Shown piece after piece: positions 1 to 64,000 of a stretch of DNA of 64,000 nt. Positions within the stretch are counted from its first letter, which is position 1. Each line of letters begins with the position of its first letter. The stretch comes from Streptomyces roseirectus (GTDB lineage: Bacteria > Actinomycetota > Actinomycetes > Streptomycetales > Streptomycetaceae), in contig NZ_CP060828.1 of assembly GCF_014489635.1 (NCBI RefSeq), positions 9,412,001 to 9,476,000 on the forward strand. Reading direction: 5' to 3'. The position numbers and the translations under genes were made by a program. A model generated the notes under the pieces. That model did not search any database and was not told where the DNA came from. It saw only the letters and a program-made list of their open reading frames with translations.

Positions 1-2
1 AG

Positions 3-128
3 GAGATCGCCGACGCCGTCGCATTCCTCGCGAGCGACCGCGCCTCCTTCATCACCGGGCAGGTCATCACCGTCGACGGCGGCCAGACCCTGCCCGAATC
101 GCCGGAGGCGGTACTGCCGGCGGAATAA
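3..128 (+). CDS. C-terminal end of a short-chain dehydrogenase/reductase (5' end outside window)
   Basis: The first 42 codons in this frame read as the end of a classical SDR: a run resembling 'AFLASDRASFITGQ', then 'VITVDGGQTL', the usual C-terminal strand and VDGG signature of NAD(P)H-dependent SDR oxidoreductases. The stop is TAA at 126-128. The Rossmann fold and the catalytic Tyr-Lys lie upstream of the window, so substrate and cofactor cannot be judged. It runs in the same direction as the interrupted LLM gene 29 bp downstream and may have shared a transcript with it. Confidence 0.75.
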   Translation, partial: EIADAVAFLASDRASFITGQVITVDGGQTLPESPEAVLPAE

Positions 129-157
129 CCGTCGCGTGGCCCCGAGTTGGGCCAACC

Positions 158-187
158 ATGACCCATGTCGCTCAGAAACCAGAGTTA
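158..187 (+). pseudogene. 5' fragment of LLM-class F420-type oxidoreductase, cut by composite transposon
   Basis: ATG at 158 opens ten codons (MTHVAQKPEL) that end exactly at the TA target of the IS630-type element (TA at 186-187). The reading frame resumes on the far side of the insertions at 9856 with GRFGTFG, so the joined product would begin MTHVAQKPELGRFGTFG, a typical LLM-oxidoreductase N-terminus. The fragment has no function alone. Confidence 0.75.
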
Positions 188-1342
188 CTGACTTCCTCGG
201 GGTGTTGTCGGGGGTGGTGACGGGTGGTGATCCCTGCGGTAGGCCGGTGGTATGCGGTACGCGCAGGGTGGCGGGCTGACCGCCGAGAGGCGGCGGCTTC
301 GTGAGCGGATCCGGTACGAGGCAGGTGAGCGGTTCGGCCGTAGTGAGAGCACTGCGGTGATCGCGAAAGACCTGCGGGTGAGTGAGCGGTCGGTGGAGCG
401 CTGGCGTCGTGCCTGGCGAGAGGGCGGAATGGACGCGCTCGCCTCTGCTGGGCCGCCGAAACTGCCCAAGCTGTCCGATGAGCAGTTCACCGAGTTGGAG
501 AAGGAACTGGCGCTGGGGCCAGCTGTGCATGGCTGGGAGGACCAGCGCTGGACCCTGGCCCGAATCAGAGCGTTGATCGCCTGGAAGTTCTCACTGGATT
601 GCTCGTCGGCGGGGGTGTGGCGGCTGCTGCACCGGCACGGCTGGTCCTGGCAGTCGCCGGCCCGCCGGGCACTTGAGCGTGACGAGCAGGCGGTGGGCCT
701 GTGGAAGAAGGATGTGTGGCCGCAGGCGGAATGACTGCGGCGGCGCTGGGGGCATACATCGTCTTCGAGGACGAGGCCGGGTTCTCGATGACGCCGCCGC
801 GCGCTCGCACCTGGGGCCGGCGTGGACACACGCCGGTGGTGCGGGTGCGGGGCCGCTCCTGGCGCCGCTGGTCGATCGCCGCGATGTGCTGTTACAAGCC
901 GGGCGAGAACTCCCGGCTGATCTACCGGCCGCGGCGCCACCGCAAGCACAAGGGCAAGGGACGCGACACCTTTGCCTGGAGCGACTACCGTGATCTGGTT
1001 GTCCGTGCTCACATCCAACTCCAGGCGCCTATCGTGCTGATCTGGGACAATCTCAACACCCACCGGGCAGCCGGGATGCGTGAGTACGCGGCCGCACACG
1101 ACTGGCTCACCATCATCCAACTGCCCTCCTATGCACCGGATTTGAATCCGGTCGAGGGTGTTTGGTCGCTGTTACAGCGCGGGCCGCTGGCCAACACCGC
1201 CTTCACCGACGACGAGCACCTCGAACGCACCCTCCGCCGAGGCTTACGTCATATCCAGCTCCAGCCCGACCTCATCGACGGCTGCCTGGCCGGCACCAGA
1301 CTGACCCTCACCCAGCAGCCGACAACAACCCGAGGAAGTCAG
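188..1342 (+). mobile_element. IS630-family insertion sequence, copy A
   Basis: The ends are inverted repeats: CTGACTTCCTCGGG at 188 matches the reverse complement of the right end at 1342, and 23 of the first 24 positions agree. TA flanks both sides (186-187, 1343-1344). Inside are two overlapping transposase frames in the plus direction. Copy B at 7159-8313 has the same length and encodes identical proteins. Confidence 0.85.
252..734 (+). CDS. IS630-type transposase, N-terminal helix-turn-helix frame (orfA), copy A
   Basis: This 160-aa frame carries the DNA-binding part of an IS630 transposase: a homeodomain-like HTH of the winged-helix type around residues 30-60 (RVSERSVERWRRAWREGG), then the linker typical of the family with a W-R-L-L-H-R-H-G-W-S run. 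It lacks the DDE residues, which are in the overlapping -1 frame (701-1345). A functional enzyme would need -1 frameshifting within the overlap. I see no canonical slippery heptamer there, so the mechanism is unproven. The same split exists in copy B, so it predates the duplication. Confidence 0.8.
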   Translation: MRYAQGGGLTAERRRLRERIRYEAGERFGRSESTAVIAKDLRVSERSVERWRRAWREGGMDALASAGPPKLPKLSDEQFTELEKELALGPAVHGWEDQRWTLARIRALIAWKFSLDCSSAGVWRLLHRHGWSWQSPARRALERDEQAVGLWKKDVWPQAE

Positions 1343-1345
1343 TAA
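701..1345 (+). CDS. IS630-type transposase, catalytic DDE frame (orfB), copy A
   Basis: This 214-aa frame holds the RNase H-like catalytic core. The three acidic residues are recognisable: FEDEAGFS near residue 23, LIWDNLNTH near 110, and the APDLNPVEGVWS block near 147 with the final Glu, as in IS630/Tc1-type D,D,E enzymes. It overlaps orfA in the -1 phase. The element contributes only up to CAG at 1342; the stop TAA is supplied by the duplicated TA target plus the next host base. In copy B the stop is TAG, formed the same way. Confidence 0.85.
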   Translation: MEEGCVAAGGMTAAALGAYIVFEDEAGFSMTPPRARTWGRRGHTPVVRVRGRSWRRWSIAAMCCYKPGENSRLIYRPRRHRKHKGKGRDTFAWSDYRDLVVRAHIQLQAPIVLIWDNLNTHRAAGMREYAAAHDWLTIIQLPSYAPDLNPVEGVWSLLQRGPLANTAFTDDEHLERTLRRGLRHIQLQPDLIDGCLAGTRLTLTQQPTTTRGSQ

Positions 1346-1710
1346 CCCTGCTCAGCGCAGTTGTTGGCGCAGGCATCGCTACCTCGTCCGCAGCCCTGCT
1401 TGATCGAGTCCGGTGGCGACGAGATCGACACGACCATCTCATCGGTGTCCGCCGTGCACTGTACGGCGGCTACCTCGAATGCCTCTCGCAGGCCCGCAAC
1501 ACCTTCCGCAGCCTCGCACGCGACCTGGAAGCACCGGCCTCCGAACGGCAGCGAATCGCCCGGGACAGCTTCAGCCCCTGCTACGGCATGCGATACCAAA
1601 TATCGATCACCGCCTCAGAAGCGGCCTTCGAAGCATCAGAGGTCGCCTTCAGACGCCTTCGCGATCTCCGCGACCTGGTGGCAGCTCCTGTACATAAGCA
1701 ACGCTACCCG
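1345..1710 (+). pseudogene. Remnant of a small membrane protein, 5' end removed by IS630 copy A
   Basis: The frame entering from the IS end reads LLSAVVGAGIATSSAALLD, a single membrane helix, followed by a basic, mostly helical stretch (RVRWRRDRHDHLIGVRRALY ... RRLRDLRDLVAA). This N-TM plus cytoplasmic helix layout is common for uncharacterised Streptomyces membrane proteins. No start codon survives on the 3' side of the IS, and the sequence loses similarity to the expected C-terminus after about 1690. The protein at 6640-7134, at the other end of the cargo, has the same general layout. Confidence 0.5.
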
Positions 1711-1722
1711 GAGGGTGCGTCA

Positions 1723-2147
1723 ATGCCGCTTCACTCGGTCTCGGTCGCTGGGTGGTTGTGCGCGATGACGGCCGCGTGTCGCGATCCGCCGCGCGGACAA
1801 CGGCACGTGGGAGCCCTCTGGGGGCCTCGAACTGGACGAACGCCCCCGAGGACGGCGCCGTGCGGGAAGTGCTGGAAGAGACGGGCATCCGTGTCTCAGT
1901 CGAGCGCCTGACCGGCGTCTACAAAAACATGAGCCAGGGCATCGTGGCTCTCGTCTTTCGATGCCGCCCGGTCGACGGTGTGGAGCGCACGTCGAGCGAG
2001 TCGACGGCCGTGGAGTGGCTGACTCCCGATGAAGTCGAGAAGTCGATGGGTGAGGTCTACGCCGTACGCGTGCTGGATGCCCTGGGCTCCACGGTCACGC
2101 CCCACGTGCGCGCCCATGATGGGCGCCACCTCCTGGAATCCGCCTGA
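1723..2147 (+). pseudogene. NUDIX hydrolase, broken by several frameshifts
   Basis: ATG at 1723 is preceded by GGAGGG and opens MPLHSVSVAG, the usual start of a common Streptomyces NUDIX protein. Downstream parts occur in different frames: VVRDDGRV, then AIRRADNGTWEPSGGLELDE, then PEDGAVREVLEETGI with the NUDIX-box residues REVxEE, followed by an intact tail to TGA at 2147. At least three small indels (about 1755, 1780 and 1840) are needed to join these pieces. The family hydrolyses nucleoside-diphosphate-linked compounds; this copy should be inactive. Confidence 0.7.
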
Positions 2148-2419
2148 GCCGTTTGCAGGGCGTACGCCAACAGCACCGCAGACCTGCAGCCGGGCGCGGA
2201 CGGTCCGCTCACAACTTGGTTAAGCGCCCATAGGCCAGACACGGCCTATGCGGTGGCGGAACACACGGCTGTTCGGAACGCACTGAGCCGCGCGCACAGC
2301 TCCCCGGCAGAGAAGCGGTCGCAGCCCTCCTCCGCCGGCGCACAGCAGGTCAATCACCCGCTCGGCCAACGGTCGCCGTCCCAAGTGCCCTGCTACTCCG
2401 CCCCGAGCGCCATCCAGCG
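2148..2419. other. Gene-free stretch inside transposon cargo
   Basis: No reading frame with a plausible start and codon bias was found. The sequence lies between the NUDIX relic and the end of the convergent 606-aa gene. No strong terminator was noticed. Confidence 0.4.
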
Positions 2420-4240
2420 TCAATCATCCTGGCTATCGTCCCGGCGCACGATCCTCACCGTACCGAGAGGCCAGGCAATACCAGGTTCCCTGCGCCGACT
2501 TCGAGTACGGGGCCATCCTCGCTTTAGCGTGAGAGTCAACAAGCAAACCAACACAGCACCCAAGAAGACCAGGTAGCCAATCCATGTCCCCTGCTCGCCG
2601 CGAGAAGCGAGAGCACTGAACGGCTTCAAGGGAATTCCTAGGAGGCCATCAACCTTGACACCCTTGGCGATTTCGAGCGTGTCGTCAATAGCCGGGAGGC
2701 CGAGAAAGATGGCCACGATAAGAGCAATTCCCGCCAGGACGTTAGCCCGCCTAGCAGATCGCTTCGATTCGGCCGCCACAACTAGTTGCTGAAGCTGGTC
2801 AATACTCTCAAGCACATGCCCATAAAGCCTATCCGCACGCCACTCCCCAAGTAGCCTCTCTACCAAATCCATGGCCGTACCGAAGGACATGGATGAATCG
2901 CGATATTCACGCAACCCGAAGATCGCTTCACGCTGAAGTTCACGGACCTGGCGAATTCTGCCATCCGTAACCCCCACTCGCCGATCCAGCAAGCGAATCT
3001 GCCAATACTGAAGCAGTGCGCTTTCAAGGATGACTAGTCGCTGCAAGTGCTGGGCAAACTCCCCTTCCTGCGACCCCGGCCATCGCATTTCCAGCGATGA
3101 AGACATGTTGCAGTACAGTGAGGTTCCCCTGGTAAGGGAGCAGTCTTCAGGGAGCATGCTCGGCAGGGCTTCTGAACGAACTTCAGACACATCTATGGAC
3201 CGAGAAATAGCGTTCTTCAGTTCGTTTTCATGAGTATCCTTAAATGAATCCTCAGAGGCACAACAGCCCACCCTGTCAATGAAGGCGGCTGGATAGCAGA
3301 ACCAATCACCCACAGGTTCACTCCTGATGACTCTTGTAACGGCCTCTAGATACAAGAGGAATAGATCAGATACTGCCGCGGGAGATTCGTGTTGGGCCAG
3401 CCTCCATCTCACCCCCTCCTCTAGCTCTGACTCCCATTCACCTTCCAGGTAAGGTTCGGCACGCCTTCCGTATGCAGCTCTGAGAACTGGCTCCGAAACT
3501 CGCGAAGCGCATACAACTTCGGACGACCCAAAGGCCATTTCGCGATACTGGTCAACCGTAATGTTGTCAGGTAGCTTCAACGCTATGGTCAATTGCATTA
3601 CACCAGAACGGTGAATCAACAGCAGGATATCCGCCCGAGTGCCCTCATCCAGGTTCCCGGGCGCGCGGACACCGCCACCATTCAAACGCGTAAGCCACTG
3701 TCCAGCACTTCGAAGACGTAGACGCAAGTACGGCTCGCTAGCGAGGTAAGGAGCACGCAGCAAGTCCGCCTCGATATGATGCTGAATTGCATTGATAACC
3801 TGATATTCAGCGACAGCCCGCTCAATGAAAGAAAGAGTCTCCGTAAGAGACTCAGACAATGATGATTCAGGCGAACTAGCTGCCGCCTGCACCCCTCCAG
3901 AGAGAGGGCTTGCAAGGATTCGCATAGCCCAAATTGGGTGGCGGCGCATCCATCTAAACAACCGGCGCTCTTGGAGTGCATTTGACATCTCGCGAAGGAG
4001 ATTGGCGCGACGCATTAGCCGCACTAGACCTTGATATCTATGCGCAACGCGAACCTGGCCGTCGCGGGGGGATACGACTGTTTCAGCAATTCCTGTTTTA
4101 AGAAGTCGATCTGCAGCCTTACGAACATCCAGGGGGCGCCCCGCATCAAACGAGAAAATGAAATAGATTACTCCCTCACTCAGGATTGCGTCATGGGTCG
4201 ACTGCGCAGTCACGAGAAGGCCCCCTGCTCTAATGTGCAT
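2420..4240 (-). CDS. Hypothetical 606-aa protein with two C-terminal membrane helices
   Basis: I do not recognise the family. The first ~490 residues are soluble, mostly helical and rich in Arg/Glu/Leu. A predicted coiled-coil-like stretch (about 470-505) leads into two hydrophobic segments near residues 508-525 (ANVLAGIALIVAIFLGLP) and 555-573 (IGYLVFLGAVLVCLLTLTL), so it is probably anchored by a C-terminal hairpin with the bulk in the cytoplasm. The gene is markedly AT-richer than its neighbours and sits in transposon cargo, which points to horizontal transfer. ATG at 4240 has only a weak ribosome binding site, so the start is uncertain. A role in conflict or defence is possible from architecture and company alone, but is unproven. 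Confidence 0.65.
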   Translation of the reverse strand: MHIRAGGLLVTAQSTHDAILSEGVIYFIFSFDAGRPLDVRKAADRLLKTGIAETVVSPRDGQVRVAHRYQGLVRLMRRANLLREMSNALQERRLFRWMRRHPIWAMRILASPLSGGVQAAASSPESSLSESLTETLSFIERAVAEYQVINAIQHHIEADLLRAPYLASEPYLRLRLRSAGQWLTRLNGGGVRAPGNLDEGTRADILLLIHRSGVMQLTIALKLPDNITVDQYREMAFGSSEVVCASRVSEPVLRAAYGRRAEPYLEGEWESELEEGVRWRLAQHESPAAVSDLFLLYLEAVTRVIRSEPVGDWFCYPAAFIDRVGCCASEDSFKDTHENELKNAISRSIDVSEVRSEALPSMLPEDCSLTRGTSLYCNMSSSLEMRWPGSQEGEFAQHLQRLVILESALLQYWQIRLLDRRVGVTDGRIRQVRELQREAIFGLREYRDSSMSFGTAMDLVERLLGEWRADRLYGHVLESIDQLQQLVVAAESKRSARRANVLAGIALIVAIFLGLPAIDDTLEIAKGVKVDGLLGIPLKPFSALASRGEQGTWIGYLVFLGAVLVCLLTLTLKRGWPRTRSRRREPGIAWPLGTVRIVRRDDSQDD

Positions 4241-4438
4241 GTCTCATGCCGTGCTGCCTGCGTCCCACCCCAGCCAAGCACCGATGCCAGTCTAGTTCTA
4301 CAATACCAGAAGGCATACATGTCTTCTTCAAATTGGGCGACCAGCCATGAGTCGTCGGAGGGAAGACCTCCCCGCCTTCCTCCAAACCGCCCGCTGAGGC
4401 CCACTGCGGCAACGTGCGCGTTGACCTCACATGCAGTG

Positions 4439-4639
4439 ATGGACACGGCTTCGCCTTTGTCGTATGCGGAACCCCGAAGCGCGGGTCACCGTGGGGCCAC
4501 CGCCGCGAGACAGGGCAACCTCGCACAAGCTCTCATCCACGGCGAGCGCGCGCTACAGGGCGAGCGTCAATCTGTCCCGTCCCTGATCATGACCAGTCGA
4601 GAGCTGGCCGGCCGTCATGAGGCAGCGCTAGAGCACTGA
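4439..4639 (+). pseudogene. C-terminal relic of an XRE/TPR-type Streptomyces regulator
   Basis: The frame ending at TGA 4637-4639 contains RGATAARQGNLAQALIHGERALQGERQSVPSL and ends soon after. This resembles the last TPR-like repeat of the long helix-turn-helix/TPR regulators common in Streptomyces. The rest of such a protein is absent upstream. Confidence 0.4.
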
Positions 4640-4714
4640 ACCGGCTGCGCAGGACTACCTGAACACCTGCAAGATCTAGGCAGGGAGAAGCCAAGATTCC
4701 TTCCCTCCTGATCC

Positions 4715-4759
4715 CTGACATGGCTGTGGCCCACCTCGAACGAGGTGGGCCAGTGTCAG
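4715..4759. terminator. Perfect hairpin, probable terminator
   Basis: GGCCCACCTCG at 4728-4738 pairs with CGAGGTGGGCC at 4741-4751, with a 2-nt loop. An outer CTGACA/TGTCAG pair (4715-4720, 4754-4759) lengthens the stem. There is no T-tract, as is usual in Streptomyces. It lies between the TPR relic (+) and a small minus-strand ORF and could serve either. Confidence 0.55.
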
Positions 4760-4771
4760 GCCTGGCGCTCA

Positions 4772-4960
4772 CTACCCACTCGCCCATGCTCGGCGGAAAG
4801 ACTTCCAAGCCTTTACGGTGCGTGCCGCTTCGTTGATCAACGCTCGAACGCTCGCTAGAACAACCGTGATCAACTCGAACACTGCAACGATCATCGTCGC
4901 GGCAGAGGAACTCCGCCCATCACTCTGATCTGTCCTGCCATCAAAAGCTGCGGATGTCAT
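4772..4960 (-). CDS. Small hypothetical protein with one membrane helix (62 aa)
   Basis: ATG at 4960 follows TTGAGGCA, a usable but close ribosome binding site. Residues 22-41 (TMIVAVFELITVVLASVRAL) form a plausible membrane segment, followed by a basic amphipathic tail. No family is recognised. It could be a real small membrane protein of the cargo or a chance ORF. Confidence 0.3.
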   Translation of the reverse strand: MTSAAFDGRTDQSDGRSSSAATMIVAVFELITVVLASVRALINEAARTVKAWKSFRRAWASG

Positions 4961-5086
4961 TGCCTCAATTTATCGAAGTGAGGCCACCCCTGTCTTCTGT
5001 TTCCGGCAGGCTGATCACGGAAACCTTACTCCACCCGAGTGGGCGCAACGTCTGTGCGAAAGCAGACGCCGTTGAACGTGCCGAGA

Positions 5087-6238
5087 TCACATGCTGAGGT
5101 TGGGAAACGTCCAGTCGATAAAGTTGATTGCTCCCATGGATTCGTGATCACGCTCCTGACCCTCTTCCAAGGTGACACTTGGATATATGGCCTTCATGTA
5201 CGTGGGCAGCTTTTCACTGCTCTCCCTAAAATCCTCTGGTAGCACCTCAAGCGATCTATATGGCTGCACGAAGGACCTACTAGATCCGGCGCCAGAACGA
5301 AGCTCGTCCGGATGCTCCATGATCCTCTTGGAAATATTGATGATCGCCGCAGCAAGAGCGCCCATATAGGTGTCGAGGTAAGATTCATGAACCACGTCAT
5401 AATATCGAACCAAGGTGCCCGCACTTTTCCCGTCGGCAGCATTTCGAACGGGTTCAAGCCTACTCACTCTGACCCATGGCAGAGAAATCAACCTCTGCTC
5501 CCCTTCTGGCGAAAAAATACTGCCTACCATTGGCGCTCTTACCACAGCAATAGGAACAATGAATCGCTCCTGCGAGGGCTGGGGGCCCGATTGCACTGTA
5601 GCTTTGAGGTGATCTACGGCCTTCAAGAGCGGGTAGGTTAGGGCTCTGTACGTCTCCTCTCCCGTGACCTCCACCTTCGATTTACTCCGCAATGCTTTCG
5701 CTAGGGACACCGCGTAAGGCAAGGGAGGCAGCACAAAGTCAAACTCGTAGAACCCGAGCAGATCTCGAACACTGAGTATCGCCGCACGATCCGAGATCTC
5801 ACCCTCTTCGGTTCTTTCAAATACCTTGACTGCCCCCTTTACGGGCCCGATCATTTCCGGGAAGGATGGCGCCCCCTCCGGCGGTGCATCCCGAAGGAAG
5901 AATATATACGGGTTCTCGCTCTGCTTACACTCGATGACCAAATTCAATCGGCAGAAGAGCGGCATGGCGGGGGATTTATAAACTCGCTGGTCGAAATCCA
6001 GAGTCCCCATATCTGCAAGAATATCCACGGATCTCGCCTGTTGCGTCTCGGAATCAATGTATTCCCATTCTTCTTGAATACTGACATCGTTAAAGTACTT
6101 TGCGAGTAGACTGCGCAAGGATGCGGCCGTTATGGCCTGAAATGGGTACCCCGAGCGACTGATAGCGTCCTTCAAATCTTCTGGCTTCATGCCATTATTC
6201 AGTTGTGCGAATTCCGGTACGTTTTCTGTGTTCGACAT
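5087..6238 (-). CDS. Hypothetical protein with PD-(D/E)XK nuclease-like signature
   Basis: I do not recognise the full-length family (383 aa from ATG at 6238). Residues 40-110 fit the PD-(D/E)XK core: helix LRSLLAKYF, strand with EEWEY, then SVDILADMG (Asp72) and, about 30 residues on, LVIECKQ (Glu103, Lys105). That spacing is typical of restriction-type and repair nucleases. The remaining ~270 residues are unassigned. The gene is AT-rich like the 606-aa gene in the same cargo. An upstream in-frame ATG at 6328 exists, but the segment from it has different composition. The nuclease role is inference from the motif; a target-recognition domain or methyltransferase partner is not visible. Confidence 0.6.
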   Translation of the reverse strand: MSNTENVPEFAQLNNGMKPEDLKDAISRSGYPFQAITAASLRSLLAKYFNDVSIQEEWEYIDSETQQARSVDILADMGTLDFDQRVYKSPAMPLFCRLNLVIECKQSENPYIFFLRDAPPEGAPSFPEMIGPVKGAVKVFERTEEGEISDRAAILSVRDLLGFYEFDFVLPPLPYAVSLAKALRSKSKVEVTGEETYRALTYPLLKAVDHLKATVQSGPQPSQERFIVPIAVVRAPMVGSIFSPEGEQRLISLPWVRVSRLEPVRNAADGKSAGTLVRYYDVVHESYLDTYMGALAAAIINISKRIMEHPDELRSGAGSSRSFVQPYRSLEVLPEDFRESSEKLPTYMKAIYPSVTLEEGQERDHESMGAINFIDWTFPNLSM

Positions 6239-6639
6239 GACAGCGTCTTTCAGAATGTTTGAACATGCTGGCCGGTCACTTGTTCGGGGCGTGCGTCGAA
6301 TAGAGGATGATGTATGAGATGGTCGCATTGCTGGCTGCCCCCTGTCCCCCCGTTTTGAACTCAGGTGCCTCGCTGACGAAGCGACAGTGCGTGCGTCTCT
6401 ACCGCAGGGGAGGCCGCACCCATCTCGTTCGTCGCTCTACGCGGACGTGGCCTGGACCAGCACCTACCGCCGACGTGATGAACGGCCCCGAGCCCTCGAC
6501 TCCGACCGCTTGTTGTCCTGGTCTTTGTCCAGCACGCCGACGGCCGACACCGTTCACCGCCGTACGCGCACCCCGTCTGACCTGCCCGGCGTACCCTACG
6601 AACGCCCCCGGACGGCCGCGCGGACAGTTGGAAAGCGTG
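6239..6639. other. GC-rich gene-free stretch in transposon cargo
   Basis: The composition returns abruptly to high GC here, marking an edge of the AT-rich block. Open frames exist on both strands but lack recognisable motifs, so I assign no gene. Confidence 0.4.
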
Positions 6640-7134
6640 TCACCTGGCCCTACGTAGTGGGGTAGTCAGTAGCGGCCAGCAGCTGCGGCTTCTCTGGTCG
6701 ACGACACCCCCAGCGTGCCTGAGGCCGGTGAGGTGCGGCGAGGCACAGTCGTGCGTCGTCTTTGGCCGGCGAAGCCTCACCGGATTACGGTGGATCTCGG
6801 CGTGAATCCGCTCCAGGAAGCATCGCACCTCCGGATCCGCGAACCTGAGGGCCTGCTGTTCAAGGGAGCGGTTCAGCTCCGCGAGGCGGGAAGCCCAGGC
6901 CCAATACCTGCTATTGAAGGGGTCCACGTCTACGTCCTCGGCGAAGTGGTCCTGAAGCTCGTAGCTCAGCCGGATCACCTCGTTGGCAGCCGCCTCCGAC
7001 AGGCCGAGCAGGTGTGTCCGCTCCGCCTCGTGGGCCGTCTTCCGCTGCTGCCAGATCACGGCTCCCGTGGAGACCACCGCACCCACGAGGGCACCGCCGA
7101 GAACGAATAGCCCCGCCGCCATCTCCGGTCCCAC
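6640..7134 (-). CDS. Small N-terminally membrane-anchored protein
   Basis: GTG at 7134 follows a perfect AAGGAGG (about 7140-7146), right beside IS630 copy B. Residues 5-27 (MAAGLFVLGGALVGAVVSTGAVIW) form a membrane helix. A charged helical region follows (QQRKTAHEAERTHLLG ... RYWAWASRLAELNRSLEQQALRF). This is a familiar but uncharacterised Streptomyces protein type. The last ~50 residues (RRPKTTHDCASPHL...) look out of register, so the C-terminus may be frameshifted. IS insertion immediately upstream has probably replaced its promoter. Confidence 0.5.
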   Translation of the reverse strand: MGPEMAAGLFVLGGALVGAVVSTGAVIWQQRKTAHEAERTHLLGLSEAAANEVIRLSYELQDHFAEDVDVDPFNSRYWAWASRLAELNRSLEQQALRFADPEVRCFLERIHAEIHRNPVRLRRPKTTHDCASPHLTGLRHAGGVVDQRSRSCWPLLTTPLRRAR

Positions 7135-7155
7135 GAATCGACCTCCTTAGCTTGT

Positions 7156-7800
7156 CTACTGACTTCCTCGGGTTGTTGTCGGCTGCTGGGTGAGGGTCAG
7201 TCTGGTGCCGGCCAGGCAGCCGTCGATGAGGTCGGGCTGGAGCTGGATATGACGTAAGCCTCGGCGGAGGGTGCGTTCGAGGTGCTCGTCGTCGGTGAAG
7301 GCGGTGTTGGCCAGCGGCCCGCGCTGTAACAGCGACCAAACACCCTCGACCGGATTCAAATCCGGTGCATAGGAGGGCAGTTGGATGATGGTGAGCCAGT
7401 CGTGTGCGGCCGCGTACTCACGCATCCCGGCTGCCCGGTGGGTGTTGAGATTGTCCCAGATCAGCACGATAGGCGCCTGGAGTTGGATGTGAGCACGGAC
7501 AACCAGATCACGGTAGTCGCTCCAGGCAAAGGTGTCGCGTCCCTTGCCCTTGTGCTTGCGGTGGCGCCGCGGCCGGTAGATCAGCCGGGAGTTCTCGCCC
7601 GGCTTGTAACAGCACATCGCGGCGATCGACCAGCGGCGCCAGGAGCGGCCCCGCACCCGCACCACCGGCGTGTGTCCACGCCGGCCCCAGGTGCGAGCGC
7701 GCGGCGGCGTCATCGAGAACCCGGCCTCGTCCTCGAAGACGATGTATGCCCCCAGCGCCGCCGCAGTCATTCCGCCTGCGGCCACACATCCTTCTTCCAC
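7156..7800 (-). CDS. IS630-type transposase, catalytic DDE frame (orfB), copy B
   Basis: Identical in protein sequence to 701-1345, with the same D, D and E motifs. The last sense codon ends at the element boundary; the stop TAG (7158-7156) is built from the flanking TA plus one host base. Confidence 0.85.
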   Translation of the reverse strand: MEEGCVAAGGMTAAALGAYIVFEDEAGFSMTPPRARTWGRRGHTPVVRVRGRSWRRWSIAAMCCYKPGENSRLIYRPRRHRKHKGKGRDTFAWSDYRDLVVRAHIQLQAPIVLIWDNLNTHRAAGMREYAAAHDWLTIIQLPSYAPDLNPVEGVWSLLQRGPLANTAFTDDEHLERTLRRGLRHIQLQPDLIDGCLAGTRLTLTQQPTTTRGSQ

Positions 7801-8313
7801 AGGCCCACCGCCTGCTCGTCACGCTCAAGTGCCCGGCGGGCCGGCGACTGCCAGGACCAGCCGTGCCGGTGCAGCAGCCGCCACACCCCCGCCGACGAGC
7901 AATCCAGTGAGAACTTCCAGGCGATCAACGCTCTGATTCGGGCCAGGGTCCAGCGCTGGTCCTCCCAGCCATGCACAGCTGGCCCCAGCGCCAGTTCCTT
8001 CTCCAACTCGGTGAACTGCTCATCGGACAGCTTGGGCAGTTTCGGCGGCCCAGCAGAGGCGAGCGCGTCCATTCCGCCCTCTCGCCAGGCACGACGCCAG
8101 CGCTCCACCGACCGCTCACTCACCCGCAGGTCTTTCGCGATCACCGCAGTGCTCTCACTACGGCCGAACCGCTCACCTGCCTCGTACCGGATCCGCTCAC
8201 GAAGCCGCCGCCTCTCGGCGGTCAGCCCGCCACCCTGCGCGTACCGCATACCACCGGCCTACCGCAGGGATCACCACCCGTCACCACCCCCGACAACACC
8301 CCGAGGAAGTCAG
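7159..8313 (-). mobile_element. IS630-family insertion sequence, copy B (inverted relative to copy A)
   Basis: Same 1155 bp length, termini and encoded proteins as copy A, in opposite orientation. TA flanks it at 7157-7158 and 8314-8315. Its outer end forms the right boundary of the composite element. Confidence 0.85.
7767..8249 (-). CDS. IS630-type transposase, N-terminal HTH frame (orfA), copy B
   Basis: Identical in protein sequence to 252-734. It overlaps the catalytic frame by 34 bp in the -1 phase. An intact transposase in either copy could act on the ends of both and so mobilise the composite. Confidence 0.8.
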   Translation of the reverse strand: MRYAQGGGLTAERRRLRERIRYEAGERFGRSESTAVIAKDLRVSERSVERWRRAWREGGMDALASAGPPKLPKLSDEQFTELEKELALGPAVHGWEDQRWTLARIRALIAWKFSLDCSSAGVWRLLHRHGWSWQSPARRALERDEQAVGLWKKDVWPQAE

Positions 8314-8316
8314 TAG

Positions 8317-9852
8317 CGGTAGTTCGTTAAATCCGGTAGTAGAGGTCAAGGCCGTGTCCGGCCGTGACTGCGTCGATCAGGGCCTGGAGCTCGGAGGGTG
8401 GGTCCTTGTCCGTCCAGGCTTGCCACCACCGGTGGAGGGTGACGGCGGGGGTGAGCCAGGAACGGACGGCCCGTAAGGCCCTGGGCCAGCAAGGCTGTTG
8501 GTGCTGGTGGGGTGCGGCTGGGCCCCCTCTCTGGCCCGTCATCAGGGCACGGATCCGGCGCGGTGGCATCAAGTGGTCCGGGCGGTGCGAACCACTGGTC
8601 CCAGCAGAAGGAGAAGGCGCAGTTGACCAGGGTCTGGTGGCGGCGGATGGCGCGGTCGGAGCGGACTTGGAAGTCGGCCCAGCCGAGTTCGTCCTTGATC
8701 TGCTTGTAGCTCTGCTCGATCCACGGCCGCAGCCCGTAGAGCCGCACGATTTCGGCGAGGTCGGCCGACGGGTGTGGGCTGGTGTCGGCGTGCGGGGCGT
8801 CGGGGTGGGGCAGGTTGGTGGCCAGGAACCAGGTGGCCTTCTCCGGCAGCACACCCGGATCGGTGGTGGCCACCACCAGGCGGCACGGGGAGTCGGGTCC
8901 GTAGCCGCCCAGGCGGGTATCCGCGGCCCACCAGGTCTCGGTGTGCCCGTCGCGGAAGTGGCGCTCAACTCGTGTCCAGTCACCCGGATGTTCCGGGTCG
9001 GTACCGGCCAGGGCGCGGGCGGCATCGATGGGGGTGTGCGGCTGGTCGGAGCGGGCCCAGGTGCCGCGGTGCGGCCTGAGTGCCACGACGTAGGGAAGGC
9101 CCGCGTCGCGCAGCGCGAGGTACCAGTCGTCGCTCACGGAGTAGGCGCAGTCGGCGACCACCGCCCGGCAGGCGAAGCCCGCCTCTTTGGCTCGGGCCGC
9201 GAGGGCGGCGGACAGCTGCGGTTTCGTGCGGAAAGCCGGGTCGGACCGGCCGCGGGCGAAGCGATGGGCGGGCGTGTAGGGCCGGGCGTGCAGCGGGTAG
9301 TACACGCGGCCGTCGGTCCACACCGTGGTCACCGTGACGATGCCGTTGTCCGTCTTGCCCAGCCGACCCAGCCACTGCCGGCCCACGTTGGCGGTAGCCG
9401 TGCCGTCCTTGCGGTCCCCTGAGTCGTCGATCACGATGACCCCGCCGTCATGCGGAGCGGTCGCCGGCTGCTCGCGCAGCAGCTCAAGCCGCCGGTCGTT
9501 GACCTCCTCGGCCTCCCAGGGCGACTCCGAGAGGAAGAACTGCAGCCGCTGCACCCCCGGCGTGCCCGCACCTGCCACCGGCTCCGCCCCGGCCAGGCAG
9601 GTGATCGTCTTGTTCCGCTCCCGCGGCGCCAGCAACCCGGTCAGATACTCACGAAAACCTCGCCGCTGAGCCAAGCTGAAGAAGAGGTCGTCGAACCGGG
9701 CCGCGTACTCCTCCAACGGCCCCGGCGCAGGCGGACACGGACGGCGAGCAGTCATCTCCAGCCCCCAACAGAGCAGTTGACTCCTACCACCGGCCTACGG
9801 GCGACCCGCCCCGTCGTCAACCCACATCACCGCCGGATTTAACGAACTACCG
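8317..9852 (-). mobile_element. IS701-type insertion sequence
   Basis: Perfect 20-bp terminal inverted repeats: CGGTAGTTCGTTAAATCCGG at 8317-8336 and its complement at 9833-9852. The flanks carry a 4-bp direct repeat GTAG (8313-8316 and 9853-9856), matching the 4-bp, TA-centred duplication known for IS701 elements. The left GTAG is made of the last base of IS630 copy B plus TAG, so this element arrived after the composite transposon. It encodes one transposase frame on the minus strand. Confidence 0.85.
8327..9755 (-). pseudogene. IS701-type transposase with a C-terminal frameshift
   Basis: ATG at 9755 opens a DDE transposase of the IS701/IS4-like group. An N-terminal helical region precedes the first acidic motif VIVIDDSGDRKDG near residue 107, with VVADCAYS near 200 and a C-terminal YxxRxxIEQSYKQIKDELG-type block near 350 carrying the final Glu. 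The frame runs to a stop at 8346, but after ...CWDQWFAPP the expected C-terminus (LHRWWQAWTDKDPP ... DLYYRI) is found in another frame ending at 8327. A 1-nt indel near 8585 explains this. The last ~70 residues are therefore scrambled; the catalytic residues remain, so activity is doubtful rather than excluded. Confidence 0.75.
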
Positions 9853-9855
9853 GTA

Positions 9856-10668
9856 GGACGCTTCGGGACCTTCGGGCACGCGGTGACTCCCGAACAGGCG
9901 AAGGAGATCGAGGCGCTGGGGTACGGCGCCGTATGGGTGGGGAATTCACCGTCCGCCGATCTGAAGTGGGCCGAACCGATGCTGGAGAGGACCAGCACGC
10001 TGAAGGTGGCCAGCGGCATCGTGAACATCTGGAAAGGGGACGCCGGGCTCGCCGCGGAGTCCTTCCACCGTATCGAGAGCGCCTACCCCGGCCGCTTCCT
10101 CCTGGGCATCGGCGTCGGCAACCCCGAAACCAATCAGCAGTACCGCAAGCCGGTCGACGCGCTGAACGACTACCTCGACAAGCTGGACGAGTACGGCGTG
10201 CCGGACAGCCGCCGGATCGTCGCCGCGATCGGGCCGCAACTGCTGAGGCTCGCCGCACGCCGCAGTACGGGCGCGCACCCGTACTCGACGATCCCGCAGC
10301 ACACCGCTCAGGCCCGCGAGGCGATCGGGCCCGACGCGTTCCTCGCACCGGAGCACAAGGTCGTGCTGACCGGCGACACCGGCGAGGCGCGCGCCGTCGG
10401 CCGCGACCTGCTCGCGATGTACTTCAACCGCGCGAACGCCCTCAAGAGCTGGAAACGGATGGGCTTCACCGACGAGGACATCACCGCGCCCGGCAGCGAC
10501 CGCCTCCTGGACGCCATCATCGTCCACGGCACCCCCGAGGCCATCGCGGCGAGACTGCGGCAGCACCTCGACGCAGGCGCGGACCACGTGCCGGTCCAGG
10601 TCCTGACGCCCCCCGACCGACTCGTCCCCGCGCTCGCCGAACTGGCCGGGGCGCTCGGCCTGCGATGA
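9856..10668 (+). pseudogene. LLM-class F420-dependent-type oxidoreductase, main part, lacking its start
   Basis: From 9856 the frame reads GRFGTFGHAVTPEQAKEIEALGYG-like sequence, then the TIM-barrel pattern of luciferase-like monooxygenases: WVGNSP, ASGIVNIW near residue 45, GRFLLGIGVG (flavin-phosphate region), and a C-terminal helix ending ALGLR. This group (about 280 aa) uses F420 or FMN to oxidise or reduce small substrates. The first ten codons are at 158-187. Internal GTG 9883 could serve as a late start, but would delete the first beta strand, so the gene is most likely dead. The body shows no frameshift, consistent with recent interruption. Confidence 0.8.
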
Positions 10669-11067
10669 GTGGAGAGAGCGAACGTCCTGTGCGGCTCTTC
10701 GTCACCGGCAGACCGTCGACCGCGTGATGGCGGAGGCGGTCGGGAGCGGCGACGCCCCGGCCGTCGTCGACTGGGCGACCCTCGCGGCGGCGACCGACGC
10801 GAAGCCGAAGCCGCGCTGCGCCGCAGGCCCGTGGGCCGGCCGCGCCCGCGGGCTGCGGTGCCTCGCTCCCGCCGGGGGCTTCGGCAGGCGGATCCGCAGG
10901 ATGAACCGACTGGCCGGCTGACCTTGGGCCGCTGGGCGGCCCGGTGGAGAAGTGGGTGACGTGATTCCGCACAAAACCCCTTTCGGGAGTGATCTTGTGA
11001 ATGGCACCATCAGGGCGGCATACACAGCTTGTTCACATCTCCTGACCGAAAGCGTGACCGTCAGCAC
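10669..11067. other. Non-coding stretch before the secreted PA14/FN3 gene
   Basis: No convincing gene on either strand; a long minus-strand frame across this and the next gene is a GC shadow. The last 100 bp are AT-richer (around ACACAGCTTGTTCACATC) and probably hold the promoter of the downstream gene. Confidence 0.4.
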
Positions 11068-13332
11068 ATGCGTATATCCCTCGGCGTCACACGCCGGACC
11101 GCCGGCGCTGCCGTGCTCTCCCTGGCCACCGCCCTGACCGGACTCGCCTTCCCCGCCACCGCGCAGGCGGCCGTGACCTGCGCGGCCGGCGTGTGGAAGG
11201 CCCAGTACTACGCCAACACCGCACTCACCGGCACCCCGAAGGGCACTGTCTGCGACGCCGCCATCGCCGAGAACTACGGCCTCGGCGACCCCGCCGGCGT
11301 CACCTTGCCGAGGGACAGGTTCGGTGTCCGCTGGACCACCACGCGGAACTTCGGCTCCGGCGGCCCCTTCGACCTGACCGTGGCCGCCCAGGACGGCGTC
11401 CGTGTCTACCTCGACAACTCCCGCAAGATCGACCTGTGGCATGACGTCAGCCGGACGCAGAAGAAGACCGTCCGGCTCACCGTCCCGCGCGGAACCCACA
11501 CCCTGCGCGTGGACTTCGCGGCGTTCACCGGCGCCGCCGACATCGCCTTCGGCTACCGGCCCGTCACCGGCGCTGCCCTCGACAAGACCGCGCCCCTGGC
11601 CCCGTCCGGCGTGAAGGCCGGCTACGCGGCGGGCACCCTGAGGGCGAGCCTGGCGTGGGCCCGCAACCAGGAGCTGGACCTGGCCGGTTACCGCGTCTAC
11701 CGCCGCACCGGGAGCACTGGCGCCTGGAGCACCCTGGGCAGCGCCCCGACCACGGCCGCCGCGTTCACCGACACGCCCCCGGCCACCGGCGCGGGCTACG
11801 AGTACGCCCTGCGCGCCGTCGACCGCGCCGGCAACCTCTCCCCGCTGTCCGCCCCGGCACGCGTCGTCAGCGCCGACCGGACGGCCCCCGCCGCCCCGAC
11901 CGGACTCACGGCCACCTACGACGATTTCGGCGCCCGCTTGTCCTGGTCCGAGGTGAGCGGCGCGAGCGCCTACGAGGTGCAGCGCTCCCTCGCGCCGGAG
12001 GGACCGTTCGCCTCCATCGCCGTCCCCACCCAGAGCACGGCGCTGACCGACCCCGGTGCCACCGTGAGCACGACCTATCACTACCGCGTGCGGGCCCTGG
12101 ACGACGCGGGCAACACCTCCCCGTACTCCGCGCCCGTCCGCCTCGACACACCCGACCCCAAGCCCCTGGCGCCGGCCGGCGTCTCCGCGAACGGGTGGGT
12201 CGACCGCAACACCGTCGGCTGGCGGTACGACGGCGACGACGCCCACCGGTTCCACGTCTACGCCGCCGAGTCGGCCACCGGCCCCTGGACCCGGCTGACC
12301 GAGACCCCGGTCACCGGCCGCGTCTACGACGACTTCACGGCCCCCGTCCGCCAGGTGCGCCACTACCAGGTCCGGGCGGTCACGGCGCGCGGCACGGAGT
12401 CGGACCCGTCGGCGACGGCCTCGGCGACCCGCACCGGCGACGTCACCCCGCCGCACATGCCCTACGGCCTGGACGCGTGGGACGGCACCGACGGCGTACA
12501 CCTCTCCTGGACGGCCAACACCGACGACACGGACCACTACCTCGTCCTGCGTAAGCCGATGTTCGGCGCGTGGGAGCAGATCGCCGTGGTGCGCGGCGCC
12601 GCCTACCTGGACGCCGCCGTCCCCGCCGACGTGCGGTTCGGCTACACCGTCCGCGCCGTCGACGCGGCCGGCAACGTCTCCCCGATGCCCGAGCCCGGCT
12701 ACGGCACCGTCTACGGCAAGCGCCTGCCGGTCCGTGAGAAGCCGGCCGCGCCCGCCTCGGTGACCGCGACGGCCGCGAACGGCAACGTCACCGTGGAGTG
12801 GACCGCCAGCACCTCGGCCGACATCGCCGGCTACTACGTCTACCGCACGACCTCCCCGGACCCCACGTCCGCCTACTCCGTCTCCCCGCTCCTCACCGGG
12901 ACGACGTTCACGAACGAGAACGTCCCCGCCGGCAAGACGTGGTTCTACGTCGTACGCGTCGTCAGCAAGCACAGCACGTGGTCCGACTTCTCGCCGGTGG
13001 CCGAGGTCACCGTGCCCTGCCCGGCACTGACCGGGCCGCCCACACCCCGGATCACCGGAGGCGGCCGGGGAGCGGACTTCGTCCAGCTCAACTGGGAGGC
13101 CGGAGCGTGCGACCAGGGGGCCACCGTCTCCTACAACGTCTACCGGTCCACCTCCGCCTCCGACGTCTTCACCCCTGAGCGCCGCATCGCCTCCGGCGTG
13201 ACGCGGCCGACCTACACGGATCCCGGTCTGGCTCGCGCGTATTACTACTACGTCGTCACCGCCGTGGCCGCCGACGGCACCGAATCCGCCCCGCAGGCCA
13301 GGCCGTTCGAGGTCTCGATGATGGCGCCCTGA
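11068..13332 (+). CDS. Secreted PA14-type/fibronectin III repeat protein (754 aa)
   Basis: ATG at 11068 starts a Sec signal peptide (MRISLGVTRRTAG, hydrophobic core, cleavage near AQAA). Residues ~38-170 resemble a PA14 domain (WKAQYYANTALTG ... RFGVRWTT ... VRVYLDN), a carbohydrate-binding beta-barrel. Six fibronectin type III repeats follow (about 175-270, 272-365, 367-460, 462-555, 560-655, 660-750), recognisable from repeated YxVYR and YxVRAVDAAGN motifs. There is no catalytic domain, transmembrane anchor or sortase motif, so it is likely a free extracellular adhesin or polysaccharide-binding protein. The gene stands alone and ends in a strong hairpin. Confidence 0.8.
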   Translation: MRISLGVTRRTAGAAVLSLATALTGLAFPATAQAAVTCAAGVWKAQYYANTALTGTPKGTVCDAAIAENYGLGDPAGVTLPRDRFGVRWTTTRNFGSGGPFDLTVAAQDGVRVYLDNSRKIDLWHDVSRTQKKTVRLTVPRGTHTLRVDFAAFTGAADIAFGYRPVTGAALDKTAPLAPSGVKAGYAAGTLRASLAWARNQELDLAGYRVYRRTGSTGAWSTLGSAPTTAAAFTDTPPATGAGYEYALRAVDRAGNLSPLSAPARVVSADRTAPAAPTGLTATYDDFGARLSWSEVSGASAYEVQRSLAPEGPFASIAVPTQSTALTDPGATVSTTYHYRVRALDDAGNTSPYSAPVRLDTPDPKPLAPAGVSANGWVDRNTVGWRYDGDDAHRFHVYAAESATGPWTRLTETPVTGRVYDDFTAPVRQVRHYQVRAVTARGTESDPSATASATRTGDVTPPHMPYGLDAWDGTDGVHLSWTANTDDTDHYLVLRKPMFGAWEQIAVVRGAAYLDAAVPADVRFGYTVRAVDAAGNVSPMPEPGYGTVYGKRLPVREKPAAPASVTATAANGNVTVEWTASTSADIAGYYVYRTTSPDPTSAYSVSPLLTGTTFTNENVPAGKTWFYVVRVVSKHSTWSDFSPVAEVTVPCPALTGPPTPRITGGGRGADFVQLNWEAGACDQGATVSYNVYRSTSASDVFTPERRIASGVTRPTYTDPGLARAYYYYVVTAVAADGTESAPQARPFEVSMMAP

Positions 13333-13350
13333 CACCCTGCTCGCCCCTTC

Positions 13351-13398
13351 GGGCCCCCGCCGTCCACACGCCTTCAGGCTGTTGGACGGCGGGGGCCC
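13351..13398 (+). terminator. Strong intrinsic terminator hairpin
   Basis: A 16-bp perfect stem: GGGCCCCCGCCGTCCA (13351-13366) pairs with TGGACGGCGGGGGCCC (13383-13398), starting 18 bp after the stop of the FN3 protein. It lacks a T-tract, as most Streptomyces terminators do. Confidence 0.85.
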
Positions 13399-13479
13399 GC
13401 GCGTGAACTCTCAACAAACATCGGCCACGTGTGCAAGGCTGACGATCATCCGGGGACATGCCCCCGGACCGTCACGCTG

Positions 13480-13910
13480 ATGATCGTGACCGCTCCGGGA
13501 CAGACCGAGCGGGTCGCCAGGGAACTGGACGCGGTCGAGGGCGGCACGGTCGGCCGCTTCTACGACAAGCTCGGGTACCTCCGCGCGACCGTCCCGACCG
13601 GCTAGGCGCGGGCGGCCGTCGCCGCCGCCGAGACTGAGCCTGGTCACCGTGAAACTCCGGGCTGCCCCGAAGAGCACGGGCATCAAGAGCGTGCTCCTGG
13701 TGGTCGACGACCTCCGCACGCCGGGCGTCGACAAGCGGATCCTCGACACCGTCGTCGTCTCCACGCCGCTCCGCCATACCTTCAGCGCCTCGGGTCCGGT
13801 GCGGCGCACCACGTTCACCTCGTACGTCGTGACCGTCCCACCGGGCACGACGTGGCTGGAGATCGCGCTCGACGGGCTGCGGGAGGGCAGCAAGACCTTC
13901 TTCACAGTTC
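13480..13910 (+). pseudogene. Relic of an S8 (subtilisin-like) peptidase with large internal deletion
   Basis: Two separated fragments are visible. 13480-13605 reads MIVTAPGQTERVARELDAVEG ... GYLRATVPTG then stops, resembling the propeptide/early region of long Streptomyces S8 peptidases. From about 13635 another frame reads VKLRAAPKSTGIKSVLLVVDD ... TTSYVVTVPPG-like beta-rich sequence, resembling their C-terminal non-catalytic region. The Asp-His-Ser catalytic domain between them is gone. The assignment rests on recall of that family's flanking domains. Confidence 0.45.
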
Positions 13911-13994
13911 GCCGTCATGCCGTAGGCCGGACGACGCGGTCGGGGCGGGCGAGTCGTGGCCACGTCTCTTCAAGGCCCGCGCGCGTTCAGTTCC

Positions 13995-15101
13995 TCATGC
14001 CGTCGCCTTCGTGTAGGGGTTCTGCCACAGGCCCTGTGCGGCCAGCCGGGGCAGGACCCCCTCGCCGAAGGTGTAGACCTCCTCCAGGAGCGGGAAGCCG
14101 GAGAAGATGAACTCGTCGATGCCGAGGGCGGCGTACTCCTTGATGCGGTCCACGACTTCGTCGTGGCTGCCGACCAGCGCTGTTCCCGCGCCACCGCGGA
14201 CGAGGCCGATGCCGGCCCAGAGGTTGGGGTAGATCTCCAGCCCTTCGCGGTTGCCGTTGTGCAGGGCGAACATGCGCTGCTGGCCCAGGGATTCGGTCTG
14301 GCGGAGTCCTTCCCGCATCTCGCGCAGGGTCTCCTCGTCGAAGCCGCTGAGCAGGCGGTCCGCCTCGGCCCACGCCTGGGCGGAGGTGTCGCGGGTGATG
14401 CAGTGCAGCCGGATGCCGAAGCGCAGTGTGCGGCCCTCCTTCTCCGCGAGCCCCTTCACCCAGTTGATTTTTTCGGCGACCTGGTGGGGCGGTTCGCCCC
14501 AGGTCAGGTACACGTCGGCGTGGCGGGCGGCGATCTCGCCCGCGACCGGCGAGGAGCCGCCGAAGTAGACGTCCGGGACGGGGTCGGGCAGCCGGGCGAG
14601 TTCGGCGTTCTCGACCTGGATGTGCTCGCCCTGGAAGGTGACGGCCTCGCCCTGCCACAGGCGCTTGGCGATCTCCAGGAACTCCCCGCTGCGCCGGTAG
14701 CGGTCGTCCTTGCCGAGGAAGTCGCCGTAGGCGCGCTGCTCGTGGCTCTCGCCGCCGGTCACCACGTTCAGCAGCAGCCGGCCCTGGGTGTGCCGCTGGT
14801 AGGTGGACGCCATCTGCGCGGCGAGCATCGGCGAGATGATGCCGGGCCGGAACGCCACCAGGAACTTCAGCCGCTCGCTGTGCTGGGCGACCATCGCGGT
14901 GGTCAGCCAGGCGTCCTCGCACCAGGGGCCCGTGGGGCTGAGCGCGCCGGTGAAGCCCATGTCCTCCGCCGCGCGGGCGATCATGCCGAGGTAGGGGATC
15001 GACGCCGGCCGGTCCCGGGCGAAGGCACCGGCCGCGGGCCCGCCGACGAGATGCCGGCTGTCGCCGTTGGTGGGGATGAACCAGTGGAAGGTGAGGGACA
15101 T
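13995..15101 (-). CDS. ssuD: FMNH2-dependent alkanesulfonate-type monooxygenase (SsuD-like)
   Basis: A 368-aa luciferase-like flavin monooxygenase starting at ATG 15101 (GGAG 8 bp upstream). The family cleaves C1-C10 alkanesulfonates to aldehyde plus sulfite using reduced FMN. The start FHWFIPTNGDSRHL, the GRLLLNVVTGG segment and the C-terminal DEFIFSGFPLLEE are typical of SsuD; the length fits. It is 61 bp downstream of an FMN reductase on the same strand, which would supply FMNH2. No ssuABC transporter is adjacent, so uptake must come from elsewhere or the true substrate may be another sulfonate or sulfone. Sulfur-limitation control is expected but not shown. Confidence 0.85.
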   Translation of the reverse strand: MSLTFHWFIPTNGDSRHLVGGPAAGAFARDRPASIPYLGMIARAAEDMGFTGALSPTGPWCEDAWLTTAMVAQHSERLKFLVAFRPGIISPMLAAQMASTYQRHTQGRLLLNVVTGGESHEQRAYGDFLGKDDRYRRSGEFLEIAKRLWQGEAVTFQGEHIQVENAELARLPDPVPDVYFGGSSPVAGEIAARHADVYLTWGEPPHQVAEKINWVKGLAEKEGRTLRFGIRLHCITRDTSAQAWAEADRLLSGFDEETLREMREGLRQTESLGQQRMFALHNGNREGLEIYPNLWAGIGLVRGGAGTALVGSHDEVVDRIKEYAALGIDEFIFSGFPLLEEVYTFGEGVLPRLAAQGLWQNPYTKATA

Positions 15102-15162
15102 GGCGGGGCTCCGTTCTGGAAAGTCGTGCGCGGCCGTGCTGTGGCGTGCGGACCCGGGGTGG

Positions 15163-15717
15163 TCAACTCGCCAGGGCGGGCCGGGGGATCCGGTGCAGAC
15201 CGGCGGAGAAGACGTCCACGACGTGACGCAGGCTCTCGGCCGCGGCCGGGGCGAGGACGAGGGAGCCGTCCTCGTGCGCGGTGATGTCCTGGTCGAGCGT
15301 GAACCAGCCCTGCGCGATGTGGGCCGCGCCCATGGAGGCCAGCACCGGGCGCAACGCGTAGTCGATGACCAGCACATGGGCGAGCGTGCCGCCCGTGGCC
15401 AGCGGCAGGACGCTCTTGCCGCTGAGCGCGTGCTGCGGAAGCAGGTCGAGCAGGGCCTTGAGGACACCGGCGTAGGCGGCCTTGTAGACGGGGGTGCCGA
15501 TGACGACGCCGTCGGCGCGCTCGAAGAGTTCGCTCACCGCGACGACGGCGGGGTGCCGCGCGTCGGCGCCGCACAGGGCCTCGGCCGGCACGGCGCGCAC
15601 GTCGAGGGGGATCACCTCGTGCCCCTGCGCGGTGAGGCGGGCGTCGAGGTGGCGCAGCAGCCTGCCCGTGCGGGAGGAAGCGGAGGGACTGCCGGAGACC
15701 GACAGAACGGTGGCCAT
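15163..15717 (-). CDS. ssuE: NADPH-dependent FMN reductase (SsuE-like)
   Basis: A 184-aa flavodoxin-like reductase with a strong ribosome binding site (AGAGGAG) before ATG 15717. The N-terminal LSVSGSPSASSRT loop binds FMN phosphate; GTPVYKAAYAGVLKALLDLLP is the second signature of the SsuE/MsuE group. It should reduce FMN for the downstream SsuD-like monooxygenase in an apparent two-gene operon. The upstream region contains a 13-bp palindrome that may be an operator. Confidence 0.85.
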   Translation of the reverse strand: MATVLSVSGSPSASSRTGRLLRHLDARLTAQGHEVIPLDVRAVPAEALCGADARHPAVVAVSELFERADGVVIGTPVYKAAYAGVLKALLDLLPQHALSGKSVLPLATGGTLAHVLVIDYALRPVLASMGAAHIAQGWFTLDQDITAHEDGSLVLAPAAAESLRHVVDVFSAGLHRIPRPALAS

Positions 15718-16096
15718 GGACTCCTCTTTCGGAAGGTGCAGGCTGCCCGCGCGCATGCCGGGCACCCACAGCTTTCCGCACCCGCGAGGGGCTTCCCATC
15801 GTCAACCTTGACGTTTTCGCCGGACGCCACATACATCCCACCTATTACTCCGAGTAACGACGTCTGGCCCGCGCGGTTCATTTGAGAGAAAGGCAAGATT
15901 CACTTCCGGAGGCCGCAGGGCTTGTGGCAGCATGACTTCCCTCCGGAGGGGTATCGCCCCAGCTCGGAGACGTTTTGAGACTCCGGATCACCATGTCCCA
16001 CGCCCGGCCGCCCCGGCCGCCTCATGTCACCCATGAATCCCCCACCAGGCCGACCCGCAGACGCCGGAGCCGTGCCCAGCACAACGGAGTGATCCC
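15718..16096. other. Divergent regulatory region between ssuE and the carbamoyltransferase
   Basis: This gene-free 379 bp separates the ssu pair (minus) from the cluster's first plus-strand gene and probably holds promoters for both. Apart from the palindrome at 15845-15857 I see no riboswitch-like fold. It is a plausible left edge of the peptide cluster. Confidence 0.5.
15845..15857. promoter_or_regulatory. 13-bp perfect palindrome, candidate operator
   Basis: TTACTC-C-GAGTAA, two 6-bp arms around one base, lies 128 bp upstream of the ssuE start in an AT-richer patch. Its position suits a repressor or activator site for the ssu pair or a core promoter overlap. The binding protein is unknown. 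Confidence 0.4.
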
Positions 16097-17032
16097 ATGA
16101 GTATTGGTGCAGTTCGACATCTCATCTCGACGTCCGACCTGACGGACACCGAACTGGCCGCCCTCGCCGAACGCGGCGCCGAGTTCTCGGCGGGATCGGT
16201 ACGCGGCGGCCGTCAACTCGACGGTCTGGTCGCGGGCATCTACTTCCTCAAGACCTCCACCCGCACCCGGACGTCGTTCTCGACGGCGGCCCTGCGGCTC
16301 GGCGCGCAGATCGTCACCTTCGGCCCGGGAGACCTGCAGACCAACACCGGCGAGACCCTGGCCGACACGGCCGACGTGCTCTCCCGCATGCTGGACCTCC
16401 TCGTCGCCCGCACCGCGGGCGACCCCGCCGACCTGCGCACGCTGGCCGGCCAGCGGAGGATGGCCGTCGTCAACGCCATGACGGCCGACGAGCACCCCAC
16501 CCAGGCGGTGGCCGACCTCGCCACGCTGCTCAGGCACTTCGGGCGGATCGAAGGACTGCGGATCTGCTACCTCGGCGAGGGCAACAACACCGCCGCCGCC
16601 CTGGCCCTCACCCTGACCAGGTTCAAGGGCGTCCACCTCGAACTGCGCACCCCGCCCGGCTACGGCCTCAGCCCCGCGACACTGCGCCGCGCGACGGAGA
16701 ACGCCGCGCGCAGCGGCGCGACCCTGGTGGAACGCCACTCCATGGACGAACGGCCGGCCGGCTTCGACGTCCTCTACACCACCCGGTGGCAGACCACGGG
16801 GACGAGCAAGGCGGACCCCGACTGGCGGCGCGCCTTCGCGCCCTTCCAGGTCACCTCCGCCCTGTGGGAGGACAGCCCGCAGGCCGTCTTCCTGCACGAC
16901 CTGCCGGCGCACCGCGGGGAGGACGTCACCGCCGAGGTGCTGGACGGCCCCCGCAGCCTCGCCTTCGACCAGGCGGAGAACAAGCTGTACGCGGCGATGG
17001 CCGTACTGGAATGGTGCGCCGGACGGCGCTGA
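16097..17032 (+). CDS. Ornithine/aspartate-carbamoyltransferase family enzyme, cluster carbamoyltransferase
   Basis: This 311-aa enzyme belongs to the ATCase/OTCase fold, transferring a carbamoyl group from carbamoyl phosphate to an amine. The carbamoyl-phosphate motif S-T-R-T-R is at residues 54-58 and HPTQ near 133-136, so that half-site is intact. The second-substrate loops differ: the OTCase HCLP motif is HDLP (about 267-270), and the SMG loop is replaced by a TTG-containing segment. A non-ornithine substrate is therefore likely. The cluster makes 2,3-diaminopropionate; carbamylation of its beta-amine would give 3-ureidoalanine, as VioL/CmnL-type enzymes are proposed to do in tuberactinomycin pathways. 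ATG 16097 has GGAGTG upstream. A housekeeping argF paralogue cannot be fully excluded, but the motif change and context argue against it. Confidence 0.75.
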   Translation: MSIGAVRHLISTSDLTDTELAALAERGAEFSAGSVRGGRQLDGLVAGIYFLKTSTRTRTSFSTAALRLGAQIVTFGPGDLQTNTGETLADTADVLSRMLDLLVARTAGDPADLRTLAGQRRMAVVNAMTADEHPTQAVADLATLLRHFGRIEGLRICYLGEGNNTAAALALTLTRFKGVHLELRTPPGYGLSPATLRRATENAARSGATLVERHSMDERPAGFDVLYTTRWQTTGTSKADPDWRRAFAPFQVTSALWEDSPQAVFLHDLPAHRGEDVTAEVLDGPRSLAFDQAENKLYAAMAVLEWCAGRR

Positions 17033-17094
17033 TCCGTAGCAGGTCCACAAGAAGGCAACCATTCACACGGCACGCAGAACAAGGTTGGTGGCCT

Positions 17095-18387
17095 GTGGCA
17101 CACTCCTGGTCAGAAATTCAGTGCACGCTCACCCGATGCGCACCCGGATCCTGTGATTCCGCCAGGTTCTTCGAGCAGGCGTACCGGCTCTGGTACGAAG
17201 GACAGATCAGCCTCAGCATGGAAGCCGTCGCCAAGGCCACGCACGTCGGCCGCGGCCGGTGCCCCGAGGACTGCCGTCAACTGGCCCATGTCTGGCTGGC
17301 CTCGCGCCTCGCGACACTCCAGATGCCCTGCTCCGGCCAGCGCGTCCTCGACGCCGCCGGGCCCCTCGACGCGGCCCCCGCCGCCCGGCTGCGCGCCCTG
17401 GCGTACGCGACCCAGGCACGTCTGGACCTCACACGTGGGCGGCTCGACGAAGCCGTGGCCGCCGCCACGGACTGCCTGCGCGCCAATCGGCCGAACGGCA
17501 GGGGATGCCTGCGCGCGACCGCGCACATCGTCCTTTCCACCTGCGCGCTGCGGAAAGGAGACACGAAGACCGCCTTCCGGATCGATAAAGACATGCGGGA
17601 CGACGCTCTCCTGGGCAACACGGGGGTCGCCCGGCTCTCGACCGCGTGCATGGTCGCCCAGATCACGGAGATCGCCATCGGTCCCACAGCGGCGGAATAC
17701 CTCCTTGAAGGGCTGGCCTCGGACACCGCGCAGCTCCACAGCCTGATCACGAGGCAGCCGGACGTCACGTCCTGGCTGGTGCGCACCGCGAACCGGCTGG
17801 GGAACGAGCAGATCTCCCGCAGGACGGTGTCGTCGGCCGGGGAACTCGCCGCCGGGCACCCCCAGTTCCGGGTCTTCCGCGCGTCGGCCCTGCACGCGGC
17901 GGGACTGACCGACAAGGACCCCGCCCAGCTGTGCGGCGCCGCGGAGCTGTACGCCGATCCGTGGCTGAAGGCGTCCGCCCTGGAGGACGTCGCCGTGCTC
18001 CTCTCGGCCCGGCGTTCGGACCACGCGTCGGCCGTCGGCTTCTTCAAGGAGGCGTCCCAGGGCTACGCCGCGACGGGAGCCGTGCGCGACGTCTCCCGGG
18101 TGGCGAACCGGCTGCGCGCCTTCGGTGTGCGCTGCCGGGCCGCCTGCGCGGAGTCCGGACCGGACACGGCGTTGCCGCTGACCAGCGCGGAGTCGGCGGT
18201 CGCCGACCTCACCAGCCAGGGGCTGACGAACACCGAGGTCGGCAAGCGGCTCTTCATCTCGCCGCACACCGTCGCGCATCACCTGCGGAGCATCTTCCGC
18301 AAGCTGAACATCTCCTCCCGTGTCCAACTGGCGCTCATCTGGAACAGCCACGCCCCGGTCCCGGAGGGCGTCAGGGCCCGGACCTGA
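17095..18387 (+). CDS. LuxR-family transcriptional regulator
   Basis: The chosen start is GTG 17095 with AAGG about 10 bp upstream; an upstream extension overlapping the carbamoyltransferase is in shadow sequence. The 430-aa protein has a long helical, TPR-like N-terminal region (repeated ARLRALAYATQARLDL-type helices) and a C-terminal LuxR HTH at about 365-420 (LTSAESAVADLTSQGLTNTEVG...SPHTVAHHLRSIFRKL). No Walker motif is visible, so it is shorter than LAL regulators. It lies between the carbamoyltransferase and the convergent sbnB-like gene (12 bp gap), so it probably controls the cluster. The inducing signal is unknown. Confidence 0.8.
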   Translation: MAHSWSEIQCTLTRCAPGSCDSARFFEQAYRLWYEGQISLSMEAVAKATHVGRGRCPEDCRQLAHVWLASRLATLQMPCSGQRVLDAAGPLDAAPAARLRALAYATQARLDLTRGRLDEAVAAATDCLRANRPNGRGCLRATAHIVLSTCALRKGDTKTAFRIDKDMRDDALLGNTGVARLSTACMVAQITEIAIGPTAAEYLLEGLASDTAQLHSLITRQPDVTSWLVRTANRLGNEQISRRTVSSAGELAAGHPQFRVFRASALHAAGLTDKDPAQLCGAAELYADPWLKASALEDVAVLLSARRSDHASAVGFFKEASQGYAATGAVRDVSRVANRLRAFGVRCRAACAESGPDTALPLTSAESAVADLTSQGLTNTEVGKRLFISPHTVAHHLRSIFRKLNISSRVQLALIWNSHAPVPEGVRART

Positions 18388-18399
18388 CACCCCGTCACA

Positions 18400-19422
18400 T
18401 CACCAGCGGGCCGTCTCCCCGAAGAACTCGGCGATCTCCACCGTGGCCCCTCGCCGGCGCGCCTCGCGCAGGACGTGATGGCCCACCGCCAGGTCCAGGA
18501 TGCCGAGCCCGAACGGGGAGAACACGGTCGGCCTCGCCGGATCCGGGACCACCTCGCCCGCCAGCACACCGCCCAGCGTCCCGGTGACGAACTCCCGCCC
18601 GCCGGTGAGCTGTTCGGCCAGATGGGGCGAGGTCTGGGCCTTCAGGCAGTGGTCGACGTCGTCGACGACGTTGTCGCAGCCCAGCAGGACCTCCGGAGCG
18701 AGGTCGCGCAGCGAGATGTTCAGCAGGAGCTGCCCAGGACGCAACAAGGTCCCGGCGGGCACGTAGGGCGTGGCCGCCGTGGTCGCGAACACCACCAGGT
18801 CCCGGGCGAGCGCCTGCTCCAGCGACCCCACCGCGCCGGGCACCCCGAGCCGCTGCCCGGCGTGCCGGACGAGATGCCCGGCGCTCGCCGCGTCCAGGTC
18901 GTGGACGAGGACGTCGGACAGGGCCACGCCATGGGCCGTGAGGTAGTCCAGTACGGTGCGGGCGATCACCCCGGCGCCGACGAAGGCCGCGCTCACCGGC
19001 CCGGCGCCGGGCGCCAGGGCGCGGGCCGCGATCGCCGCCGACGCCGCGGTGCGCGCGGCGCTGATCCCCGCCGCCTCCAGACAGGCCAGCGGATACCCCG
19101 TCGCGTAGTCGTTCAGCAGGAGGACGGCCGACGCACGCGGCAGCCCCCGCGCGATATTGCCGGGGAAGCTGGCGATCCACTTGATGCCGATCGCGTCCAC
19201 GTCACCGCCGAGATAGGAGGGCAGCGCGATGACACGGGCGTCGGGCTTGTCGGGGAAACGCAGGAAGTAACTGTCGGGATTGACCGACTGCCCCTGCTCG
19301 TGGGCCAGATAGGTACGGGCGACGATGTCCAGGATCGCGGCGTGGGAGGCGCCGAGGATGCCGGAGACGACCGGTCCGGGAACGACCGAGAAGGGGGCCA
19401 CGGGAATCTCTCCTGCTCTCAT
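18400..19422 (-). CDS. SbnB-like dehydrogenase for L-2,3-diaminopropionate synthesis
   Basis: A 340-aa member of the ornithine cyclodeaminase/mu-crystallin family. The ATG overlaps the preceding stop (ATGA at 19419-19422). The substrate-binding IKWIASFPGN block is near residue 90 and the NAD-binding FVGAGVIART motif near 145. Known SbnB enzymes oxidatively cleave N-(1-amino-1-carboxyl-2-ethyl)-glutamate to diaminopropionate and 2-oxoglutarate. It forms a translationally coupled pair with the SbnA-like gene, which is the strongest evidence for this role over cyclodeamination. It is the last gene of the core minus-strand operon. The product would be a direct NRPS building block or the substrate of the nearby carbamoyltransferase. 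Confidence 0.85.
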   Translation of the reverse strand: MRAGEIPVAPFSVVPGPVVSGILGASHAAILDIVARTYLAHEQGQSVNPDSYFLRFPDKPDARVIALPSYLGGDVDAIGIKWIASFPGNIARGLPRASAVLLLNDYATGYPLACLEAAGISAARTAASAAIAARALAPGAGPVSAAFVGAGVIARTVLDYLTAHGVALSDVLVHDLDAASAGHLVRHAGQRLGVPGAVGSLEQALARDLVVFATTAATPYVPAGTLLRPGQLLLNISLRDLAPEVLLGCDNVVDDVDHCLKAQTSPHLAEQLTGGREFVTGTLGGVLAGEVVPDPARPTVFSPFGLGILDLAVGHHVLREARRRGATVEIAEFFGETARW

Positions 19423-20399
19423 GGTGCGCTGACCGGCTGCGCGGCGGTCAGATCGGATGTCTCGGGGTAGTGGTCGCGCACCCAGGCGTCGCAGTACACG
19501 GTGTCCACGTACTTGTCGCCCAGGTCCGGGGAGACGGCGACGACCGTGCCGCCGGGCGCCAGCACCGGGGCGAGCCGGCGCACGGCGGACAGCACCGTCC
19601 CCGTGGAGCCGCCGACCAGCAGGCCGTACCGGGCGGCCACCATGCGGCACACGGCGATCGTGTCGGCTTCACTGACCTGCACCTTCTCCAGACCGTCCCG
19701 GTCGGCCCAGATCTCCGGCCGGCGGCTCGCGCCGATCCCCGGGATCCGGCGCGGCCCGGGAAGCCCGCCGAAGGTCACCGACCCCACCGCGTCCACCCCG
19801 ACGACCCGCGTGCGCGGGCTGTGCCGGGCGAAGTACTCCACGCAGCCCATCAGGGTGCCGGTGGTGCCCGCGCCGACGAACAGCGCGTCGACGTCCCCCA
19901 GTTCGTGGTGCACGGCACGGGCGGTCCGCTCGCGGTGCACACGGACGTTGGCCGGGCTGGCGTACTGGTTGAGCCACACCAGGCCCGCATCCTCGGCGAG
20001 CCTGCGCCGGATGTAGTCCAGCCGGGTGTGCAGATAACCGCCGTGCGGATCCCGGACGTTCACCTCGACGACCTCCGCGCCCAGACACTCCATCAACCGG
20101 ATGGCCTGCCGGGCCGCGTTGGGGTCGGTGACCACGGACAGCGGATAGCCGCGCGCCGCGCACACCGTGGCCAGGGCCACGCCGAGGTTCCCCGAGGACG
20201 ACTCGATCACCCGCCGGCCCGGCCGCAGCAGGCCCGTCGACTCCGCCGACTCGATCAGCGCGAGCGCCGTCTTGAGCTTGATCGACCCGGCAGGGTTCAG
20301 CCCCTCCAGCTTGAGGAGCACGTCCACCCGCGGGACGAAACCGGGAAGGCGCACGAAGACGTTGTCCAGGACGATGTCGGAAGCGCTGTCGTAGATCAT
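19419..20399 (-). CDS. SbnA-like PLP synthase of the diaminopropionate pathway
   Basis: A 326-aa cysteine-synthase-fold PLP enzyme. The PLP lysine is in PAGSIKLKTAL (about residue 36), the substrate loop is SSGNLGVALA (about 68-77), and the phosphate-binding loop is GAGTTGTLMG (about 170). SbnA homologues replace the phosphate of O-phosphoserine with glutamate to give N-(1-amino-1-carboxyl-2-ethyl)-glutamate. The start ATG 20399 overlaps the aminotransferase stop by 4 bp, and its own stop overlaps the SbnB start. This coupling supports diaminopropionate formation in the cluster. Plain cysteine synthase activity is the alternative, but unlikely with SbnB adjacent. Confidence 0.85.
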   Translation of the reverse strand: MIYDSASDIVLDNVFVRLPGFVPRVDVLLKLEGLNPAGSIKLKTALALIESAESTGLLRPGRRVIESSSGNLGVALATVCAARGYPLSVVTDPNAARQAIRLMECLGAEVVEVNVRDPHGGYLHTRLDYIRRRLAEDAGLVWLNQYASPANVRVHRERTARAVHHELGDVDALFVGAGTTGTLMGCVEYFARHSPRTRVVGVDAVGSVTFGGLPGPRRIPGIGASRRPEIWADRDGLEKVQVSEADTIAVCRMVAARYGLLVGGSTGTVLSAVRRLAPVLAPGGTVVAVSPDLGDKYVDTVYCDAWVRDHYPETSDLTAAQPVSAP

Positions 20400-21697
20400 G
20401 CGGTCCGCACTTCCCTCAGGAAACCAGCCAGCCTCCGCGCGCCCTCCTCGATCTCGGGCGGATCGAGGTAACTGCACGCGAGACGCAGCTCGTTGTCACC
20501 CGTGGCACCGAGGTAGAAGGGGGCCATGGGCGTCCACAGCACCCGGTGCTCCCGCGCACAGCGCTCCAGAAGCCCCATGTCCGCCCTGACGGGAATCCGC
20601 ATCCGCACGAAGAAGCCGCCCGTCGGCCGGTTCCACGACACCCCCGGCCCGGCGTCGTCCAGGTGACGGTCGAGGGCGCCGAGCAGCAGAGCGAGGTTGC
20701 GGCGGTACACCTCGGCCTTCAGCCTGCCGAGTTCGGCCAGCGAACCGCCGTGCTGGAGCAGCAGCCCCCCGATCACCGCCTGGGCGATCGCCGACGTGCT
20801 CACGGTCACCATCGTCTTGAGCGCCGCCATCGTCCCGGCCAGCGACGTCACACGCCCCGTCCGGGCGTCACGCACCCGCTGGTCGGCGACGACGAACCCG
20901 ACCCGCGCCCCGGGCAGACAGACCTTCGCGAAGGTACCGAGCACCACCACACGCCCGTCCCGGTCGAGGGCCTTCAGCGACGGCGGCGCCGCGCCGGGCA
21001 CCCCGGTGAACCCGTAGGCGATGTCCTCCAGCAGCACCAGATCCTCCCGCGCCGCCAGCTCCAGCAGCGCGAGCCGGGTCGCGTGGTCCAGGACGGTCCC
21101 GGAAGGGTTGGCGTGGTCCGGAGCGACATACAGCGCCCGCACACGCCGCCCGGCATCCCGCGCCGTCCGGCACAGCCGCCGCAGCTCGTCGAGGTCGAGC
21201 CCGCCCGCCGTCTCCGGCACCGGCACCACCGGCACGCCCAGCAGCCGGGCGGCACCCAGGATGCCCACGAACGACGGATCGACGACCGCCAGCAGATCCC
21301 CGGGCCCCGCGCACAGGGCGCGCACCGCGAGCAGCATGCCCTCCTGACAGCCCGCGGTGATCAGCACCGCCGACTCGTCCACCGGAAAACCGTGGTCACG
21401 GGTCAGCGCCTCGGCGACCAGATGGCCGATGATCCCCCGGCTCGGCCCGTACTCGCGCACCCGGCGCCGCGCCCGCACCGCGTCCAGCCCCCGGTCACGC
21501 TCCAGATGCGCGACGAAACGCCGGACGCACGCGTCCAGGTCGACCGCGTCGACGAAGGAGGCGTGCGGCGCGCCCGGGGCGAAGGAGATCGCGTCGGGAT
21601 AACGCGCCAGCGCCTCGTTGAGGAACCCGACGGACTCGACCGCCGGATCGGTGATCGCCGGGTGCAGCCCGCCGGCGTCGAGGACGAGGGGAGTCAT
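20396..21697 (-). CDS. hpgT: HpgT-like aminotransferase for dihydroxyphenylglycine
   Basis: A 433-aa fold-type I PLP aminotransferase. ATG 21697 overlaps the dpgC stop by 4 bp. The PLP lysine is in GTFAKVCLPGARVGF (about residue 257), with APDHANPSG near 205 and a C-terminal Arg in NELRLACSY for the carboxylate. In glycopeptide pathways HpgT converts 3,5-dihydroxyphenylglyoxylate, the DpgC product, to (S)-Dpg. The position directly after dpgABC gives the same assignment here. No hydroxymandelate synthase or oxidase genes are nearby, so 4-hydroxyphenylglycine is probably not made. A 2-aminoadipate-type aminotransferase is the other family reading. Confidence 0.85.
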   Translation of the reverse strand: MTPLVLDAGGLHPAITDPAVESVGFLNEALARYPDAISFAPGAPHASFVDAVDLDACVRRFVAHLERDRGLDAVRARRRVREYGPSRGIIGHLVAEALTRDHGFPVDESAVLITAGCQEGMLLAVRALCAGPGDLLAVVDPSFVGILGAARLLGVPVVPVPETAGGLDLDELRRLCRTARDAGRRVRALYVAPDHANPSGTVLDHATRLALLELAAREDLVLLEDIAYGFTGVPGAAPPSLKALDRDGRVVVLGTFAKVCLPGARVGFVVADQRVRDARTGRVTSLAGTMAALKTMVTVSTSAIAQAVIGGLLLQHGGSLAELGRLKAEVYRRNLALLLGALDRHLDDAGPGVSWNRPTGGFFVRMRIPVRADMGLLERCAREHRVLWTPMAPFYLGATGDNELRLACSYLDPPEIEEGARRLAGFLREVRTA

Positions 21698-22992
21698 CGG
21701 ACCTCCTGGCCGGGACGGGCGGCGCTGAACGCCGAGACCTTGTCCAGGACGTCCGGCGCGTACAGCCGCGCCCCCTGGTGCAGCGCGAACTCGGCCATGT
21801 ACGCGCGGAAGACGTCCGGCGGCTCCTCGGCGGCGGTCAGCATCGCCCGGTTCGCGGCCACGGCGGGCGCGGCCAGCTCCTCCACGGCCGTCTCCACGGC
21901 GGCGTCCACGGCGCCGGGCTCGACGACGTCGTCGCAGATCAGCCGCGCCGCCGGTTCGTCCGCCCGGATCGCGCGGCCGGTGAGGACGACCTGCCGCGCG
22001 ATCCGGTTGCCGACGAACCGCGGCAGCCGCAGATTCCCGGCGCCGGGCACGATGCCCTCGCGGGCGGCCGGGAGGGAGAAGGAGGCGTCGTGCGCGGCGA
22101 TCACCCGGTCCATGACGAACAGCAGTTGCATGCCGCCCCCGATGGCGAAGGTGTCCACCGCGCCGATCCACGGCTTCTGCGCCACGTCCCGCGCCGGACT
22201 CACGGCCCCGGGAACGTACAGGCCCCGCAACAGCTTGTTCACCAGGCCCAGTTCACGCCCGATCAGGAAGTCCAGGTACGAGATGCGGCCCTGGTGCAGA
22301 TGGACGAGGTTGATGCCCGAGCTGAAGACCCTGCGGCCCGCATACCGCCGGTGCGACACCGCGCCGCCCCGCAGCACGCCCACCCGGACCTCAGGGTCCA
22401 GGAGCGCCAGGTCGACGGCGGTCTCCATCGCGGCGACCAGCTCATTCGTCTCCGCGTTCAGGGTCGCCGGGTCCGTCATGGTCAGATGGCAGGCGGGCGG
22501 CCTGCGCTCCAGCACGACCGGCCCCAGGTCGGCCCGCCCCGTGCGCCGGAACTCCTCCAGCAGCGCGAGCGCGGCCGGCGTCGGCAGACGCATGGTGTCC
22601 AGGAGATGGCCGCCGCACCGGGGCGCGGCGAGCACGCCGTGGACGAAGATCGCCTGGTCGATCTCCAGCCCGTCCTTGTCGCGCTGCGCGCGCCGCTCCT
22701 CGGCGGCCATCCGGTCCCTGCCCGGCACGAGCCCGGGAAACCGCTCGGCCGCCCGGTGCACCAGGGGCGTCAGCCGGTGGCGGACCGTGCCTCCCTCGGT
22801 CAGCTCGTCGTAGACCTGCTCGGCGTGCCCGGCCATCAGGGCGGTGCGCAGCCGGCGTGCCTCGGCCGTGGCGTCGTCGAGGTCCCGCTGCTGGGCCGCG
22901 CCGCGATCGGGGCGGGGCGGAAGGGCGGCCAGCAGCGCTTCCTCGCGCCGGGCCGCGGTGGCCAGTGCGGTGAGCGTGTGGGTCGTGGTCAC
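21694..22992 (-). CDS. dpgC: DpgC, cofactor-free 3,5-dihydroxyphenylacetyl-CoA dioxygenase
   Basis: A 432-aa crotonase-fold protein with the long N-terminal helical extension seen in DpgC. GTG 22992 overlaps the dpgB stop (GTGA). The crotonase core carries RVFSSGINLVHLHQGRISY (first oxyanion-hole region) and KPWIGAVDTFAIGGGMQLL (second). DpgC oxidises 3,5-dihydroxyphenylacetyl-CoA with O2, without metal or flavin, to 3,5-dihydroxyphenylglyoxylate. The length and gene order dpgA-B-C-hpgT match Dpg cassettes of glycopeptide producers. Confidence is high because only the Dpg pathway uses this arrangement. Confidence 0.92.
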   Translation of the reverse strand: MTTTHTLTALATAARREEALLAALPPRPDRGAAQQRDLDDATAEARRLRTALMAGHAEQVYDELTEGGTVRHRLTPLVHRAAERFPGLVPGRDRMAAEERRAQRDKDGLEIDQAIFVHGVLAAPRCGGHLLDTMRLPTPAALALLEEFRRTGRADLGPVVLERRPPACHLTMTDPATLNAETNELVAAMETAVDLALLDPEVRVGVLRGGAVSHRRYAGRRVFSSGINLVHLHQGRISYLDFLIGRELGLVNKLLRGLYVPGAVSPARDVAQKPWIGAVDTFAIGGGMQLLFVMDRVIAAHDASFSLPAAREGIVPGAGNLRLPRFVGNRIARQVVLTGRAIRADEPAARLICDDVVEPGAVDAAVETAVEELAAPAVAANRAMLTAAEEPPDVFRAYMAEFALHQGARLYAPDVLDKVSAFSAARPGQEVR

Positions 22993-23654
22993 GGCCGTGC
23001 CCCTCCGTTCCTCAACAGGCGGTCGCACGCGGCCAGATGGACGCCGAGGGCTTCCTCGAACGAGGTGTGCGCGGCGTCGTCGACGAGCTGGCGCAGCAGA
23101 GCGGGTTCCAGCCCGGCGGGCAGGTCGCGGGCCAGCTCGTCGAGGCGGCGCTGGATCCCGCCGCTGTCCACCACCTCGTCCACGAGACCGAGCAGGCACG
23201 CCTCGCCGGCGTCGAGCGGGGTGCGCGGGTGGGCGAACAGGCACAGCCGGCGGGTCGCTGACGCGCCGATGCGCCGCGTCAGCCGGTGCAGGACCGTGCC
23301 GGGCCAGAACCCGGTGGCCGCCGTGCCGGGCAGCCCGAGCCGCAGGTTCCGCCCGGCCACCCGGAGGTCGGAGGCGCTGAGCACTTCCAGGGCCGGCCCG
23401 GAGCAGGCGCCGTCGGCCACCGTCACCGTGACGGCGGGCAGGCGCTCCCAGCGGCGCAACGCCCGCTCCCAGGTGTTCACCTCGTGCACCTCGGACGCGC
23501 CCGGCCAGTCGCGGCCGCCGCCGAGGGACAGCGCCGCGACGCGGGCGCCGGCGTCCTCCGCGCGCTCACAGGCGTCGACGACGGCCTTGGCCAGGTCGCT
23601 GTAGGGAAGATCGAGGGACAGGTCGGCTCGGAACAGGGCCGGGGAACGCTGCAT
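22989..23654 (-). CDS. dpgB: DpgB, enoyl-CoA hydratase-like helper of Dpg synthesis
   Basis: A 221-aa crotonase-family protein. ATG 23654 has GGAG 10 bp upstream; a much longer in-frame extension overlaps dpgA out of phase and is shadow. Residues 40-115 (LSLGGGRDWPG ... VADGACSGPALEVLSASDLRV) are the crotonase core. DpgB assists DpgA in forming 3,5-dihydroxyphenylacetyl-CoA by dehydration/aromatisation. The usual third helper, DpgD, is not found in this window, so DpgB may act alone or DpgD is elsewhere. Confidence 0.88.
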   Translation of the reverse strand: MQRSPALFRADLSLDLPYSDLAKAVVDACERAEDAGARVAALSLGGGRDWPGASEVHEVNTWERALRRWERLPAVTVTVADGACSGPALEVLSASDLRVAGRNLRLGLPGTAATGFWPGTVLHRLTRRIGASATRRLCLFAHPRTPLDAGEACLLGLVDEVVDSGGIQRRLDELARDLPAGLEPALLRQLVDDAAHTSFEEALGVHLAACDRLLRNGGARP

Positions 23655-23701
23655 GGTTGTCTCCGTCGTCTCATGGAATCGTCGGCCCAGGACCGCGTGT
23701 C

Positions 23702-24790
23702 TCACCAGCGCACCAGCGCGGTCTCGATGGTCGATCCGGGGCCCATCGTCATCAGCACCCCCACGTCGCCCGGACGCGCCACGGCCTCCTCGGCCAGGCG
23801 CCGGTAGGAGAAGAGGAACGAGCCGCTGGAGAGATTCCCGAAGTCCCTCAGCACGCTGACGGTGTGGCGCACGTCGTGGCGGGTCAGACCGAGGTTCACC
23901 CGCACCGAGTCGATGACCTTCCTGCCGCCCGAGTGGATCAGCCAGTGGGCCACGTCGGAACGCCGGACGCCCGTCCCGGCGAGCAGCCGGTCCGTCACCT
24001 CCTCGACACAGCTCCCCACCACATAGGGGATGTCGCGGTCGAGGTGGAAGCTGAACTTCCCGTGCCGGTCGTCCCAGTCGTAGCGCATCGCGTCGACCGC
24101 CTCCGGGATGACCCGGCTCGCGAACCGCACGATGCGCGGACCGGCCGCCGTACCCGTGCCAGGAGTGTCCGCGACGACCGCCACCGCCGCCGCGCCGTCC
24201 CCGAAGAGGCTGTTCACGACGGCGCTGCGCATGCTGCTGTCGAACACGTACGCCGCCGAGCACGCCTCGATGCAGATCATCACCGCGAGCTGCCCGGGAT
24301 GCGTACTCGCCCAGCCGGCGACCGCGGTCAGCCCGTTCAGCCCCGCGTTGCACCCCATGCCGACCACGTCGACCCGGGAGCAACTGCGGGACAGACCGGC
24401 CTCCTTGATCAGCAGGGCCGAGAAGCCGGGCGTGAGGAACCCGGTCGTGGTGACACAGCACAGGTAGCCGACGTCGTCCGTGCTCAGACCAGCGCTCTCC
24501 AGGCACTCGCGCAGGGCCCGCACCCCCATCCGCAGCCCGGTCGCGCGGTGTTTGGCCAGCAGTTCCCCCTGGCTCTCGGCGCCGGGTCCGCCGCCGGGCG
24601 CGGGCGGCGGCAGGGTGAGGTGCCGCCGCTCGATCGCGCTGTTGAGGAACAGCGAGGTGATACGCGGGTCGTCGACGCCGTAGCGGTCGAGGATGTCCCG
24701 CTGCGTGTAGGAGTCGGGCGGGACCGCGGTGCCGACTCCGGCGATTCTCGGGCTCCTGGCCGCGAGAGCCGAGCCGTCGTGCGTGAACAA
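23702..24790 (-). CDS. dpgA: DpgA, type III polyketide synthase
   Basis: A 362-aa chalcone-synthase-fold enzyme that condenses four malonyl-CoA units towards 3,5-dihydroxyphenylacetyl-CoA. The catalytic triad is visible: Cys in GMGCNAGLN (about residue 147), His in WLIHSGGRK (about 284) and Asn in RDFGNLSSGS (about 315). The probable start is TTG 24790, preceded by GGAGG with a short 4-nt spacer; it gives the normal family length and leaves 22 bp after the NRPS stop. Upstream in-frame starts would overlap the NRPS. It heads the Dpg cassette of the operon. Confidence 0.92.
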   Translation of the reverse strand: MFTHDGSALAARSPRIAGVGTAVPPDSYTQRDILDRYGVDDPRITSLFLNSAIERRHLTLPPPAPGGGPGAESQGELLAKHRATGLRMGVRALRECLESAGLSTDDVGYLCCVTTTGFLTPGFSALLIKEAGLSRSCSRVDVVGMGCNAGLNGLTAVAGWASTHPGQLAVMICIEACSAAYVFDSSMRSAVVNSLFGDGAAAVAVVADTPGTGTAAGPRIVRFASRVIPEAVDAMRYDWDDRHGKFSFHLDRDIPYVVGSCVEEVTDRLLAGTGVRRSDVAHWLIHSGGRKVIDSVRVNLGLTRHDVRHTVSVLRDFGNLSSGSFLFSYRRLAEEAVARPGDVGVLMTMGPGSTIETALVRW

Positions 24791-24812
24791 CTGTCCTCCA
24801 AGGGGGGCGGCT

Positions 24813-27800
24813 TCAGGTGGTCGGCTTCCGCGCGCCGAGGTGGCGTGCCAGCCCCGCGACGGTGGGGTTCTCGAACAGCTCACGGACGCTGACCTCCGCT
24901 CCGGTGCCGGCGCGGACACGTCCCGCGAGGCGGAGGGCGAGCAGGGAGTCCAGGCCCCGCGCGAACAGGTCGTCCGTCAGCGCCGTTCCCGGGCCGAGGA
25001 GTTCGTCGACGTACGCGCTCAGCAGGCTCTCCAGCCGGGCCACGGTGTCGTCGTCCGGCGCGGCGGGCGTCGGATCCGGCGCGGGCCGCGCACGGCCGGC
25101 CGGCCGCAAGGGGAGGGCCCCAGAAGGGGCGAACCCTCCCAGCGGGGCGTCCGGGTCGGCCGCGAAGGCGGTGAGCAGCGACGTCAGCCGCTCGCCCAGC
25201 GCCTCGGCCGTCCGCCGCTCCAACAGGTCGGCGCGGTAGGCCAGTTCGAAGCGCAGCGCGTCACCCGGCAAGGCCCGCAACGTGACCGAGTGGTGGTACA
25301 CGTCGTGCGTACGGACCGAGGAGATCCGCAGCCCAGTCCGCTCCTCGTCGAGGGCGTCCGAGGCACCCGGGTAGTTCTGGAAGACGGTCATGGTGTCGAA
25401 CAGCTCCCGGGCGCCGAGGGCGCGCTGGACGCCGGGCAGCCCGAGGAACTGGTTCGCCTGCAAGGCGGCCTGCTCCTCCTGCACCCGGGCCGCGAGGTCC
25501 ACGAGCGACCCCGCCGGATCCACCCGCACCCGGACCGGGACGGCGGTGATGCACAGCCCGACGATCGACTCCACCCCCGCCAGCTCCGGCGGACGCCCCG
25601 ACACCGTCGCGCCGAACACCACGTCCCGGCGCCCCAGCACCGCCCCCAGCACCACGCCCCAGGCACCCTGCACCACCGAGTTCAGGGTCAGACCACGACC
25701 ACGCGCCACGTCGGCCAGCCGACCCGACACCTCGACCGGCAAGCTCATCCTCACGCACCCCGGAATCACCGCGATGTCCGCACCGGCCCCACCGGGCACC
25801 AGCAGACAAGGTTCGAGCCCGCTCAGGGCCTGCCGCCACGCCTGTGCGGCGCCCGCGCGGTCCGCGCCCCGCAGCCACTCCAGGAACCCACGGAACGGCA
25901 CCACCGGCGCGAGCCCGGAGCCGTCCCCGCCGCGCGCGTACAGCTCGAACAACTCGCCCAGCACCAACGGCATCGACCACCCGTCCCACAGGATGTGATG
26001 GGCGCTCAGCACCAGCACACTGCGCTCCTCGTCCAGCCGGATCGCCATCAGCCGGATCAGTGGCGCGTCCGCCATGTCGAACCGGCGCGACCGGTCCCGC
26101 TCCAGCAGCCGCTCCACCTCGCCCCACCGCTCGGCCCCTGGCCGGCCGCGCAGATCCCACTCCGTCAACGGCACCTCGGCCGACTCCACCACCACCTGCA
26201 CGGCCCGCCCCGACCGCAGCCGGCCGAAGCCCACCCGCAGACTCGCGTGCCGGGCGAGCAGCGCCGCGCACGCGGCCCGCAGCGCCCCCGTGTCGACACC
26301 GCCCTCCACCACGAACGTCGTCTGCACCGCGTACACGTCCACGCCCGCCCGCTCGTCGTACAGCGCGTGGAACAACAGCCCCTCCTGCAACGGGGTCAGC
26401 GGCCACACGTCCGCCACCCCCGCCCACCGCGCCTCCAACTCCTCCAGCTCGTCCAGGCCGACCTCCACCAGCGGGACGTCGGACGGGGTCAGCCCGCCGG
26501 CACCGGGCTCGGCCGCGCAGGCGGCCAGGGCGCCCAGGGCCTCGAACCAGGCCGTGGCCAGCTCATCGATCCCGGCCTCCCGCAGCCCCGCCGACCACGT
26601 CCAGATCGCCGTCAGGCACGGGCCCTCGGGGGTCTCCTGGGCGAGCGCGGTGACGGTGACCGGATGCGAGAGCGGCCGTCCGGGCTCGGTACCGCCCACC
26701 ACCGCGGCCGACTCGGCGGCCTCCCGCCAGCTCCCGTCGTCGCCCTGCTCGCCCGTGGTGAACCGGCCCAGGTAGTTGAAGGCGAGCTGGGGAGCCGCCA
26801 GGCCGGTGAAGGCGCCCGCCGTCTCCGGGTTGAGGTGGCGCAGCAGGCCGTAGCCGATGCCGTGATCGGGGATCGCCCGCAACTGCTCCTTGACGGTCTT
26901 GACCGCCCGGCCCAGCGCCCGAGGGCCGGCCGCGTCCCCGTCCGGCAGCCCCGCGTCGATCAGCACCGGGTACTGACTGGTGAACCAGCCCACCGTGCGC
27001 GACAGATCGACGCCCTCCACGAACTGCTGCTCACGGCCGTGCCCCTCCAGATCGATCAGGAGACCGGTACCCGGCGTACCGCCGGGACGAGTGCGCCGCC
27101 ACCGGGTCGCCGCGAGGCACAGCGCGGCGAGCAGGACGTCGTTCACCTCGGCGTGGAAGGCCGCCGGGACGGTGGTGAGGACGTCCGCCGTCACCTCCGG
27201 CGGCAGGGTCAGCGTCAAGGTCGTCGAGGTGGCGACGGTGTCCACGGCCGGGTCGAGCGCCAGGGCGGGCAGCAGCTCGCCGCCCTTGTCGAGGACGCCG
27301 GTCCACAGCGGCAGTTCGCCGGTGCGCCCGGGATCCGTCGCGGCGCGTGCGAGGGCCCGGTTCCACGTGCGGAGCGAGGTGGGGACGGGGTCGAGGACCA
27401 CGGGCTCGCCCCGCGTCGCGGCCTGCCAGGCGCTCCGCAGGTCCGGGAGCAGGATCCGCCAGGACACCCCGTCGACGACGAGATGGTGCGCCATCACCAG
27501 CAGGAGTCCGGGCCGGGCAGGGCCGGCGTCGAACCACACCACCTGGAGCATCACCCCGTCGAGCGGCGCAAGGCGATCCCGCGCGGCAAGGGACTCGCTC
27601 GCCACGAGCCGTTCCACGTCCGCGCCGGACAGCCCGGCCGTGGGGATCCGGCGCACCAGTTCCCCGGCGGACCCGGCGCCCCTGGGCGGCACGCGCAGCG
27701 TCCACGCCCCGTCGGCGTCCGTCTCCAGCCGGGCCCGCAGGGCGTCGTGCCGGTCCAGCACGGCCCGCACGGCGGTGACGAGCGGTGCCGGTCCCGGCGC

Positions 27801-30800
27801 GGGCGGCACCTCCACCAGCTTCGACTGGTTGAACCCGTCCAGCGGGCCGCCCTGCTCCCGCAGCCAGTGCATGATCGGTGAGGCCGGCACGGTGCCGACA
27901 GCGGCCTCGGCGTCCTCGGCGACGAGCGCGGACGACGAGCGCGCGGTGTCGGCGAGTGCGGCGACGGTGCGGCAGTGGAAGACGTCCCTCGGGGTGAAGA
28001 CCAGCCCGGCCCGGCGTGCGCGTGCGACGAGTTGGATGGAGACGATGGAGTCTCCGCCGAGGTCGAAGAAGCTGTCGTCGATGCCGACGCGGGGCAGGGC
28101 CAGTACGTCGGCGAACAGGGCGCACAGGGTGCGTTCGCGTTCCGAGCGGGGTTCGCCGCCCGAGACCGCCGCACCGAAGTCCGGAACCGGCAGCGCACTC
28201 CGGTCGACCTTGCCGTTCACCGTCAACGGCAACGACTCCACGACCACGACCGCCGCCGGGACCATGTACTCGGGCAACACCCCCGCCACGAACGTCCGCA
28301 GCTCACCCGGCTCCACCACCGCCCCCGGAACCACATAACCCACCAGCCGCTTCACCCCAGGGGTGTCCTCGCGGACCACGACCAGCGCGCGGGCCACCGA
28401 CGGATGCCGGGCCAGGGCCGCCTCGACCTCGCCCGGCTCGATCCGGTAGCCCCGGATCTTGACCTGGTCGTCGGTCCGGCCCACGAACTCCAGGGCGCCG
28501 TCGGCGCGTTGGCGCACCACGTCGCCCGTGCGGTACATGCGCTCACCGTCGCCGAAAGGGCAGGCCACGAACCGCTGGGCGGTGAGCGCGGGACGGCGCC
28601 AGAACCCGCGTGCGAGGCCGCGTCCCGCGATGTACAGCTCGCCGGTCGTGCCGGGCGGCACCGGCCGCAGGAACCCGTCCAGCACGTACACCCGGGTGTC
28701 GGCGATCGGAGTGCCGATCGGGGGGCGCAGGCCCCGGGAGGGCGGCAGGCAGCGCATGACCGTGGAGGTGACCGTCGTCTCGGCCGGGCCGTAGCTGTTC
28801 CAGAACTCCCGGTGTGGGCCCGCCCATTGGTCCACGAGGTCGCCCGAGAACGCCTCGCTGCCCGTGGACACCAGCCGCAGGGCGGGCAGCCGGCCGGTGT
28901 CGAAGTACGGCAGCAGCGCGGGGGAGAGGTAGGCGACCGTCACGGCGTGACGACGCAGCAGACCCTGGAGGCGTTCGGGGTCCTGCCGGTCCTCCTCGTC
29001 GGCCAGCACCACCGTCGCCCCCCGCACCAGCGGGCTGAACAGCTCGAAGACCGACACGTCGAACCCGACCGACAGGGCCGCCAGACAGCGGTCACCCAGG
29101 CCGATGCGGTAGCGCGCGGCGACATCGAGGTTGATCCGGCAGGCCGAGTCGTGGGTGACGACCACGCCCTTGGGACGGCCGGTGGAGCCGGAGGTGTAGA
29201 TGACGTACGCGGGGTGCGCGGACCCGAAGGGCCGGACGCGTTCGGCGTCCCGCAGGTCTTCCGCCGGCCGGCCGCGCAGATCCGCCATGTCGTCCAGCGA
29301 CAGCACCGGCAGGTCACCGAAACGGCCGGCCGCCCGTGTGGTGGTGACGATCACGGTGGGCGCGGAGTCCGCCAGCGTGTACGCGATGCGCTCGTCGGGG
29401 TGCTCCAGGTCCAACGGCACGTACGCGGCCCCGGACTTCAGCACGCCGAGGATCGCGACCAGCAGGTCCACCGTGCGCGGCACGGCCACCGCCACACGGT
29501 CCTCGCACCCCACACCGCCGTCCGCCAGATGGCGGGCCAGCCGGTTCGCCCGCGCGTTCAACTCGGCGTAGGTCACCCGCCGCGCTCCCGACAGGACCGC
29601 CTCCGCGTCCGGGGTCCGCGCCACCTGGGCCTCGAACAGCGCGGTGAGCGTGGTCGAGGGCAGATCCGTCGCGGTGTCGTTCCACTCCGTGAGGACCTGG
29701 GCGCGCTCGCCCGCCAGCAGGACGTCGAGCCGGCTCACCAGGGTGTCCGGGGCCGCCGCGAACGCCTCCAGCAGCAGGAGCAGCCGCGCGCCGAGCCGGC
29801 CGGCCGTCTCCTCGTCCAGCACGTCGGGCCGGTGGATCAGCTCGATGCCTAGCCGCTCGCCCGGTGTCACCACCAGGGTCAGCGGATAGTGGGATCCGGC
29901 GGCCGTGTACCCGTCGCCGTCGAGGGGCGTCACCCGTACGTCGCCGAAGACCCCGCTGACGCCGCGCGCGAACCCCGGCAGGTTCTGGAAGACGACGGTG
30001 GTGTCGAACAGGTCCCCCACGCCGGTCTCGCGCTGGATGTCGGTGAGGCCCAGGAACTGGTGAGGCTGCAGCCGGGACTGCTCCTCCTGGACCCGCGCGG
30101 CCAGCGCCGTCAGCGACTCGGCGGGATCCAGCCGCACCCGCACCGGCACCGTGTTGACGCACAGCCCGATCACGGACTCCACGCCCGCCACCTCCGGCGG
30201 GCGCCCGGACACGGTGGCGCCGAAGACCACGTCCGAGCGCCCCAGCACCGCGCCCAGCAGCACGCCCCACACGCCGCGCACGACAGAGTTGAGCGTCAGG
30301 TCCCGCTCGCGTGCCGCCGCGACCAGCCGGCCCGTCGCCTCGGCGGACAAGCTCACGTGCACGCGCGCGGGGACGGCCGCGATGTCCGCGCCGGCTCCTT
30401 CCGGGGCCAGCAGACACGGCTCCTCCAGCCCGGCCAGAGCCTCCCGCCACGCCTGCGTGGCGCCCGCGTGATCCGCGTCCCGCAGCCACTCCAGGAACCC
30501 GCGGAACGGCACCACCGGCGCGAGCCCGCCCGCGTCCCCGCCGCGCGCGTACAGCTCGAACAACTCGCCCAGCACCAAGGGCATCGACCAGCCGTCCCAC
30601 AGGATGTGATGCGCGCTCAACACCAGCACGCTCCGCTCCGGGGTCAGGTGGATCACCGTCAGTCGCAGCAGGGGAGCGGACGCCATGTCGAACCGGCGCG
30701 AGCGGTCCTCCTCCAGCAGCCGCCGCACCTCCGCCTCCCGCCGGCTCTCCGGCAGCCCCGTGAGGTCGTGTTCCGTCAGCGGTACCTCGACCGCCGAGGC

Positions 30801-33461
30801 GATCACCTGTACCGCCCGCCCCGACGCCAGACGGCCGAACCCCGCCCGCACGTTCGCGTGCCGCGCCAGCAGGCTCGCGCAGGCCGCCCTCAGCCGGCCG
30901 GTGTCGACGACCCCCTCCACAGCGAAGGCCGTCTGGATCACATACACGTCCACGCCCGCCCGCTCGTCGTACAGCGCGTGGAACAGCAGCCCCTCCTGCA
31001 AGGGCGTCAACGGCCACACCTCCTCGACGCCCTCCCAGCCCGCCTCCAACTCCACATCGGCCAGCAGGCCAGGGGCGGCGGGCTCCCCGTCGCTCGTCGG
31101 GTCCTCCAAGTCCCGCGCGGTGTCGGCGAGCGCGGCGACGGTGCGGCAGTGGAAGACGTCCCTCGGGGTGAAGACCAGCCCGGCCCGGCGTGCGCGTGCG
31201 ACGAGTTGGATGGAGACGATGGAGTCTCCGCCGAGGTCGAAGAAGCTGTCGTCGATGCCGACGCGGGGCAGGGCCAGTACGTCGGCGAACAGGGCGCACA
31301 GGGTGCGTTCGCGTTCCGAGCGGGGTTCGCCGCCCGAGACCGCCGCACCGAAGTCGGGGACCGGCAGCGCACTCCGGTCGACCTTGCCGTTCACCGTCAG
31401 CGGCAGCGACTCCAGGACCACGACCGCCGCCGGGACCATGTACTCGGGCAACACCCCCGCCACGAACTTCTGTACCTCACCCGGCTCCACCACCCCACCC
31501 GGTTCGGCCGTGACGTAGGCGGTGAGGTGCTTGACGCCCGATGTGTCCGTGTGCACGGTGACGACCGCTTCCCGGACGCCGGGACAGCCGGTGAGCGCGC
31601 TCTCGATCTCGCCGGGCTCGATCCGGAACCCACGGATCTTGACCTGCTGGTCGGCGCGGCCGGCGAAGGCGAGGGTGCCGTCCGGGTTCCACCGCACGAG
31701 GTCACCGGTGCGGTACATGCGCCCGCCCGCCGGGGAGTACGGGCAGGCCACGAAGCGCTCGGCGGTCAGTCCGGGCCGGTTCAGGTAGCCGCGGGCCAGG
31801 CCCGCCCCGGCGATGTACAGCTCGCCGGTCACCCCGGGCGGCACCGGCCGCAGGAACGCGTCCAGGACGTAGAGCCGGGTGTTGTCCATCGGCGCGCCGA
31901 CGGGCAGGGCGCCGCCCCGGCCGAGGACGTCCCGGTCGATGATCTGGGCCGTGGCCAGCACCGTCGCCTCGGTGGGCCCGTACGTGGTGAGCACCCGGGC
32001 GTCCGGGTGGTGGTCCAGGACGCGGGCCACGGCCGCCGGTGAGACGACGTCACCGCCGGTCAGGATCTGCCGGGTGCCGGTGAAGCACTGCGGACGCTCC
32101 TGGGCGAGCATCCGGAACAGCCCGGAGGGAAGGACGGTGGCCGTCACCGCGTGGCGGCGGTGCAGCGCCTCGATGTCGTGGGCGGAGGGCACGCCGTCGG
32201 GAGCGACGATCACCTGGCCGCCGGTCAGCAGCGGCACCCACAGCTCGACGGTGGAGGCGTCGAAGGAGTGCGGCGACTGGAAGAGGACGCGGGCGTAGGT
32301 CTCGGCGTCGAAGCGGCGGTCCCTGACCAGCGCGACCACGTTGCGGTGGGTGACGGCCACGCCCTTGGGGCGGCCGGTGGAGCCGGAGGTGAACATGACG
32401 TAGGCGAGCCGGTCCGGGTGGTGACGCACCTCAGGTGCCGTGCCTGTCCCGTCGGCCGCGCGGTCCACGACCAGGACGGGCACGGGCGAGCCGTCCGTGA
32501 CGTCGGCGGCCCGCGCGGCGTGACCCGAGTCGGTCAGCAGGACCCGGCTCGCGGTGTCCTCGACGACCATCCGGTGCCGGGCGAGGGGCGCGCGCGAGTC
32601 CAGGGGCACGTAGTGGCCGCCGGCCTTCACCACGCCGAGCAGCGCCACCACCAGGTCGGGGGAGCGCCGCATGAGGACGGCGACGGCGGTGTCCGGGGTG
32701 ACGCCCAGCGCGATCAGGTGCCCGGCGAGCCGGTTCGCCCGTGCGTCGACCTGGGCGTAGGTCAGCCGCTCGTCCCCGGAGACCAGCGCGACCGCGTCGG
32801 GGGTCCGCCGGGCCTGCGCCTCGAACAGCTCCGGCAGCGTGCTCGTCACGACGTCCACCGCCGTGTCGTTCCAGGTGCGCAGGACGCGTTGCCGCTCCCG
32901 GGCCGACAGCACGTCCAGCCGTCCCGTCGGCAGGTCGGGGTCGTGCGCGAACGCGTCGAGCACCTGCCGCAGCCGGTCGCCGAGCGCTTCGACGGCGTGG
33001 CCTTCGAGGGGGCCGGGCCGGTAGGTCAGCTCGAACTGCGGTGAGGCATCGCCCGCCTCGACGCACGTGGCGAAGAGGTACCCCGCTTCCGGCTCCAGGT
33101 CAGCTCCTGAGGTGCGGTGTGCCCGCTCCCGATCCTCCTCGACCCGCCGCACCAGCGCGGCCAGCGGCTCCGCCGGGTCCAGCCGCACCCGGACCGGCAC
33201 CGTCCCCTCGGGCGACACGTCGCCGAACACCACGTCCCGGCGTCCCAGCAGGGCCCCCAGCAGCAGCGCCCACATCCCGCGCGCCACCGACTCCACGCCC
33301 AGGCCACGCCGGCGCGCCACCTCCGTCAGCCGGGCCGACGGCACCACCCGGACGCGCTCGGACACCGAGGACACCTCGGTCCCGGAGCCCTCAGGCGCCG
33401 GAGGACACGGCTCGTGCGGCCCGGTGGCCCGAGCGGGCGGGTGCGTCAGGTGGTCGTGCAC
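24813..33461 (-). CDS. Nonribosomal peptide synthetase, (partial C)-A-T-C-A-T-E-C-T
   Basis: A 2882-aa synthetase starting at GTG 33461. Approximate order: C-terminal half of a C domain (1-205, no HHxxxDG); A1 (207-700, [14 protein letters not shown]); T1 (Ser near 745, LGGDS); C (815-1257, HHILWDG near 950); A2 (1274-1755, [14 protein letters not shown]); T2 (near 1804); E (1864-2320, HHLVVDG near 1992, FNYLGRF); C (2350-2777, HHILWDG near 2487); T3 (2804-2880, GLDSL). There is no third A domain and no TE or reductase. Hand alignment to GrsA gives specificity residues DAVVLGTVLK for A1, which shares 7/10 with the usual Dpg code DAVDLGVVDK, and DVFYVTSVTK for A2, which I cannot assign. The E domain implies a D-residue from module 2. 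A2 could use diaminopropionate or ureidoalanine. How T3 is loaded and how product is released are open. Confidence 0.92.
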
Positions 33462-33467
33462 GGCGCG

Positions 33468-33671
33468 TCACTCCGTTTCGCGTACGAGACTCGCGGGCCG
33501 CATGTCGCTCCAGCGGGCCTCTATGTGGTCGAGGCAGTTGTCCCGGCCGGCCGGTCCGAGCACGACGTCCCAGCCCGGCGGCACGGCGGCGAAGAACGGC
33601 CACAGGGAGTACTGGGCCTCGTGGTTGACGAGCACCAGGAAGGCGGAGGTCTCGTCGTCGAAGGGGTTCAC
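33468..33671 (-). CDS. MbtH-like protein
   Basis: A 67-aa MbtH-family chaperone that binds NRPS adenylation domains. The hallmark residues are present: MNPFDDE start, SLWPFFAAVPPGW and the C-terminal CLDHIEARWSDMRP, with the conserved tryptophans. GTG 33671 overlaps the methyltransferase stop by 4 bp, and its stop is 6 bp before the NRPS start, so expression is tightly coupled to the synthetase it should activate. Confidence 0.95.
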   Translation of the reverse strand: MNPFDDETSAFLVLVNHEAQYSLWPFFAAVPPGWDVVLGPAGRDNCLDHIEARWSDMRPASLVRETE

Positions 33672-34672
33672 GGGCCCACTTCGAGGACGACCAGGCCGTT
33701 CGGCCCGACCTCGTTGACGAGCACCTTCAGGCCCGCCTTCTCGACGAGTTCGGTGTACGCCTCGGGTTCGCGGTCCCGGGAGCCGAGGAGCACGAGCATG
33801 GTGAGGTCCCGGATCGCCGAGCGCAGCATGTCCGAGGTGTCGAAGGTGCGCTCCAGGACCAACGCCTTGGCCCGGCCGGTCAGTTCGGCGCCGCAGACGC
33901 GCAGCGCGTTGACGACCTCGTCGTCCGTGAAGTGGTGGAGCACCGACTTCATGAGGTAGAGGTCCGCGCCGGCCGGCACCCCGGCGCCGATGTCACCGCC
34001 GACGAACTCGCAGCGGTCCGCGAAACCCCGCTCGGTCAGGGACTCCCGGGTGTGGTCGATGACGGCCGGCTGCTCCATCACGATCGCGCGCAGCCCGGGA
34101 TGGCGTTCAAGCAGGGCGGCGGTCAGGGAGCCGTCGCCCGCGCCGAGATCCGCGATGACGCCGGTCTCCGGGAACGCGTAGTGGGCCAGGATCTCGTCCA
34201 TCTCGCGCTGGGTGTTCCAGCGCGTGGTGCGGGCGTACGCCGCGCCCACCTCCTCGTCGGAGGCGAACCGGTCCCACAGCGACTCCCCGAGCCGGTGCTC
34301 GAACGCCGACTTCCCGGTGCGCAGCGAGTAGTCGAGACCCGCCCACGCCTCGTAGTAGACACCCCCGGCCATGAGCCCATGGCCGTAGGCGGACCCGGTG
34401 TCCCGGCGCAACAGGGCCCCGAGCGCGGTGTTCCGGTAGCGGTGCGGCTCCGCCTCCTCCACCAGATCGAGCCCCACCAGCGCCGGCAGGAACCGGCGCA
34501 ACAACGGCAGCTCGATGCCGGTCAGCTCACTGAGCCGCCGGTCGGCGACCAGGTCGTCCCCGAGCCGGTCGTGGATCCCGAGCCGCACCGCCGCCGCGAT
34601 GAGCTGGGTGGTGATGTGGCCGTTCTGCAGGACACCGAGGTGCCGGGGATCGGCGTGCTGTGCGTGGGTCAT
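33668..34672 (-). CDS. SAM-dependent O-methyltransferase (plant-type OMT family)
   Basis: A 334-aa class I methyltransferase with an N-terminal winged-helix dimerisation domain (HLGVLQNGHITTQLIAAAVRLGIHD) and a SAM-binding DLGAGDGSLTAAL motif near residue 178. Catalytic-base region LMKSVLHHFTDDE is near 247. Members usually methylate phenolic hydroxyls. A natural target is a Dpg-derived ring before or after assembly. It is the first gene of the tightly coupled MT-mbtH-NRPS-dpg-sbn operon, and its promoter region now abuts the tnpB insertion. Confidence 0.88.
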   Translation of the reverse strand: MTHAQHADPRHLGVLQNGHITTQLIAAAVRLGIHDRLGDDLVADRRLSELTGIELPLLRRFLPALVGLDLVEEAEPHRYRNTALGALLRRDTGSAYGHGLMAGGVYYEAWAGLDYSLRTGKSAFEHRLGESLWDRFASDEEVGAAYARTTRWNTQREMDEILAHYAFPETGVIADLGAGDGSLTAALLERHPGLRAIVMEQPAVIDHTRESLTERGFADRCEFVGGDIGAGVPAGADLYLMKSVLHHFTDDEVVNALRVCGAELTGRAKALVLERTFDTSDMLRSAIRDLTMLVLLGSRDREPEAYTELVEKAGLKVLVNEVGPNGLVVLEVGP

Positions 34673-34770
34673 CGGGTCTCCGTAAGTTGTCAGGCGGTCC
34701 GGGCGGACCGGTGTTCGCCGGCTGCCGGCCGACTGCCATGGCTTACACGGGAGTTGGTAACGTGTGAGAT
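34673..34770. promoter_or_regulatory. Operon promoter region overlapping the left end of the tnpB element
   Basis: This 98 bp lies between the methyltransferase (minus) and tnpB (plus). ACACG at 34745-34749 pairs with CGTGT at 34761-34765 around an 11-nt loop, resembling the subterminal hairpins of IS200/IS605 left ends. The core operon promoter must lie here or read through from upstream cluster genes, so the insertion may affect expression. Confidence 0.45.
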
Positions 34771-35979
34771 GTGATGCGGCAGGTCAAGCGGGCTTTCAAG
34801 TACCGCTTCCATCCCACGGACGAGCAGGCAGCCGAGCTGTCGCGCACGTTCGGCTGCGTCCGTCTCGTCTACAACAAGGCGCTGGAGGAGCGGACGCGGG
34901 CCTGGTACGGCGAGCAGCGCCGTGTCTCCTATGTGCAGTCGTCGGCCGCGCTGACGGAGTGGAAGAAGACTGAGGAGCTGGCCTTCCTGACGAAGGTGTC
35001 CTCCGTCCCGCTCCAGCAGGCGCTGCGCCATCTTCAGACGGCGTTCGGGAACTTCTTCGCCAAGCGTGCGAAGTACCCGCGCCACAAGAGCCGGAAGAAG
35101 TCCCGGGCGTCGGCCGAGTACACCCGCAGCGCCTTCAAGTGGCGCGACGGGCAACTGACTCTGGCCAAAATGGCGGAGCCGCTGGACATCCGCTGGTCGC
35201 GTCCGCTGCCCGAGGGGGCGGAGCCGACGACGGTGACCGTGTCCCGTGACAGTGCCGGGCGCTGGTTCGTCTCGATGCTCGTCGAGGACACCGTCGCTCC
35301 GGGCCCCGCCACCGACGCAGCGGTCGGTCTGGACGCCGGGATCACCTCCCTGGTGACCCTGTCCACCGGGGAGAAGATCGCCAACCCGAAGCATGAGCGC
35401 CGGGACCGCACCCGTCTCGCCCGCGCTCAGCGGGAGCTGTCCCGCAAGGCCGAGGGCTCCGACAACCGGGCCAAGGCTCGTGTGAAGGTCGCCCGCGTCC
35501 ATGCCCGGATCGCCGACCGGCGCCGGGACTTCCTGCACAAGCTGTCGACTCGTCTCGTCCGCGAGAACCAAACGGTCGTGATCGAGGACCTCACCGTCCG
35601 CAACCTGCTGAAGAACAGCAAGCTCGCACGCGCCATCTCCGACGCGTCGTGGACGGAACTCCGCTCCATGCTGGAGTACAAGTGCACCTGGTACGGGCGC
35701 GAACTCGTCGTGATCGACCGCTGGTTCCCGTCCAGCAAGCTGTGCGGGGTCTGCGGCACGGTCGCGGCGAAAATGCCGCTGAACGTCCGCGAATGGACGT
35801 GCGACTGCGGCGCTGTGCATGACCGTGACGTGAACGCGGCACGCAACATTCTCGCCGCCGGGCTGGCGGTGTCTGCCTGTGGAGACGGTGTAAGACCTCA
35901 ACGGGAGTCCTCCCGGACGGGGCGGTCGTCGGTGAAGCAGGAACCCCAGCGGGCGACCGCTGGAATCCCTTGCCTTTAA
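34771..35979 (+). CDS. tnpB: IS605-type TnpB RNA-guided nuclease
   Basis: A 402-aa TnpB with an N-terminal OrfB_IS605 domain (FKYRFHPTDEQAAELSRTFG) and split RuvC: Asp in VGLDAGI near residue 191, Glu in VIEDLTV near 272, Asp in HDRDVNAARNI near 352. A zinc ribbon sits between (CGVCG ... CDCG). It looks intact. No tnpA transposase is adjacent, so the element depends on TnpA in trans or is immobile. TnpB proteins use an omega-RNA encoded at their own 3' end to cleave unoccupied target sites. The orientation is opposite to the cluster genes, and codon use resembles the host. Confidence 0.9.
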   Translation: MMRQVKRAFKYRFHPTDEQAAELSRTFGCVRLVYNKALEERTRAWYGEQRRVSYVQSSAALTEWKKTEELAFLTKVSSVPLQQALRHLQTAFGNFFAKRAKYPRHKSRKKSRASAEYTRSAFKWRDGQLTLAKMAEPLDIRWSRPLPEGAEPTTVTVSRDSAGRWFVSMLVEDTVAPGPATDAAVGLDAGITSLVTLSTGEKIANPKHERRDRTRLARAQRELSRKAEGSDNRAKARVKVARVHARIADRRRDFLHKLSTRLVRENQTVVIEDLTVRNLLKNSKLARAISDASWTELRSMLEYKCTWYGRELVVIDRWFPSSKLCGVCGTVAAKMPLNVREWTCDCGAVHDRDVNAARNILAAGLAVSACGDGVRPQRESSRTGRSSVKQEPQRATAGIPCL

Positions 35980-36000
35980 GCGGGGGAGGAAGCCAACGCG
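35860..36000 (+). ncRNA. Probable omega-RNA scaffold and right end of the tnpB element
   Basis: The tnpB 3' end is conserved at DNA level in Streptomyces elements and here contains GC-rich self-complementary segments (GGGAGTCCTCCC near 35900; CAGCGGGCGACCGCTG near 35948). It ends with TTTAAGCGGGGGAGGAAGCC around 35975-35995, like the conserved right-end motif of this element type. By analogy with characterised TnpB, this would be processed to an omega-RNA whose guide is the host sequence just past the right end. The exact end is estimated. Confidence 0.45.
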
Positions 36001-36038
36001 GTCCTTTGTCGCGGGAGGGGTGCGGCGTCCCGGCCGGC

Positions 36039-37100
36039 TCAAGCGGGCAGGGGTTCGGCGGGGAGTTCGAGGGTGCGGGTCTCGGCGCCGCGGTGGGTGC
36101 GCAGGACGACGCGCGGGGTGCCGTCCGCCGTGGTGACGATCTGGAGTGTGCGCTCCTGGACCCAGCCGGCGAAACGGAACTCGTGCTCGCCCATGTGGAC
36201 CAGGCCGAACGAGGGTTCGCCGTCCAGGAAGAGGGTCAGCCGGCCCTCGTGCCAGTCGACGGCCGCGTCCACCGAGGGCTGACGGTTGGTGAACTCGCCC
36301 TCGCGCTCCTGGAAGTCCGCGTACGAGCGCGGCATCGGGAACCGGCAGCGCAGCGCCTCGGCCTCGGTGTCCTTCAGGTCCTCGCCCGCCCGGTGGTAGG
36401 GCACGCTGCGCAGTACCTCGGGCGTGTGGAACTCCGGCGGGAACAGCGCCATCAGCTCACGCGTCACATGGGTGTCGACGACGAGGTGGACGCGCGTGCC
36501 GGTGCCCGTGTTCACCACCTGGTGGGGCCGGCTGAAGTCGGCGTACCACAGGCCGCCCACGGACCAGCAGTGCTCCCCGCCGTCGATGCGGAGCACGGCT
36601 TCGGGCAGCGTCACGATCGGGATGTGCAACCGCAGCCAGCCCCAGGGGAACGACGCCTTGGTGTCGTGGTGCTCCGGGCTGACGGCACCCGGCCCGAGCG
36701 CGAACAGGCGCGCGCTGCGGATGGGGGCGGGGATCGACTCCAGGACCTCGCGCAGGTAGGGGACCTCCGCGAGGCGCGGCGCGGGGGCGAAGTCGTCCAG
36801 CTGCGGGCCGCCCGCGTCGTGCCGGTCGTCGTGGCCGCCGATGCTGTGCAGCGGCAGGTTGCGCCAGTCGGTTCCGGTGATGTCGCCGGACGCGCCGGAG
36901 CCGTCGGTGTACTGGGGGCGGCCCCAGGCGCCGCCGCCCAGCCGTTCCAGGTCCGCCAGCAGGAGCTCGGGGGAGAAGTCGAGGGCGAGCCGGGCGGTGG
37001 CGGGCAGCCCCGCCAGGATCTCGGCGCGCGGCCAGGCGTCCTCGTCGACGTTGTCCTCGTCGCGGACGGGTATGTCGTAGGCGGTGGTGTGCGTGGTCAT
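36039..37100 (-). CDS. Aspartyl/asparaginyl beta-hydroxylase-like Fe(II)/2OG oxygenase
   Basis: A 353-aa protein with a jelly-roll core of the Asp/Asn beta-hydroxylase type. The iron site is suggested by HHD near residues 143-145 and a distal His in FSRPHQVVN near 192, followed by the 2-oxoglutarate-binding Arg (RVHLVVD). ATG 37100 is preceded by an ideal AGGAGG at 6-nt spacing and is preferred over an upstream GTG that overlaps the P450 stop. Relatives hydroxylate amino acids free or bound to carrier proteins (for example SyrP, proline cis-4-hydroxylases). A plausible substrate is the diaminopropionyl or module-2 residue. It is co-directional with and 29 bp after the P450. Confidence 0.75.
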   Translation of the reverse strand: MTTHTTAYDIPVRDEDNVDEDAWPRAEILAGLPATARLALDFSPELLLADLERLGGGAWGRPQYTDGSGASGDITGTDWRNLPLHSIGGHDDRHDAGGPQLDDFAPAPRLAEVPYLREVLESIPAPIRSARLFALGPGAVSPEHHDTKASFPWGWLRLHIPIVTLPEAVLRIDGGEHCWSVGGLWYADFSRPHQVVNTGTGTRVHLVVDTHVTRELMALFPPEFHTPEVLRSVPYHRAGEDLKDTEAEALRCRFPMPRSYADFQEREGEFTNRQPSVDAAVDWHEGRLTLFLDGEPSFGLVHMGEHEFRFAGWVQERTLQIVTTADGTPRVVLRTHRGAETRTLELPAEPLPA

Positions 37101-37129
37101 TCTTTCCTCCTGTGCGGTGGTCGGCCGGT

Positions 37130-38263
37130 TCACCGGCGCTGCGCCCTGACCATCAGTTCGTCGAAACCGCGCATCGTCGCGGTGGGGCGCTGGACGGGGG
37201 GCCGTACGGCGTGGACGCGGTACTGGCGGACGAAGTCGCCGACGACGTCGGTCGCGAGCCGCAGCGCCAGGTGGGTGCCCAGGCAGGAGTGCACGCCGCG
37301 GCCGAACCCGAGGTGGGGATTGGGGTCGCGGTCGAGCCGCAGCTCCTCGGGGGCGTCGAAGACGTCGGGGTCGCGGTTGGCGGCGGCGAGGAACACCACG
37401 ACCACCTCGCCCCGGCGCAGCCGCCGGTCACCGAGGACGGTGTCCTGGACGACGGCCCGGCTGGTGGCCTGCACGGCGCCGTTGAAGCGGACCAGCTCGT
37501 TGAAGGCCGTGCCGTCCAGGGCGGGCGGCGTGTCACCGGCCAGCAGCCCGTGCTCCAGCAGCGGCTGCAGGGCGTTGCCGAACATCGCGCTGCTGGACGA
37601 GTAGCCGGCCACGAAGATCGCCCGCAGCGAGTTGACGAGTTCGGCGCGGTGCTCGCCGACCGAGCCGGTGTCGATGCCGCTGAGCAGCCCGGCGTCCGGA
37701 TGGGTCGTGGTCCAGGGCTCGATCAGCGTGCTCAGGTACTCCCGCGCCCGGATCCCCGGTTCGACGCGGCTCGCGTCGAGGCCCGCGTCCATGCTGAGGA
37801 CGAGGTCCCGCTGGGCGTCGCGGAAACGCGGCACGTCGTCGATGAACGGCAGGCCGAACAGCTCGCACATGCTCTCCACCGCGAGGGGTTCGGCGAACTC
37901 GGTGACGAAGTCGAAGTCCCGCCCCTCCACCTCGGCCAGCAGCTTGGCCGCCGCCGACCGGGTGTCCGCCACCCAGCGCTTGAGGTCGAGGTCGCGCAGC
38001 GCGGGCAGGATCGCCCGGCGCAGCACGGTGTGCTCGGGAGCGTCGAGGGTCTGCACGCTGAGCAGTTCCGGGGTCACCGGGTCGCCGATCTTCCGGAAGT
38101 CCGACGCGTACGTCTCCGGTTCGCGCAGCACGCGCGCGCAGTCGGAGTGCCGGGTGACGATCCAGGCGTCCAGCTTCTCGTGGCGGCTGATGGGCTCCTC
38201 TTCGCGCAGCCGTCGGTAGGTCGGATAGGGATCCGCCAGCATCTCCGCGGACAGTGGATCCAT
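37130..38263 (-). CDS. Cytochrome P450 with atypical I-helix
   Basis: A 377-aa bacterial P450 from ATG 38263 (MDPLSAEMLADPYPTYRRLREE; AGGTGAG upstream); ATG 38287 would add eight residues. The K-helix ELVR and the heme loop FGRGVHSCLG (Cys near 326) are intact. The I-helix, however, reads AGYSSSS near 220, lacking the acid-Thr pair (AGxD/ET) used for proton delivery in most monooxygenases. Such changes occur in P450s acting on carrier-bound peptides or doing non-standard chemistry. Likely roles are hydroxylation or cross-linking of the Dpg-containing peptide. It is followed by the hydroxylase-like gene on the same strand. Confidence 0.88.
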   Translation of the reverse strand: MDPLSAEMLADPYPTYRRLREEEPISRHEKLDAWIVTRHSDCARVLREPETYASDFRKIGDPVTPELLSVQTLDAPEHTVLRRAILPALRDLDLKRWVADTRSAAAKLLAEVEGRDFDFVTEFAEPLAVESMCELFGLPFIDDVPRFRDAQRDLVLSMDAGLDASRVEPGIRAREYLSTLIEPWTTTHPDAGLLSGIDTGSVGEHRAELVNSLRAIFVAGYSSSSAMFGNALQPLLEHGLLAGDTPPALDGTAFNELVRFNGAVQATSRAVVQDTVLGDRRLRRGEVVVVFLAAANRDPDVFDAPEELRLDRDPNPHLGFGRGVHSCLGTHLALRLATDVVGDFVRQYRVHAVRPPVQRPTATMRGFDELMVRAQRR

Positions 38264-38329
38264 CACGTTCGTCTCACCTGTTCCCATGCACTCGCCCGGG
38301 GCCCGTTCGCACGAAGACCCGGGGCCCGT

Positions 38330-39712
38330 TCACACGAAGAAGAGCGGGCTGATCGTGGACTGCTTGATCTTTCTGGTCCTTCTGCCGATCGGCGCGCTCC
38401 GCCGGATCGCCGCCGCGGGCGCCGCCCCGGCCACCGCGTAGTAGCCGTACTCGACGAACGTCTCCTCGGTGAACAGGCCGCCCGCCCTGCTGACGGAGAC
38501 GTCGGTGGCCGCGCTGCGCGCCAGCGACTGGACCATCCACGCCTCGTCGGCGCCGAGGGCTTCCCCGATCAGGGCCTGCCACTGCTCGGGAGCGGTCTCG
38601 CAGCCGAGAGTGACGCCCCGGCCCTGGTAGCCCGCACCGGGTTTGAGGACGAGGTCCTGCTGGTGCGCGAGGGTCCAGGGCACCAGGTCGACGCGCTCGC
38701 CCCGGAAGGTGGCCGGCCCGTCCTCGAAGATCCGGGTCCAGGGGACGAAACCGTCCAGGACGGCGGCCTGTTCGGCGGCGACCCGGCCCGCGTCCAGCTC
38801 CTCGGACACCACCGCGAGGATCGTCTTGTGGCCGGCGATCTGGTCGTCCAGCGCGTCGACCACGGCGACCCGCCCGGCGCGCGCCGACGCGAACAGGGCC
38901 CGCAGGAACGGGAGATGGCCCACCGGGTCCGGTTCCTCGCCGCACAGCCGGTAGATCGCGCCGCACGGGACGCCGGCCAGCCGGACCCCGGCCGGACCGC
39001 ACTCCAGGTCCTCGACCGCGGCGACCTCGGCGCGCAGTCCGTGCCCGCGCAACTCGGCGGCAAGCGCCTCGTAGTGGGGGCCCGCGTCAGCCAGGTCCGC
39101 CGCGAACTCCGTGACCGCCACCAGCGCGTCCGGCGCCTGGCCGTGCTCCCGCAGCGCGGCGCCGACCGCTTCGGCGACCGCGCCCAGGACGTCACGCCGC
39201 CGCGCGCCCATGCCGCGCAGCAGGTCACCCACGAGCGGGGCGTCCTCGAACAGCCGGCCCAGGATGTCGGCGTCCGCCAGCGCGCCGCACGAGGTGCCGA
39301 CGTTCGGCTCGACCATGGTGACGTGGTCGCCGTGCACCACGATGTCGGGCCGGCCGAACCGGGCCCACAGCGGCGGACGGCGGACATCGACATAGCGCCG
39401 GGTGGTCTCGCCCAGGCGCAGATCCTCGGCCAGCTTCTGCCAGCTGCCGCCCATCCGGTGGGCGAAGATTTCCGCGAGCGCGGCACGGAACGCCGCGTGG
39501 GCGGCGCCGATCCGGTGGGCCAGCTCGACGGGGGCCACCGGCGGGGGAACGGGCAGCCGCTCCGGTTCCGCCGCGAACAGTCCACGCTGTCGCACGGTTT
39601 CCATGGCCTTGCCGTCCGGGTCGAAATAGGTGCCCAGCGCTGCCGCGTGCCGGCGCCCGAATTCCGCCACCACGGAATTAAGGTCGTGTATTTTTCCTTC
39701 GAGCGTACGCAT
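38330..39712 (-). CDS. Circularly permuted ATP-grasp-like ligase
   Basis: A 460-aa protein resembling the circularly permuted ATP-grasp group that includes glutathionylspermidine synthase. Indicators are MVEPNVGTSCG near residues 131-141 (Mg/acid strand) and LVLKPGAGYQGRGVTLG near 355-370 (ATP lysine and glycine loop). Such enzymes form amide bonds via acyl phosphates. ATG 39712 follows CAGGAA. In this cluster it could couple the NRPS product or a free amino acid to another amine, or release chemistry could depend on it. The exact family is not certain and no substrate is evident. Confidence 0.65.
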   Translation of the reverse strand: MRTLEGKIHDLNSVVAEFGRRHAAALGTYFDPDGKAMETVRQRGLFAAEPERLPVPPPVAPVELAHRIGAAHAAFRAALAEIFAHRMGGSWQKLAEDLRLGETTRRYVDVRRPPLWARFGRPDIVVHGDHVTMVEPNVGTSCGALADADILGRLFEDAPLVGDLLRGMGARRRDVLGAVAEAVGAALREHGQAPDALVAVTEFAADLADAGPHYEALAAELRGHGLRAEVAAVEDLECGPAGVRLAGVPCGAIYRLCGEEPDPVGHLPFLRALFASARAGRVAVVDALDDQIAGHKTILAVVSEELDAGRVAAEQAAVLDGFVPWTRIFEDGPATFRGERVDLVPWTLAHQQDLVLKPGAGYQGRGVTLGCETAPEQWQALIGEALGADEAWMVQSLARSAATDVSVSRAGGLFTEETFVEYGYYAVAGAAPAAAIRRSAPIGRRTRKIKQSTISPLFFV

Positions 39713-39922
39713 TTCCTGACCCCGGCCTCATTCCGTGCTGGCCGGGTTCGGGTTCAGCATGTGCGGAACCCGAACCCGCCTTGTGTTTCTCGCTCGCATC
39801 AGTGGAAGTAACGCATGAGAATCCCTCCTTCCGACTGTCCGGATTTCTTTTGGACAACTGAACCGTATCAGTCGCTCCGGCCGGAAAACTGGACTCGATC
39901 TGCAGTGGGAACCGGCAAATCC

Positions 39923-40927
39923 CTACAGGAATTCGTCTTCGCGCAGAACGGCCGACTGAGCCGCTTTCAGTTCGGCGCCCGGTTCCAGACCGAGGTCGTT
40001 GCGCAGCCGCTTTCTCATGTCCTGGAAAACATCCAGTGAGGCCGTTCGCTGGCCGGATGCCGCCAACGCCAGCATCAGCCGGGCGTGCAGCGCCTCGTGC
40101 CACGGTTCGTCCCGCGCCACTTTCCGCAGGGCCACGGCCGCACGCTGCTGTCCGCCCGAGGACATGGCCAGGTCGGCATAGGCGAGCGCGGCCTCGATCC
40201 GGCGGGCCGGCAGCTCCGTCCACTCCGTGAACACGGTCGGCCCGGCGTCGAGATCCGCGGCCACGGGGCCACGCCAGCAGCCCAGCGCAGCGGCCAGCGT
40301 GTCCGCCCGCAGCCCGGGGTCGTCGAGCGCGTCGGCCCGGTCGAGCAGCATGGTGAAGCGCAGCACGTCCAGCTCGTCCGCGTCGGCCCGGAGCGCGTAG
40401 CCGCCACCGCAGCGGTCGATCCAGTTCCGGGCGGCGCCCGCGCCCCGCTCGGACCGCAGGGCCCTGCGCAGCCGGGCCACATAGGTGTGGACGAGATTCA
40501 CACAGCTCGCGGGGGCCTCGTCCGGCCACAGGACGTCGACGATCTCGTCCCGGCCGACCGCCTCGTTGGGCCGCAGCGCCAGCAGCGCGAGCAGCAGCCG
40601 CTGCTTCATGGCGTCCAGCCGCACCGACTCCCCGCCCCGCCACACGACGAGCGGGCCCAGCACACCGATCAGCGGAGTACCGTCCTCGCACGGCGCCTCG
40701 ACGTCGCACACCGGGCCGCCGTCGCTGAGCGCCGAGTCGAGGCGGCGCCGTATCTCGGCGCTGGGCCGCAGCACCTGACTGCGTTCCAGGTAACGGATCT
40801 CCCGGACGCTGACCCCCGACTGCTCGGCGAGCCTCTGCTGGGTGAGGCCGGCCTCCAGCCGGTGTCTGCGCAACGTCGCGCCGAAGTACTCCTGCCGCGG
40901 GGCGTCCGCGGTCGTCGAAATGCTCAT
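39923..40927 (-). CDS. SARP-family pathway activator with N-terminal XRE domain
   Basis: A 334-aa regulator. Residues 15-65 form an XRE-type HTH (TLRRHRLEAGLTQQRLAEQSGVS). Residues ~80-170 form the OmpR-like winged helix of SARPs (GVLGPLVVWRGGESVRL ... LWPDEAPASCVNLVHTYVARLRRAL), and 175-325 the BTAD helical domain. The XRE-SARP fusion is less common than the plain SARP. ATG 40927 is used; a longer frame upstream overlaps the methyltransferase and is shadow. It lies among biosynthetic genes on the same strand and is the most likely direct activator of the cluster. Confidence 0.85.
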   Translation of the reverse strand: MSISTTADAPRQEYFGATLRRHRLEAGLTQQRLAEQSGVSVREIRYLERSQVLRPSAEIRRRLDSALSDGGPVCDVEAPCEDGTPLIGVLGPLVVWRGGESVRLDAMKQRLLLALLALRPNEAVGRDEIVDVLWPDEAPASCVNLVHTYVARLRRALRSERGAGAARNWIDRCGGGYALRADADELDVLRFTMLLDRADALDDPGLRADTLAAALGCWRGPVAADLDAGPTVFTEWTELPARRIEAALAYADLAMSSGGQQRAAVALRKVARDEPWHEALHARLMLALAASGQRTASLDVFQDMRKRLRNDLGLEPGAELKAAQSAVLREDEFL

Positions 40928-40983
40928 GCGTGATCCCGGGGGTGTCGTGCCGTACAGGGCGGGGCCGAGTGGGGGAAGACGGG

Positions 40984-42081
40984 TCAGCGGGCCGGAACGG
41001 CCTCGATGAGGCTGAGCGCGTACGGGAGGTCGACGACACGCTCGGCCACCAGCCCCGCCTCCCGCAGCAGGGCCAGGTACTCGGCGCGCCCGCGCTCCCG
41101 GCCACCGGGGTGCAGCGCGAGCATCCGCATGTCGAGGTCCTTGCCGAGGTGCGGCCGGTCGTCCTCCGGCAGTAGCATGTCGAGGAACAGGCACCGGCCG
41201 GCGCCGGACATGGCCGACACGACGGTCCGCCCGATGGCGATCGCGTCCGTGTCGGACCAGTTGTGCAGGACGTTGGAGAGCAGATACGCGTCCGCGCGGG
41301 GCACGGACCGGAAGAAGTCACCGGCCACCAGCTCGCACCGGTCCAGCACGCCCTCGGACGCCAGGAACTCCCGCGCGCCGGGCAGCACATGCTCCAGCTC
41401 GAACAGCACCCCGCGCACACGGGGGTTGGCCTTCAGCACGGCCGCGAGGATGGTCCCCACACCCCCGCCCACGTCGACGAGGCAGGAGACGCCGGAGAAG
41501 TCGTAGCGGGCCACCGCCGCGTCCGCGATCGTCCGCGAACGCGTCGCCATGTGGGCGTCGAAGTGCCCCCTGGCCTCGGGATCGCCTTCGAGATAGGCGT
41601 ACAGGGACCCGAACCGCGTGACGAACGGAGAACGCCCCGCCCGCACGGCCTCGGCCAGCGACCCCATCGCCTCCCTGAAGTCGGGCGCCCCCTGCGGAAT
41701 GACGACCGACCGCATCGAATGCTCCGCCCCACCGTGCAGGGTCAGCCCCGCCGGGGTCAGCGCATAACAGCGCCGGCCCTCCCGGACGGACACCGTGCGG
41801 ACGACGCCGAGCGCCGCGTTCGTGCGCAGCAGCCGCGCGAGCGCCCCGGCGTCCGCCCCGCAGCGCCGGGCGAGTTCGGCCACGTCGAGCGGGCCGTCGC
41901 GCAACCAGCGCGCCAGGTCCAGGGCGACGAAGGCGTACAGCGCGGAGAACCGCCACTCGCCCCGGATGATGTCCCACACGAGCGCCCGGGGGTCGTCGCC
42001 GTCGACGACGCTGTCCGGGGCCGGCGGATCAGACGCCGACGGATCCGACGCCGACGGCACGGAACCGGCAACAGGCTTCAT
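40984..42081 (-). CDS. Second SAM-dependent O-methyltransferase
   Basis: A 365-aa plant-type O-methyltransferase. ATG 42081 has GGAAGGG upstream and avoids a spurious long N-terminal extension. After a low-complexity Ser-Asp-Pro start (SVPSASDPSASDPPAPDS), the winged-helix domain precedes the SAM motif VDVGGGVGTILAAVL (about residue 205) and LLSNVLHNWSD (about 270). Together with the OMT at 33668-34672, the cluster can methylate two positions, for example both hydroxyls of Dpg or a newly hydroxylated site. It is the upstream-most gene of the minus-strand cluster block and marks its right edge. Confidence 0.85.
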   Translation of the reverse strand: MKPVAGSVPSASDPSASDPPAPDSVVDGDDPRALVWDIIRGEWRFSALYAFVALDLARWLRDGPLDVAELARRCGADAGALARLLRTNAALGVVRTVSVREGRRCYALTPAGLTLHGGAEHSMRSVVIPQGAPDFREAMGSLAEAVRAGRSPFVTRFGSLYAYLEGDPEARGHFDAHMATRSRTIADAAVARYDFSGVSCLVDVGGGVGTILAAVLKANPRVRGVLFELEHVLPGAREFLASEGVLDRCELVAGDFFRSVPRADAYLLSNVLHNWSDTDAIAIGRTVVSAMSGAGRCLFLDMLLPEDDRPHLGKDLDMRMLALHPGGRERGRAEYLALLREAGLVAERVVDLPYALSLIEAVPAR

Positions 42082-42450
42082 GGCGTTCCCTTCCGAAGCT
42101 TCTCGAGCCGGAGCGCGAAAGTCGCCGGGGCGCAGGGCGGCGAGAGCGCACGCCCATCGGGACACCCCGGGCTTCCGCACGGCGCCTTCCGGAGACGTCC
42201 CGCGAACAGCCCGCGGAAACCGAGAACAGGCGGTTTCCGGACGCCCCATGCTGAACCCTCGCCGACGACTTGGCGGTACTCCATCGCCGAAAATCATTCT
42301 GGAACGCCGAGTTCAGGGCATCGTCAGACCTGACAGTGTTGCCCCCACCAGCACGGACACCGCGCGACCGGCGCACAGAACCGGGGCCGGACCCCTGGCC
42401 CGACCCCGGTTCCCCGACCCACCTCGGGCCGCACGGTGCTGCAGCGCGGA
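42082..42450. other. Upstream region of the cluster's right-hand operon
   Basis: No gene is supported. It should contain the promoter for the OMT-SARP-ligase-P450 block. I looked for SARP-type heptameric direct repeats and saw no convincing pair. Confidence 0.4.
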
Positions 42451-42831
42451 TCAGTACCAGCGCTGGCCGTTCGAGCCGGTGTAGTCCCACTGGATGGCGT
42501 GTGCGCCGTTGTCGGTGCTGCTGGAGCCGATCGCGAGGCACTTGTCGCTGTTCCAGTTGCGGATACGGACGTACGCGCCTTCTCGAATGGCGGATGTGCC
42601 AGCCGTGCGAGAGCGAGTCGCGGCGGCGGCCTCGTGCACCAGCTTCGCCTTGTCCGGATACGTGCTCTCGAACTTCGACACCTCGGCCGGGCTCAGCGGG
42701 TCCAGCGCTCCAGCGAGCGAGGGCCGGGCGCCCCGCTCGGCGTTCTCCCGGGAGGCGGCGAAGGCGGGAGCGGCCGTTCCCGCGACTGCGAGGGTGACGA
42801 GACCGGCGATGAACTGGGTGACCTGACGCAT
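42451..42831 (-). CDS. Small secreted protein with ricin-type lectin-like C-terminus
   Basis: ATG 42831 (GGAAGAGA upstream) begins a 126-aa protein with a Sec signal peptide (MRQVTQFIAGLVTLAVAG, cleavage near AFAA). Residues 85-126 resemble one ricin B-lectin repeat: VRIRNWNSDKCLAIG, then WDYTGSNGQRWY, with the Q-x-W motif at the end. Only about one of three trefoil lobes is present, so it is either a minimal module or a truncated protein. Confidence 0.65.
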   Translation of the reverse strand: MRQVTQFIAGLVTLAVAGTAAPAFAASRENAERGARPSLAGALDPLSPAEVSKFESTYPDKAKLVHEAAAATRSRTAGTSAIREGAYVRIRNWNSDKCLAIGSSSTDNGAHAIQWDYTGSNGQRWY

Positions 42832-42978
42832 TCTCTTCCGTCCAATCTGGGGTTCCAACAGCACTGTTGACCTGCGGTCCGGGTCGGGGGAGCGTGCCGC
42901 GTCGTCGCGGACGCCGGGACAGGTGACGGCGCCCGCCGGTTCCCCGCGTACCCGGCGGACGCCGTCGTCATAAGGCCC

Positions 42979-43356
42979 TCAGCAGTGGCTGTCGGCGCCA
43001 TAGCGGGGGAGCAGTGAGTCCGCCACCCAGCCGTACCTGGCGTCGGTGACGTTGTAGAGGTACGTCCACGAGGACGAACCGACGTACACGTAGCAGCGGT
43101 AGTCGAGCAGATCCTGCCGGTCGGCCCAGCCGACGACGTCGCAGCCGGTGCCGGGGCCGCCGCGCATGTTCGCGGAGACGCCCGCGGTCATCCGCACCCG
43201 CGGTGTCGTGTCCCGGTCGGGGCCGGACTGGCTGCACGGCACCGCCGACGCCGTGCCCGCCGTCCCCACCACCACCGCCGTCGGCACCGCGAGCGCCGCC
43301 ACGGCCGCGAACGCGAGTCCGCCCCGCGTGAGCCGGGACCTGGAGTCTTCGATCAC
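42979..43356 (-). CDS. Small secreted SH3-like protein
   Basis: GTG 43356 lies 6 nt after AGGAGGAG. The 125-aa product has a signal peptide (residues ~8-38, cleavage near ASA) and a mature part with VRMTAGVSANMRGGPGTGCDVVGW and WTYLYNVTDARYGWVADSLL, a pattern of bacterial SH3 (SH3b) domains. Four cysteines may form disulfides. The role is unknown; SH3b domains often bind cell-wall peptides. Confidence 0.7.
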   Translation of the reverse strand: MIEDSRSRLTRGGLAFAAVAALAVPTAVVVGTAGTASAVPCSQSGPDRDTTPRVRMTAGVSANMRGGPGTGCDVVGWADRQDLLDYRCYVYVGSSSWTYLYNVTDARYGWVADSLLPRYGADSHC

Positions 43357-43522
43357 TGTCTCCTCCTGTGCCGGAAGTCTTCGGAACACCCCGAACGCTC
43401 CCAGCGTGCCACCACCCCGACCAGGCAAGCCGCACGCAACTTCCCCGCAACTGACGCGTTAGCCCCTCACGGTCGGCCCGCACCCCGGTGCCACAGTTGA
43501 GGCGGGCGGGGGAGGCCGGGGG

Positions 43523-45073
43523 GTGCCGATGCTCGGTGAGTTGCTGCGGGGCCACCGGCGCCGGCGGGGACTCTCGCAGGAGGAACTGGCGGACCGCTCC
43601 GGCGTCAGCGTCCGCACGATCAGCCACGTCGAGACGGGCCGCATCGACAGGCCACGCCCCACCACGGTACGGCAGTTGGCGGACGCCCTCGGCCTCACGG
43701 GCGCGCGCCGTGAGGAGTTCCAGGACGCGACCACCGGCGACGACCCGCTCCCCGCGCCGAACCAACGCCCGTGCGCCCACCCCGCGTTCACCTGCCGATC
43801 CGGCGAACTCGACCAGCTCGACGCCCTGTTGGCGAACACCCCGCAGCACGCGGCGATCTCGGCCATCGTCGGCACCGCGGGCGTCGGCAAGACCGCGCTC
43901 GCCGTGCACTGGGCCTGGCGGCACGCCGACCGCTTCCCCGACGTACTGCTCTATGTCGACCTCGGAGGCTTCCACCCCACCGCCCCCGCCGAACACGCCG
44001 ACCGCGCCCCCGAGGCCCGGATCGGCCTCTACCGCGGCCTCCTCGCCGGGAAACACGTCCTCGTGCTGATCGACGCTCTGCCCCCGCACCCGGCGAACGC
44101 CCTCGAAGACTTGGACATCGACGCGGCGTTCGTGGCGTCCCTTCGGGCCGAAGGGTGCCGAATCCCCTTCAGGATCCAGCGACTTGACGGCGGAGTGCGC
44201 CAAGTCGACGACGGCGACCGCCGCTTCCACGGCTCGAAGGACGCGGGCCTTACGCACCCGCCGTACGAGTGGGACGACGACCGCGACGCCGCCGGACAGT
44301 TCCTCGACATGATCACGACCGCGCAGGTCGGCCGTATCGCCCGAGCCGCGGGGGTGCGGCAGAAGGACGTCAAGGCGGTCGTCAAGGTCCGCTCCGACGA
44401 GAAGTCGAGGGCCGCCGTCGCGGGCGCCAGCAGCTACGCGTGGATGTTCGAGCACATGGCCGCGCTCGCTGCTGTGAAGAGGGGGAACCTCGACTGGGAC
44501 GCCGCCGAGGCCCTGCGCCGGAAGTGGATCACTGACCTGATCAAGCGCCGCGACCTGCCGAAGAACATCACCAACGACCTGATCGGACACGTCAACAACG
44601 CGCTCCTCAACGGGAGTTGGGGTCTCTCCGAGGACCTGGACAAGGAGCCGACCACCGAGATCCTGGCCGCCTTCCTGGGGCTGAACAGCGAGCAGGCCAA
44701 AAACCGAGGGGGTTTCGCCGGACACGTCGCGAAGGACCCCAGCAGGGCACCGCAACTCCAGTTCGCGGCGCTCGCCGCCGTCCGCGAGAAGTGCGCGACC
44801 CGGAGGGCATGGCGGACGGACAGCCAGCGGTCGGACCGGATCCGGAAGCCCACGGGCCGCTGGTTCATGGTGCTGGAAGCCCTGGGGTACCCGCTGACGC
44901 CCATCGAGCAGTCCGTGGTGGATGACGAGCCGTACGACCCGGCGAAGAAGAAGCCCCGCGCCGCGATCGCGTCCGGCGACGAGCGGGGAACGGAACAGGG
45001 GTCCGGCACCGCCGAGGAGACCGACGGGCAGGAAGCCGAGGAACCGGCGAACGACGACGAAGTCACCGCCTGA
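43523..45073 (+). CDS. Chimeric ORF: truncated XRE/NB-ARC regulator fused in frame to a ParB-like protein
   Basis: Residues 1-70 are an XRE HTH (ELLRGHRRRRGLSQEELADRSGVS) and ~95-185 the start of an NB-ARC ATPase (SAIVGTAGVGKTALAVHWA, Walker A; VLVLID, Walker B-like), as in AfsR-like Streptomyces regulators. The ATPase stops abruptly near residue 187. From ~193 the sequence changes to a ParB/RepB-like pattern (RIQRLDGGVRQVDDGDRRFHG; HTH RIARAAGVRQKDVKAV), ending in an acidic tail. That part resembles partition-type proteins of Streptomyces integrative elements, apparently with an internal deletion. The fusion has no frameshift, so a product is possible, but it is probably a recombination relic. 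Confidence 0.6.
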   Translation: MPMLGELLRGHRRRRGLSQEELADRSGVSVRTISHVETGRIDRPRPTTVRQLADALGLTGARREEFQDATTGDDPLPAPNQRPCAHPAFTCRSGELDQLDALLANTPQHAAISAIVGTAGVGKTALAVHWAWRHADRFPDVLLYVDLGGFHPTAPAEHADRAPEARIGLYRGLLAGKHVLVLIDALPPHPANALEDLDIDAAFVASLRAEGCRIPFRIQRLDGGVRQVDDGDRRFHGSKDAGLTHPPYEWDDDRDAAGQFLDMITTAQVGRIARAAGVRQKDVKAVVKVRSDEKSRAAVAGASSYAWMFEHMAALAAVKRGNLDWDAAEALRRKWITDLIKRRDLPKNITNDLIGHVNNALLNGSWGLSEDLDKEPTTEILAAFLGLNSEQAKNRGGFAGHVAKDPSRAPQLQFAALAAVREKCATRRAWRTDSQRSDRIRKPTGRWFMVLEALGYPLTPIEQSVVDDEPYDPAKKKPRAAIASGDERGTEQGSGTAEETDGQEAEEPANDDEVTA

Positions 45074-45110
45074 CCCCCAGCATCCCGCCCCCGGCACTGC
45101 CGCCGGCCTC

Positions 45111-45306
45111 ATGCAGGCCCGCGCCATCGCGGCCGGCCTCGCGGAGTTCGGCGTCGGTCCCGCCCGCTGGTCCGCCGCCTACGACCACCAGGCCGCCGCC
45201 GTCGTGCTGCGCGTGGACACCTCACGCGGGCTCCGCGCGACCACGGGCGGACACATCTGCGCCGAGGCGAGGAACACCGTGGCGTTCGTCAGGCCGGCCG
45301 ATCCAT
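45111..45306 (+). pseudogene. Small gene relic of possible integrative-element origin
   Basis: The frame from ATG 45111 (ARAIAAGLAEFGVGPARWSAAYD ... AVVLRVD ... RNTVAF) has gene-like composition for about 65 codons and then loses it without a stop. I do not recognise a function. It directly follows the ParB-like sequence and is probably part of the same decayed element. Confidence 0.3.
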
Positions 45307-45424
45307 CAGGGACCCGCCGCCGGGGACCGACCCCCAAGTCGCCGGACAGGCGGGCATCTCGGCGCCCGCCTCGATGTCCGTCAGGCCCGCGGACCGGCCG
45401 TGCTCATGCTCCGTTCGGGTGCCC

Positions 45425-46447
45425 TTACTCGTCGGCGTCGGTTTCCCGGGGCCGCCGTGCGCCCGCCTGGCCCCGCGTGTTGCGCTGCAGCAAGGCGGCG
45501 CCGAGCGGGGTGAGCGTGTGCAGGACCGTGTTGGCGTGCCGGTGGCTGGTGATCAACCCGGCGTCGCGCAGCAGCATGGTGTGGTGGCTGGCCGTGGTGG
45601 GGGTGACACCGGCGCGGCGGGCGGCCTCGGTCGTGGTGGAGCCGGACGCGGCTGCCCGCAGAACGGCCGCGCGTGTGGGGCCGAGCAGGCTGTTCAGAGG
45701 TGCGCCGGCGGTGGGGGACACCGTCGTCGGGATGTGCTGGACGGGATACATCAGGACGGGCGGGAGGCCGGGGTCCGCCAGGGTGATGGGAGTGTTCCAG
45801 CAGAAGTAGGAGGGGATCAATAGGAGCCCGCGCCCGTCGAGGCGGACGTCGCGCCGGCACGGGTAGGCGGGGACCTCGAGCACGGGGTGCCGCCAGCGGA
45901 TCGCCGGGGTCAGGTCGGCGAGGACCGCCTCGATGCCGGCGCGGAACAGCGTGCGGGTGTGTCTGGCCCGCTCAGCGTGCAGACGCTCGTGGATGTGTTC
46001 CTCGCACGGGGCGATCACGGCGCGGTGATAGGCGCGCAGGGCTTGCACGAGCTGTCTTCGCGGCTCGCCCTCGGCGATCCGGTGTGCCCAGGCCGGCGCG
46101 CCCACAGTCTCCTGGAGCCGTGCGACCTCGTCGGCCACGCGGTGGCGTGGGGTCGCCAGAATGCGGTCGAGGCCGGCGTCCAGCCCCTCGACGCCTTCGG
46201 CCGGGGTGAGGAAATCCGGGAAGTATCTGGCTCGCGGGAAAAGTGGCAGGAGCAACCGCATCGTGGTGCGGTCCAGGCCGGTTTCGCGGAGCGTGGAGCA
46301 GGCGGTGCGGTACCAGGCGGCGTGGGCCCAGCGACCCTCGCGGGTCTGGAAGCGGTGCAGACTTACCGCGATCTCCCACAGCGGATGAGGCCCGGACGCC
46401 ACTCTGAGGCGGGACAGGTCCTCAGGCGTGAAATGGAAGCGAAGCAT
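45425..46447 (-). CDS. ArsR-like winged-helix transcriptional regulator (340 aa)
   Basis: ATG 46447 starts LRFHFTPEDLSRLRVASGPHP, the typical opening of long ArsR/HTH_20-type Streptomyces regulators. The ~190-residue middle is a ligand- or partner-binding helical region. The winged helix is C-terminal (about 255-320: LGPTRAAVLRAAASGSTTTE..., TPTTASHHTMLLRDAGLI). No metal-binding Cys pair of classical ArsR is seen, so it likely senses something else. It stands alone on the minus strand. Confidence 0.75.
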   Translation of the reverse strand: MLRFHFTPEDLSRLRVASGPHPLWEIAVSLHRFQTREGRWAHAAWYRTACSTLRETGLDRTTMRLLLPLFPRARYFPDFLTPAEGVEGLDAGLDRILATPRHRVADEVARLQETVGAPAWAHRIAEGEPRRQLVQALRAYHRAVIAPCEEHIHERLHAERARHTRTLFRAGIEAVLADLTPAIRWRHPVLEVPAYPCRRDVRLDGRGLLLIPSYFCWNTPITLADPGLPPVLMYPVQHIPTTVSPTAGAPLNSLLGPTRAAVLRAAASGSTTTEAARRAGVTPTTASHHTMLLRDAGLITSHRHANTVLHTLTPLGAALLQRNTRGQAGARRPRETDADE

Positions 46448-46663
46448 CCCATTCCCTCGTCTCTTCCCGTCTGTCATCTGCGATGTTTCAGCGGGCTCGC
46501 ACGAGCATGACAGCGGTGGAGGGCGCGCGGAAATATGAGTTCACGCCAGCCGGTTCCGCCGACCGAAACGGGGATACGGAGCGCCGGCACCGACGTTGAC
46601 CGACAGCGGTCGCGCCCGGCGCCCTCAGCGGATCTCGGCACCGACCACGAGAAGGGGATCGGT

Positions 46664-47095
46664 ATGTCCTCGAACAAGCACGAGAGCACGCCCAGGCGGC
46701 GTCGCTTCCGCAGGGCCCTGGCGGTCGCCGGCCTCACCGGCGCTCTGGCCTCCCTGAGCTTGGTCGTGCCCAGCAGCGCCAACGCCGCCGTGCGGGCGTG
46801 GGAGTGCAGCAGCGGGTACGTGTGCGTCTGGAACAGCACCAACGGCACCGGCAGCCGCTGTACCTGGTCCAGCGCCGACCCGGACTGGTGGGGTGGTTCC
46901 GTCCAGTGTTCGTGGTCCGACACGCAGAACGCCCGGTCGGCCTACAACCGCGGTACCTCGTCCTCCTACGAGGGCGTCGCCTTCTACTCGGGCGCCAACT
47001 ACAGCGGCTACCTCGGCTGTCTGCCGCAGAACGGCGGCTACGACAACGACTTCAACGTCAGGATCCGGTCCCACCGCTGGGTGGCGTCCTGCTGA
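46664..47095 (+). CDS. Secreted peptidase inhibitor family I36-like protein
   Basis: ATG 46664 begins a 143-aa product with a Tat/Sec-like signal (RRRRFRRALAVAGLTGALAS, cleavage near ANA). The mature part is Cys- and aromatic-rich with a beta/gamma-crystallin-like pattern (CVWNSTNGTGSR, GVAFYSGANYSGYLGCLPQNGG), as in Streptomyces metalloprotease inhibitor SMI relatives (I36). It probably inhibits an extracellular protease. A strong T-rich terminator follows. Confidence 0.75.
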   Translation: MSSNKHESTPRRRRFRRALAVAGLTGALASLSLVVPSSANAAVRAWECSSGYVCVWNSTNGTGSRCTWSSADPDWWGGSVQCSWSDTQNARSAYNRGTSSSYEGVAFYSGANYSGYLGCLPQNGGYDNDFNVRIRSHRWVASC

Positions 47096-47110
47096 TTCCG
47101 GCGTGACGGC

Positions 47111-47147
47111 GGGGGCCGGCCCACCCAGGGCCGGCCCCCCTTTTTTT
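47111..47147 (+). terminator. Rho-independent terminator with T-tract
   Basis: GGGGGCCGGCCC (47111-47122) pairs with GGGCCGGCCCCC (47128-47139), followed by CTTTTTTT. It lies 15 bp after the I36-like gene. A clear T-tract is uncommon in Streptomyces. Confidence 0.9.
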
Positions 47148-47184
47148 CCGCGCGCTCAGGAACCGGGCACTGGCTCAAGACCTC

Positions 47185-47667
47185 ATGCCTCCGGCAGGTC
47201 CTCACTCCGGGTTGCCCGGCCCCGGCGGTTCAGGACGACACCGCGGGTCCGTGAACCCGTGCGGTTTCTGCCGCCTCTCACGGGGCATCGCTGCCGGCAC
47301 GGCGACGATCGAGCAGGTTTCGCTGGGCGTGATCGATGACAGGAGGGCGGGCGAGTTCCGGCGTCAAGTCCTGGGATACGTACAGCGGCCTCCGCGCTAC
47401 GAGGGTGACGACTGCATCGTCCTGGAACCTCCCGCCGGGGAGCCCGGTGTCCCGATCGCGATGGACGTGAGCAAGAGCCCTGCGGAGGACTTTCCCCGTA
47501 TCCACTTCGATCTCGACGCGGAAGCCGACCGGCTGGTGGTCCTGAGCGCCCAGCATGTCGACTGGCGGCACTGTCCGCGGAACCCGCTGCTCGGAGAACG
47601 GCCGTACGTCGTACTGGCCGACCCGGAAGACAACCGGTTCTGCGTCGAGGGACAGCGAGTCGGCTGA
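47185..47667 (+). CDS. VOC-family (glyoxalase-like) protein
   Basis: The conserved part runs from ~47300: ATIEQVSLGVID...AGEFRRQVLGY, then RYEGDDCIVLEPPAGEPGVPIAMD and HFDLDAEADRL, ending FCVEGQR. This is a single-domain glyoxalase/bleomycin-resistance-like fold of ~115 aa. No good start with a ribosome binding site is visible near the domain, so the 5' end is uncertain (ATG 47185 or GTG 47251). The segment after HFDLDAE seems a few residues short compared with relatives, so partial decay is possible. Confidence 0.5.
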   Translation: MPPAGPHSGLPGPGGSGRHRGSVNPCGFCRLSRGIAAGTATIEQVSLGVIDDRRAGEFRRQVLGYVQRPPRYEGDDCIVLEPPAGEPGVPIAMDVSKSPAEDFPRIHFDLDAEADRLVVLSAQHVDWRHCPRNPLLGERPYVVLADPEDNRFCVEGQRVG

Positions 47668-48017
47668 TCCGGGGTTCGTCGCGTGACCGTCAGGCGTGAT
47701 CGGTGTGAGTCCTGATGCCTGCCCTGCCTGCGCGATCGGATACGACGACGGCCTCGACAGCACAAAAGGGTCAAGTCGGCTCGCGGGAATCCGGAGTGAG
47801 TGGGGAGCGTTGTCCACGCTGCGGGATACGAACGGCAAGTCGCATGTGCCGTTCGGGGGACGGCTTGTCGCGTCCTGATCACGGAGAAGCCCGCCAACGT
47901 CGGTCGGCGGGCTTCGTTGTCCCGTGCCACTGGCGCTTATGCGCAGTGCCTCGTGAACATTCAGGTCAGAGCGTTGCGATCGTCATGCGGGCTGCTCGAT
48001 CTGTGGGGACGGCGGGG
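47668..48017. other. Intergenic stretch with an isolated hairpin
   Basis: No gene is supported. A 60-codon plus-strand frame (47696-47878) with ACPACAIGYDDGLDSTKG may be a relic. A stem-loop (47886-47915) lies just after it. Confidence 0.35.
47886..47915. terminator. Stem-loop, probable terminator
   Basis: GAAGCCCGCC (47886-47895) pairs with GGCGGGCTTC (47906-47915), followed by GTTGT. A 10-bp perfect stem; the gene it serves is unclear. Confidence 0.55.
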
Positions 48018-48590
48018 TCAGGAGGGCTTGACCGCCGAGACCGGGGTGACGGTCACCTTGTTGTCGCACTCGGCCCACCACCCGTCGTTCAGGGCGACCT
48101 GGTGCTTCCCGGAGTTCGGCAGTCCGATGACCATCGTCGGGAATATCGCCGGGGTGGCGCCCGACACGCAGTAGCCGTCGCCCTCCCCCTGGACCTGGAC
48201 GAAGGTCAGCTTCGTCCACGCCTTGCCGCGCGGCCGGAGCGTCACGGAGGACGCCTTGCCGGTGGGGGTGACCTTGAGCGGGATGTTGGGGGTGGGGGAG
48301 CCTTGGCCGATGCCCGCGGCCGTCGTCGGGTGGCCCTTCAGGACGCACGTCCTGCCGGAGACGTTGGTGAACTCCACGACCGCCGCCCCGGTCCCGGTCC
48401 CGACGGGCCGGTTGGCGGCCTGCCAGGCGCTGACCCGGAGAGCGGAGGCCGGGCAGGTGCTCGGCGGGGTGGAGGCGGTGGTGCTCGCCGCCATGGCGGT
48501 GCCGGGCAGGACGCCGGTCACCGCCGCCGCGACGGCCGTGACCGCCGTCGTCGCCAGAGCCGCCCTGCGAATGCCGTTGCTGTGCCGCAT
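48018..48590 (-). CDS. Secreted DUF4232-like protein
   Basis: ATG 48590 with a GGGGGA site starts a 190-aa product: signal peptide (IRRAALATTAVTAVAAAVTG, cleavage near AMAA), then CPASALRVSAWQAANRPVGTGTGAAVVEFTNVSG-type beta sandwich with Cys residues and a WAECDNKVTV end. This is the DUF4232 pattern, frequent among secreted actinobacterial proteins of unknown function. Confidence 0.7.
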   Translation of the reverse strand: MRHSNGIRRAALATTAVTAVAAAVTGVLPGTAMAASTTASTPPSTCPASALRVSAWQAANRPVGTGTGAAVVEFTNVSGRTCVLKGHPTTAAGIGQGSPTPNIPLKVTPTGKASSVTLRPRGKAWTKLTFVQVQGEGDGYCVSGATPAIFPTMVIGLPNSGKHQVALNDGWWAECDNKVTVTPVSAVKPS

Positions 48591-48876
48591 GCTGTGGTCC
48601 CCCTGAGTCGTCTCGTCCGCGGGTTTCGGTCGTCTGGTGGTGCCCCGCGGTACGTGTGTGGTTGTAGTACATGAGTGCAGACAGGGCGGGAGAGCGGCAG
48701 GGTTCCGTGCGGCGACTACTTGTGACGAAACGGTGACGACAGAAGGCTCGCTCATGATCGCGTCGCCATCCGCGATTCAAAGACGAAGATCCATTCCGCA
48801 GACGACTTCCAGTCCGGTTCATCTGTCACCAGACGGCAACGAAACAAATCATCAGGAGTGATCATGTGAAGCTCTG
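48591..48876. other. Divergent intergenic region
   Basis: It contains the promoters of the secreted DUF4232-like gene (minus) and the hypothetical gene at 48877 (plus), and is AT-richer towards the right. No specific operator is recognised. Confidence 0.35.
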
Positions 48877-49515
48877 GTGAATATGAGCGCAACCGTCATC
48901 CCGCCGACGGGGCGGGCCGTGATTCCGGGGGGAACCGTGAGTGGTGAAGCGAAAGCGGCTTGGGTGAGTGCCGGGTTCTCTGGAGTTGCCGTAGCCGTCT
49001 CTGTCGTCAGTCTGTTTACGTCGTGTCAGGCAAAGGACGACACTGATGCACTGCGAGCCAAGGAAACTCGTGAGGATCAGATCAAGAAGATCACCTATTC
49101 GATTGAGAACAGCGAAAAGGGTATTTACGTAACCAACCCGAGTTCCGCGCCTATCCGAGACATCGTCGTCCGTCTCTCATACGCGCAAAACCAGTATCGC
49201 TACGTCACCCTCAAGACGCTCGAAGCGTGTACGCGCTGGGAACTCACAGACGCCAACCTCAAGGCTGCCGATCCTCAGCTTCCACCGCTACCGGGTGGTT
49301 CCTCTGGATTTATCAGCGCCAGCAATGATGCCGCCTTGGAAATTTCACTCACGGATGCCAGGGGGGTGGTATGGACTCTGTGGAAGCGATCGTACCGTCC
49401 CGGTGGCTATTGGGAGACTAACTACAATACGGATCACCAGACTGGTTCGTTCGTGCAGAACAAGACGACGTTGTCTTCCAAGAGCTGGAAAACCCTTGAA
49501 GGTTGCACTGTCTGA
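48877..49515 (+). CDS. Hypothetical single-pass membrane protein (212 aa)
   Basis: I do not recognise the family. GTG 48877 or ATG 48883 may start it. Residues 27-48 (AAWVSAGFSGVAVAVSVVSLF) form one membrane helix, followed by a coiled, charged stretch (DDTDALRAKETREDQIKK) and a beta-rich soluble domain with four cysteines. It has lower GC than its neighbours, which suggests transfer. An isolated gene with no obvious partner. Confidence 0.6.
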   Translation: MNMSATVIPPTGRAVIPGGTVSGEAKAAWVSAGFSGVAVAVSVVSLFTSCQAKDDTDALRAKETREDQIKKITYSIENSEKGIYVTNPSSAPIRDIVVRLSYAQNQYRYVTLKTLEACTRWELTDANLKAADPQLPPLPGGSSGFISASNDAALEISLTDARGVVWTLWKRSYRPGGYWETNYNTDHQTGSFVQNKTTLSSKSWKTLEGCTV

Positions 49516-49818
49516 GAGGTCGTTTTCAGCTATTTTGCGTCGCTTCATGCGCCACAGATGGTTACTCACGCCTCTCGTGTATCGGGTTCCTGTACAGGGC
49601 GGCGGGGGTAATCGGGGATATCAACTCCCCTTGGAACGAGACGGACTTCCTAGGGTGATACGGGTAATGCGGGCCTCCCTCACGCCCCGTCGATCGCGCC
49701 AACTCCTCAAGGCTCTCAAGGGTCGCTCCGCCGCGAGCACTTGTTGGGATGAAACAGGCTTTACTGACGAAAGCGACCTCTGAGGGAGTGGCGCACCCTC
49801 CGGATTTCGTCATGTGTG
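49516..49818. other. Gene-free stretch
   Basis: Many stops in all frames and mixed composition. I see no hairpin or motif that I can name. Confidence 0.35.
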
Positions 49819-50898
49819 TCAGGCGCGGTAGGGGGCAGGGTTTGGTTGTTGCCTGTTCTTGTAGTGGGTCAGGAGGTCGTCGGGGTAGCTGCCGAGTTCG
49901 TCGGGGCTGGCGTTCAGAAGGTCGTCCAGCGCATACCGCTGTGTTGCCACTGTGGCGTGCCACGCGTGCTGGCCCCGGATGGACACCGTGATCTGCTGCA
50001 GGTGTTGCAGCACGGCTTCGCGGGTGTGGCCAGGCGGGCCGTTGCGGGTCAGGTCGTCCTCGAACAGGGCGTGTTCGCGCAGGAACACGGCCATCTGGTC
50101 GTCGGCCATGGCACCGACCGCATCGAACGCCTCCTGGTAGGAAAGGCCGTCACGGGCCCGCAGCAGGCCGACCGCGTTGTGCTGGTAGCCGGTGAAGTCG
50201 TCGCGTACCGCTCCGAAGACGTCGTTGACGAACGCGATCTGCAGCGCGGCGGCCCGGCGGAGGCGGAACAGGGCGTCGTTGTTGCGGATGGTGTCGGGGA
50301 GGAACCGCGTGAGGGTGGCCTCGCCCAGGTCCCACATCCACAGCATCCCGACTGAGTACACGCGCCGGTCCACGTGCTGACGCAGGTTCGGGGTGCGGCC
50401 CAGCCTGTCCAGGCGGGCCTCTTGGACGTAGGTGTGGAAGAACTGCTCGATGTGGTGGACGAACATCGCATGCCACGGCTTGGGCCCCAGCCGGGAGGTC
50501 CGTGCGCACAGGTCCTTGAGTGCGTCCGTCAAGGCTGAGGGCACCGCGGGCTGTCCGCCATGCAGGATGGCGCAGAAGTCGGCGATGGCGGCCTCCCTGG
50601 CCTGAAGCCGCTGGAAACGGTCGTCCTCGTCCAACTGGTCGTCCACCCGGAACGCCCACCCGAGCCAGCAGGCGTACAGGCTCAGCAGGTCCGTGCCGGC
50701 CCGCGTCCACGTGATCGCCGCCGACAGGTCCGGCAGGGACTGGCGGGTCCGTTGCCGCGCCCGCTCGGTGGCCATCAGGTCATAGTGGTCCAGCCATTCC
50801 CACATGGCGCAACTCGCCTGCTCCAGCAGCGGATTGCATTCATAGGGGACAGGGATGTGGAATTCGGGAATCCTGGCTTCGCCATCAGGCGTCTTCAC
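49819..50898 (-). CDS. Class I terpene cyclase
   Basis: A 359-aa terpene synthase-family protein. The aspartate-rich motif FRVDDQLDE lies near residue 85. The NSE/DTE region NDVFGAVRDDFTG near 225 differs from the canonical ND-xx-S-xxx-E: Ser is Gly and the last Glu is Asp. A C-terminal RY pair is present (ATQRYALDDLL). Length and PVPYECNPLLEQ start fit bacterial sesquiterpene or related cyclases. No P450 or prenyltransferase is adjacent. The product cannot be predicted, and the altered triad leaves activity uncertain. Confidence 0.8.
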   Translation of the reverse strand: MKTPDGEARIPEFHIPVPYECNPLLEQASCAMWEWLDHYDLMATERARQRTRQSLPDLSAAITWTRAGTDLLSLYACWLGWAFRVDDQLDEDDRFQRLQAREAAIADFCAILHGGQPAVPSALTDALKDLCARTSRLGPKPWHAMFVHHIEQFFHTYVQEARLDRLGRTPNLRQHVDRRVYSVGMLWMWDLGEATLTRFLPDTIRNNDALFRLRRAAALQIAFVNDVFGAVRDDFTGYQHNAVGLLRARDGLSYQEAFDAVGAMADDQMAVFLREHALFEDDLTRNGPPGHTREAVLQHLQQITVSIRGQHAWHATVATQRYALDDLLNASPDELGSYPDDLLTHYKNRQQPNPAPYRA

Positions 50899-51003
50899 CG
50901 CGGACCACCTTTCTGGGACCTGTCCTCTGAAGGTTCCCCGGCCGCCGGCCGGACAATGCGCCTTATGACGAAAGCGGCGCCATCAGTCACGCATCGGATC
51001 CCG

Positions 51004-51717
51004 TCACGGTAGGGGGAACTCGCTGGTCAGGCTGGGAGTTCGTAGGTGTGCCGGCCGGGCCGGGGGGGAGAGTCGTTCGCGTTCTCGGTGGGTGTGGAAG
51101 GTCCAGTACTGCGGGAAGTCGCCGTTGCTGATGAGGGCGCGGCGGGTGAGTACGGCTTCGGCGCCGGGGACGCTCCATCTGCTGCCGGTGATGTCGAGGC
51201 GGTCGGCCACCAGATGGCGTTCGGCCCCTTCGACGATGCCGCTGGCGATGGGTCGGCCGGCCGCGAGGGCCTGGTCGTAGTGCACGAAGGCGGCGTTGTT
51301 CTCCAGGTAACGGCAGGTCTTGTCGATCGTGGCGTGCTGTTCGTCGGTGAGGTGGCCGCGTGCGGCTTCGCCGCGCAGGTCACGGACGGTGCCCGGGGTG
51401 TCGCCGGCCAGGATCCGGGCGGCTTGGAAGCCGACCCAGATCTCGGCGGGACCGGCGGCGGTGTGGAAGCACCGTGCGCTCGCCCACAGCTTCTCGATGA
51501 CGTGCACGATGTCGAGGATGATGTGGATCGTGACCGCCCGGCGGGCGGCCTCCTTCTGGACCAACTCCAGCTGGTGGGCGGCGCCTTCGACCAGCACCAC
51601 CCAGCACCGGCGGTGCTGCCGGTCACGGGCTTCTGCCTCGTCGAACGCGGCGGCAATCACCTGGTCCGCATCGTGGTCGAGATGGCGGGACACAGCGGTA
51701 ATCAGCGCGGATGGCAT
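51004..51717 (-). pseudogene. C-terminal remnant of an ISKra4-type transposase
   Basis: The 237-aa frame matches the catalytic C-terminal half of ISKra4-family transposases: WVVLVEGAAHQLELVQKEA, IHIILDIVHVIEKLW, then GxIxSGIVEGAERHLVADRLDITGSRW. The N-terminal half is absent upstream, where a hairpin and unrelated sequence follow. It is probably inactive. Confidence 0.7.
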
Positions 51718-51719
51718 CC

Positions 51720-51775
51720 GGAAGCGGTTCGTTGTGATGAGACGTCAGACACCTCCATCATCACGAACCGCTTCC
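51720..51775. repeat. Inverted repeat beside the ISKra4 remnant
   Basis: GGAAGCGGTTCGT (51720-51732) is the exact complement of ACGAACCGCTTCC (51763-51775), with a 30-nt loop. It may be a junction of two IS ends or a folded structure at the truncation point. Confidence 0.55.
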
Positions 51776-52199
51776 TTCGGTTGATCACCTGCCCCCACCC
51801 CGACAACCCGCCCTCACCCGGCAGTTCAGGGCATCTCGCCGCCCGAGAACGCACGAGCCCTGGGGGCCTGGCCATGAGGCTGGGGTCGGTTTCCCGATCC
51901 CGGAGACGGAAGCCGAGTCCACCGTCGTGGAAGCGTCGTTCGCGGGGCGGGGCGGCCGGCTCGACGAGATCACCACACTGCGGCGGACCGCCTGGGACGA
52001 GGAGAGGACGCCGTCGTTCGACGGACGGTACCGGCAGGCCGACGGACTCGATTGGCTCCCGCGTCGGCCCGCCCCCGTCGCACGCGGCTGAGCTGGACGA
52101 TTACCTGACGGGTAATCGACACCCCACTCCACCGCCCGGCACAGTGATCATGCGGCCGCGCCGACACAGCGGCCTTCGCCGAGAACCGAGGAGAACGTC
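51776..52199. other. Stretch with an unassigned gene fragment
   Basis: A frame of about 60 codons ending TGA 52091 (GRLDEITTLRRTAWDEERTPSFDGRY...) has coding-like composition but no visible start or recognised family. The last 100 bp lead into the next gene, with GAGGAGAA as its ribosome binding site. Confidence 0.35.
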
Positions 52200-52568
52200 A
52201 TGACGACGTACGCCACCGCCGCCGAACGCTACTTCGCAGCATGGAACGCCGACGGAGCCGAGGCGATCGCGAAGGCCGTGTCCGAGACCTTCACGGAGGA
52301 CGCCACCTACACCGACCCGCTGGCGGACGTGTCCGGTCACGACGGCATCGCCGCCGCCATCGCCGGCGCGCACGCGCAGTTCCCGGGCTTCGAGTTCCGG
52401 ATGAAGGGTGCGGTGGACGGCAACCACCACATCGCCCGCTTCTCGTGGGACCTGGTGTCGAGGGCCGACGGTTCCTCGCCGGCCGGCGGCTCCGACGTCA
52501 TCACCCTCGCCGAGGACGGCCGCATCAGCTCCGTGAGCGGCTTCCTGGACCGGGTCCCCGGGGCCTGA
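52200..52568 (+). CDS. SnoaL/NTF2-like protein
   Basis: A 122-aa single-domain protein with the NTF2/SnoaL cone fold pattern: [13 protein letters not shown] start, [20 protein letters not shown], and the [11 protein letters not shown] strand near the end. GAGGAGAA precedes ATG 52200. Members are polyketide cyclase-like or ligand-binding proteins; nothing nearby fixes the substrate. Confidence 0.8.
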
Positions 52569-52737
52569 CCCCGCCGAACGTGTCCCGCAGGGCATGTCCG
52601 CCGGGATTCCCCAGGGTGCGTCTGACAGAGGCTCAGGGGGACCCTGCCTACGGTCCGCCGTACGCGGTAAGTTCGGCGCGTGCACGGCCCTCGACCGTGG
52701 CCGTGCGCGTTCCGGACTCGACCGAGGGGAAAGAACC

Positions 52738-54624
52738 GTGCGTTCCGGGGACGAGTTCGCCGACCGCTATGTCCTCGAAGAGGTCGTCGGCGAGGGGCGG
52801 GGCGGCGCCGTGTGGCGGGCCCACGACACGGTGGTGGGTCAGGACGTCGCGCTGAAACCGGAGCGGGCCGAGGGCGACCACGAGATCGCGGTGCCGAGGC
52901 TGCTGGGCGAGCCGCGTGCCTTGGCCAAGTTCCGCGGCCATCCTCATGTGGTGACGCTGTTCGACGTCCTGACCGTCCCATCGGGCGACGGCGGGCCGGA
53001 CACGTACTGGTTCGTCATGGAGTACGTGCCGGGCGGCGGCCTGGACCGGCAGCCGACGGTCTCGCCCGCGCGAGCGGCCCGCATCGGCGCCCAGATCGCC
53101 GACGCGCTGGCCGCCCTGCACGCGGCGGGCATCGTCCACTGCGACGTCAAGCCCGCCAACATCGGCCTCACCCGGCACGGGTCCGCGAAGTTGCTGGACT
53201 TCGGTGCCGCCTACCGGGTCGGCGGCACCGAGACCGTCACGGTCAACGGCCCGTTCAGCTTCACCCCCGACTACGCCGCCCCCGAACTCGCCCGGGGCAA
53301 CGTCCCCCGCCCGGCCTCGGACGTCTTCTGCCTGGCCGCCACCCTCCACGCACTGGTCACGGGAGCGCCGCCGCGCGGGGGCGACGTCCCCGCCGAGACG
53401 GAGGAGGGCGAGCGGCTGAGGTACTGGAAGGCGGAGCAGGGCGTCGTCGAGGTGGACGCCGCCGTCGGCCCACTGCATCCCGCGCTCACCGCCATGCTCC
53501 GCCGCGACCCCCGCCAACGCCCCGACGCCGCCGAGGCCAAACGGCTCCTGGAGGAAGCCGCCGCAGCTGCACCGGAAGGCCCCCGGGCAACCCCTAAGAC
53601 CCGCCCCCGGACACTGATCGCCGCCGCGCTCGGTGTCGCCGCCATCACCCTGGGAGCCACGCTCGTCGCCCACCACGTCGGCGCGGACGAGCCCGGCCGG
53701 AGCGCCCCGGAGCGAAGCACCGCGCCGCGAGCCCTGATCGGCGACCCGCACACCGCCGACATGTGCGCCCTCGCCGACCCAGCCGCCCTCGACCGGTTCG
53801 GCGAGCCCGAACTCGACGCGGACGCGGGCAACTTCGACCGCTGCGCCGTCCTCGTCCACTCCGCCGACGCCCCCCGCATCGACGTGTCCCTGCGCCTGCG
53901 CACCGGCTCACCGCCCGAGACGGCCGAGACGTCCGAGACGTCCGAGACATCTGAGACGTCACCACCCGCCTCGGCCACGGGAAAGATCCGCGTCGTGGAG
54001 GAGCCGTCCGAGGACGACGCGTGCGTGCGCCTGCTGGTACCGCCCGGCACCGGCGTCGACGGCACCCTCGTCGAGGTCCGCGCCAAGACCGACGGCTCCC
54101 TGGCCGACGGCGCGACGACCCTGTGCGAAGCCTCCGACGCGGCCGCCCGCAGCGCCGCCAGAATCCTCAACCAGGGCCCGATCCCACGCCGTTCGCCCGC
54201 CTACCCCGCCGTCTCCCTCGCCTGGAAGAACGCCTGCGCACTGCTCGACCCGAAGGCCCTGTCCGCCGTCCCCGGTCTCAAGACCGACGCGCCGCAGCCC
54301 GGCGTCGCGCACTGGGACTGCGAGTGGTCCAGCGACGTCGACGACCTGGAGACGACGATCGCCTTCCACCGCGACCAGCCCAAGACCGCCGCGGACGGCG
54401 ACCCGCTGCGGCTCAGCGGCTACGACGCCGTCGTCACCCCGTACGGCAACGGCGACGACACCTGCACGGTCTTCGTCGAGTACCGCCGCTACGGCGGCCG
54501 GGACGCCGAGACCTACGCGGAGATGGTGCGCCTGTACGTCCGAGGGCACCGGCCTGTGGCCGAACTCTGCGAGATGGCCAAGAAGCTCAGCGCCTCGGCC
54601 GCCGCCCGGCTCCGCGCCCGGTGA
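52738..54624 (+). CDS. Transmembrane Ser/Thr protein kinase, PASTA-less, with duplicated sensor domain
   Basis: GTG 52738 (AGGGGAAAG upstream) opens a 628-aa kinase. The glycine loop GEGRGGAV is at 18-25, the ATP lysine Lys40 is in DVALK, the catalytic loop HCDVKPAN is near 134 (Cys replaces the HRD Arg), LDFGAAY near 155 and YAAPE near 182. A membrane helix at ~291-310 ([19 protein letters not shown]) separates it from an extracellular part with two similar Cys-containing repeats ([13 protein letters not shown]...; [14 protein letters not shown]...), DUF3558-like, joined by a Thr-Ser-Glu repeat. The outside domains probably sense a ligand. It converges with an FHA-domain gene 10 bp away, a natural phospho-Thr partner. 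Confidence 0.88.
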
Positions 54625-54634
54625 CGCCGGCCCC

Positions 54635-55405
54635 TCAGCCCCCGTCGTCCTCCATCAGGTCCAGATCCGGCGGAACCAGCGTCGTCGACTCCACCAGCCC
54701 CTTGATCAGGTTGTGCAGCAGGCTGTTGTCGCGCGGACGGCCCTGCGAGGCGTCGTGCAGCAGGGGGTACCGGAAACCGGCACGGTCCAGACGCCTGCGG
54801 ACGGCCTCGACGCGGTGCTCGATCCGGCGCTCGGTCCAGCGCGCCTCCGGGCGCAGGTACGCGAGCTGCTGGGCGGCCACGGCGTAGGTCAGGGGGCGCG
54901 GCTCCTCCTCGTACAGCAGATACCGCTGGCCGAGGACGACGAGCAGCAGCCGTTCGTCGTCGTCGAGCGCCCAGGTCCGCGGGCGGACGGTCTCGGCGCG
55001 CCGACGTGACACGGGCCCTTGGTCGTCGTGGCCGGTCACGTACAGCTCGACCAGGTGCTCGCGGTAGCCGGAGCCCTTCACGAACAGCGGGGTGTAGCCG
55101 GTGGCGAGCGGGACCGGCTCGGTGGCGAGGTGCAGCATCCGGCCGCGCGGCAGACGGACCAGCTGCTGCCCGGTGTTGCGCAGCCACCACAGGCCCTGAC
55201 GGTACGTCAGCTCACCGTGCCGGCGGCTCACCCGCAGGTCGTCCACGCCGACCCCCAGGTCCACGTCCGGCTCCTCACCGCGCCCGAAACGGACCGTCAG
55301 CCCCTGGCGGGGCGGGGCGCTGAGTTCACCGGTGACCGTCCGGGCACGCAGGGTGCCGGGCGGGGCGGGTGCCACGCCCCGCGCGAGGCTGGTGGAGAGG
55401 GTCAT
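54635..55405 (-). CDS. FHA-domain protein
   Basis: A 256-aa protein starting at ATG 55405. Residues ~35-110 carry FHA features: VRFGRGEEPDVDLGVG, then VSRRHGELTYRQGLWWLRNTG, with the GR, SRRH and N residues that bind phospho-threonine. A C-terminal half (about 150-250) contains WTERRIEHRVEAVRRRL, a possible winged-helix. It is convergent with the kinase at 52738-54624, and the two likely form a signalling pair. Confidence 0.85.
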   Translation of the reverse strand: MTLSTSLARGVAPAPPGTLRARTVTGELSAPPRQGLTVRFGRGEEPDVDLGVGVDDLRVSRRHGELTYRQGLWWLRNTGQQLVRLPRGRMLHLATEPVPLATGYTPLFVKGSGYREHLVELYVTGHDDQGPVSRRRAETVRPRTWALDDDERLLLVVLGQRYLLYEEEPRPLTYAVAAQQLAYLRPEARWTERRIEHRVEAVRRRLDRAGFRYPLLHDASQGRPRDNSLLHNLIKGLVESTTLVPPDLDLMEDDGG

Positions 55406-55560
55406 CGCAGGCGTCCTCGTCTCGTGGGGCCGCTCGGCGTGCGGACGGCGCTGCGACCAGTGTCCGCATCCGCCGCGGGAGGGGTCCCGGCACACCTCTG
55501 ACAGCCTCGCCCCCACCAGCCACCCCGGTCCATCCGGTGTGCCGACCGAAGTGAGGACCT

Positions 55561-58500
55561 GTGAAACGAAAATACCGTGCGCTGCTGATCGGCTTATCGG
55601 CCGTCGCAGCCGCAGGAGGCGTGTACCCCCCGGTCGCGTCGGCCGAAGCGGCGGATCCTCCGCTGAAGGTGACGGCGGTCTCGGCCAGCGCCGACGACGG
55701 CAACGTGGCCGCCAACACCCTGGACGACGATCTGAGCACCCGCTGGTCCGCCGAGGGCGACGGCGTCTCGATCCGCTACGACCTCGGCTCGGCGCAGACC
55801 GTCGGGTCGGTGTCGCTCGCCTGGCACCAGGGGAACAGCAGGAAGAGCACCTTCGACGTCCAGCTCTCCGCCGACGGATCGTCGTGGACCACCGTCGTGA
55901 ACCGCAAGGCCAGCAGCGGCACCACGCTGGAGCAGCAGAACCACGACTTCGCCGACGCCACGGCCCGTTACGTGCGGATCGTCGGTCACGGCAACACGTC
56001 CAACGACTGGACCAGCATCACCGAGACCGACATCTACGGAGCCGACGGCAGCGGAGGCGGCGGGGGCGGCTCCTGTACGTACCCGGCCGACGTGCTGAAC
56101 CTGACGAACTGGTACATCGGGCTGCCGGTGGGGGAGGAGGAGTCCCCCACCAACGTCTACCAGCCGGAACTCGCCACCTACGCGAACGACCCCTGGTTCA
56201 CCACGGCCGACGACTGCACGGCCGTCCGCTTCCGCGCCCCGGTCAACGGGGTCACCACCAGCGGCTCGAACAACCCCCGCTCAGAGCTGCGGGAGATGAC
56301 GAACTCGGGCAAGGACAAGGCGAGTTGGTCGTCCTCGTCCAGCACCCACACGATGGTGATCGACCAGGCCATCACCGACGTCCCCAAGGGCAGGCCGTAC
56401 GTCGTCGCCGGGCAGATCCACGACGCCTCCGACGACGTCAGCGTCTTCCGGCTGGAAGGCAGCAAGCTCTACGTCACCGACGGCGACGAGCCTCACCACA
56501 AGCTGGTGACGGACAGCTACAAGCTGGGCACCAGGTTCGAGGCGAAGTTCGTCGTCAGCGACGACAAGATCAAGGCGTACTACAACGGCACGTTGCAGAC
56601 CACGCTGTCGAAGAAGTTCTCCGGCGCCTACTTCAAGGCGGGCGCGTACACCCAGGCCAACTGCGGCAACTCCTCGCCGTGCAGCAGCGACAACTACGGC
56701 CAGGTGAAGATCTACGGCCTGAACGTCACCCACGGCAACGACGGCGGGGGCGGCACCGACTCCACCGAGGCCGCCAAGCGGTACGGCTGGGGCGCGCCGC
56801 TGCCGATATCCGACGAATTCGGCTACACCGGCCCCGTCGACCCCGCCAAGTGGGACGTGCCGTCGGGTACCGAGGGCGGCACCGCCCAGTGCTGGAAGGG
56901 CCACAGCGAGAACGGGCGCCGGTGTGGGAAGAACAGCACCGTCGCGGACGGCATCATGACCATGCGCGGCGAAGCCAACGGCGACACCGGGTGGATCAGG
57001 CAGAAGGAGCCCACCCGGTACGGCCGTTGGGAGATCCGCTCCCGCTCCCGCAACACCGGCACCAGCGGCGGGCTCTACCACCCCCTGCACCTGATCTGGC
57101 CCACCGACGGCGAACGGCTGAAGAACGGGGAGTACGACTGGGTCGAGTACTCGGACCCCGACGCGAAGTGCCTCGGCGCGTTCCTGCACTACCCGAACAG
57201 CCCGTCGGACGAGAAGGAACACCCTGAGCGCTGCCCCGTGGACATGACCCAGTGGCACAACTTCGCCTTCGAGTGGACGTCCAAGGCGCTCGTCGGCTAC
57301 GTCGACGGGGTCGAATGGTTCCGGCTGGCGGACGGCGCGAACTCCGACCGGGGGAACATCCAGGACATGCCCCTGGGCAACCTCGTCATCCAACTGGACA
57401 ACTTCACCGGGAACAGCGGTCTGCGCCCGGCCGTGTTCGAGGTCGACTGGGTACGGACGTACGACGTCGAGCCGGGCGGCGAAGACCCCGGCGAGGAAAC
57501 CCCGGTCCCGGTCACGGGCGTCACGGCGAGCCCCGACGACGGCAACGTCCCCGCCAACACGCTGGACGACAACCTCGGCACCCGCTGGTCCTCCAAGGGC
57601 GACGGGGCGTGGATCCGCTACGACCTCGGCTCGCAGCGGAACATCGGGGCGGTCGCGCTCGCCTGGCACCAGGGGGACACCCGGAAGAACACCTTCGACG
57701 TCCAGGTGTCCGACGACGGCTCGTCATGGAAGACCGTCCTGGACCGAAAGACCAGCAGCGGCAGCACACTTCAGCAGCAGACGTACGACTTCGCCGACAC
57801 CTCCGCCCGCTACGTGCGGGTCGTCGGGCACGGGAACACCACCAACGACTGGACCAGCATCGCCGAGACGGACATCTACCAGGGCGACGGTGACGGGGAC
57901 CCCACAGATCCCACCGACCCGACCGATCCCACGGACCCGACCGACCCGGCCCCTGTCCGCACCGTCCCCGTCGCGAACTCCAGCGCCTTGCAGAGCGCCT
58001 TCGGTGACGCCCGCGCCGGCGACCGGATCGTCCTCGCCGACGGCACGTACTCGATCGGCAAGCTGACCGGCAAGAACGGAACGGCCGACGCGCCCGTCAC
58101 CGTCGTCGCGCAGAACCGGGGCAAGGCGGTGATCACCGGCGGGCAGCTGGAGGTGGCGAACTCCTCGTACATCACCTTCGAGGGGCTGAAGTTCACGAAC
58201 GGCAGCACGCTGAAGCTCACCGGCTCGAACAACGTCCGGCTGACCCGCAACCACTTCCGGCTGACCGAGGAGTCCTCGCTGAAGTGGGTTCTCATTCAGG
58301 GTGAGAACAGCCACCACAACCGGATCGACCACAACCTGTTCGAGGAGAAGCACCAGCAGGGCAACTTCAGCACCATCGACGGCTCCGAGACCCAGCAGTC
58401 GCAGCACGACCGCATCGACCACAACCACTTCCGTGACATCGGCCCGCGCGCGGAGAACGAGATGGAGGCGATCCGGGTCGGTGAGAGCAGCATCTCCCGG

Positions 58501-59298
58501 TCGAGCGGATTCACGGTCATCGAGTCGAACCTCTTCGAGAACTGCGACGGCGATCCGGAGATCGTCTCCGTGAAGAGCAACGACAACACCGTCCGCCACA
58601 ACACGTTCCGCGCCTCGCAGGGCACCCTGTCCCAACGGCACGGCAACCGCGGCGCCTTCTACGGCAACTTCTTCTTCGGCCAGGGCAAGGCGGGAACCGG
58701 CGGAATCCGCGTCTACGGCCAGGACCACAAGATCTACAACAACTACTTCGAGGGCCTGACCGGCAGCGGCTACGACGCCGCGCTCCAACTCGACGGCGGC
58801 GACGTCGACACCTCGGGCGCGCTCAACGCGCACTGGCGCGTCTATCGGGCGACCGTCGTGAACAACACCTTCGTCAACAACGCCTCCAACATCGAGATCG
58901 GCGCCAACTACAGCCTCGCCCCGGTCGATTCGGTCATCGCCGACAACATCGTGACGGGCGGCAAAGGCAAACTGATCAACGAGGTCAAGAAGCCCGTGTC
59001 CATGACCTACGCCGGAAACATCGCCTGGCCGACCGGCCCGGCGACCGTCGGCATCCCTGTCTCCCCCACCACGGTGAGGTCGGTCGACCCCCTCCTCACC
59101 CCCGACGGAACCCTCCACCGCATCGGCCCTGGCTCCCCCGCCGTCGACACCGGCACCGGCGGGCACCCCTTCGTGACCGACGACATGGACGGCCAGCCCC
59201 GCACCGGCACCCCCGACGCCGGCGCCGACGAACGGTCGTCGTCCACGGCCACGCGGGTTCCGCTCAGCGCGTCGGACGTCGGGCCGGGCGCCGCGTAG
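55561..59298 (+). CDS. Secreted multi-domain polysaccharide lyase: F5/8C-PL7-GH16-like-F5/8C-PL6
   Basis: A 1245-aa extracellular enzyme. GTG 55561 starts a signal peptide (KRKYRALLIGLSAVAAAGG). Domains: discoidin-like F5/8 type C at ~35-160; alginate-lyase-like PL7 at ~175-400 (RSELREM near 240, GQIH, YFKAGAYTQ); a GH16-like concanavalin fold at ~410-640 (E-Y-D-W-V-E near 524-529, matching ExDxxE); second F5/8C at ~646-778, nearly a copy of the first; an Asp-Pro-Thr repeat linker; PL6 right-handed helix at ~800-1230 (NHFRLTEES, RIDHNxFE, NNYFEGLTG). PL7 and PL6 both attack uronate polymers such as alginate; GH16 enzymes cut beta-1,3/1,4-glucans or galactans. The fusion suggests a single enzyme for algal-type matrix glycans. 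Confidence 0.85.
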   Translation: MKRKYRALLIGLSAVAAAGGVYPPVASAEAADPPLKVTAVSASADDGNVAANTLDDDLSTRWSAEGDGVSIRYDLGSAQTVGSVSLAWHQGNSRKSTFDVQLSADGSSWTTVVNRKASSGTTLEQQNHDFADATARYVRIVGHGNTSNDWTSITETDIYGADGSGGGGGGSCTYPADVLNLTNWYIGLPVGEEESPTNVYQPELATYANDPWFTTADDCTAVRFRAPVNGVTTSGSNNPRSELREMTNSGKDKASWSSSSSTHTMVIDQAITDVPKGRPYVVAGQIHDASDDVSVFRLEGSKLYVTDGDEPHHKLVTDSYKLGTRFEAKFVVSDDKIKAYYNGTLQTTLSKKFSGAYFKAGAYTQANCGNSSPCSSDNYGQVKIYGLNVTHGNDGGGGTDSTEAAKRYGWGAPLPISDEFGYTGPVDPAKWDVPSGTEGGTAQCWKGHSENGRRCGKNSTVADGIMTMRGEANGDTGWIRQKEPTRYGRWEIRSRSRNTGTSGGLYHPLHLIWPTDGERLKNGEYDWVEYSDPDAKCLGAFLHYPNSPSDEKEHPERCPVDMTQWHNFAFEWTSKALVGYVDGVEWFRLADGANSDRGNIQDMPLGNLVIQLDNFTGNSGLRPAVFEVDWVRTYDVEPGGEDPGEETPVPVTGVTASPDDGNVPANTLDDNLGTRWSSKGDGAWIRYDLGSQRNIGAVALAWHQGDTRKNTFDVQVSDDGSSWKTVLDRKTSSGSTLQQQTYDFADTSARYVRVVGHGNTTNDWTSIAETDIYQGDGDGDPTDPTDPTDPTDPTDPAPVRTVPVANSSALQSAFGDARAGDRIVLADGTYSIGKLTGKNGTADAPVTVVAQNRGKAVITGGQLEVANSSYITFEGLKFTNGSTLKLTGSNNVRLTRNHFRLTEESSLKWVLIQGENSHHNRIDHNLFEEKHQQGNFSTIDGSETQQSQHDRIDHNHFRDIGPRAENEMEAIRVGESSISRSSGFTVIESNLFENCDGDPEIVSVKSNDNTVRHNTFRASQGTLSQRHGNRGAFYGNFFFGQGKAGTGGIRVYGQDHKIYNNYFEGLTGSGYDAALQLDGGDVDTSGALNAHWRVYRATVVNNTFVNNASNIEIGANYSLAPVDSVIADNIVTGGKGKLINEVKKPVSMTYAGNIAWPTGPATVGIPVSPTTVRSVDPLLTPDGTLHRIGPGSPAVDTGTGGHPFVTDDMDGQPRTGTPDAGADERSSSTATRVPLSASDVGPGAA
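57897..57952 (+). repeat. Tandem repeat coding a (Asp-Pro-Thr) linker
   Basis: Nine-base units encoding D-P-T repeat about six times between the second discoidin domain and PL6. Such linkers are flexible and prone to length change by slippage. Confidence 0.8.
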
Positions 59299-59527
59299 CA
59301 CGCGCTCGGGGACCGGTAGGGCTGGATGACCAGGTCGGGTTCGGCCCGGTCAGTACGGCGCGCGGGCTCCGATGCCACTGGCCCCGCCGGGCTGCGGTGA
59401 GATGCCGCGGCCCGGCGGACAGGACCCGGCGGGCGCCGTAGCCGTTCAAGGGGTTTGAGCCGAGCCCGGTTTCGTGGAGTCCCTGGAGCGAGGCTCGTGA
59501 TCCTGGCTCGAAGGGGAACCACGAGCA

Positions 59528-59880
59528 GTGCCGGCACCACGCGAACACCCGGACGGGCTCCGCGAGCGGGCCGTCCGCGAGGTCCGCGCCACGGGCCGGC
59601 CGATCGCGCACGTCGCCAAGGACCTGGGCACCCACAAGGAAGCCCTGCGCGGCCGGGTCCGCCGGGCCGGGGCGGACGCCGGCGAACACGACGACCGGCT
59701 GACCACCGCCGAACGTGACGAGCTGAAGCGACTCCGCGAAGAGAGCGCGGAGTTGAAGCGGGCGAACGAGATCCTGAAAGCCGCCCGTGTGTTTTTGCCC
59801 AGGAGACCGACCGTCCCCGGACGAGGCCGGGCAAGTGATCGACCACCTGCGCGAACGCGGCCTCGGGATCGATCTCCCCC
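59528..59880 (+). pseudogene. IS3-type transposase relic (orfA plus start of orfB)
   Basis: GTG 59528 opens HPDGLRERAVREVRATGRP and a leucine-zipper-like segment RLREESAELKRANEILKAAR, classic IS3 OrfA. Past the normal orfA/orfB junction, OrfB-like pieces (AQETDRPRT, VIDHLRERGLG) appear in two other frames and then end. The element is truncated and frameshifted. Confidence 0.65.
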
Positions 59881-59895
59881 CAGAGGGGGCACCCC

Positions 59896-60480
59896 CAGCC
59901 TGCCGGGTGCCGGAGTCGTCGCCGCCTCCCGGCGTCCGGCACGGAGCCGGGCGGTCTGCTCGGCGGGCGCCTGCTCGGGATCGAGCAGGGTGGTGATCAA
60001 CCGGTAGGACTCGGTACGGGGCTCGCCGTGTTCGGGGATGACGGTGACCTCGGCCTCGATGACGCGGATCCGGATGCCCTAAGGGCCTGTCGTCACATTC
60101 CCGTCTGCCGGGAGGGGTCTGGCACGCGCTCCCCCAAGCTCTTCGAGCAGGGGGTGCCCCCAGGCGTTGTCGTCGGTTGCCGACGTCCCCCAGCCTTCGG
60201 CCGGGAGGTGCCCCCACCGCGTCGACGCCCTCCTCCGCCTTGCAGTTGCACGCTCCCCCGAGTTCTCGGCTTCGCTCGAACAGGGAGGTGCCCCCATGAC
60301 CCCTCCCGGCCCGCCCTCCGGGCGGACGACGGGAATGTGACGACAGGCCCTGGCACGCCCCGGCGCACGGCCCCGGTCTGCACGAGCTTGTCCAGCAGCG
60401 GCAGTTCGCCGGCCGGCCACGGTCCCGTAGCGCCTCGGGCACGGCCCGCGTCCCGCTGGCGATCAGCATGAGCACTCGTA
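59896..60480 (-). pseudogene. IS4-like transposase relic, interrupted by a MITE
   Basis: On the minus strand one side of the MITE reads GTRAVPEAL... then LPLLDKLVQTGAVRRGVP, and the other side IRIRVIEAEVTVIPEHGEPRTESYRLITTLLDPEQAPAEQ, the beta-strand region typical of IS4-like transposases. The remainder (catalytic C-terminus) is missing, replaced by IS3-relic sequence. Family assignment is from a short stretch. Confidence 0.45.
60082..60351. mobile_element. MITE-like non-autonomous element, 270 bp
   Basis: The ends are 24-bp perfect inverted repeats (60082-60105 and 60328-60351), beginning AGGGCCTGTCGTCACATTCC. The interior has no gene but several short hairpins, including repeated GCTCCCCC...GGGGTGCCCCC blocks. 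It splits the IS4-like relic. No clear target duplication is visible. Confidence 0.75.
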
Positions 60481-60559
60481 CCCGCGGACAGCGGCCGGAG
60501 CCGAAGTGGCCGCGCGCCGAACGCCTTCCGGTTGGCCGGGGTGCAGGCCAGGTCCAGGC

Positions 60560-60718
60560 GGGTGTTTCTTCGGCCGTGTCGCCGACCCGGCCGCCACCGA
60601 CCCCGACACCTGTGCTGTGCGTGACCTGAACAAGCTGCTGCGCGACGACGACCGTGTGGGCCTCAGCCTGCTGGTCATGACTGACGGCATCACGCTGGTC
60701 CGCAAGAAGAGCGCCTGA
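60560..60718 (+). pseudogene. C-terminal fragment of an SAM-dependent O-methyltransferase
   Basis: The frame ending TGA 60718 reads [23 protein letters not shown]... and [14 protein letters not shown], the last helix and strand of COMT-like O-methyltransferases (DGLTLxRK end). The SAM-binding part is missing upstream; the preceding sequence is IS debris. Confidence 0.55.
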
Positions 60719-61009
60719 GACGAACATGTGCCGCGAGGCCGGGCAGCACCGTCTCGAACTTCCTGATCCGGTGCCGTTTCCGGGTCCGGGCGGTACCCAG
60801 GTGCGGCAGGCGGTCTCGCGCGCAGGCCGCCGAACCGGTCGACTGCCGACGGGGCCTGTGCGGCAGTGTTCGGTGGGGGAATCCGGCGCCCTGGAGGTTA
60901 CCCGGTCCACCGAACGGCGGCCTGCCCGGGGCACACACCTTCGCGCGCCCCGCGTCCGGAAGGACGGTCCGAGGCGAGGGCCCTGCTCCGGCTTCGGTGT
61001 CCGGCCGAG
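60719..61009. other. Gene-free stretch
   Basis: No supported gene; open frames here are GC-driven. It separates the methyltransferase fragment from the convergent SDR gene. Confidence 0.35.
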
Positions 61010-61828
61010 TCAGCGATCCCCGTCCCGGGACGCGATGCGATAGCCGAAGGCCGCGGTGCCCGGGTCGAGCGCCGTCAGCCCGCCGTCCACGGTGAGCGCC
61101 GCACCGTTGACGAACGACGCCGCGGGCGAGAGCAGCCAGGCGATGGCCTCGGCGACCTCGCCCGGCTCAGCCGGACGGCCGACGGGATTCAGGCGCGTCG
61201 CCTCGTCGTACGCCGTGTCGATCCCGGCCCCCGGCCCGCCGGACTCCTCAGCGAACCGGGCCATGCGGCCGTCGGCCATCTCGGTGCGCACCCAGCTGGG
61301 GCACACGGAGTTGGCCCGCAGTCCCTGGCGTCCGTAGTCGACCGCCAGTGACCGGCACAGCTGGAGCAGGGCCGCCTTGGACGTCGCGTACGCGGCATTG
61401 CCCAGTCCGTTGCGCAGGGCGGCGACCGAGGCCACCCCGACGACCGCGCCGCCGGCCTTGAGCAGGTGCGGAAGTGCCGCACGCAGCAACCGGAAAGGAC
61501 CCGTCAGGTTGGTCTGGAGCACCAACTCCCATGTCTCGTCCGACAGGTCACCCACCGCACCGCTGCGCCCGACGCCCGCGTTGAGCACGAGTCCGTCGAT
61601 GCGCCCGTAGGTGTCCACCACGGTCTCGACGAGCCGGTTCACCGCGTCGGAGTCCGTGAGATCGGCAGGATGGGCCAAGGCTCCGGTCTCGGCGGCGACT
61701 TGGTGCAGCGGCTGCGGTCTCCTGCCGGCGATCACCACATGGTGTCCGTCGGCCCGCAACAACCGGGCGGTCGCAGCGCCGATGCCCGTCCCTCCGCCAG
61801 TGACGACGACAACCCGCTCGCCCGCCAT
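61010..61828 (-). CDS. Short-chain dehydrogenase/reductase
   Basis: A 272-aa classical SDR. The nucleotide motif TGGGTGIG is near residues 11-18, NAGVG near 90, the catalytic Ser in GVASVAAL near 138, and YATSK near 153-157; a VDGGLTAL segment is C-terminal. Arg residues after the glycine motif (AGRRPQP) favour NADP(H). ATG 61828 is used. It stands alone and the substrate is unknown. Confidence 0.85.
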   Translation of the reverse strand: MAGERVVVVTGGGTGIGAATARLLRADGHHVVIAGRRPQPLHQVAAETGALAHPADLTDSDAVNRLVETVVDTYGRIDGLVLNAGVGRSGAVGDLSDETWELVLQTNLTGPFRLLRAALPHLLKAGGAVVGVASVAALRNGLGNAAYATSKAALLQLCRSLAVDYGRQGLRANSVCPSWVRTEMADGRMARFAEESGGPGAGIDTAYDEATRLNPVGRPAEPGEVAEAIAWLLSPAASFVNGAALTVDGGLTALDPGTAAFGYRIASRDGDR

Positions 61829-62358
61829 GAGTATGGAGCTCCTCACCTCTCGAAAACATGCTCGGTGATCATATGCGGCAAGGGTGATCGCCCCCCGGCC
61901 GCCGCGCGATCTCCTTGACGGGCACACATCCTCCGCGCATCGATGAGGACCTGGGCCGTGGGCGGCGGCCGACCCTCCGAACACGCCGGGAAGCGGATCA
62001 GCGGAACCCGACCCGGGACCAAACGCGAACCTCCGGACCAAACGCCTGGTAAGGAACTATCGGCAACAATTCGTGAAACGAAGAGAATTTCTGCATGGTT
62101 CTCGTCCGCAAAGGGCTATGGTTCCGCAAAGAAACCCCTCGGCCTGAGGCTCGCAGGGCTCGCTGTGTGGCGATACCGATACTATCCGGGTCTGCCGCCG
62201 ACGGTATCCAATACCGGCCGTTCCGTGAACCGGAATGACCGCTGTGGAGATTTTGAAAAATTCGCCACCCGGAATCTTCTCTTCTGTAAATAAGTATTCC
62301 GTGGTCTTTCGCATTCTTAACGCTGTTTCATGAATAGAATCGCGCCTGGGAGGGCTCC
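61829..62358. promoter_or_regulatory. Long leader/promoter region upstream of the lactate permease
   Basis: 530 bp without a gene. It is AT-rich near 62240-62340 (promoter-like). It contains the direct repeat GGACCAAACGC (62016-62026, 62035-62045) and imperfect inverted ATACCG/CGGTAT copies around 62170-62215, candidate sites for a carbon-source regulator. Confidence 0.4.
62016..62045. repeat. Direct repeat GGACCAAACGC, candidate operator
   Basis: Two exact 11-bp copies start 19 bp apart, upstream of the permease gene. Close to two helical turns, the spacing suits a dimeric regulator. No protein is assigned. Confidence 0.35.
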
Positions 62359-64000
62359 GTGTACCGGCAAGACTTTGACCCGACAGGCTCTCTCGCGTTG
62401 TCCGCGCTTCTCGCGTCACTGCCGCTGCTGACGCTGCTCGTGTTGCTCGGTGGCCTGAAGTGGAAGGCGCAGTGGGCGGGGCTTGCCGCGCTCGCCGTGT
62501 CGCTGCTCGTGGCTGTGGCGGTGTTCGGCATGCCAGTGGGCCAGGCGCTGGACGCCGGGGCGTTCGGCGCCGCGTTCAGCGTCCTGATCATTCTCTGGCT
62601 CACCTTCAACGCGATCTGGATCTACAACCTCACGGTGGACACCGGGCACTTCGCGGTGCTGCGCCGGTCCTTCGCCGCGATCAGCGACGACCGCCGCATC
62701 CAGGCCGTCGTCATCGCGTTCTCCTTCGGCGCCCTGCTGGAGGCGCTCGCCGGCGGCGGCTCGCCCATCGCCATCTGCTCCGTCATGCTCATCGCCCTCG
62801 GCTTCGAGCCCCTCAAAGCCGCAACCATCGCGCTGGTGGCCAACACCGCCCCTGTCGCCTTCGGCGGCCTCGGCAACCCCATCACGGTGCTCGGCGCGGT
62901 GACCGGCCTGCCGGCCGAGGACTTCGGCGCGATGGCCGGACGCCAGACCTCGCTGCTGTCGCTGCTCGTTCCGTTCATCCTCGTCTTCCTCGCGGACGGC
63001 CGCCGCGGGCTGCGTCAGGTCTGGCCGGCGGCGCTCCTCAGCGGTGTCACCTTCGGGGCCTCGCAGTTCGCCTTCTCCAACTACTTCAGCTACAAACTGT
63101 GCGACATCTTCGCCGCGCTGGTCTCGGCCTTCGCGCTGATCGTCCTGAACCGCGTCTGGCAGCCCACGACGGCCGACGAGCCGCAGGGGCCGCCGCACAC
63201 CCCGGCCGTCATCGCCGGCGGCGCCGCGGCGGATCCGGCGGCCGAACGAAGGGTGGGCAAGCCGGACGGCGGCGCGGACAGCACCCGCGACCAGGTGCTC
63301 GCCTTCACGCCGTACGCCATCGTTGTCGCGCTGTTCTCGCTCGCCCAGATACCGGTGATCAAGACCGCGCTGGACCGGCCGACGATCCTCTTCGACTGGC
63401 CGGGGCTCGACATCGCCAACCCGAGCGGCCACCCCGTCGCCACCACGTACACGCTCAACTGGGCCTCCGCCACCGGCACGCTGCTGTTCCTCGCCGGCCT
63501 GCTCACCACCGCGGCACTCAAGGTCGAACCCAGTCGGGCGGCGGTGGTCTACGGCCGCACCATCCGGCAGTTCGGCTGGGCGATCTTCACCATCCTGTGT
63601 GTCTTCGCGCTGTCCTACGTGATGAACCTGTCCGGACAGATCAACGCGCTCGGCCTCTGGCTGGCGGGCGCCGGCGGGTTCTTTGCCTTCCTCTCACCCG
63701 TCGTCGGCTGGTTCGGCGTGGTCGTCACCGGCTCCGACGCGGGCGCCAACGCCCTCTTCGGCGGTCTGCAGGTCGCCACGGCCGACCAGGTCGGGGCTTC
63801 CCCGATCCTGTTCGGCGCGGCCGGCAGCGCGGGCGGTGTCATGGCCAAGATGATCTCGATACAGAGCCTCGCCGTCGGCACGGCAGCCGTCGGCCTCGTC
63901 GGCAGCGAAGGCACCCTGTTCCGGCGCGTCTTCGGCTGGAGCATCGGCCTGCTGCTCCTGCTGTGCGTCCTCGTCTACCTGCAGTCGACCCCGCTCCTCG
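62359..64000 (+). CDS. lldP: L-lactate permease (LldP/LctP family), 3' end beyond window
   Basis: GTG 62359, with GGGAGGG just upstream, starts YRQDFDPTGSLALSALLASLP and an almost complete transporter of at least 547 residues; no stop occurs before the window end. About twelve hydrophobic segments alternate with short loops. The LctP signatures FGALLEALAGGGSPIAI (about residue 115) and VVTGSDAGANALFGGLQ (about 455) are present. It imports L-lactate or glycolate with protons. A hydrophilic loop at ~272-315 is Ala/Gly-rich. Downstream lactate dehydrogenase genes, if any, lie outside. Confidence 0.9.
   Translation, partial: MYRQDFDPTGSLALSALLASLPLLTLLVLLGGLKWKAQWAGLAALAVSLLVAVAVFGMPVGQALDAGAFGAAFSVLIILWLTFNAIWIYNLTVDTGHFAVLRRSFAAISDDRRIQAVVIAFSFGALLEALAGGGSPIAICSVMLIALGFEPLKAATIALVANTAPVAFGGLGNPITVLGAVTGLPAEDFGAMAGRQTSLLSLLVPFILVFLADGRRGLRQVWPAALLSGVTFGASQFAFSNYFSYKLCDIFAALVSAFALIVLNRVWQPTTADEPQGPPHTPAVIAGGAAADPAAERRVGKPDGGADSTRDQVLAFTPYAIVVALFSLAQIPVIKTALDRPTILFDWPGLDIANPSGHPVATTYTLNWASATGTLLFLAGLLTTAALKVEPSRAAVVYGRTIRQFGWAIFTILCVFALSYVMNLSGQINALGLWLAGAGGFFAFLSPVVGWFGVVVTGSDAGANALFGGLQVATADQVGASPILFGAAGSAGGVMAKMISIQSLAVGTAAVGLVGSEGTLFRRVFGWSIGLLLLLCVLVYLQSTPLL

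What the first reader, a model, noticed from the sequence alone, without database searches (positions are those of the whole stretch)
16097..42081. Unassigned NRPS cluster combining Dpg and diaminopropionate supply
The cluster holds a full Dpg cassette (dpgA, dpgB, dpgC, hpgT-like) coupled by 4-bp overlaps to an sbnA/sbnB-like pair that makes 2,3-diaminopropionate, plus a carbamoyltransferase. Dpg is known mainly from glycopeptides and a few linear peptides, diaminopropionate/ureidoalanine from tuberactinomycins, zwittermicin and siderophores. I know of no product that combines them on a short (two A-domain) assembly line with two O-methyltransferases, a P450, an Asp-hydroxylase-like enzyme and an ATP-grasp ligase. 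The likely product is a small methylated Dpg-(ureido)Dap peptide.
Basis: partly seen in the sequence, partly recalled or inferred. Interest (0 to 1): 0.88.

Follow-up and report, generated by a model that had tools for sequence, protein, structure and literature searches.

The report
Mosaic Streptomyces dihydroxyphenylglycine–ureidoalanine peptide cluster
A Streptomyces-type soil bacterium carries a seemingly uncharacterised gene cluster that should build a small peptide from two rare amino acids, dihydroxyphenylglycine and (carbamoylated) diaminopropionate, next to a rare ATP-driven ligase module whose part in the pathway is still open.

Summary
DpgA, DpgB, DpgC, SbnA and SbnB pass NCBI's curated cut-offs, and dpgB-dpgC-hpgT-sbnA-sbnB are joined by four 4-bp overlaps. 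The NRPS reads (partial C)-A1-T1-C-A2-T2-E-C-T3, with MbtH and no thioesterase domain. Corrections: no dpgD was found; an intact TnpB gene splits the region; LuxR and SARP regulators are present; the carbamoyltransferase faces the operon.

Ureidoalanine supply is well supported. The carbamoyltransferase has the TRWQTTG and HDLP motifs given for diaminopropionate transcarbamylase, and in 17 of 19 genomes (own included) it lies within 25 kb of an SbnA-family/PALP gene, about 0.4 expected (9 of the 17 over the SbnA cut-off).

Dpg with SbnA over cut-off within 40 kb also occurs in 4 of 55 other dpgA-positive Streptomyces, so the pairing is uncommon, not unique.

The ATP-grasp/P450/hydroxylase trio recurs in 4 of 4 full-length relatives with no Dpg, Dap or NRPS gene found in their flanks (10 kb or less): it is an independent module, and its part in this pathway is unproven. 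MIBiG could not be searched. Verdict: a real mosaic cluster, new variant of a known kind.

The parts
16097..17032 (+). transcarbamylase, predicted L-2,3-diaminopropionate -> beta-ureidoalanine (DPTCase type)
   Evidence: OTCace domains; STRTR, HPTQ, TRWQTTG, HDLP, no SMG; only 34% to next best own-genome paralogue
17033..18387 (+). LuxR-type regulator, start not settled
   Evidence: GerE domain
18400..19422 (-). sbnB
   Evidence: TIGR03944 386 bits, cut-off 327; start by 4-bp overlap
19419..20399 (-). sbnA
   Evidence: TIGR03945 369 bits, cut-off 350
20396..21697 (-). hpgT-like aminotransferase
   Evidence: Aminotran_1_2; 55-62% to the aminotransferase of dpgA-B-C-AT loci L074, L075, L090, L091
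21694..22992 (-). dpgC
   Evidence: NF042432 549 bits, cut-off 530
22989..23654 (-). dpgB
   Evidence: NF042431 172 bits, cut-off 140
23702..24838 (-). dpgA, type III PKS, start not settled
   Evidence: NF042429 624 bits, cut-off 425
24813..33461 (-). NRPS: partial C-A1-T1-C-A2-T2-E-C-T3
   Evidence: Pfam, domain order
33468..33671 (-). MbtH-like protein
   Evidence: PF03621
33668..34672 (-). O-methyltransferase 1
   Evidence: PF00891; GTGA overlap with mbtH
34771..35979 (+). TnpB gene, intruder between the two halves
   Evidence: PF01385, PF07282; PDB TnpB
36039..37133 (-). Asp/Arg-hydroxylase-like Fe(II)/2OG oxygenase (module member uncertain)
   Evidence: PF05118; L-proline cis-4-hydroxylase E 4e-4
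37130..38287 (-). cytochrome P450 (module member uncertain)
   Evidence: PF00067; FGRGVHSCLG
38330..39712 (-). circularly permuted ATP-grasp ligase, rare family (module member uncertain)
39923..41194 (-). XRE-SARP regulator; true start probably below 40984
   Evidence: HTH_31, Trans_reg_C, BTAD
40984..42297 (-). O-methyltransferase 2
   Evidence: PF00891

Best explanation
A nonribosomal peptide cluster for a small peptide that contains Dpg and Dap or beta-ureidoalanine. Proposed steps: DpgA/DpgB make dihydroxyphenylacetyl-CoA from malonyl-CoA, DpgC oxygenates it to the keto acid, the aminotransferase gives L-Dpg; SbnA/SbnB make Dap from phosphoserine and glutamate; the transcarbamylase turns Dap into beta-ureidoalanine; A1 loads Dpg on T1, C joins it to the residue on T2 loaded by A2 (Dap or ureidoalanine), E inverts that residue, and the last C-T unit adds a third partner loaded in trans or releases the chain; the O-methyltransferases cap phenols. 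Shown here: gene identities, operon coupling, transcarbamylase-SbnA linkage. Inferred: A-domain substrates, order, methylation sites, release. The ATP-grasp/P450/hydroxylase trio is an acquired independent module that may supply or attach a further building block.
For: Curated cut-offs passed by DpgA/B/C and SbnA/B; four 4-bp overlaps; transcarbamylase motifs equal to those given for Dap transcarbamylase in PMC4581275 (passages); transcarbamylase within 25 kb of an SbnA-family/PALP match in 17 of 19 genomes (16 of 18 without own), expected about 0.4; closest transcarbamylase relatives (78-84%) have sbnA (69-76%) and/or sbnB (74-75%) in the flank in 5 of 5 loci looked at. A1 is most like the dpg-adjacent A domains of G212, G262, G274 (50-51%) and next to arylglycine and beta-hydroxytyrosine-type domains (46-48%); no Hpg genes were seen among the window ORFs scanned.
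Against: No A-domain code could be assigned with confidence; A2 has no informative match. No thioesterase, so release is unexplained. Transcarbamylase motif does not discriminate: every full-length transcarbamylase read has it, and in 6 of the 19 loci fetched no sbnA/sbnB was found in the stretch. Eight of the 17 linked matches are below the SbnA cut-off. PMC6022934 assigns the same motif to the diaminobutyrate enzyme. No transporter gene was seen among the ORFs scanned. The trio's link is not shown.
Confidence: 0.62

Rival explanations
1. Two neighbouring pathways: the Dpg-Dap NRPS cluster ends at O-methyltransferase 1 (about 16.1-34.7 kb), and the ATP-grasp/P450/hydroxylase set with SARP and O-methyltransferase 2 (36.0-42.3 kb) makes a separate product.
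For: Trio found together in 4 of 4 full-length relatives with no Dpg, Dap or NRPS gene in flanks of 10 kb or less, with radical SAM and MFS genes in some; TnpB sits at the joint.
Against: All genes of both halves except TnpB face the same way and nearly touch (98 and 59 bp either side of TnpB); only 10-kb flanks of the relatives were seen; the nearest relative (66%, P0002) has unknown context.
Confidence: 0.45
2. The transcarbamylase acts on diaminobutyrate (2-amino-4-ureidobutyrate, padanamide type), and Dap is used unmodified.
For: PMC6022934 section 4.1.3 (read) gives S/TRWQTTG to the diaminobutyrate enzyme; two Dab-transaminase family matches over cut-off exist elsewhere in the genome.
Against: PMC4581275, which it cites, says the reverse, with a residue table (diaminobutyrate enzyme S233, M234) that fits; linkage is to SbnA-family genes, and no class III transaminase was seen in the cluster.
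Confidence: 0.15
3. A decayed cluster: the partial C, A-less last unit and missing thioesterase mean the line no longer works.
For: C remnant and no TE; DNA repeats inside the NRPS (80% over 1094 nt, 84% over 817 nt); TnpB insertion.
Against: All ORFs intact; catalytic motifs present in C, E and three carrier sites; TnpB lies between genes.
Confidence: 0.12

Closest known systems
Pheganomycin-type Dpg loci (records L074 S. decoyicus plasmid, L075 S. globosus plasmid)
   Same: dpgA-dpgB-dpgC-aminotransferase order without annotated dpgD, aminotransferase 62% and 59% identical; P450 and methyltransferase in the cluster
   Different: their ligase (PGM1-related) shows no significant BLAST match to the ATP-grasp here; they have glycine amidinotransferase, not seen here; no SbnA/SbnB/transcarbamylase hit in them
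Glycopeptide antibiotic clusters (L076, Nonomuraea gerenzanensis)
   Same: DpgA 65%, DpgC 52%; arylglycine A domains 47-50% to A1
   Different: larger NRPS, DpgD-like second crotonase, separate aminotransferase; no Dap genes hit in the 50 kb seen
Tuberactinomycins (viomycin, capreomycin) and zwittermicin
   Same: Dap plus Dap transcarbamylase logic (PMC4581275 passages)
   Different: no Dpg there (recalled); no capreomycidine synthase in this window above cut-off
Unnamed Streptomyces loci L106, L108, L109
   Same: transcarbamylase 81-84%, sbnA 69-76%, two-A-domain NRPS
   Different: A-T-(E) plus C-A-T-TE line; no dpg gene hit in the stretch
E-64 ligase Cp1B (PDB 9cjn)
   Same: circularly permuted ATP-grasp fold, TM 0.60; partnered with an Fe(II)/2OG oxygenase in its cluster (PMC12568646 passages)
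   Different: 16% identity; fungal; no NRPS or Dpg

Membership tests
Dpg biosynthesis | DpgA, DpgB, DpgC over curated cut-offs | tested here: met
Dpg biosynthesis | DpgD present | tested here: not met
   NF042430 only hits dpgC and dpgB below its cut-off 400; only cluster ORFs scanned
SbnA/SbnB Dap pathway | both enzymes over curated cut-offs and adjacent | tested here: met
Dap transcarbamylase (DPTCase) | STRTR and HPxQ, (T/S)RWQTTG in place of DxxxSMG, HDLP in place of HCLP | tested here: met
   motifs as in PMC4581275, contradicted by PMC6022934
Dap transcarbamylase (DPTCase) | activity on Dap | not testable with these tools
   -
Glycopeptide antibiotic cluster | seven-module NRPS set with several cross-linking P450s (recalled) | tested here: not met
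   one NRPS with two A domains and one P450
Pheganomycin-type cluster | PGM1-like ligase and amidinotransferase | tested here: not met
   no significant BLAST match of PGM1; no amidinotransferase among ORFs scanned
Circularly permuted ATP-grasp ligase | glutathione-synthetase-like fold | tested here: met
Circularly permuted ATP-grasp ligase | Pfam CP_ATPgrasp cut-off | tested here: not met
   13.9 of 32 and 13.1 of 23.1 bits

The most novel reading that the evidence does not exclude
A hybrid pathway in which an NRPS makes a Dpg-ureidoalanine backbone and a new family of circularly permuted ATP-grasp ligase, working with a P450 and an amino-acid hydroxylase, makes or attaches a further, oxidised building block, perhaps taking the place of the missing thioesterase or third A domain.
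Probability: 0.28. Interest if true: 0.75.

Novelty: new variant of a known kind. Interest (0 to 1): 0.5.

Why it matters
If right, the cluster would give a peptide scaffold that joins arylglycine chemistry (from glycopeptides) to ureidoalanine chemistry (from tuberactinomycins), a pairing for which the searches of the paper library returned no characterised product. It also points to a rare ATP-grasp/P450/hydroxylase module in actinomycetes with no characterised member found here, and shows that the Dap transcarbamylase gene travels with SbnA genes in Streptomyces NRPS clusters, which helps predict ureido amino acids from genomes.

Tried and rejected
A-domain specificity: signature residues were read by hand from a recalled mapping to gramicidin synthetase (A1 about DAVVLGTVL-K, A2 about DVFYVTSVT-K); the script put residue 278 one column off and residue 299/301 of A2 one off, so its printed codes are not used. 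T at position 322 of A1 is shared with the Dpg-type domain of L076 and with G212/G262/G274, but also with three unrelated rows (G109_+18485, G070_-554, G333_-52926), so it is weak. PDB sequence search of both A domains gave only general NRPS hits. Whole-NRPS homologue search listed 120 of 2767 hits, ranked towards longer proteins; apart from the window's own, the best identity in the list is 52%; it could not show whether the strain with the 66% ATP-grasp relative has this NRPS. ATP-grasp in plasmids: 7 records, none covering 80% of it. Glycopeptide and pheganomycin membership rejected. A claimed coupling of carbamoyltransferase and LuxR by a 4-bp overlap was checked and dropped. No Rfam match at gathering cut-off in 13000-47000. 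Paper searches: one paper (PRISM, seen as listing), none, six (listing only). The library holds only openly licensed papers.
Full report
Setting. The window is 64 kb of a 9.95-Mb single-contig genome, positions 9,412,001-9,476,000, GC 0.60-0.74 by 4-kb step, no tRNA genes. Organism names are not given for the own genome; its relatives in the tools share its genus, which the hits name as Streptomyces.

Observation. DpgA, DpgB, DpgC, SbnA and SbnB each pass the curated NCBIfam cut-off. On the minus strand dpgB/dpgC, dpgC/hpgT, hpgT/sbnA and sbnA/sbnB overlap by 4 bp; dpgA and dpgB are 47 bp apart. The same strand carries the NRPS, mbtH and O-methyltransferase 1 upstream. DpgD was not found: its model hits only dpgC and dpgB, far below cut-off. 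The carbamoyltransferase lies on the plus strand, convergent with sbnB, followed by a LuxR-type gene.

NRPS. Pfam finds two A domains, three C-type domains and three carrier domains. Motifs give the order A1-T1-C-A2-T2-E-C-T3, preceded by the C-terminal part of a C domain (sequence). There is no thioesterase domain. The two full C domains are 80% identical over 1094 nt and the A1-T1 and A2-T2 ends 84% over 817 nt at DNA level, a sign of internal duplication. The third carrier has no A domain, so a third partner loaded in trans, or transfer to an acceptor, is expected.

A-domain preference. In an alignment of 49 A domains A1 is closest (50-51%) to the A domain next to the dpg genes in G212, G262 and G274; the next rows (46-48%) are mixed: Hpg-type and Dpg-type domains of L076, but also DASxVAAVC-type domains of G070/G109 and A2 itself. 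The first C domain is closest (45%, against 39% and 42%) to the L076 C domain that opens the minus-strand NRPS with an Hpg-type A domain, which in that pathway would receive Dpg (inference from recalled glycopeptide order). These fit Dpg on T1 but do not prove it. A2 remains unassigned.

Dpg lineage. In 29 of 30 dpgA loci (L006-L035) the aminotransferase lies upstream of dpgA and is 43-48% identical to the window's; one locus had none in the short flank. In L074, L075, L090 and L091 the order is dpgA-dpgB-dpgC-aminotransferase, as in the window, and identity is 62, 59, 57 and 55%. L074 and L075 carry PGM1-related ligases, and L075 an annotated pheganomycin family precursor. So the cassette belongs with the pheganomycin-like arrangement rather than the glycopeptide one. 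The ligase itself is unrelated by BLAST.

Ureidoalanine supply. The transcarbamylase keeps the carbamoyl-phosphate motifs STRTR and HPTQ and has TRWQTTG and HDLP, with no SMG. PMC4581275 (passages) gives (T/S)RWQTTG plus HDLP for the Dap enzyme and TRWQSMG for the Dab enzyme, while noting that the separation is unsure; PMC6022934 (section 4.1.3 read) states the reverse while citing it. Context helps: 74 of 392 Streptomyces genomes have a relative at E <= 1e-85. Of these, 19 were also among the 56 dpgA-positive genomes searched for SbnA. In 17 of the 19 (own included; 16 of 18 without it) the gene lies within 25 kb of a listed SbnA-family match; about 0.4 are expected for random placement in 9 Mb. 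Nine of the 17 nearest matches pass the SbnA cut-off, eight are weaker PALP matches (240-285 bits), although in one of those eight, G093, a second copy lies near an SbnA over cut-off. The two misses are on separate contigs of assemblies with 460 and 720 contigs. The five nearest relatives looked at (78-84% identical; G154 not fetched) have sbnA in L106, L108, L109 and sbnB in L106, L107, L110 within the stretch, and no dpg gene was hit there. Against this: of 19 transcarbamylase loci fetched, some chosen for known linkage, 12 show sbnA or sbnB in the same stretch, one has sbnA about 20 kb away, and six show none. All full-length transcarbamylases read there share the motif, so it does not discriminate. 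The nearest paralogue in the own genome is only 34% identical, so the gene is not the housekeeping copy.

Is Dpg plus Dap unique? dpgA over cut-off occurs in 56 of 392 Streptomyces genomes. SbnA over cut-off lies within 40 kb in the own genome (4.2 kb) and in 4 of the other 55: G333 (10.7 kb), G274 (19.5), G212 (26.6), G262 (36.5). In G333 a rhamnogalacturonan lyase gene lies between, so it may be two clusters. SbnB was hit in G333 and G262 but not in the fetched stretches of G274 and G212. In five others (G070, G084, G098, G109, G140) a PALP below the SbnA cut-off is followed by a transcarbamylase (51-53%) within about 10 kb of dpgA, with no sbnB hit in the 40-100 kb fetched. The tight co-transcription in the window was not seen in these nine.

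ATP-grasp trio. The ligase family is rare: 25 proteins including the window's own among 7993 candidates scored, a capped search. In the genus sample 38 of 392 genomes have some match at E <= 1e-30, but after the own 695 bits the next is 189 bits and partial; among 376 relatives (overlapping that sample) only the own genome passes 1e-80. The genome-contig scan gave four full-length loci (48-51%) in Nonomuraea, Actinomadura, Nocardiopsis and Kitasatospora, and one partial hit in an Acidobacteria MAG. All four carry the P450 (43-48%) and hydroxylase (47-51%) beside the ligase, in the window's order in three and rearranged in Kitasatospora. No Dpg, Dap, transcarbamylase or NRPS match was found in their flanks of up to 10 kb (4.4 kb on one side of the Nocardiopsis locus). 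Radical SAM genes stand nearby in the Actinomadura and Nocardiopsis loci, MFS genes in three, and DUF5937 regulators in the Actinomadura and Kitasatospora loci; the window has a DUF5937 regulator at 45425-46477, but such regulators also occur elsewhere (G333). The model matches human glutathione synthetase (TM 0.68), and among others the E-64 ligase Cp1B (0.60). Cp1B, which joins epoxysuccinate to an amino acid, is partnered with an Fe(II)/2OG oxygenase (PMC12568646, passages). The hydroxylase here is distantly like L-proline cis-4-hydroxylase (E 4e-4). The trio thus looks like a portable module that oxidises and ligates a small acid or amino acid (inference).

Conclusion. The region is a mosaic: a ureido-Dap supply set, a pheganomycin-type Dpg cassette, a short duplicated NRPS, and an ATP-grasp module, with TnpB at the joint. 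The most likely product holds Dpg and Dap or ureidoalanine; odds 0.62. Whether the trio belongs is close to even.

Noticed in passing
34771-35979: Intact TnpB gene with RuvC D/E/D motifs and a CxxC finger (motif reading recalled) between hydroxylase and O-methyltransferase 1.
   Followed up: partly
177-1355 and 7146-8324: Two 1179-nt arms, 99% complementary, each with a split DDE_3/HTH_33-type transposase; between them a lower-GC stretch with two ORFs (2420-4240, 5087-6328) without Pfam hits.
   Followed up: partly
39923-41194: SARP regulator with an extra N-terminal XRE-type HTH domain.
   Followed up: no
38185-38287 of the P450 region, I-helix of 37130-38287: P450 I-helix reads AGYSS instead of the usual acid-alcohol pair, which may mean unusual chemistry (recalled rule). 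The first coordinates given here mark only the gene's 5' end.
   Followed up: no
49819-50898: Terpene synthase gene close to the cluster.
   Followed up: no
55561-59298: One protein with alginate lyase, F5/8 type C and chondroitinase B domains.
   Followed up: no
PMC4581275 and PMC6022934: Two reviews assign the TRWQTTG and TRWQSMG motifs to opposite transcarbamylases.
   Followed up: partly
L088, L089, G098, G140, G070: Large NRPS loci with Dpg genes, a PALP and a transcarbamylase side by side but no SbnB hit: a further Dpg/ureido combination.
   Followed up: partly
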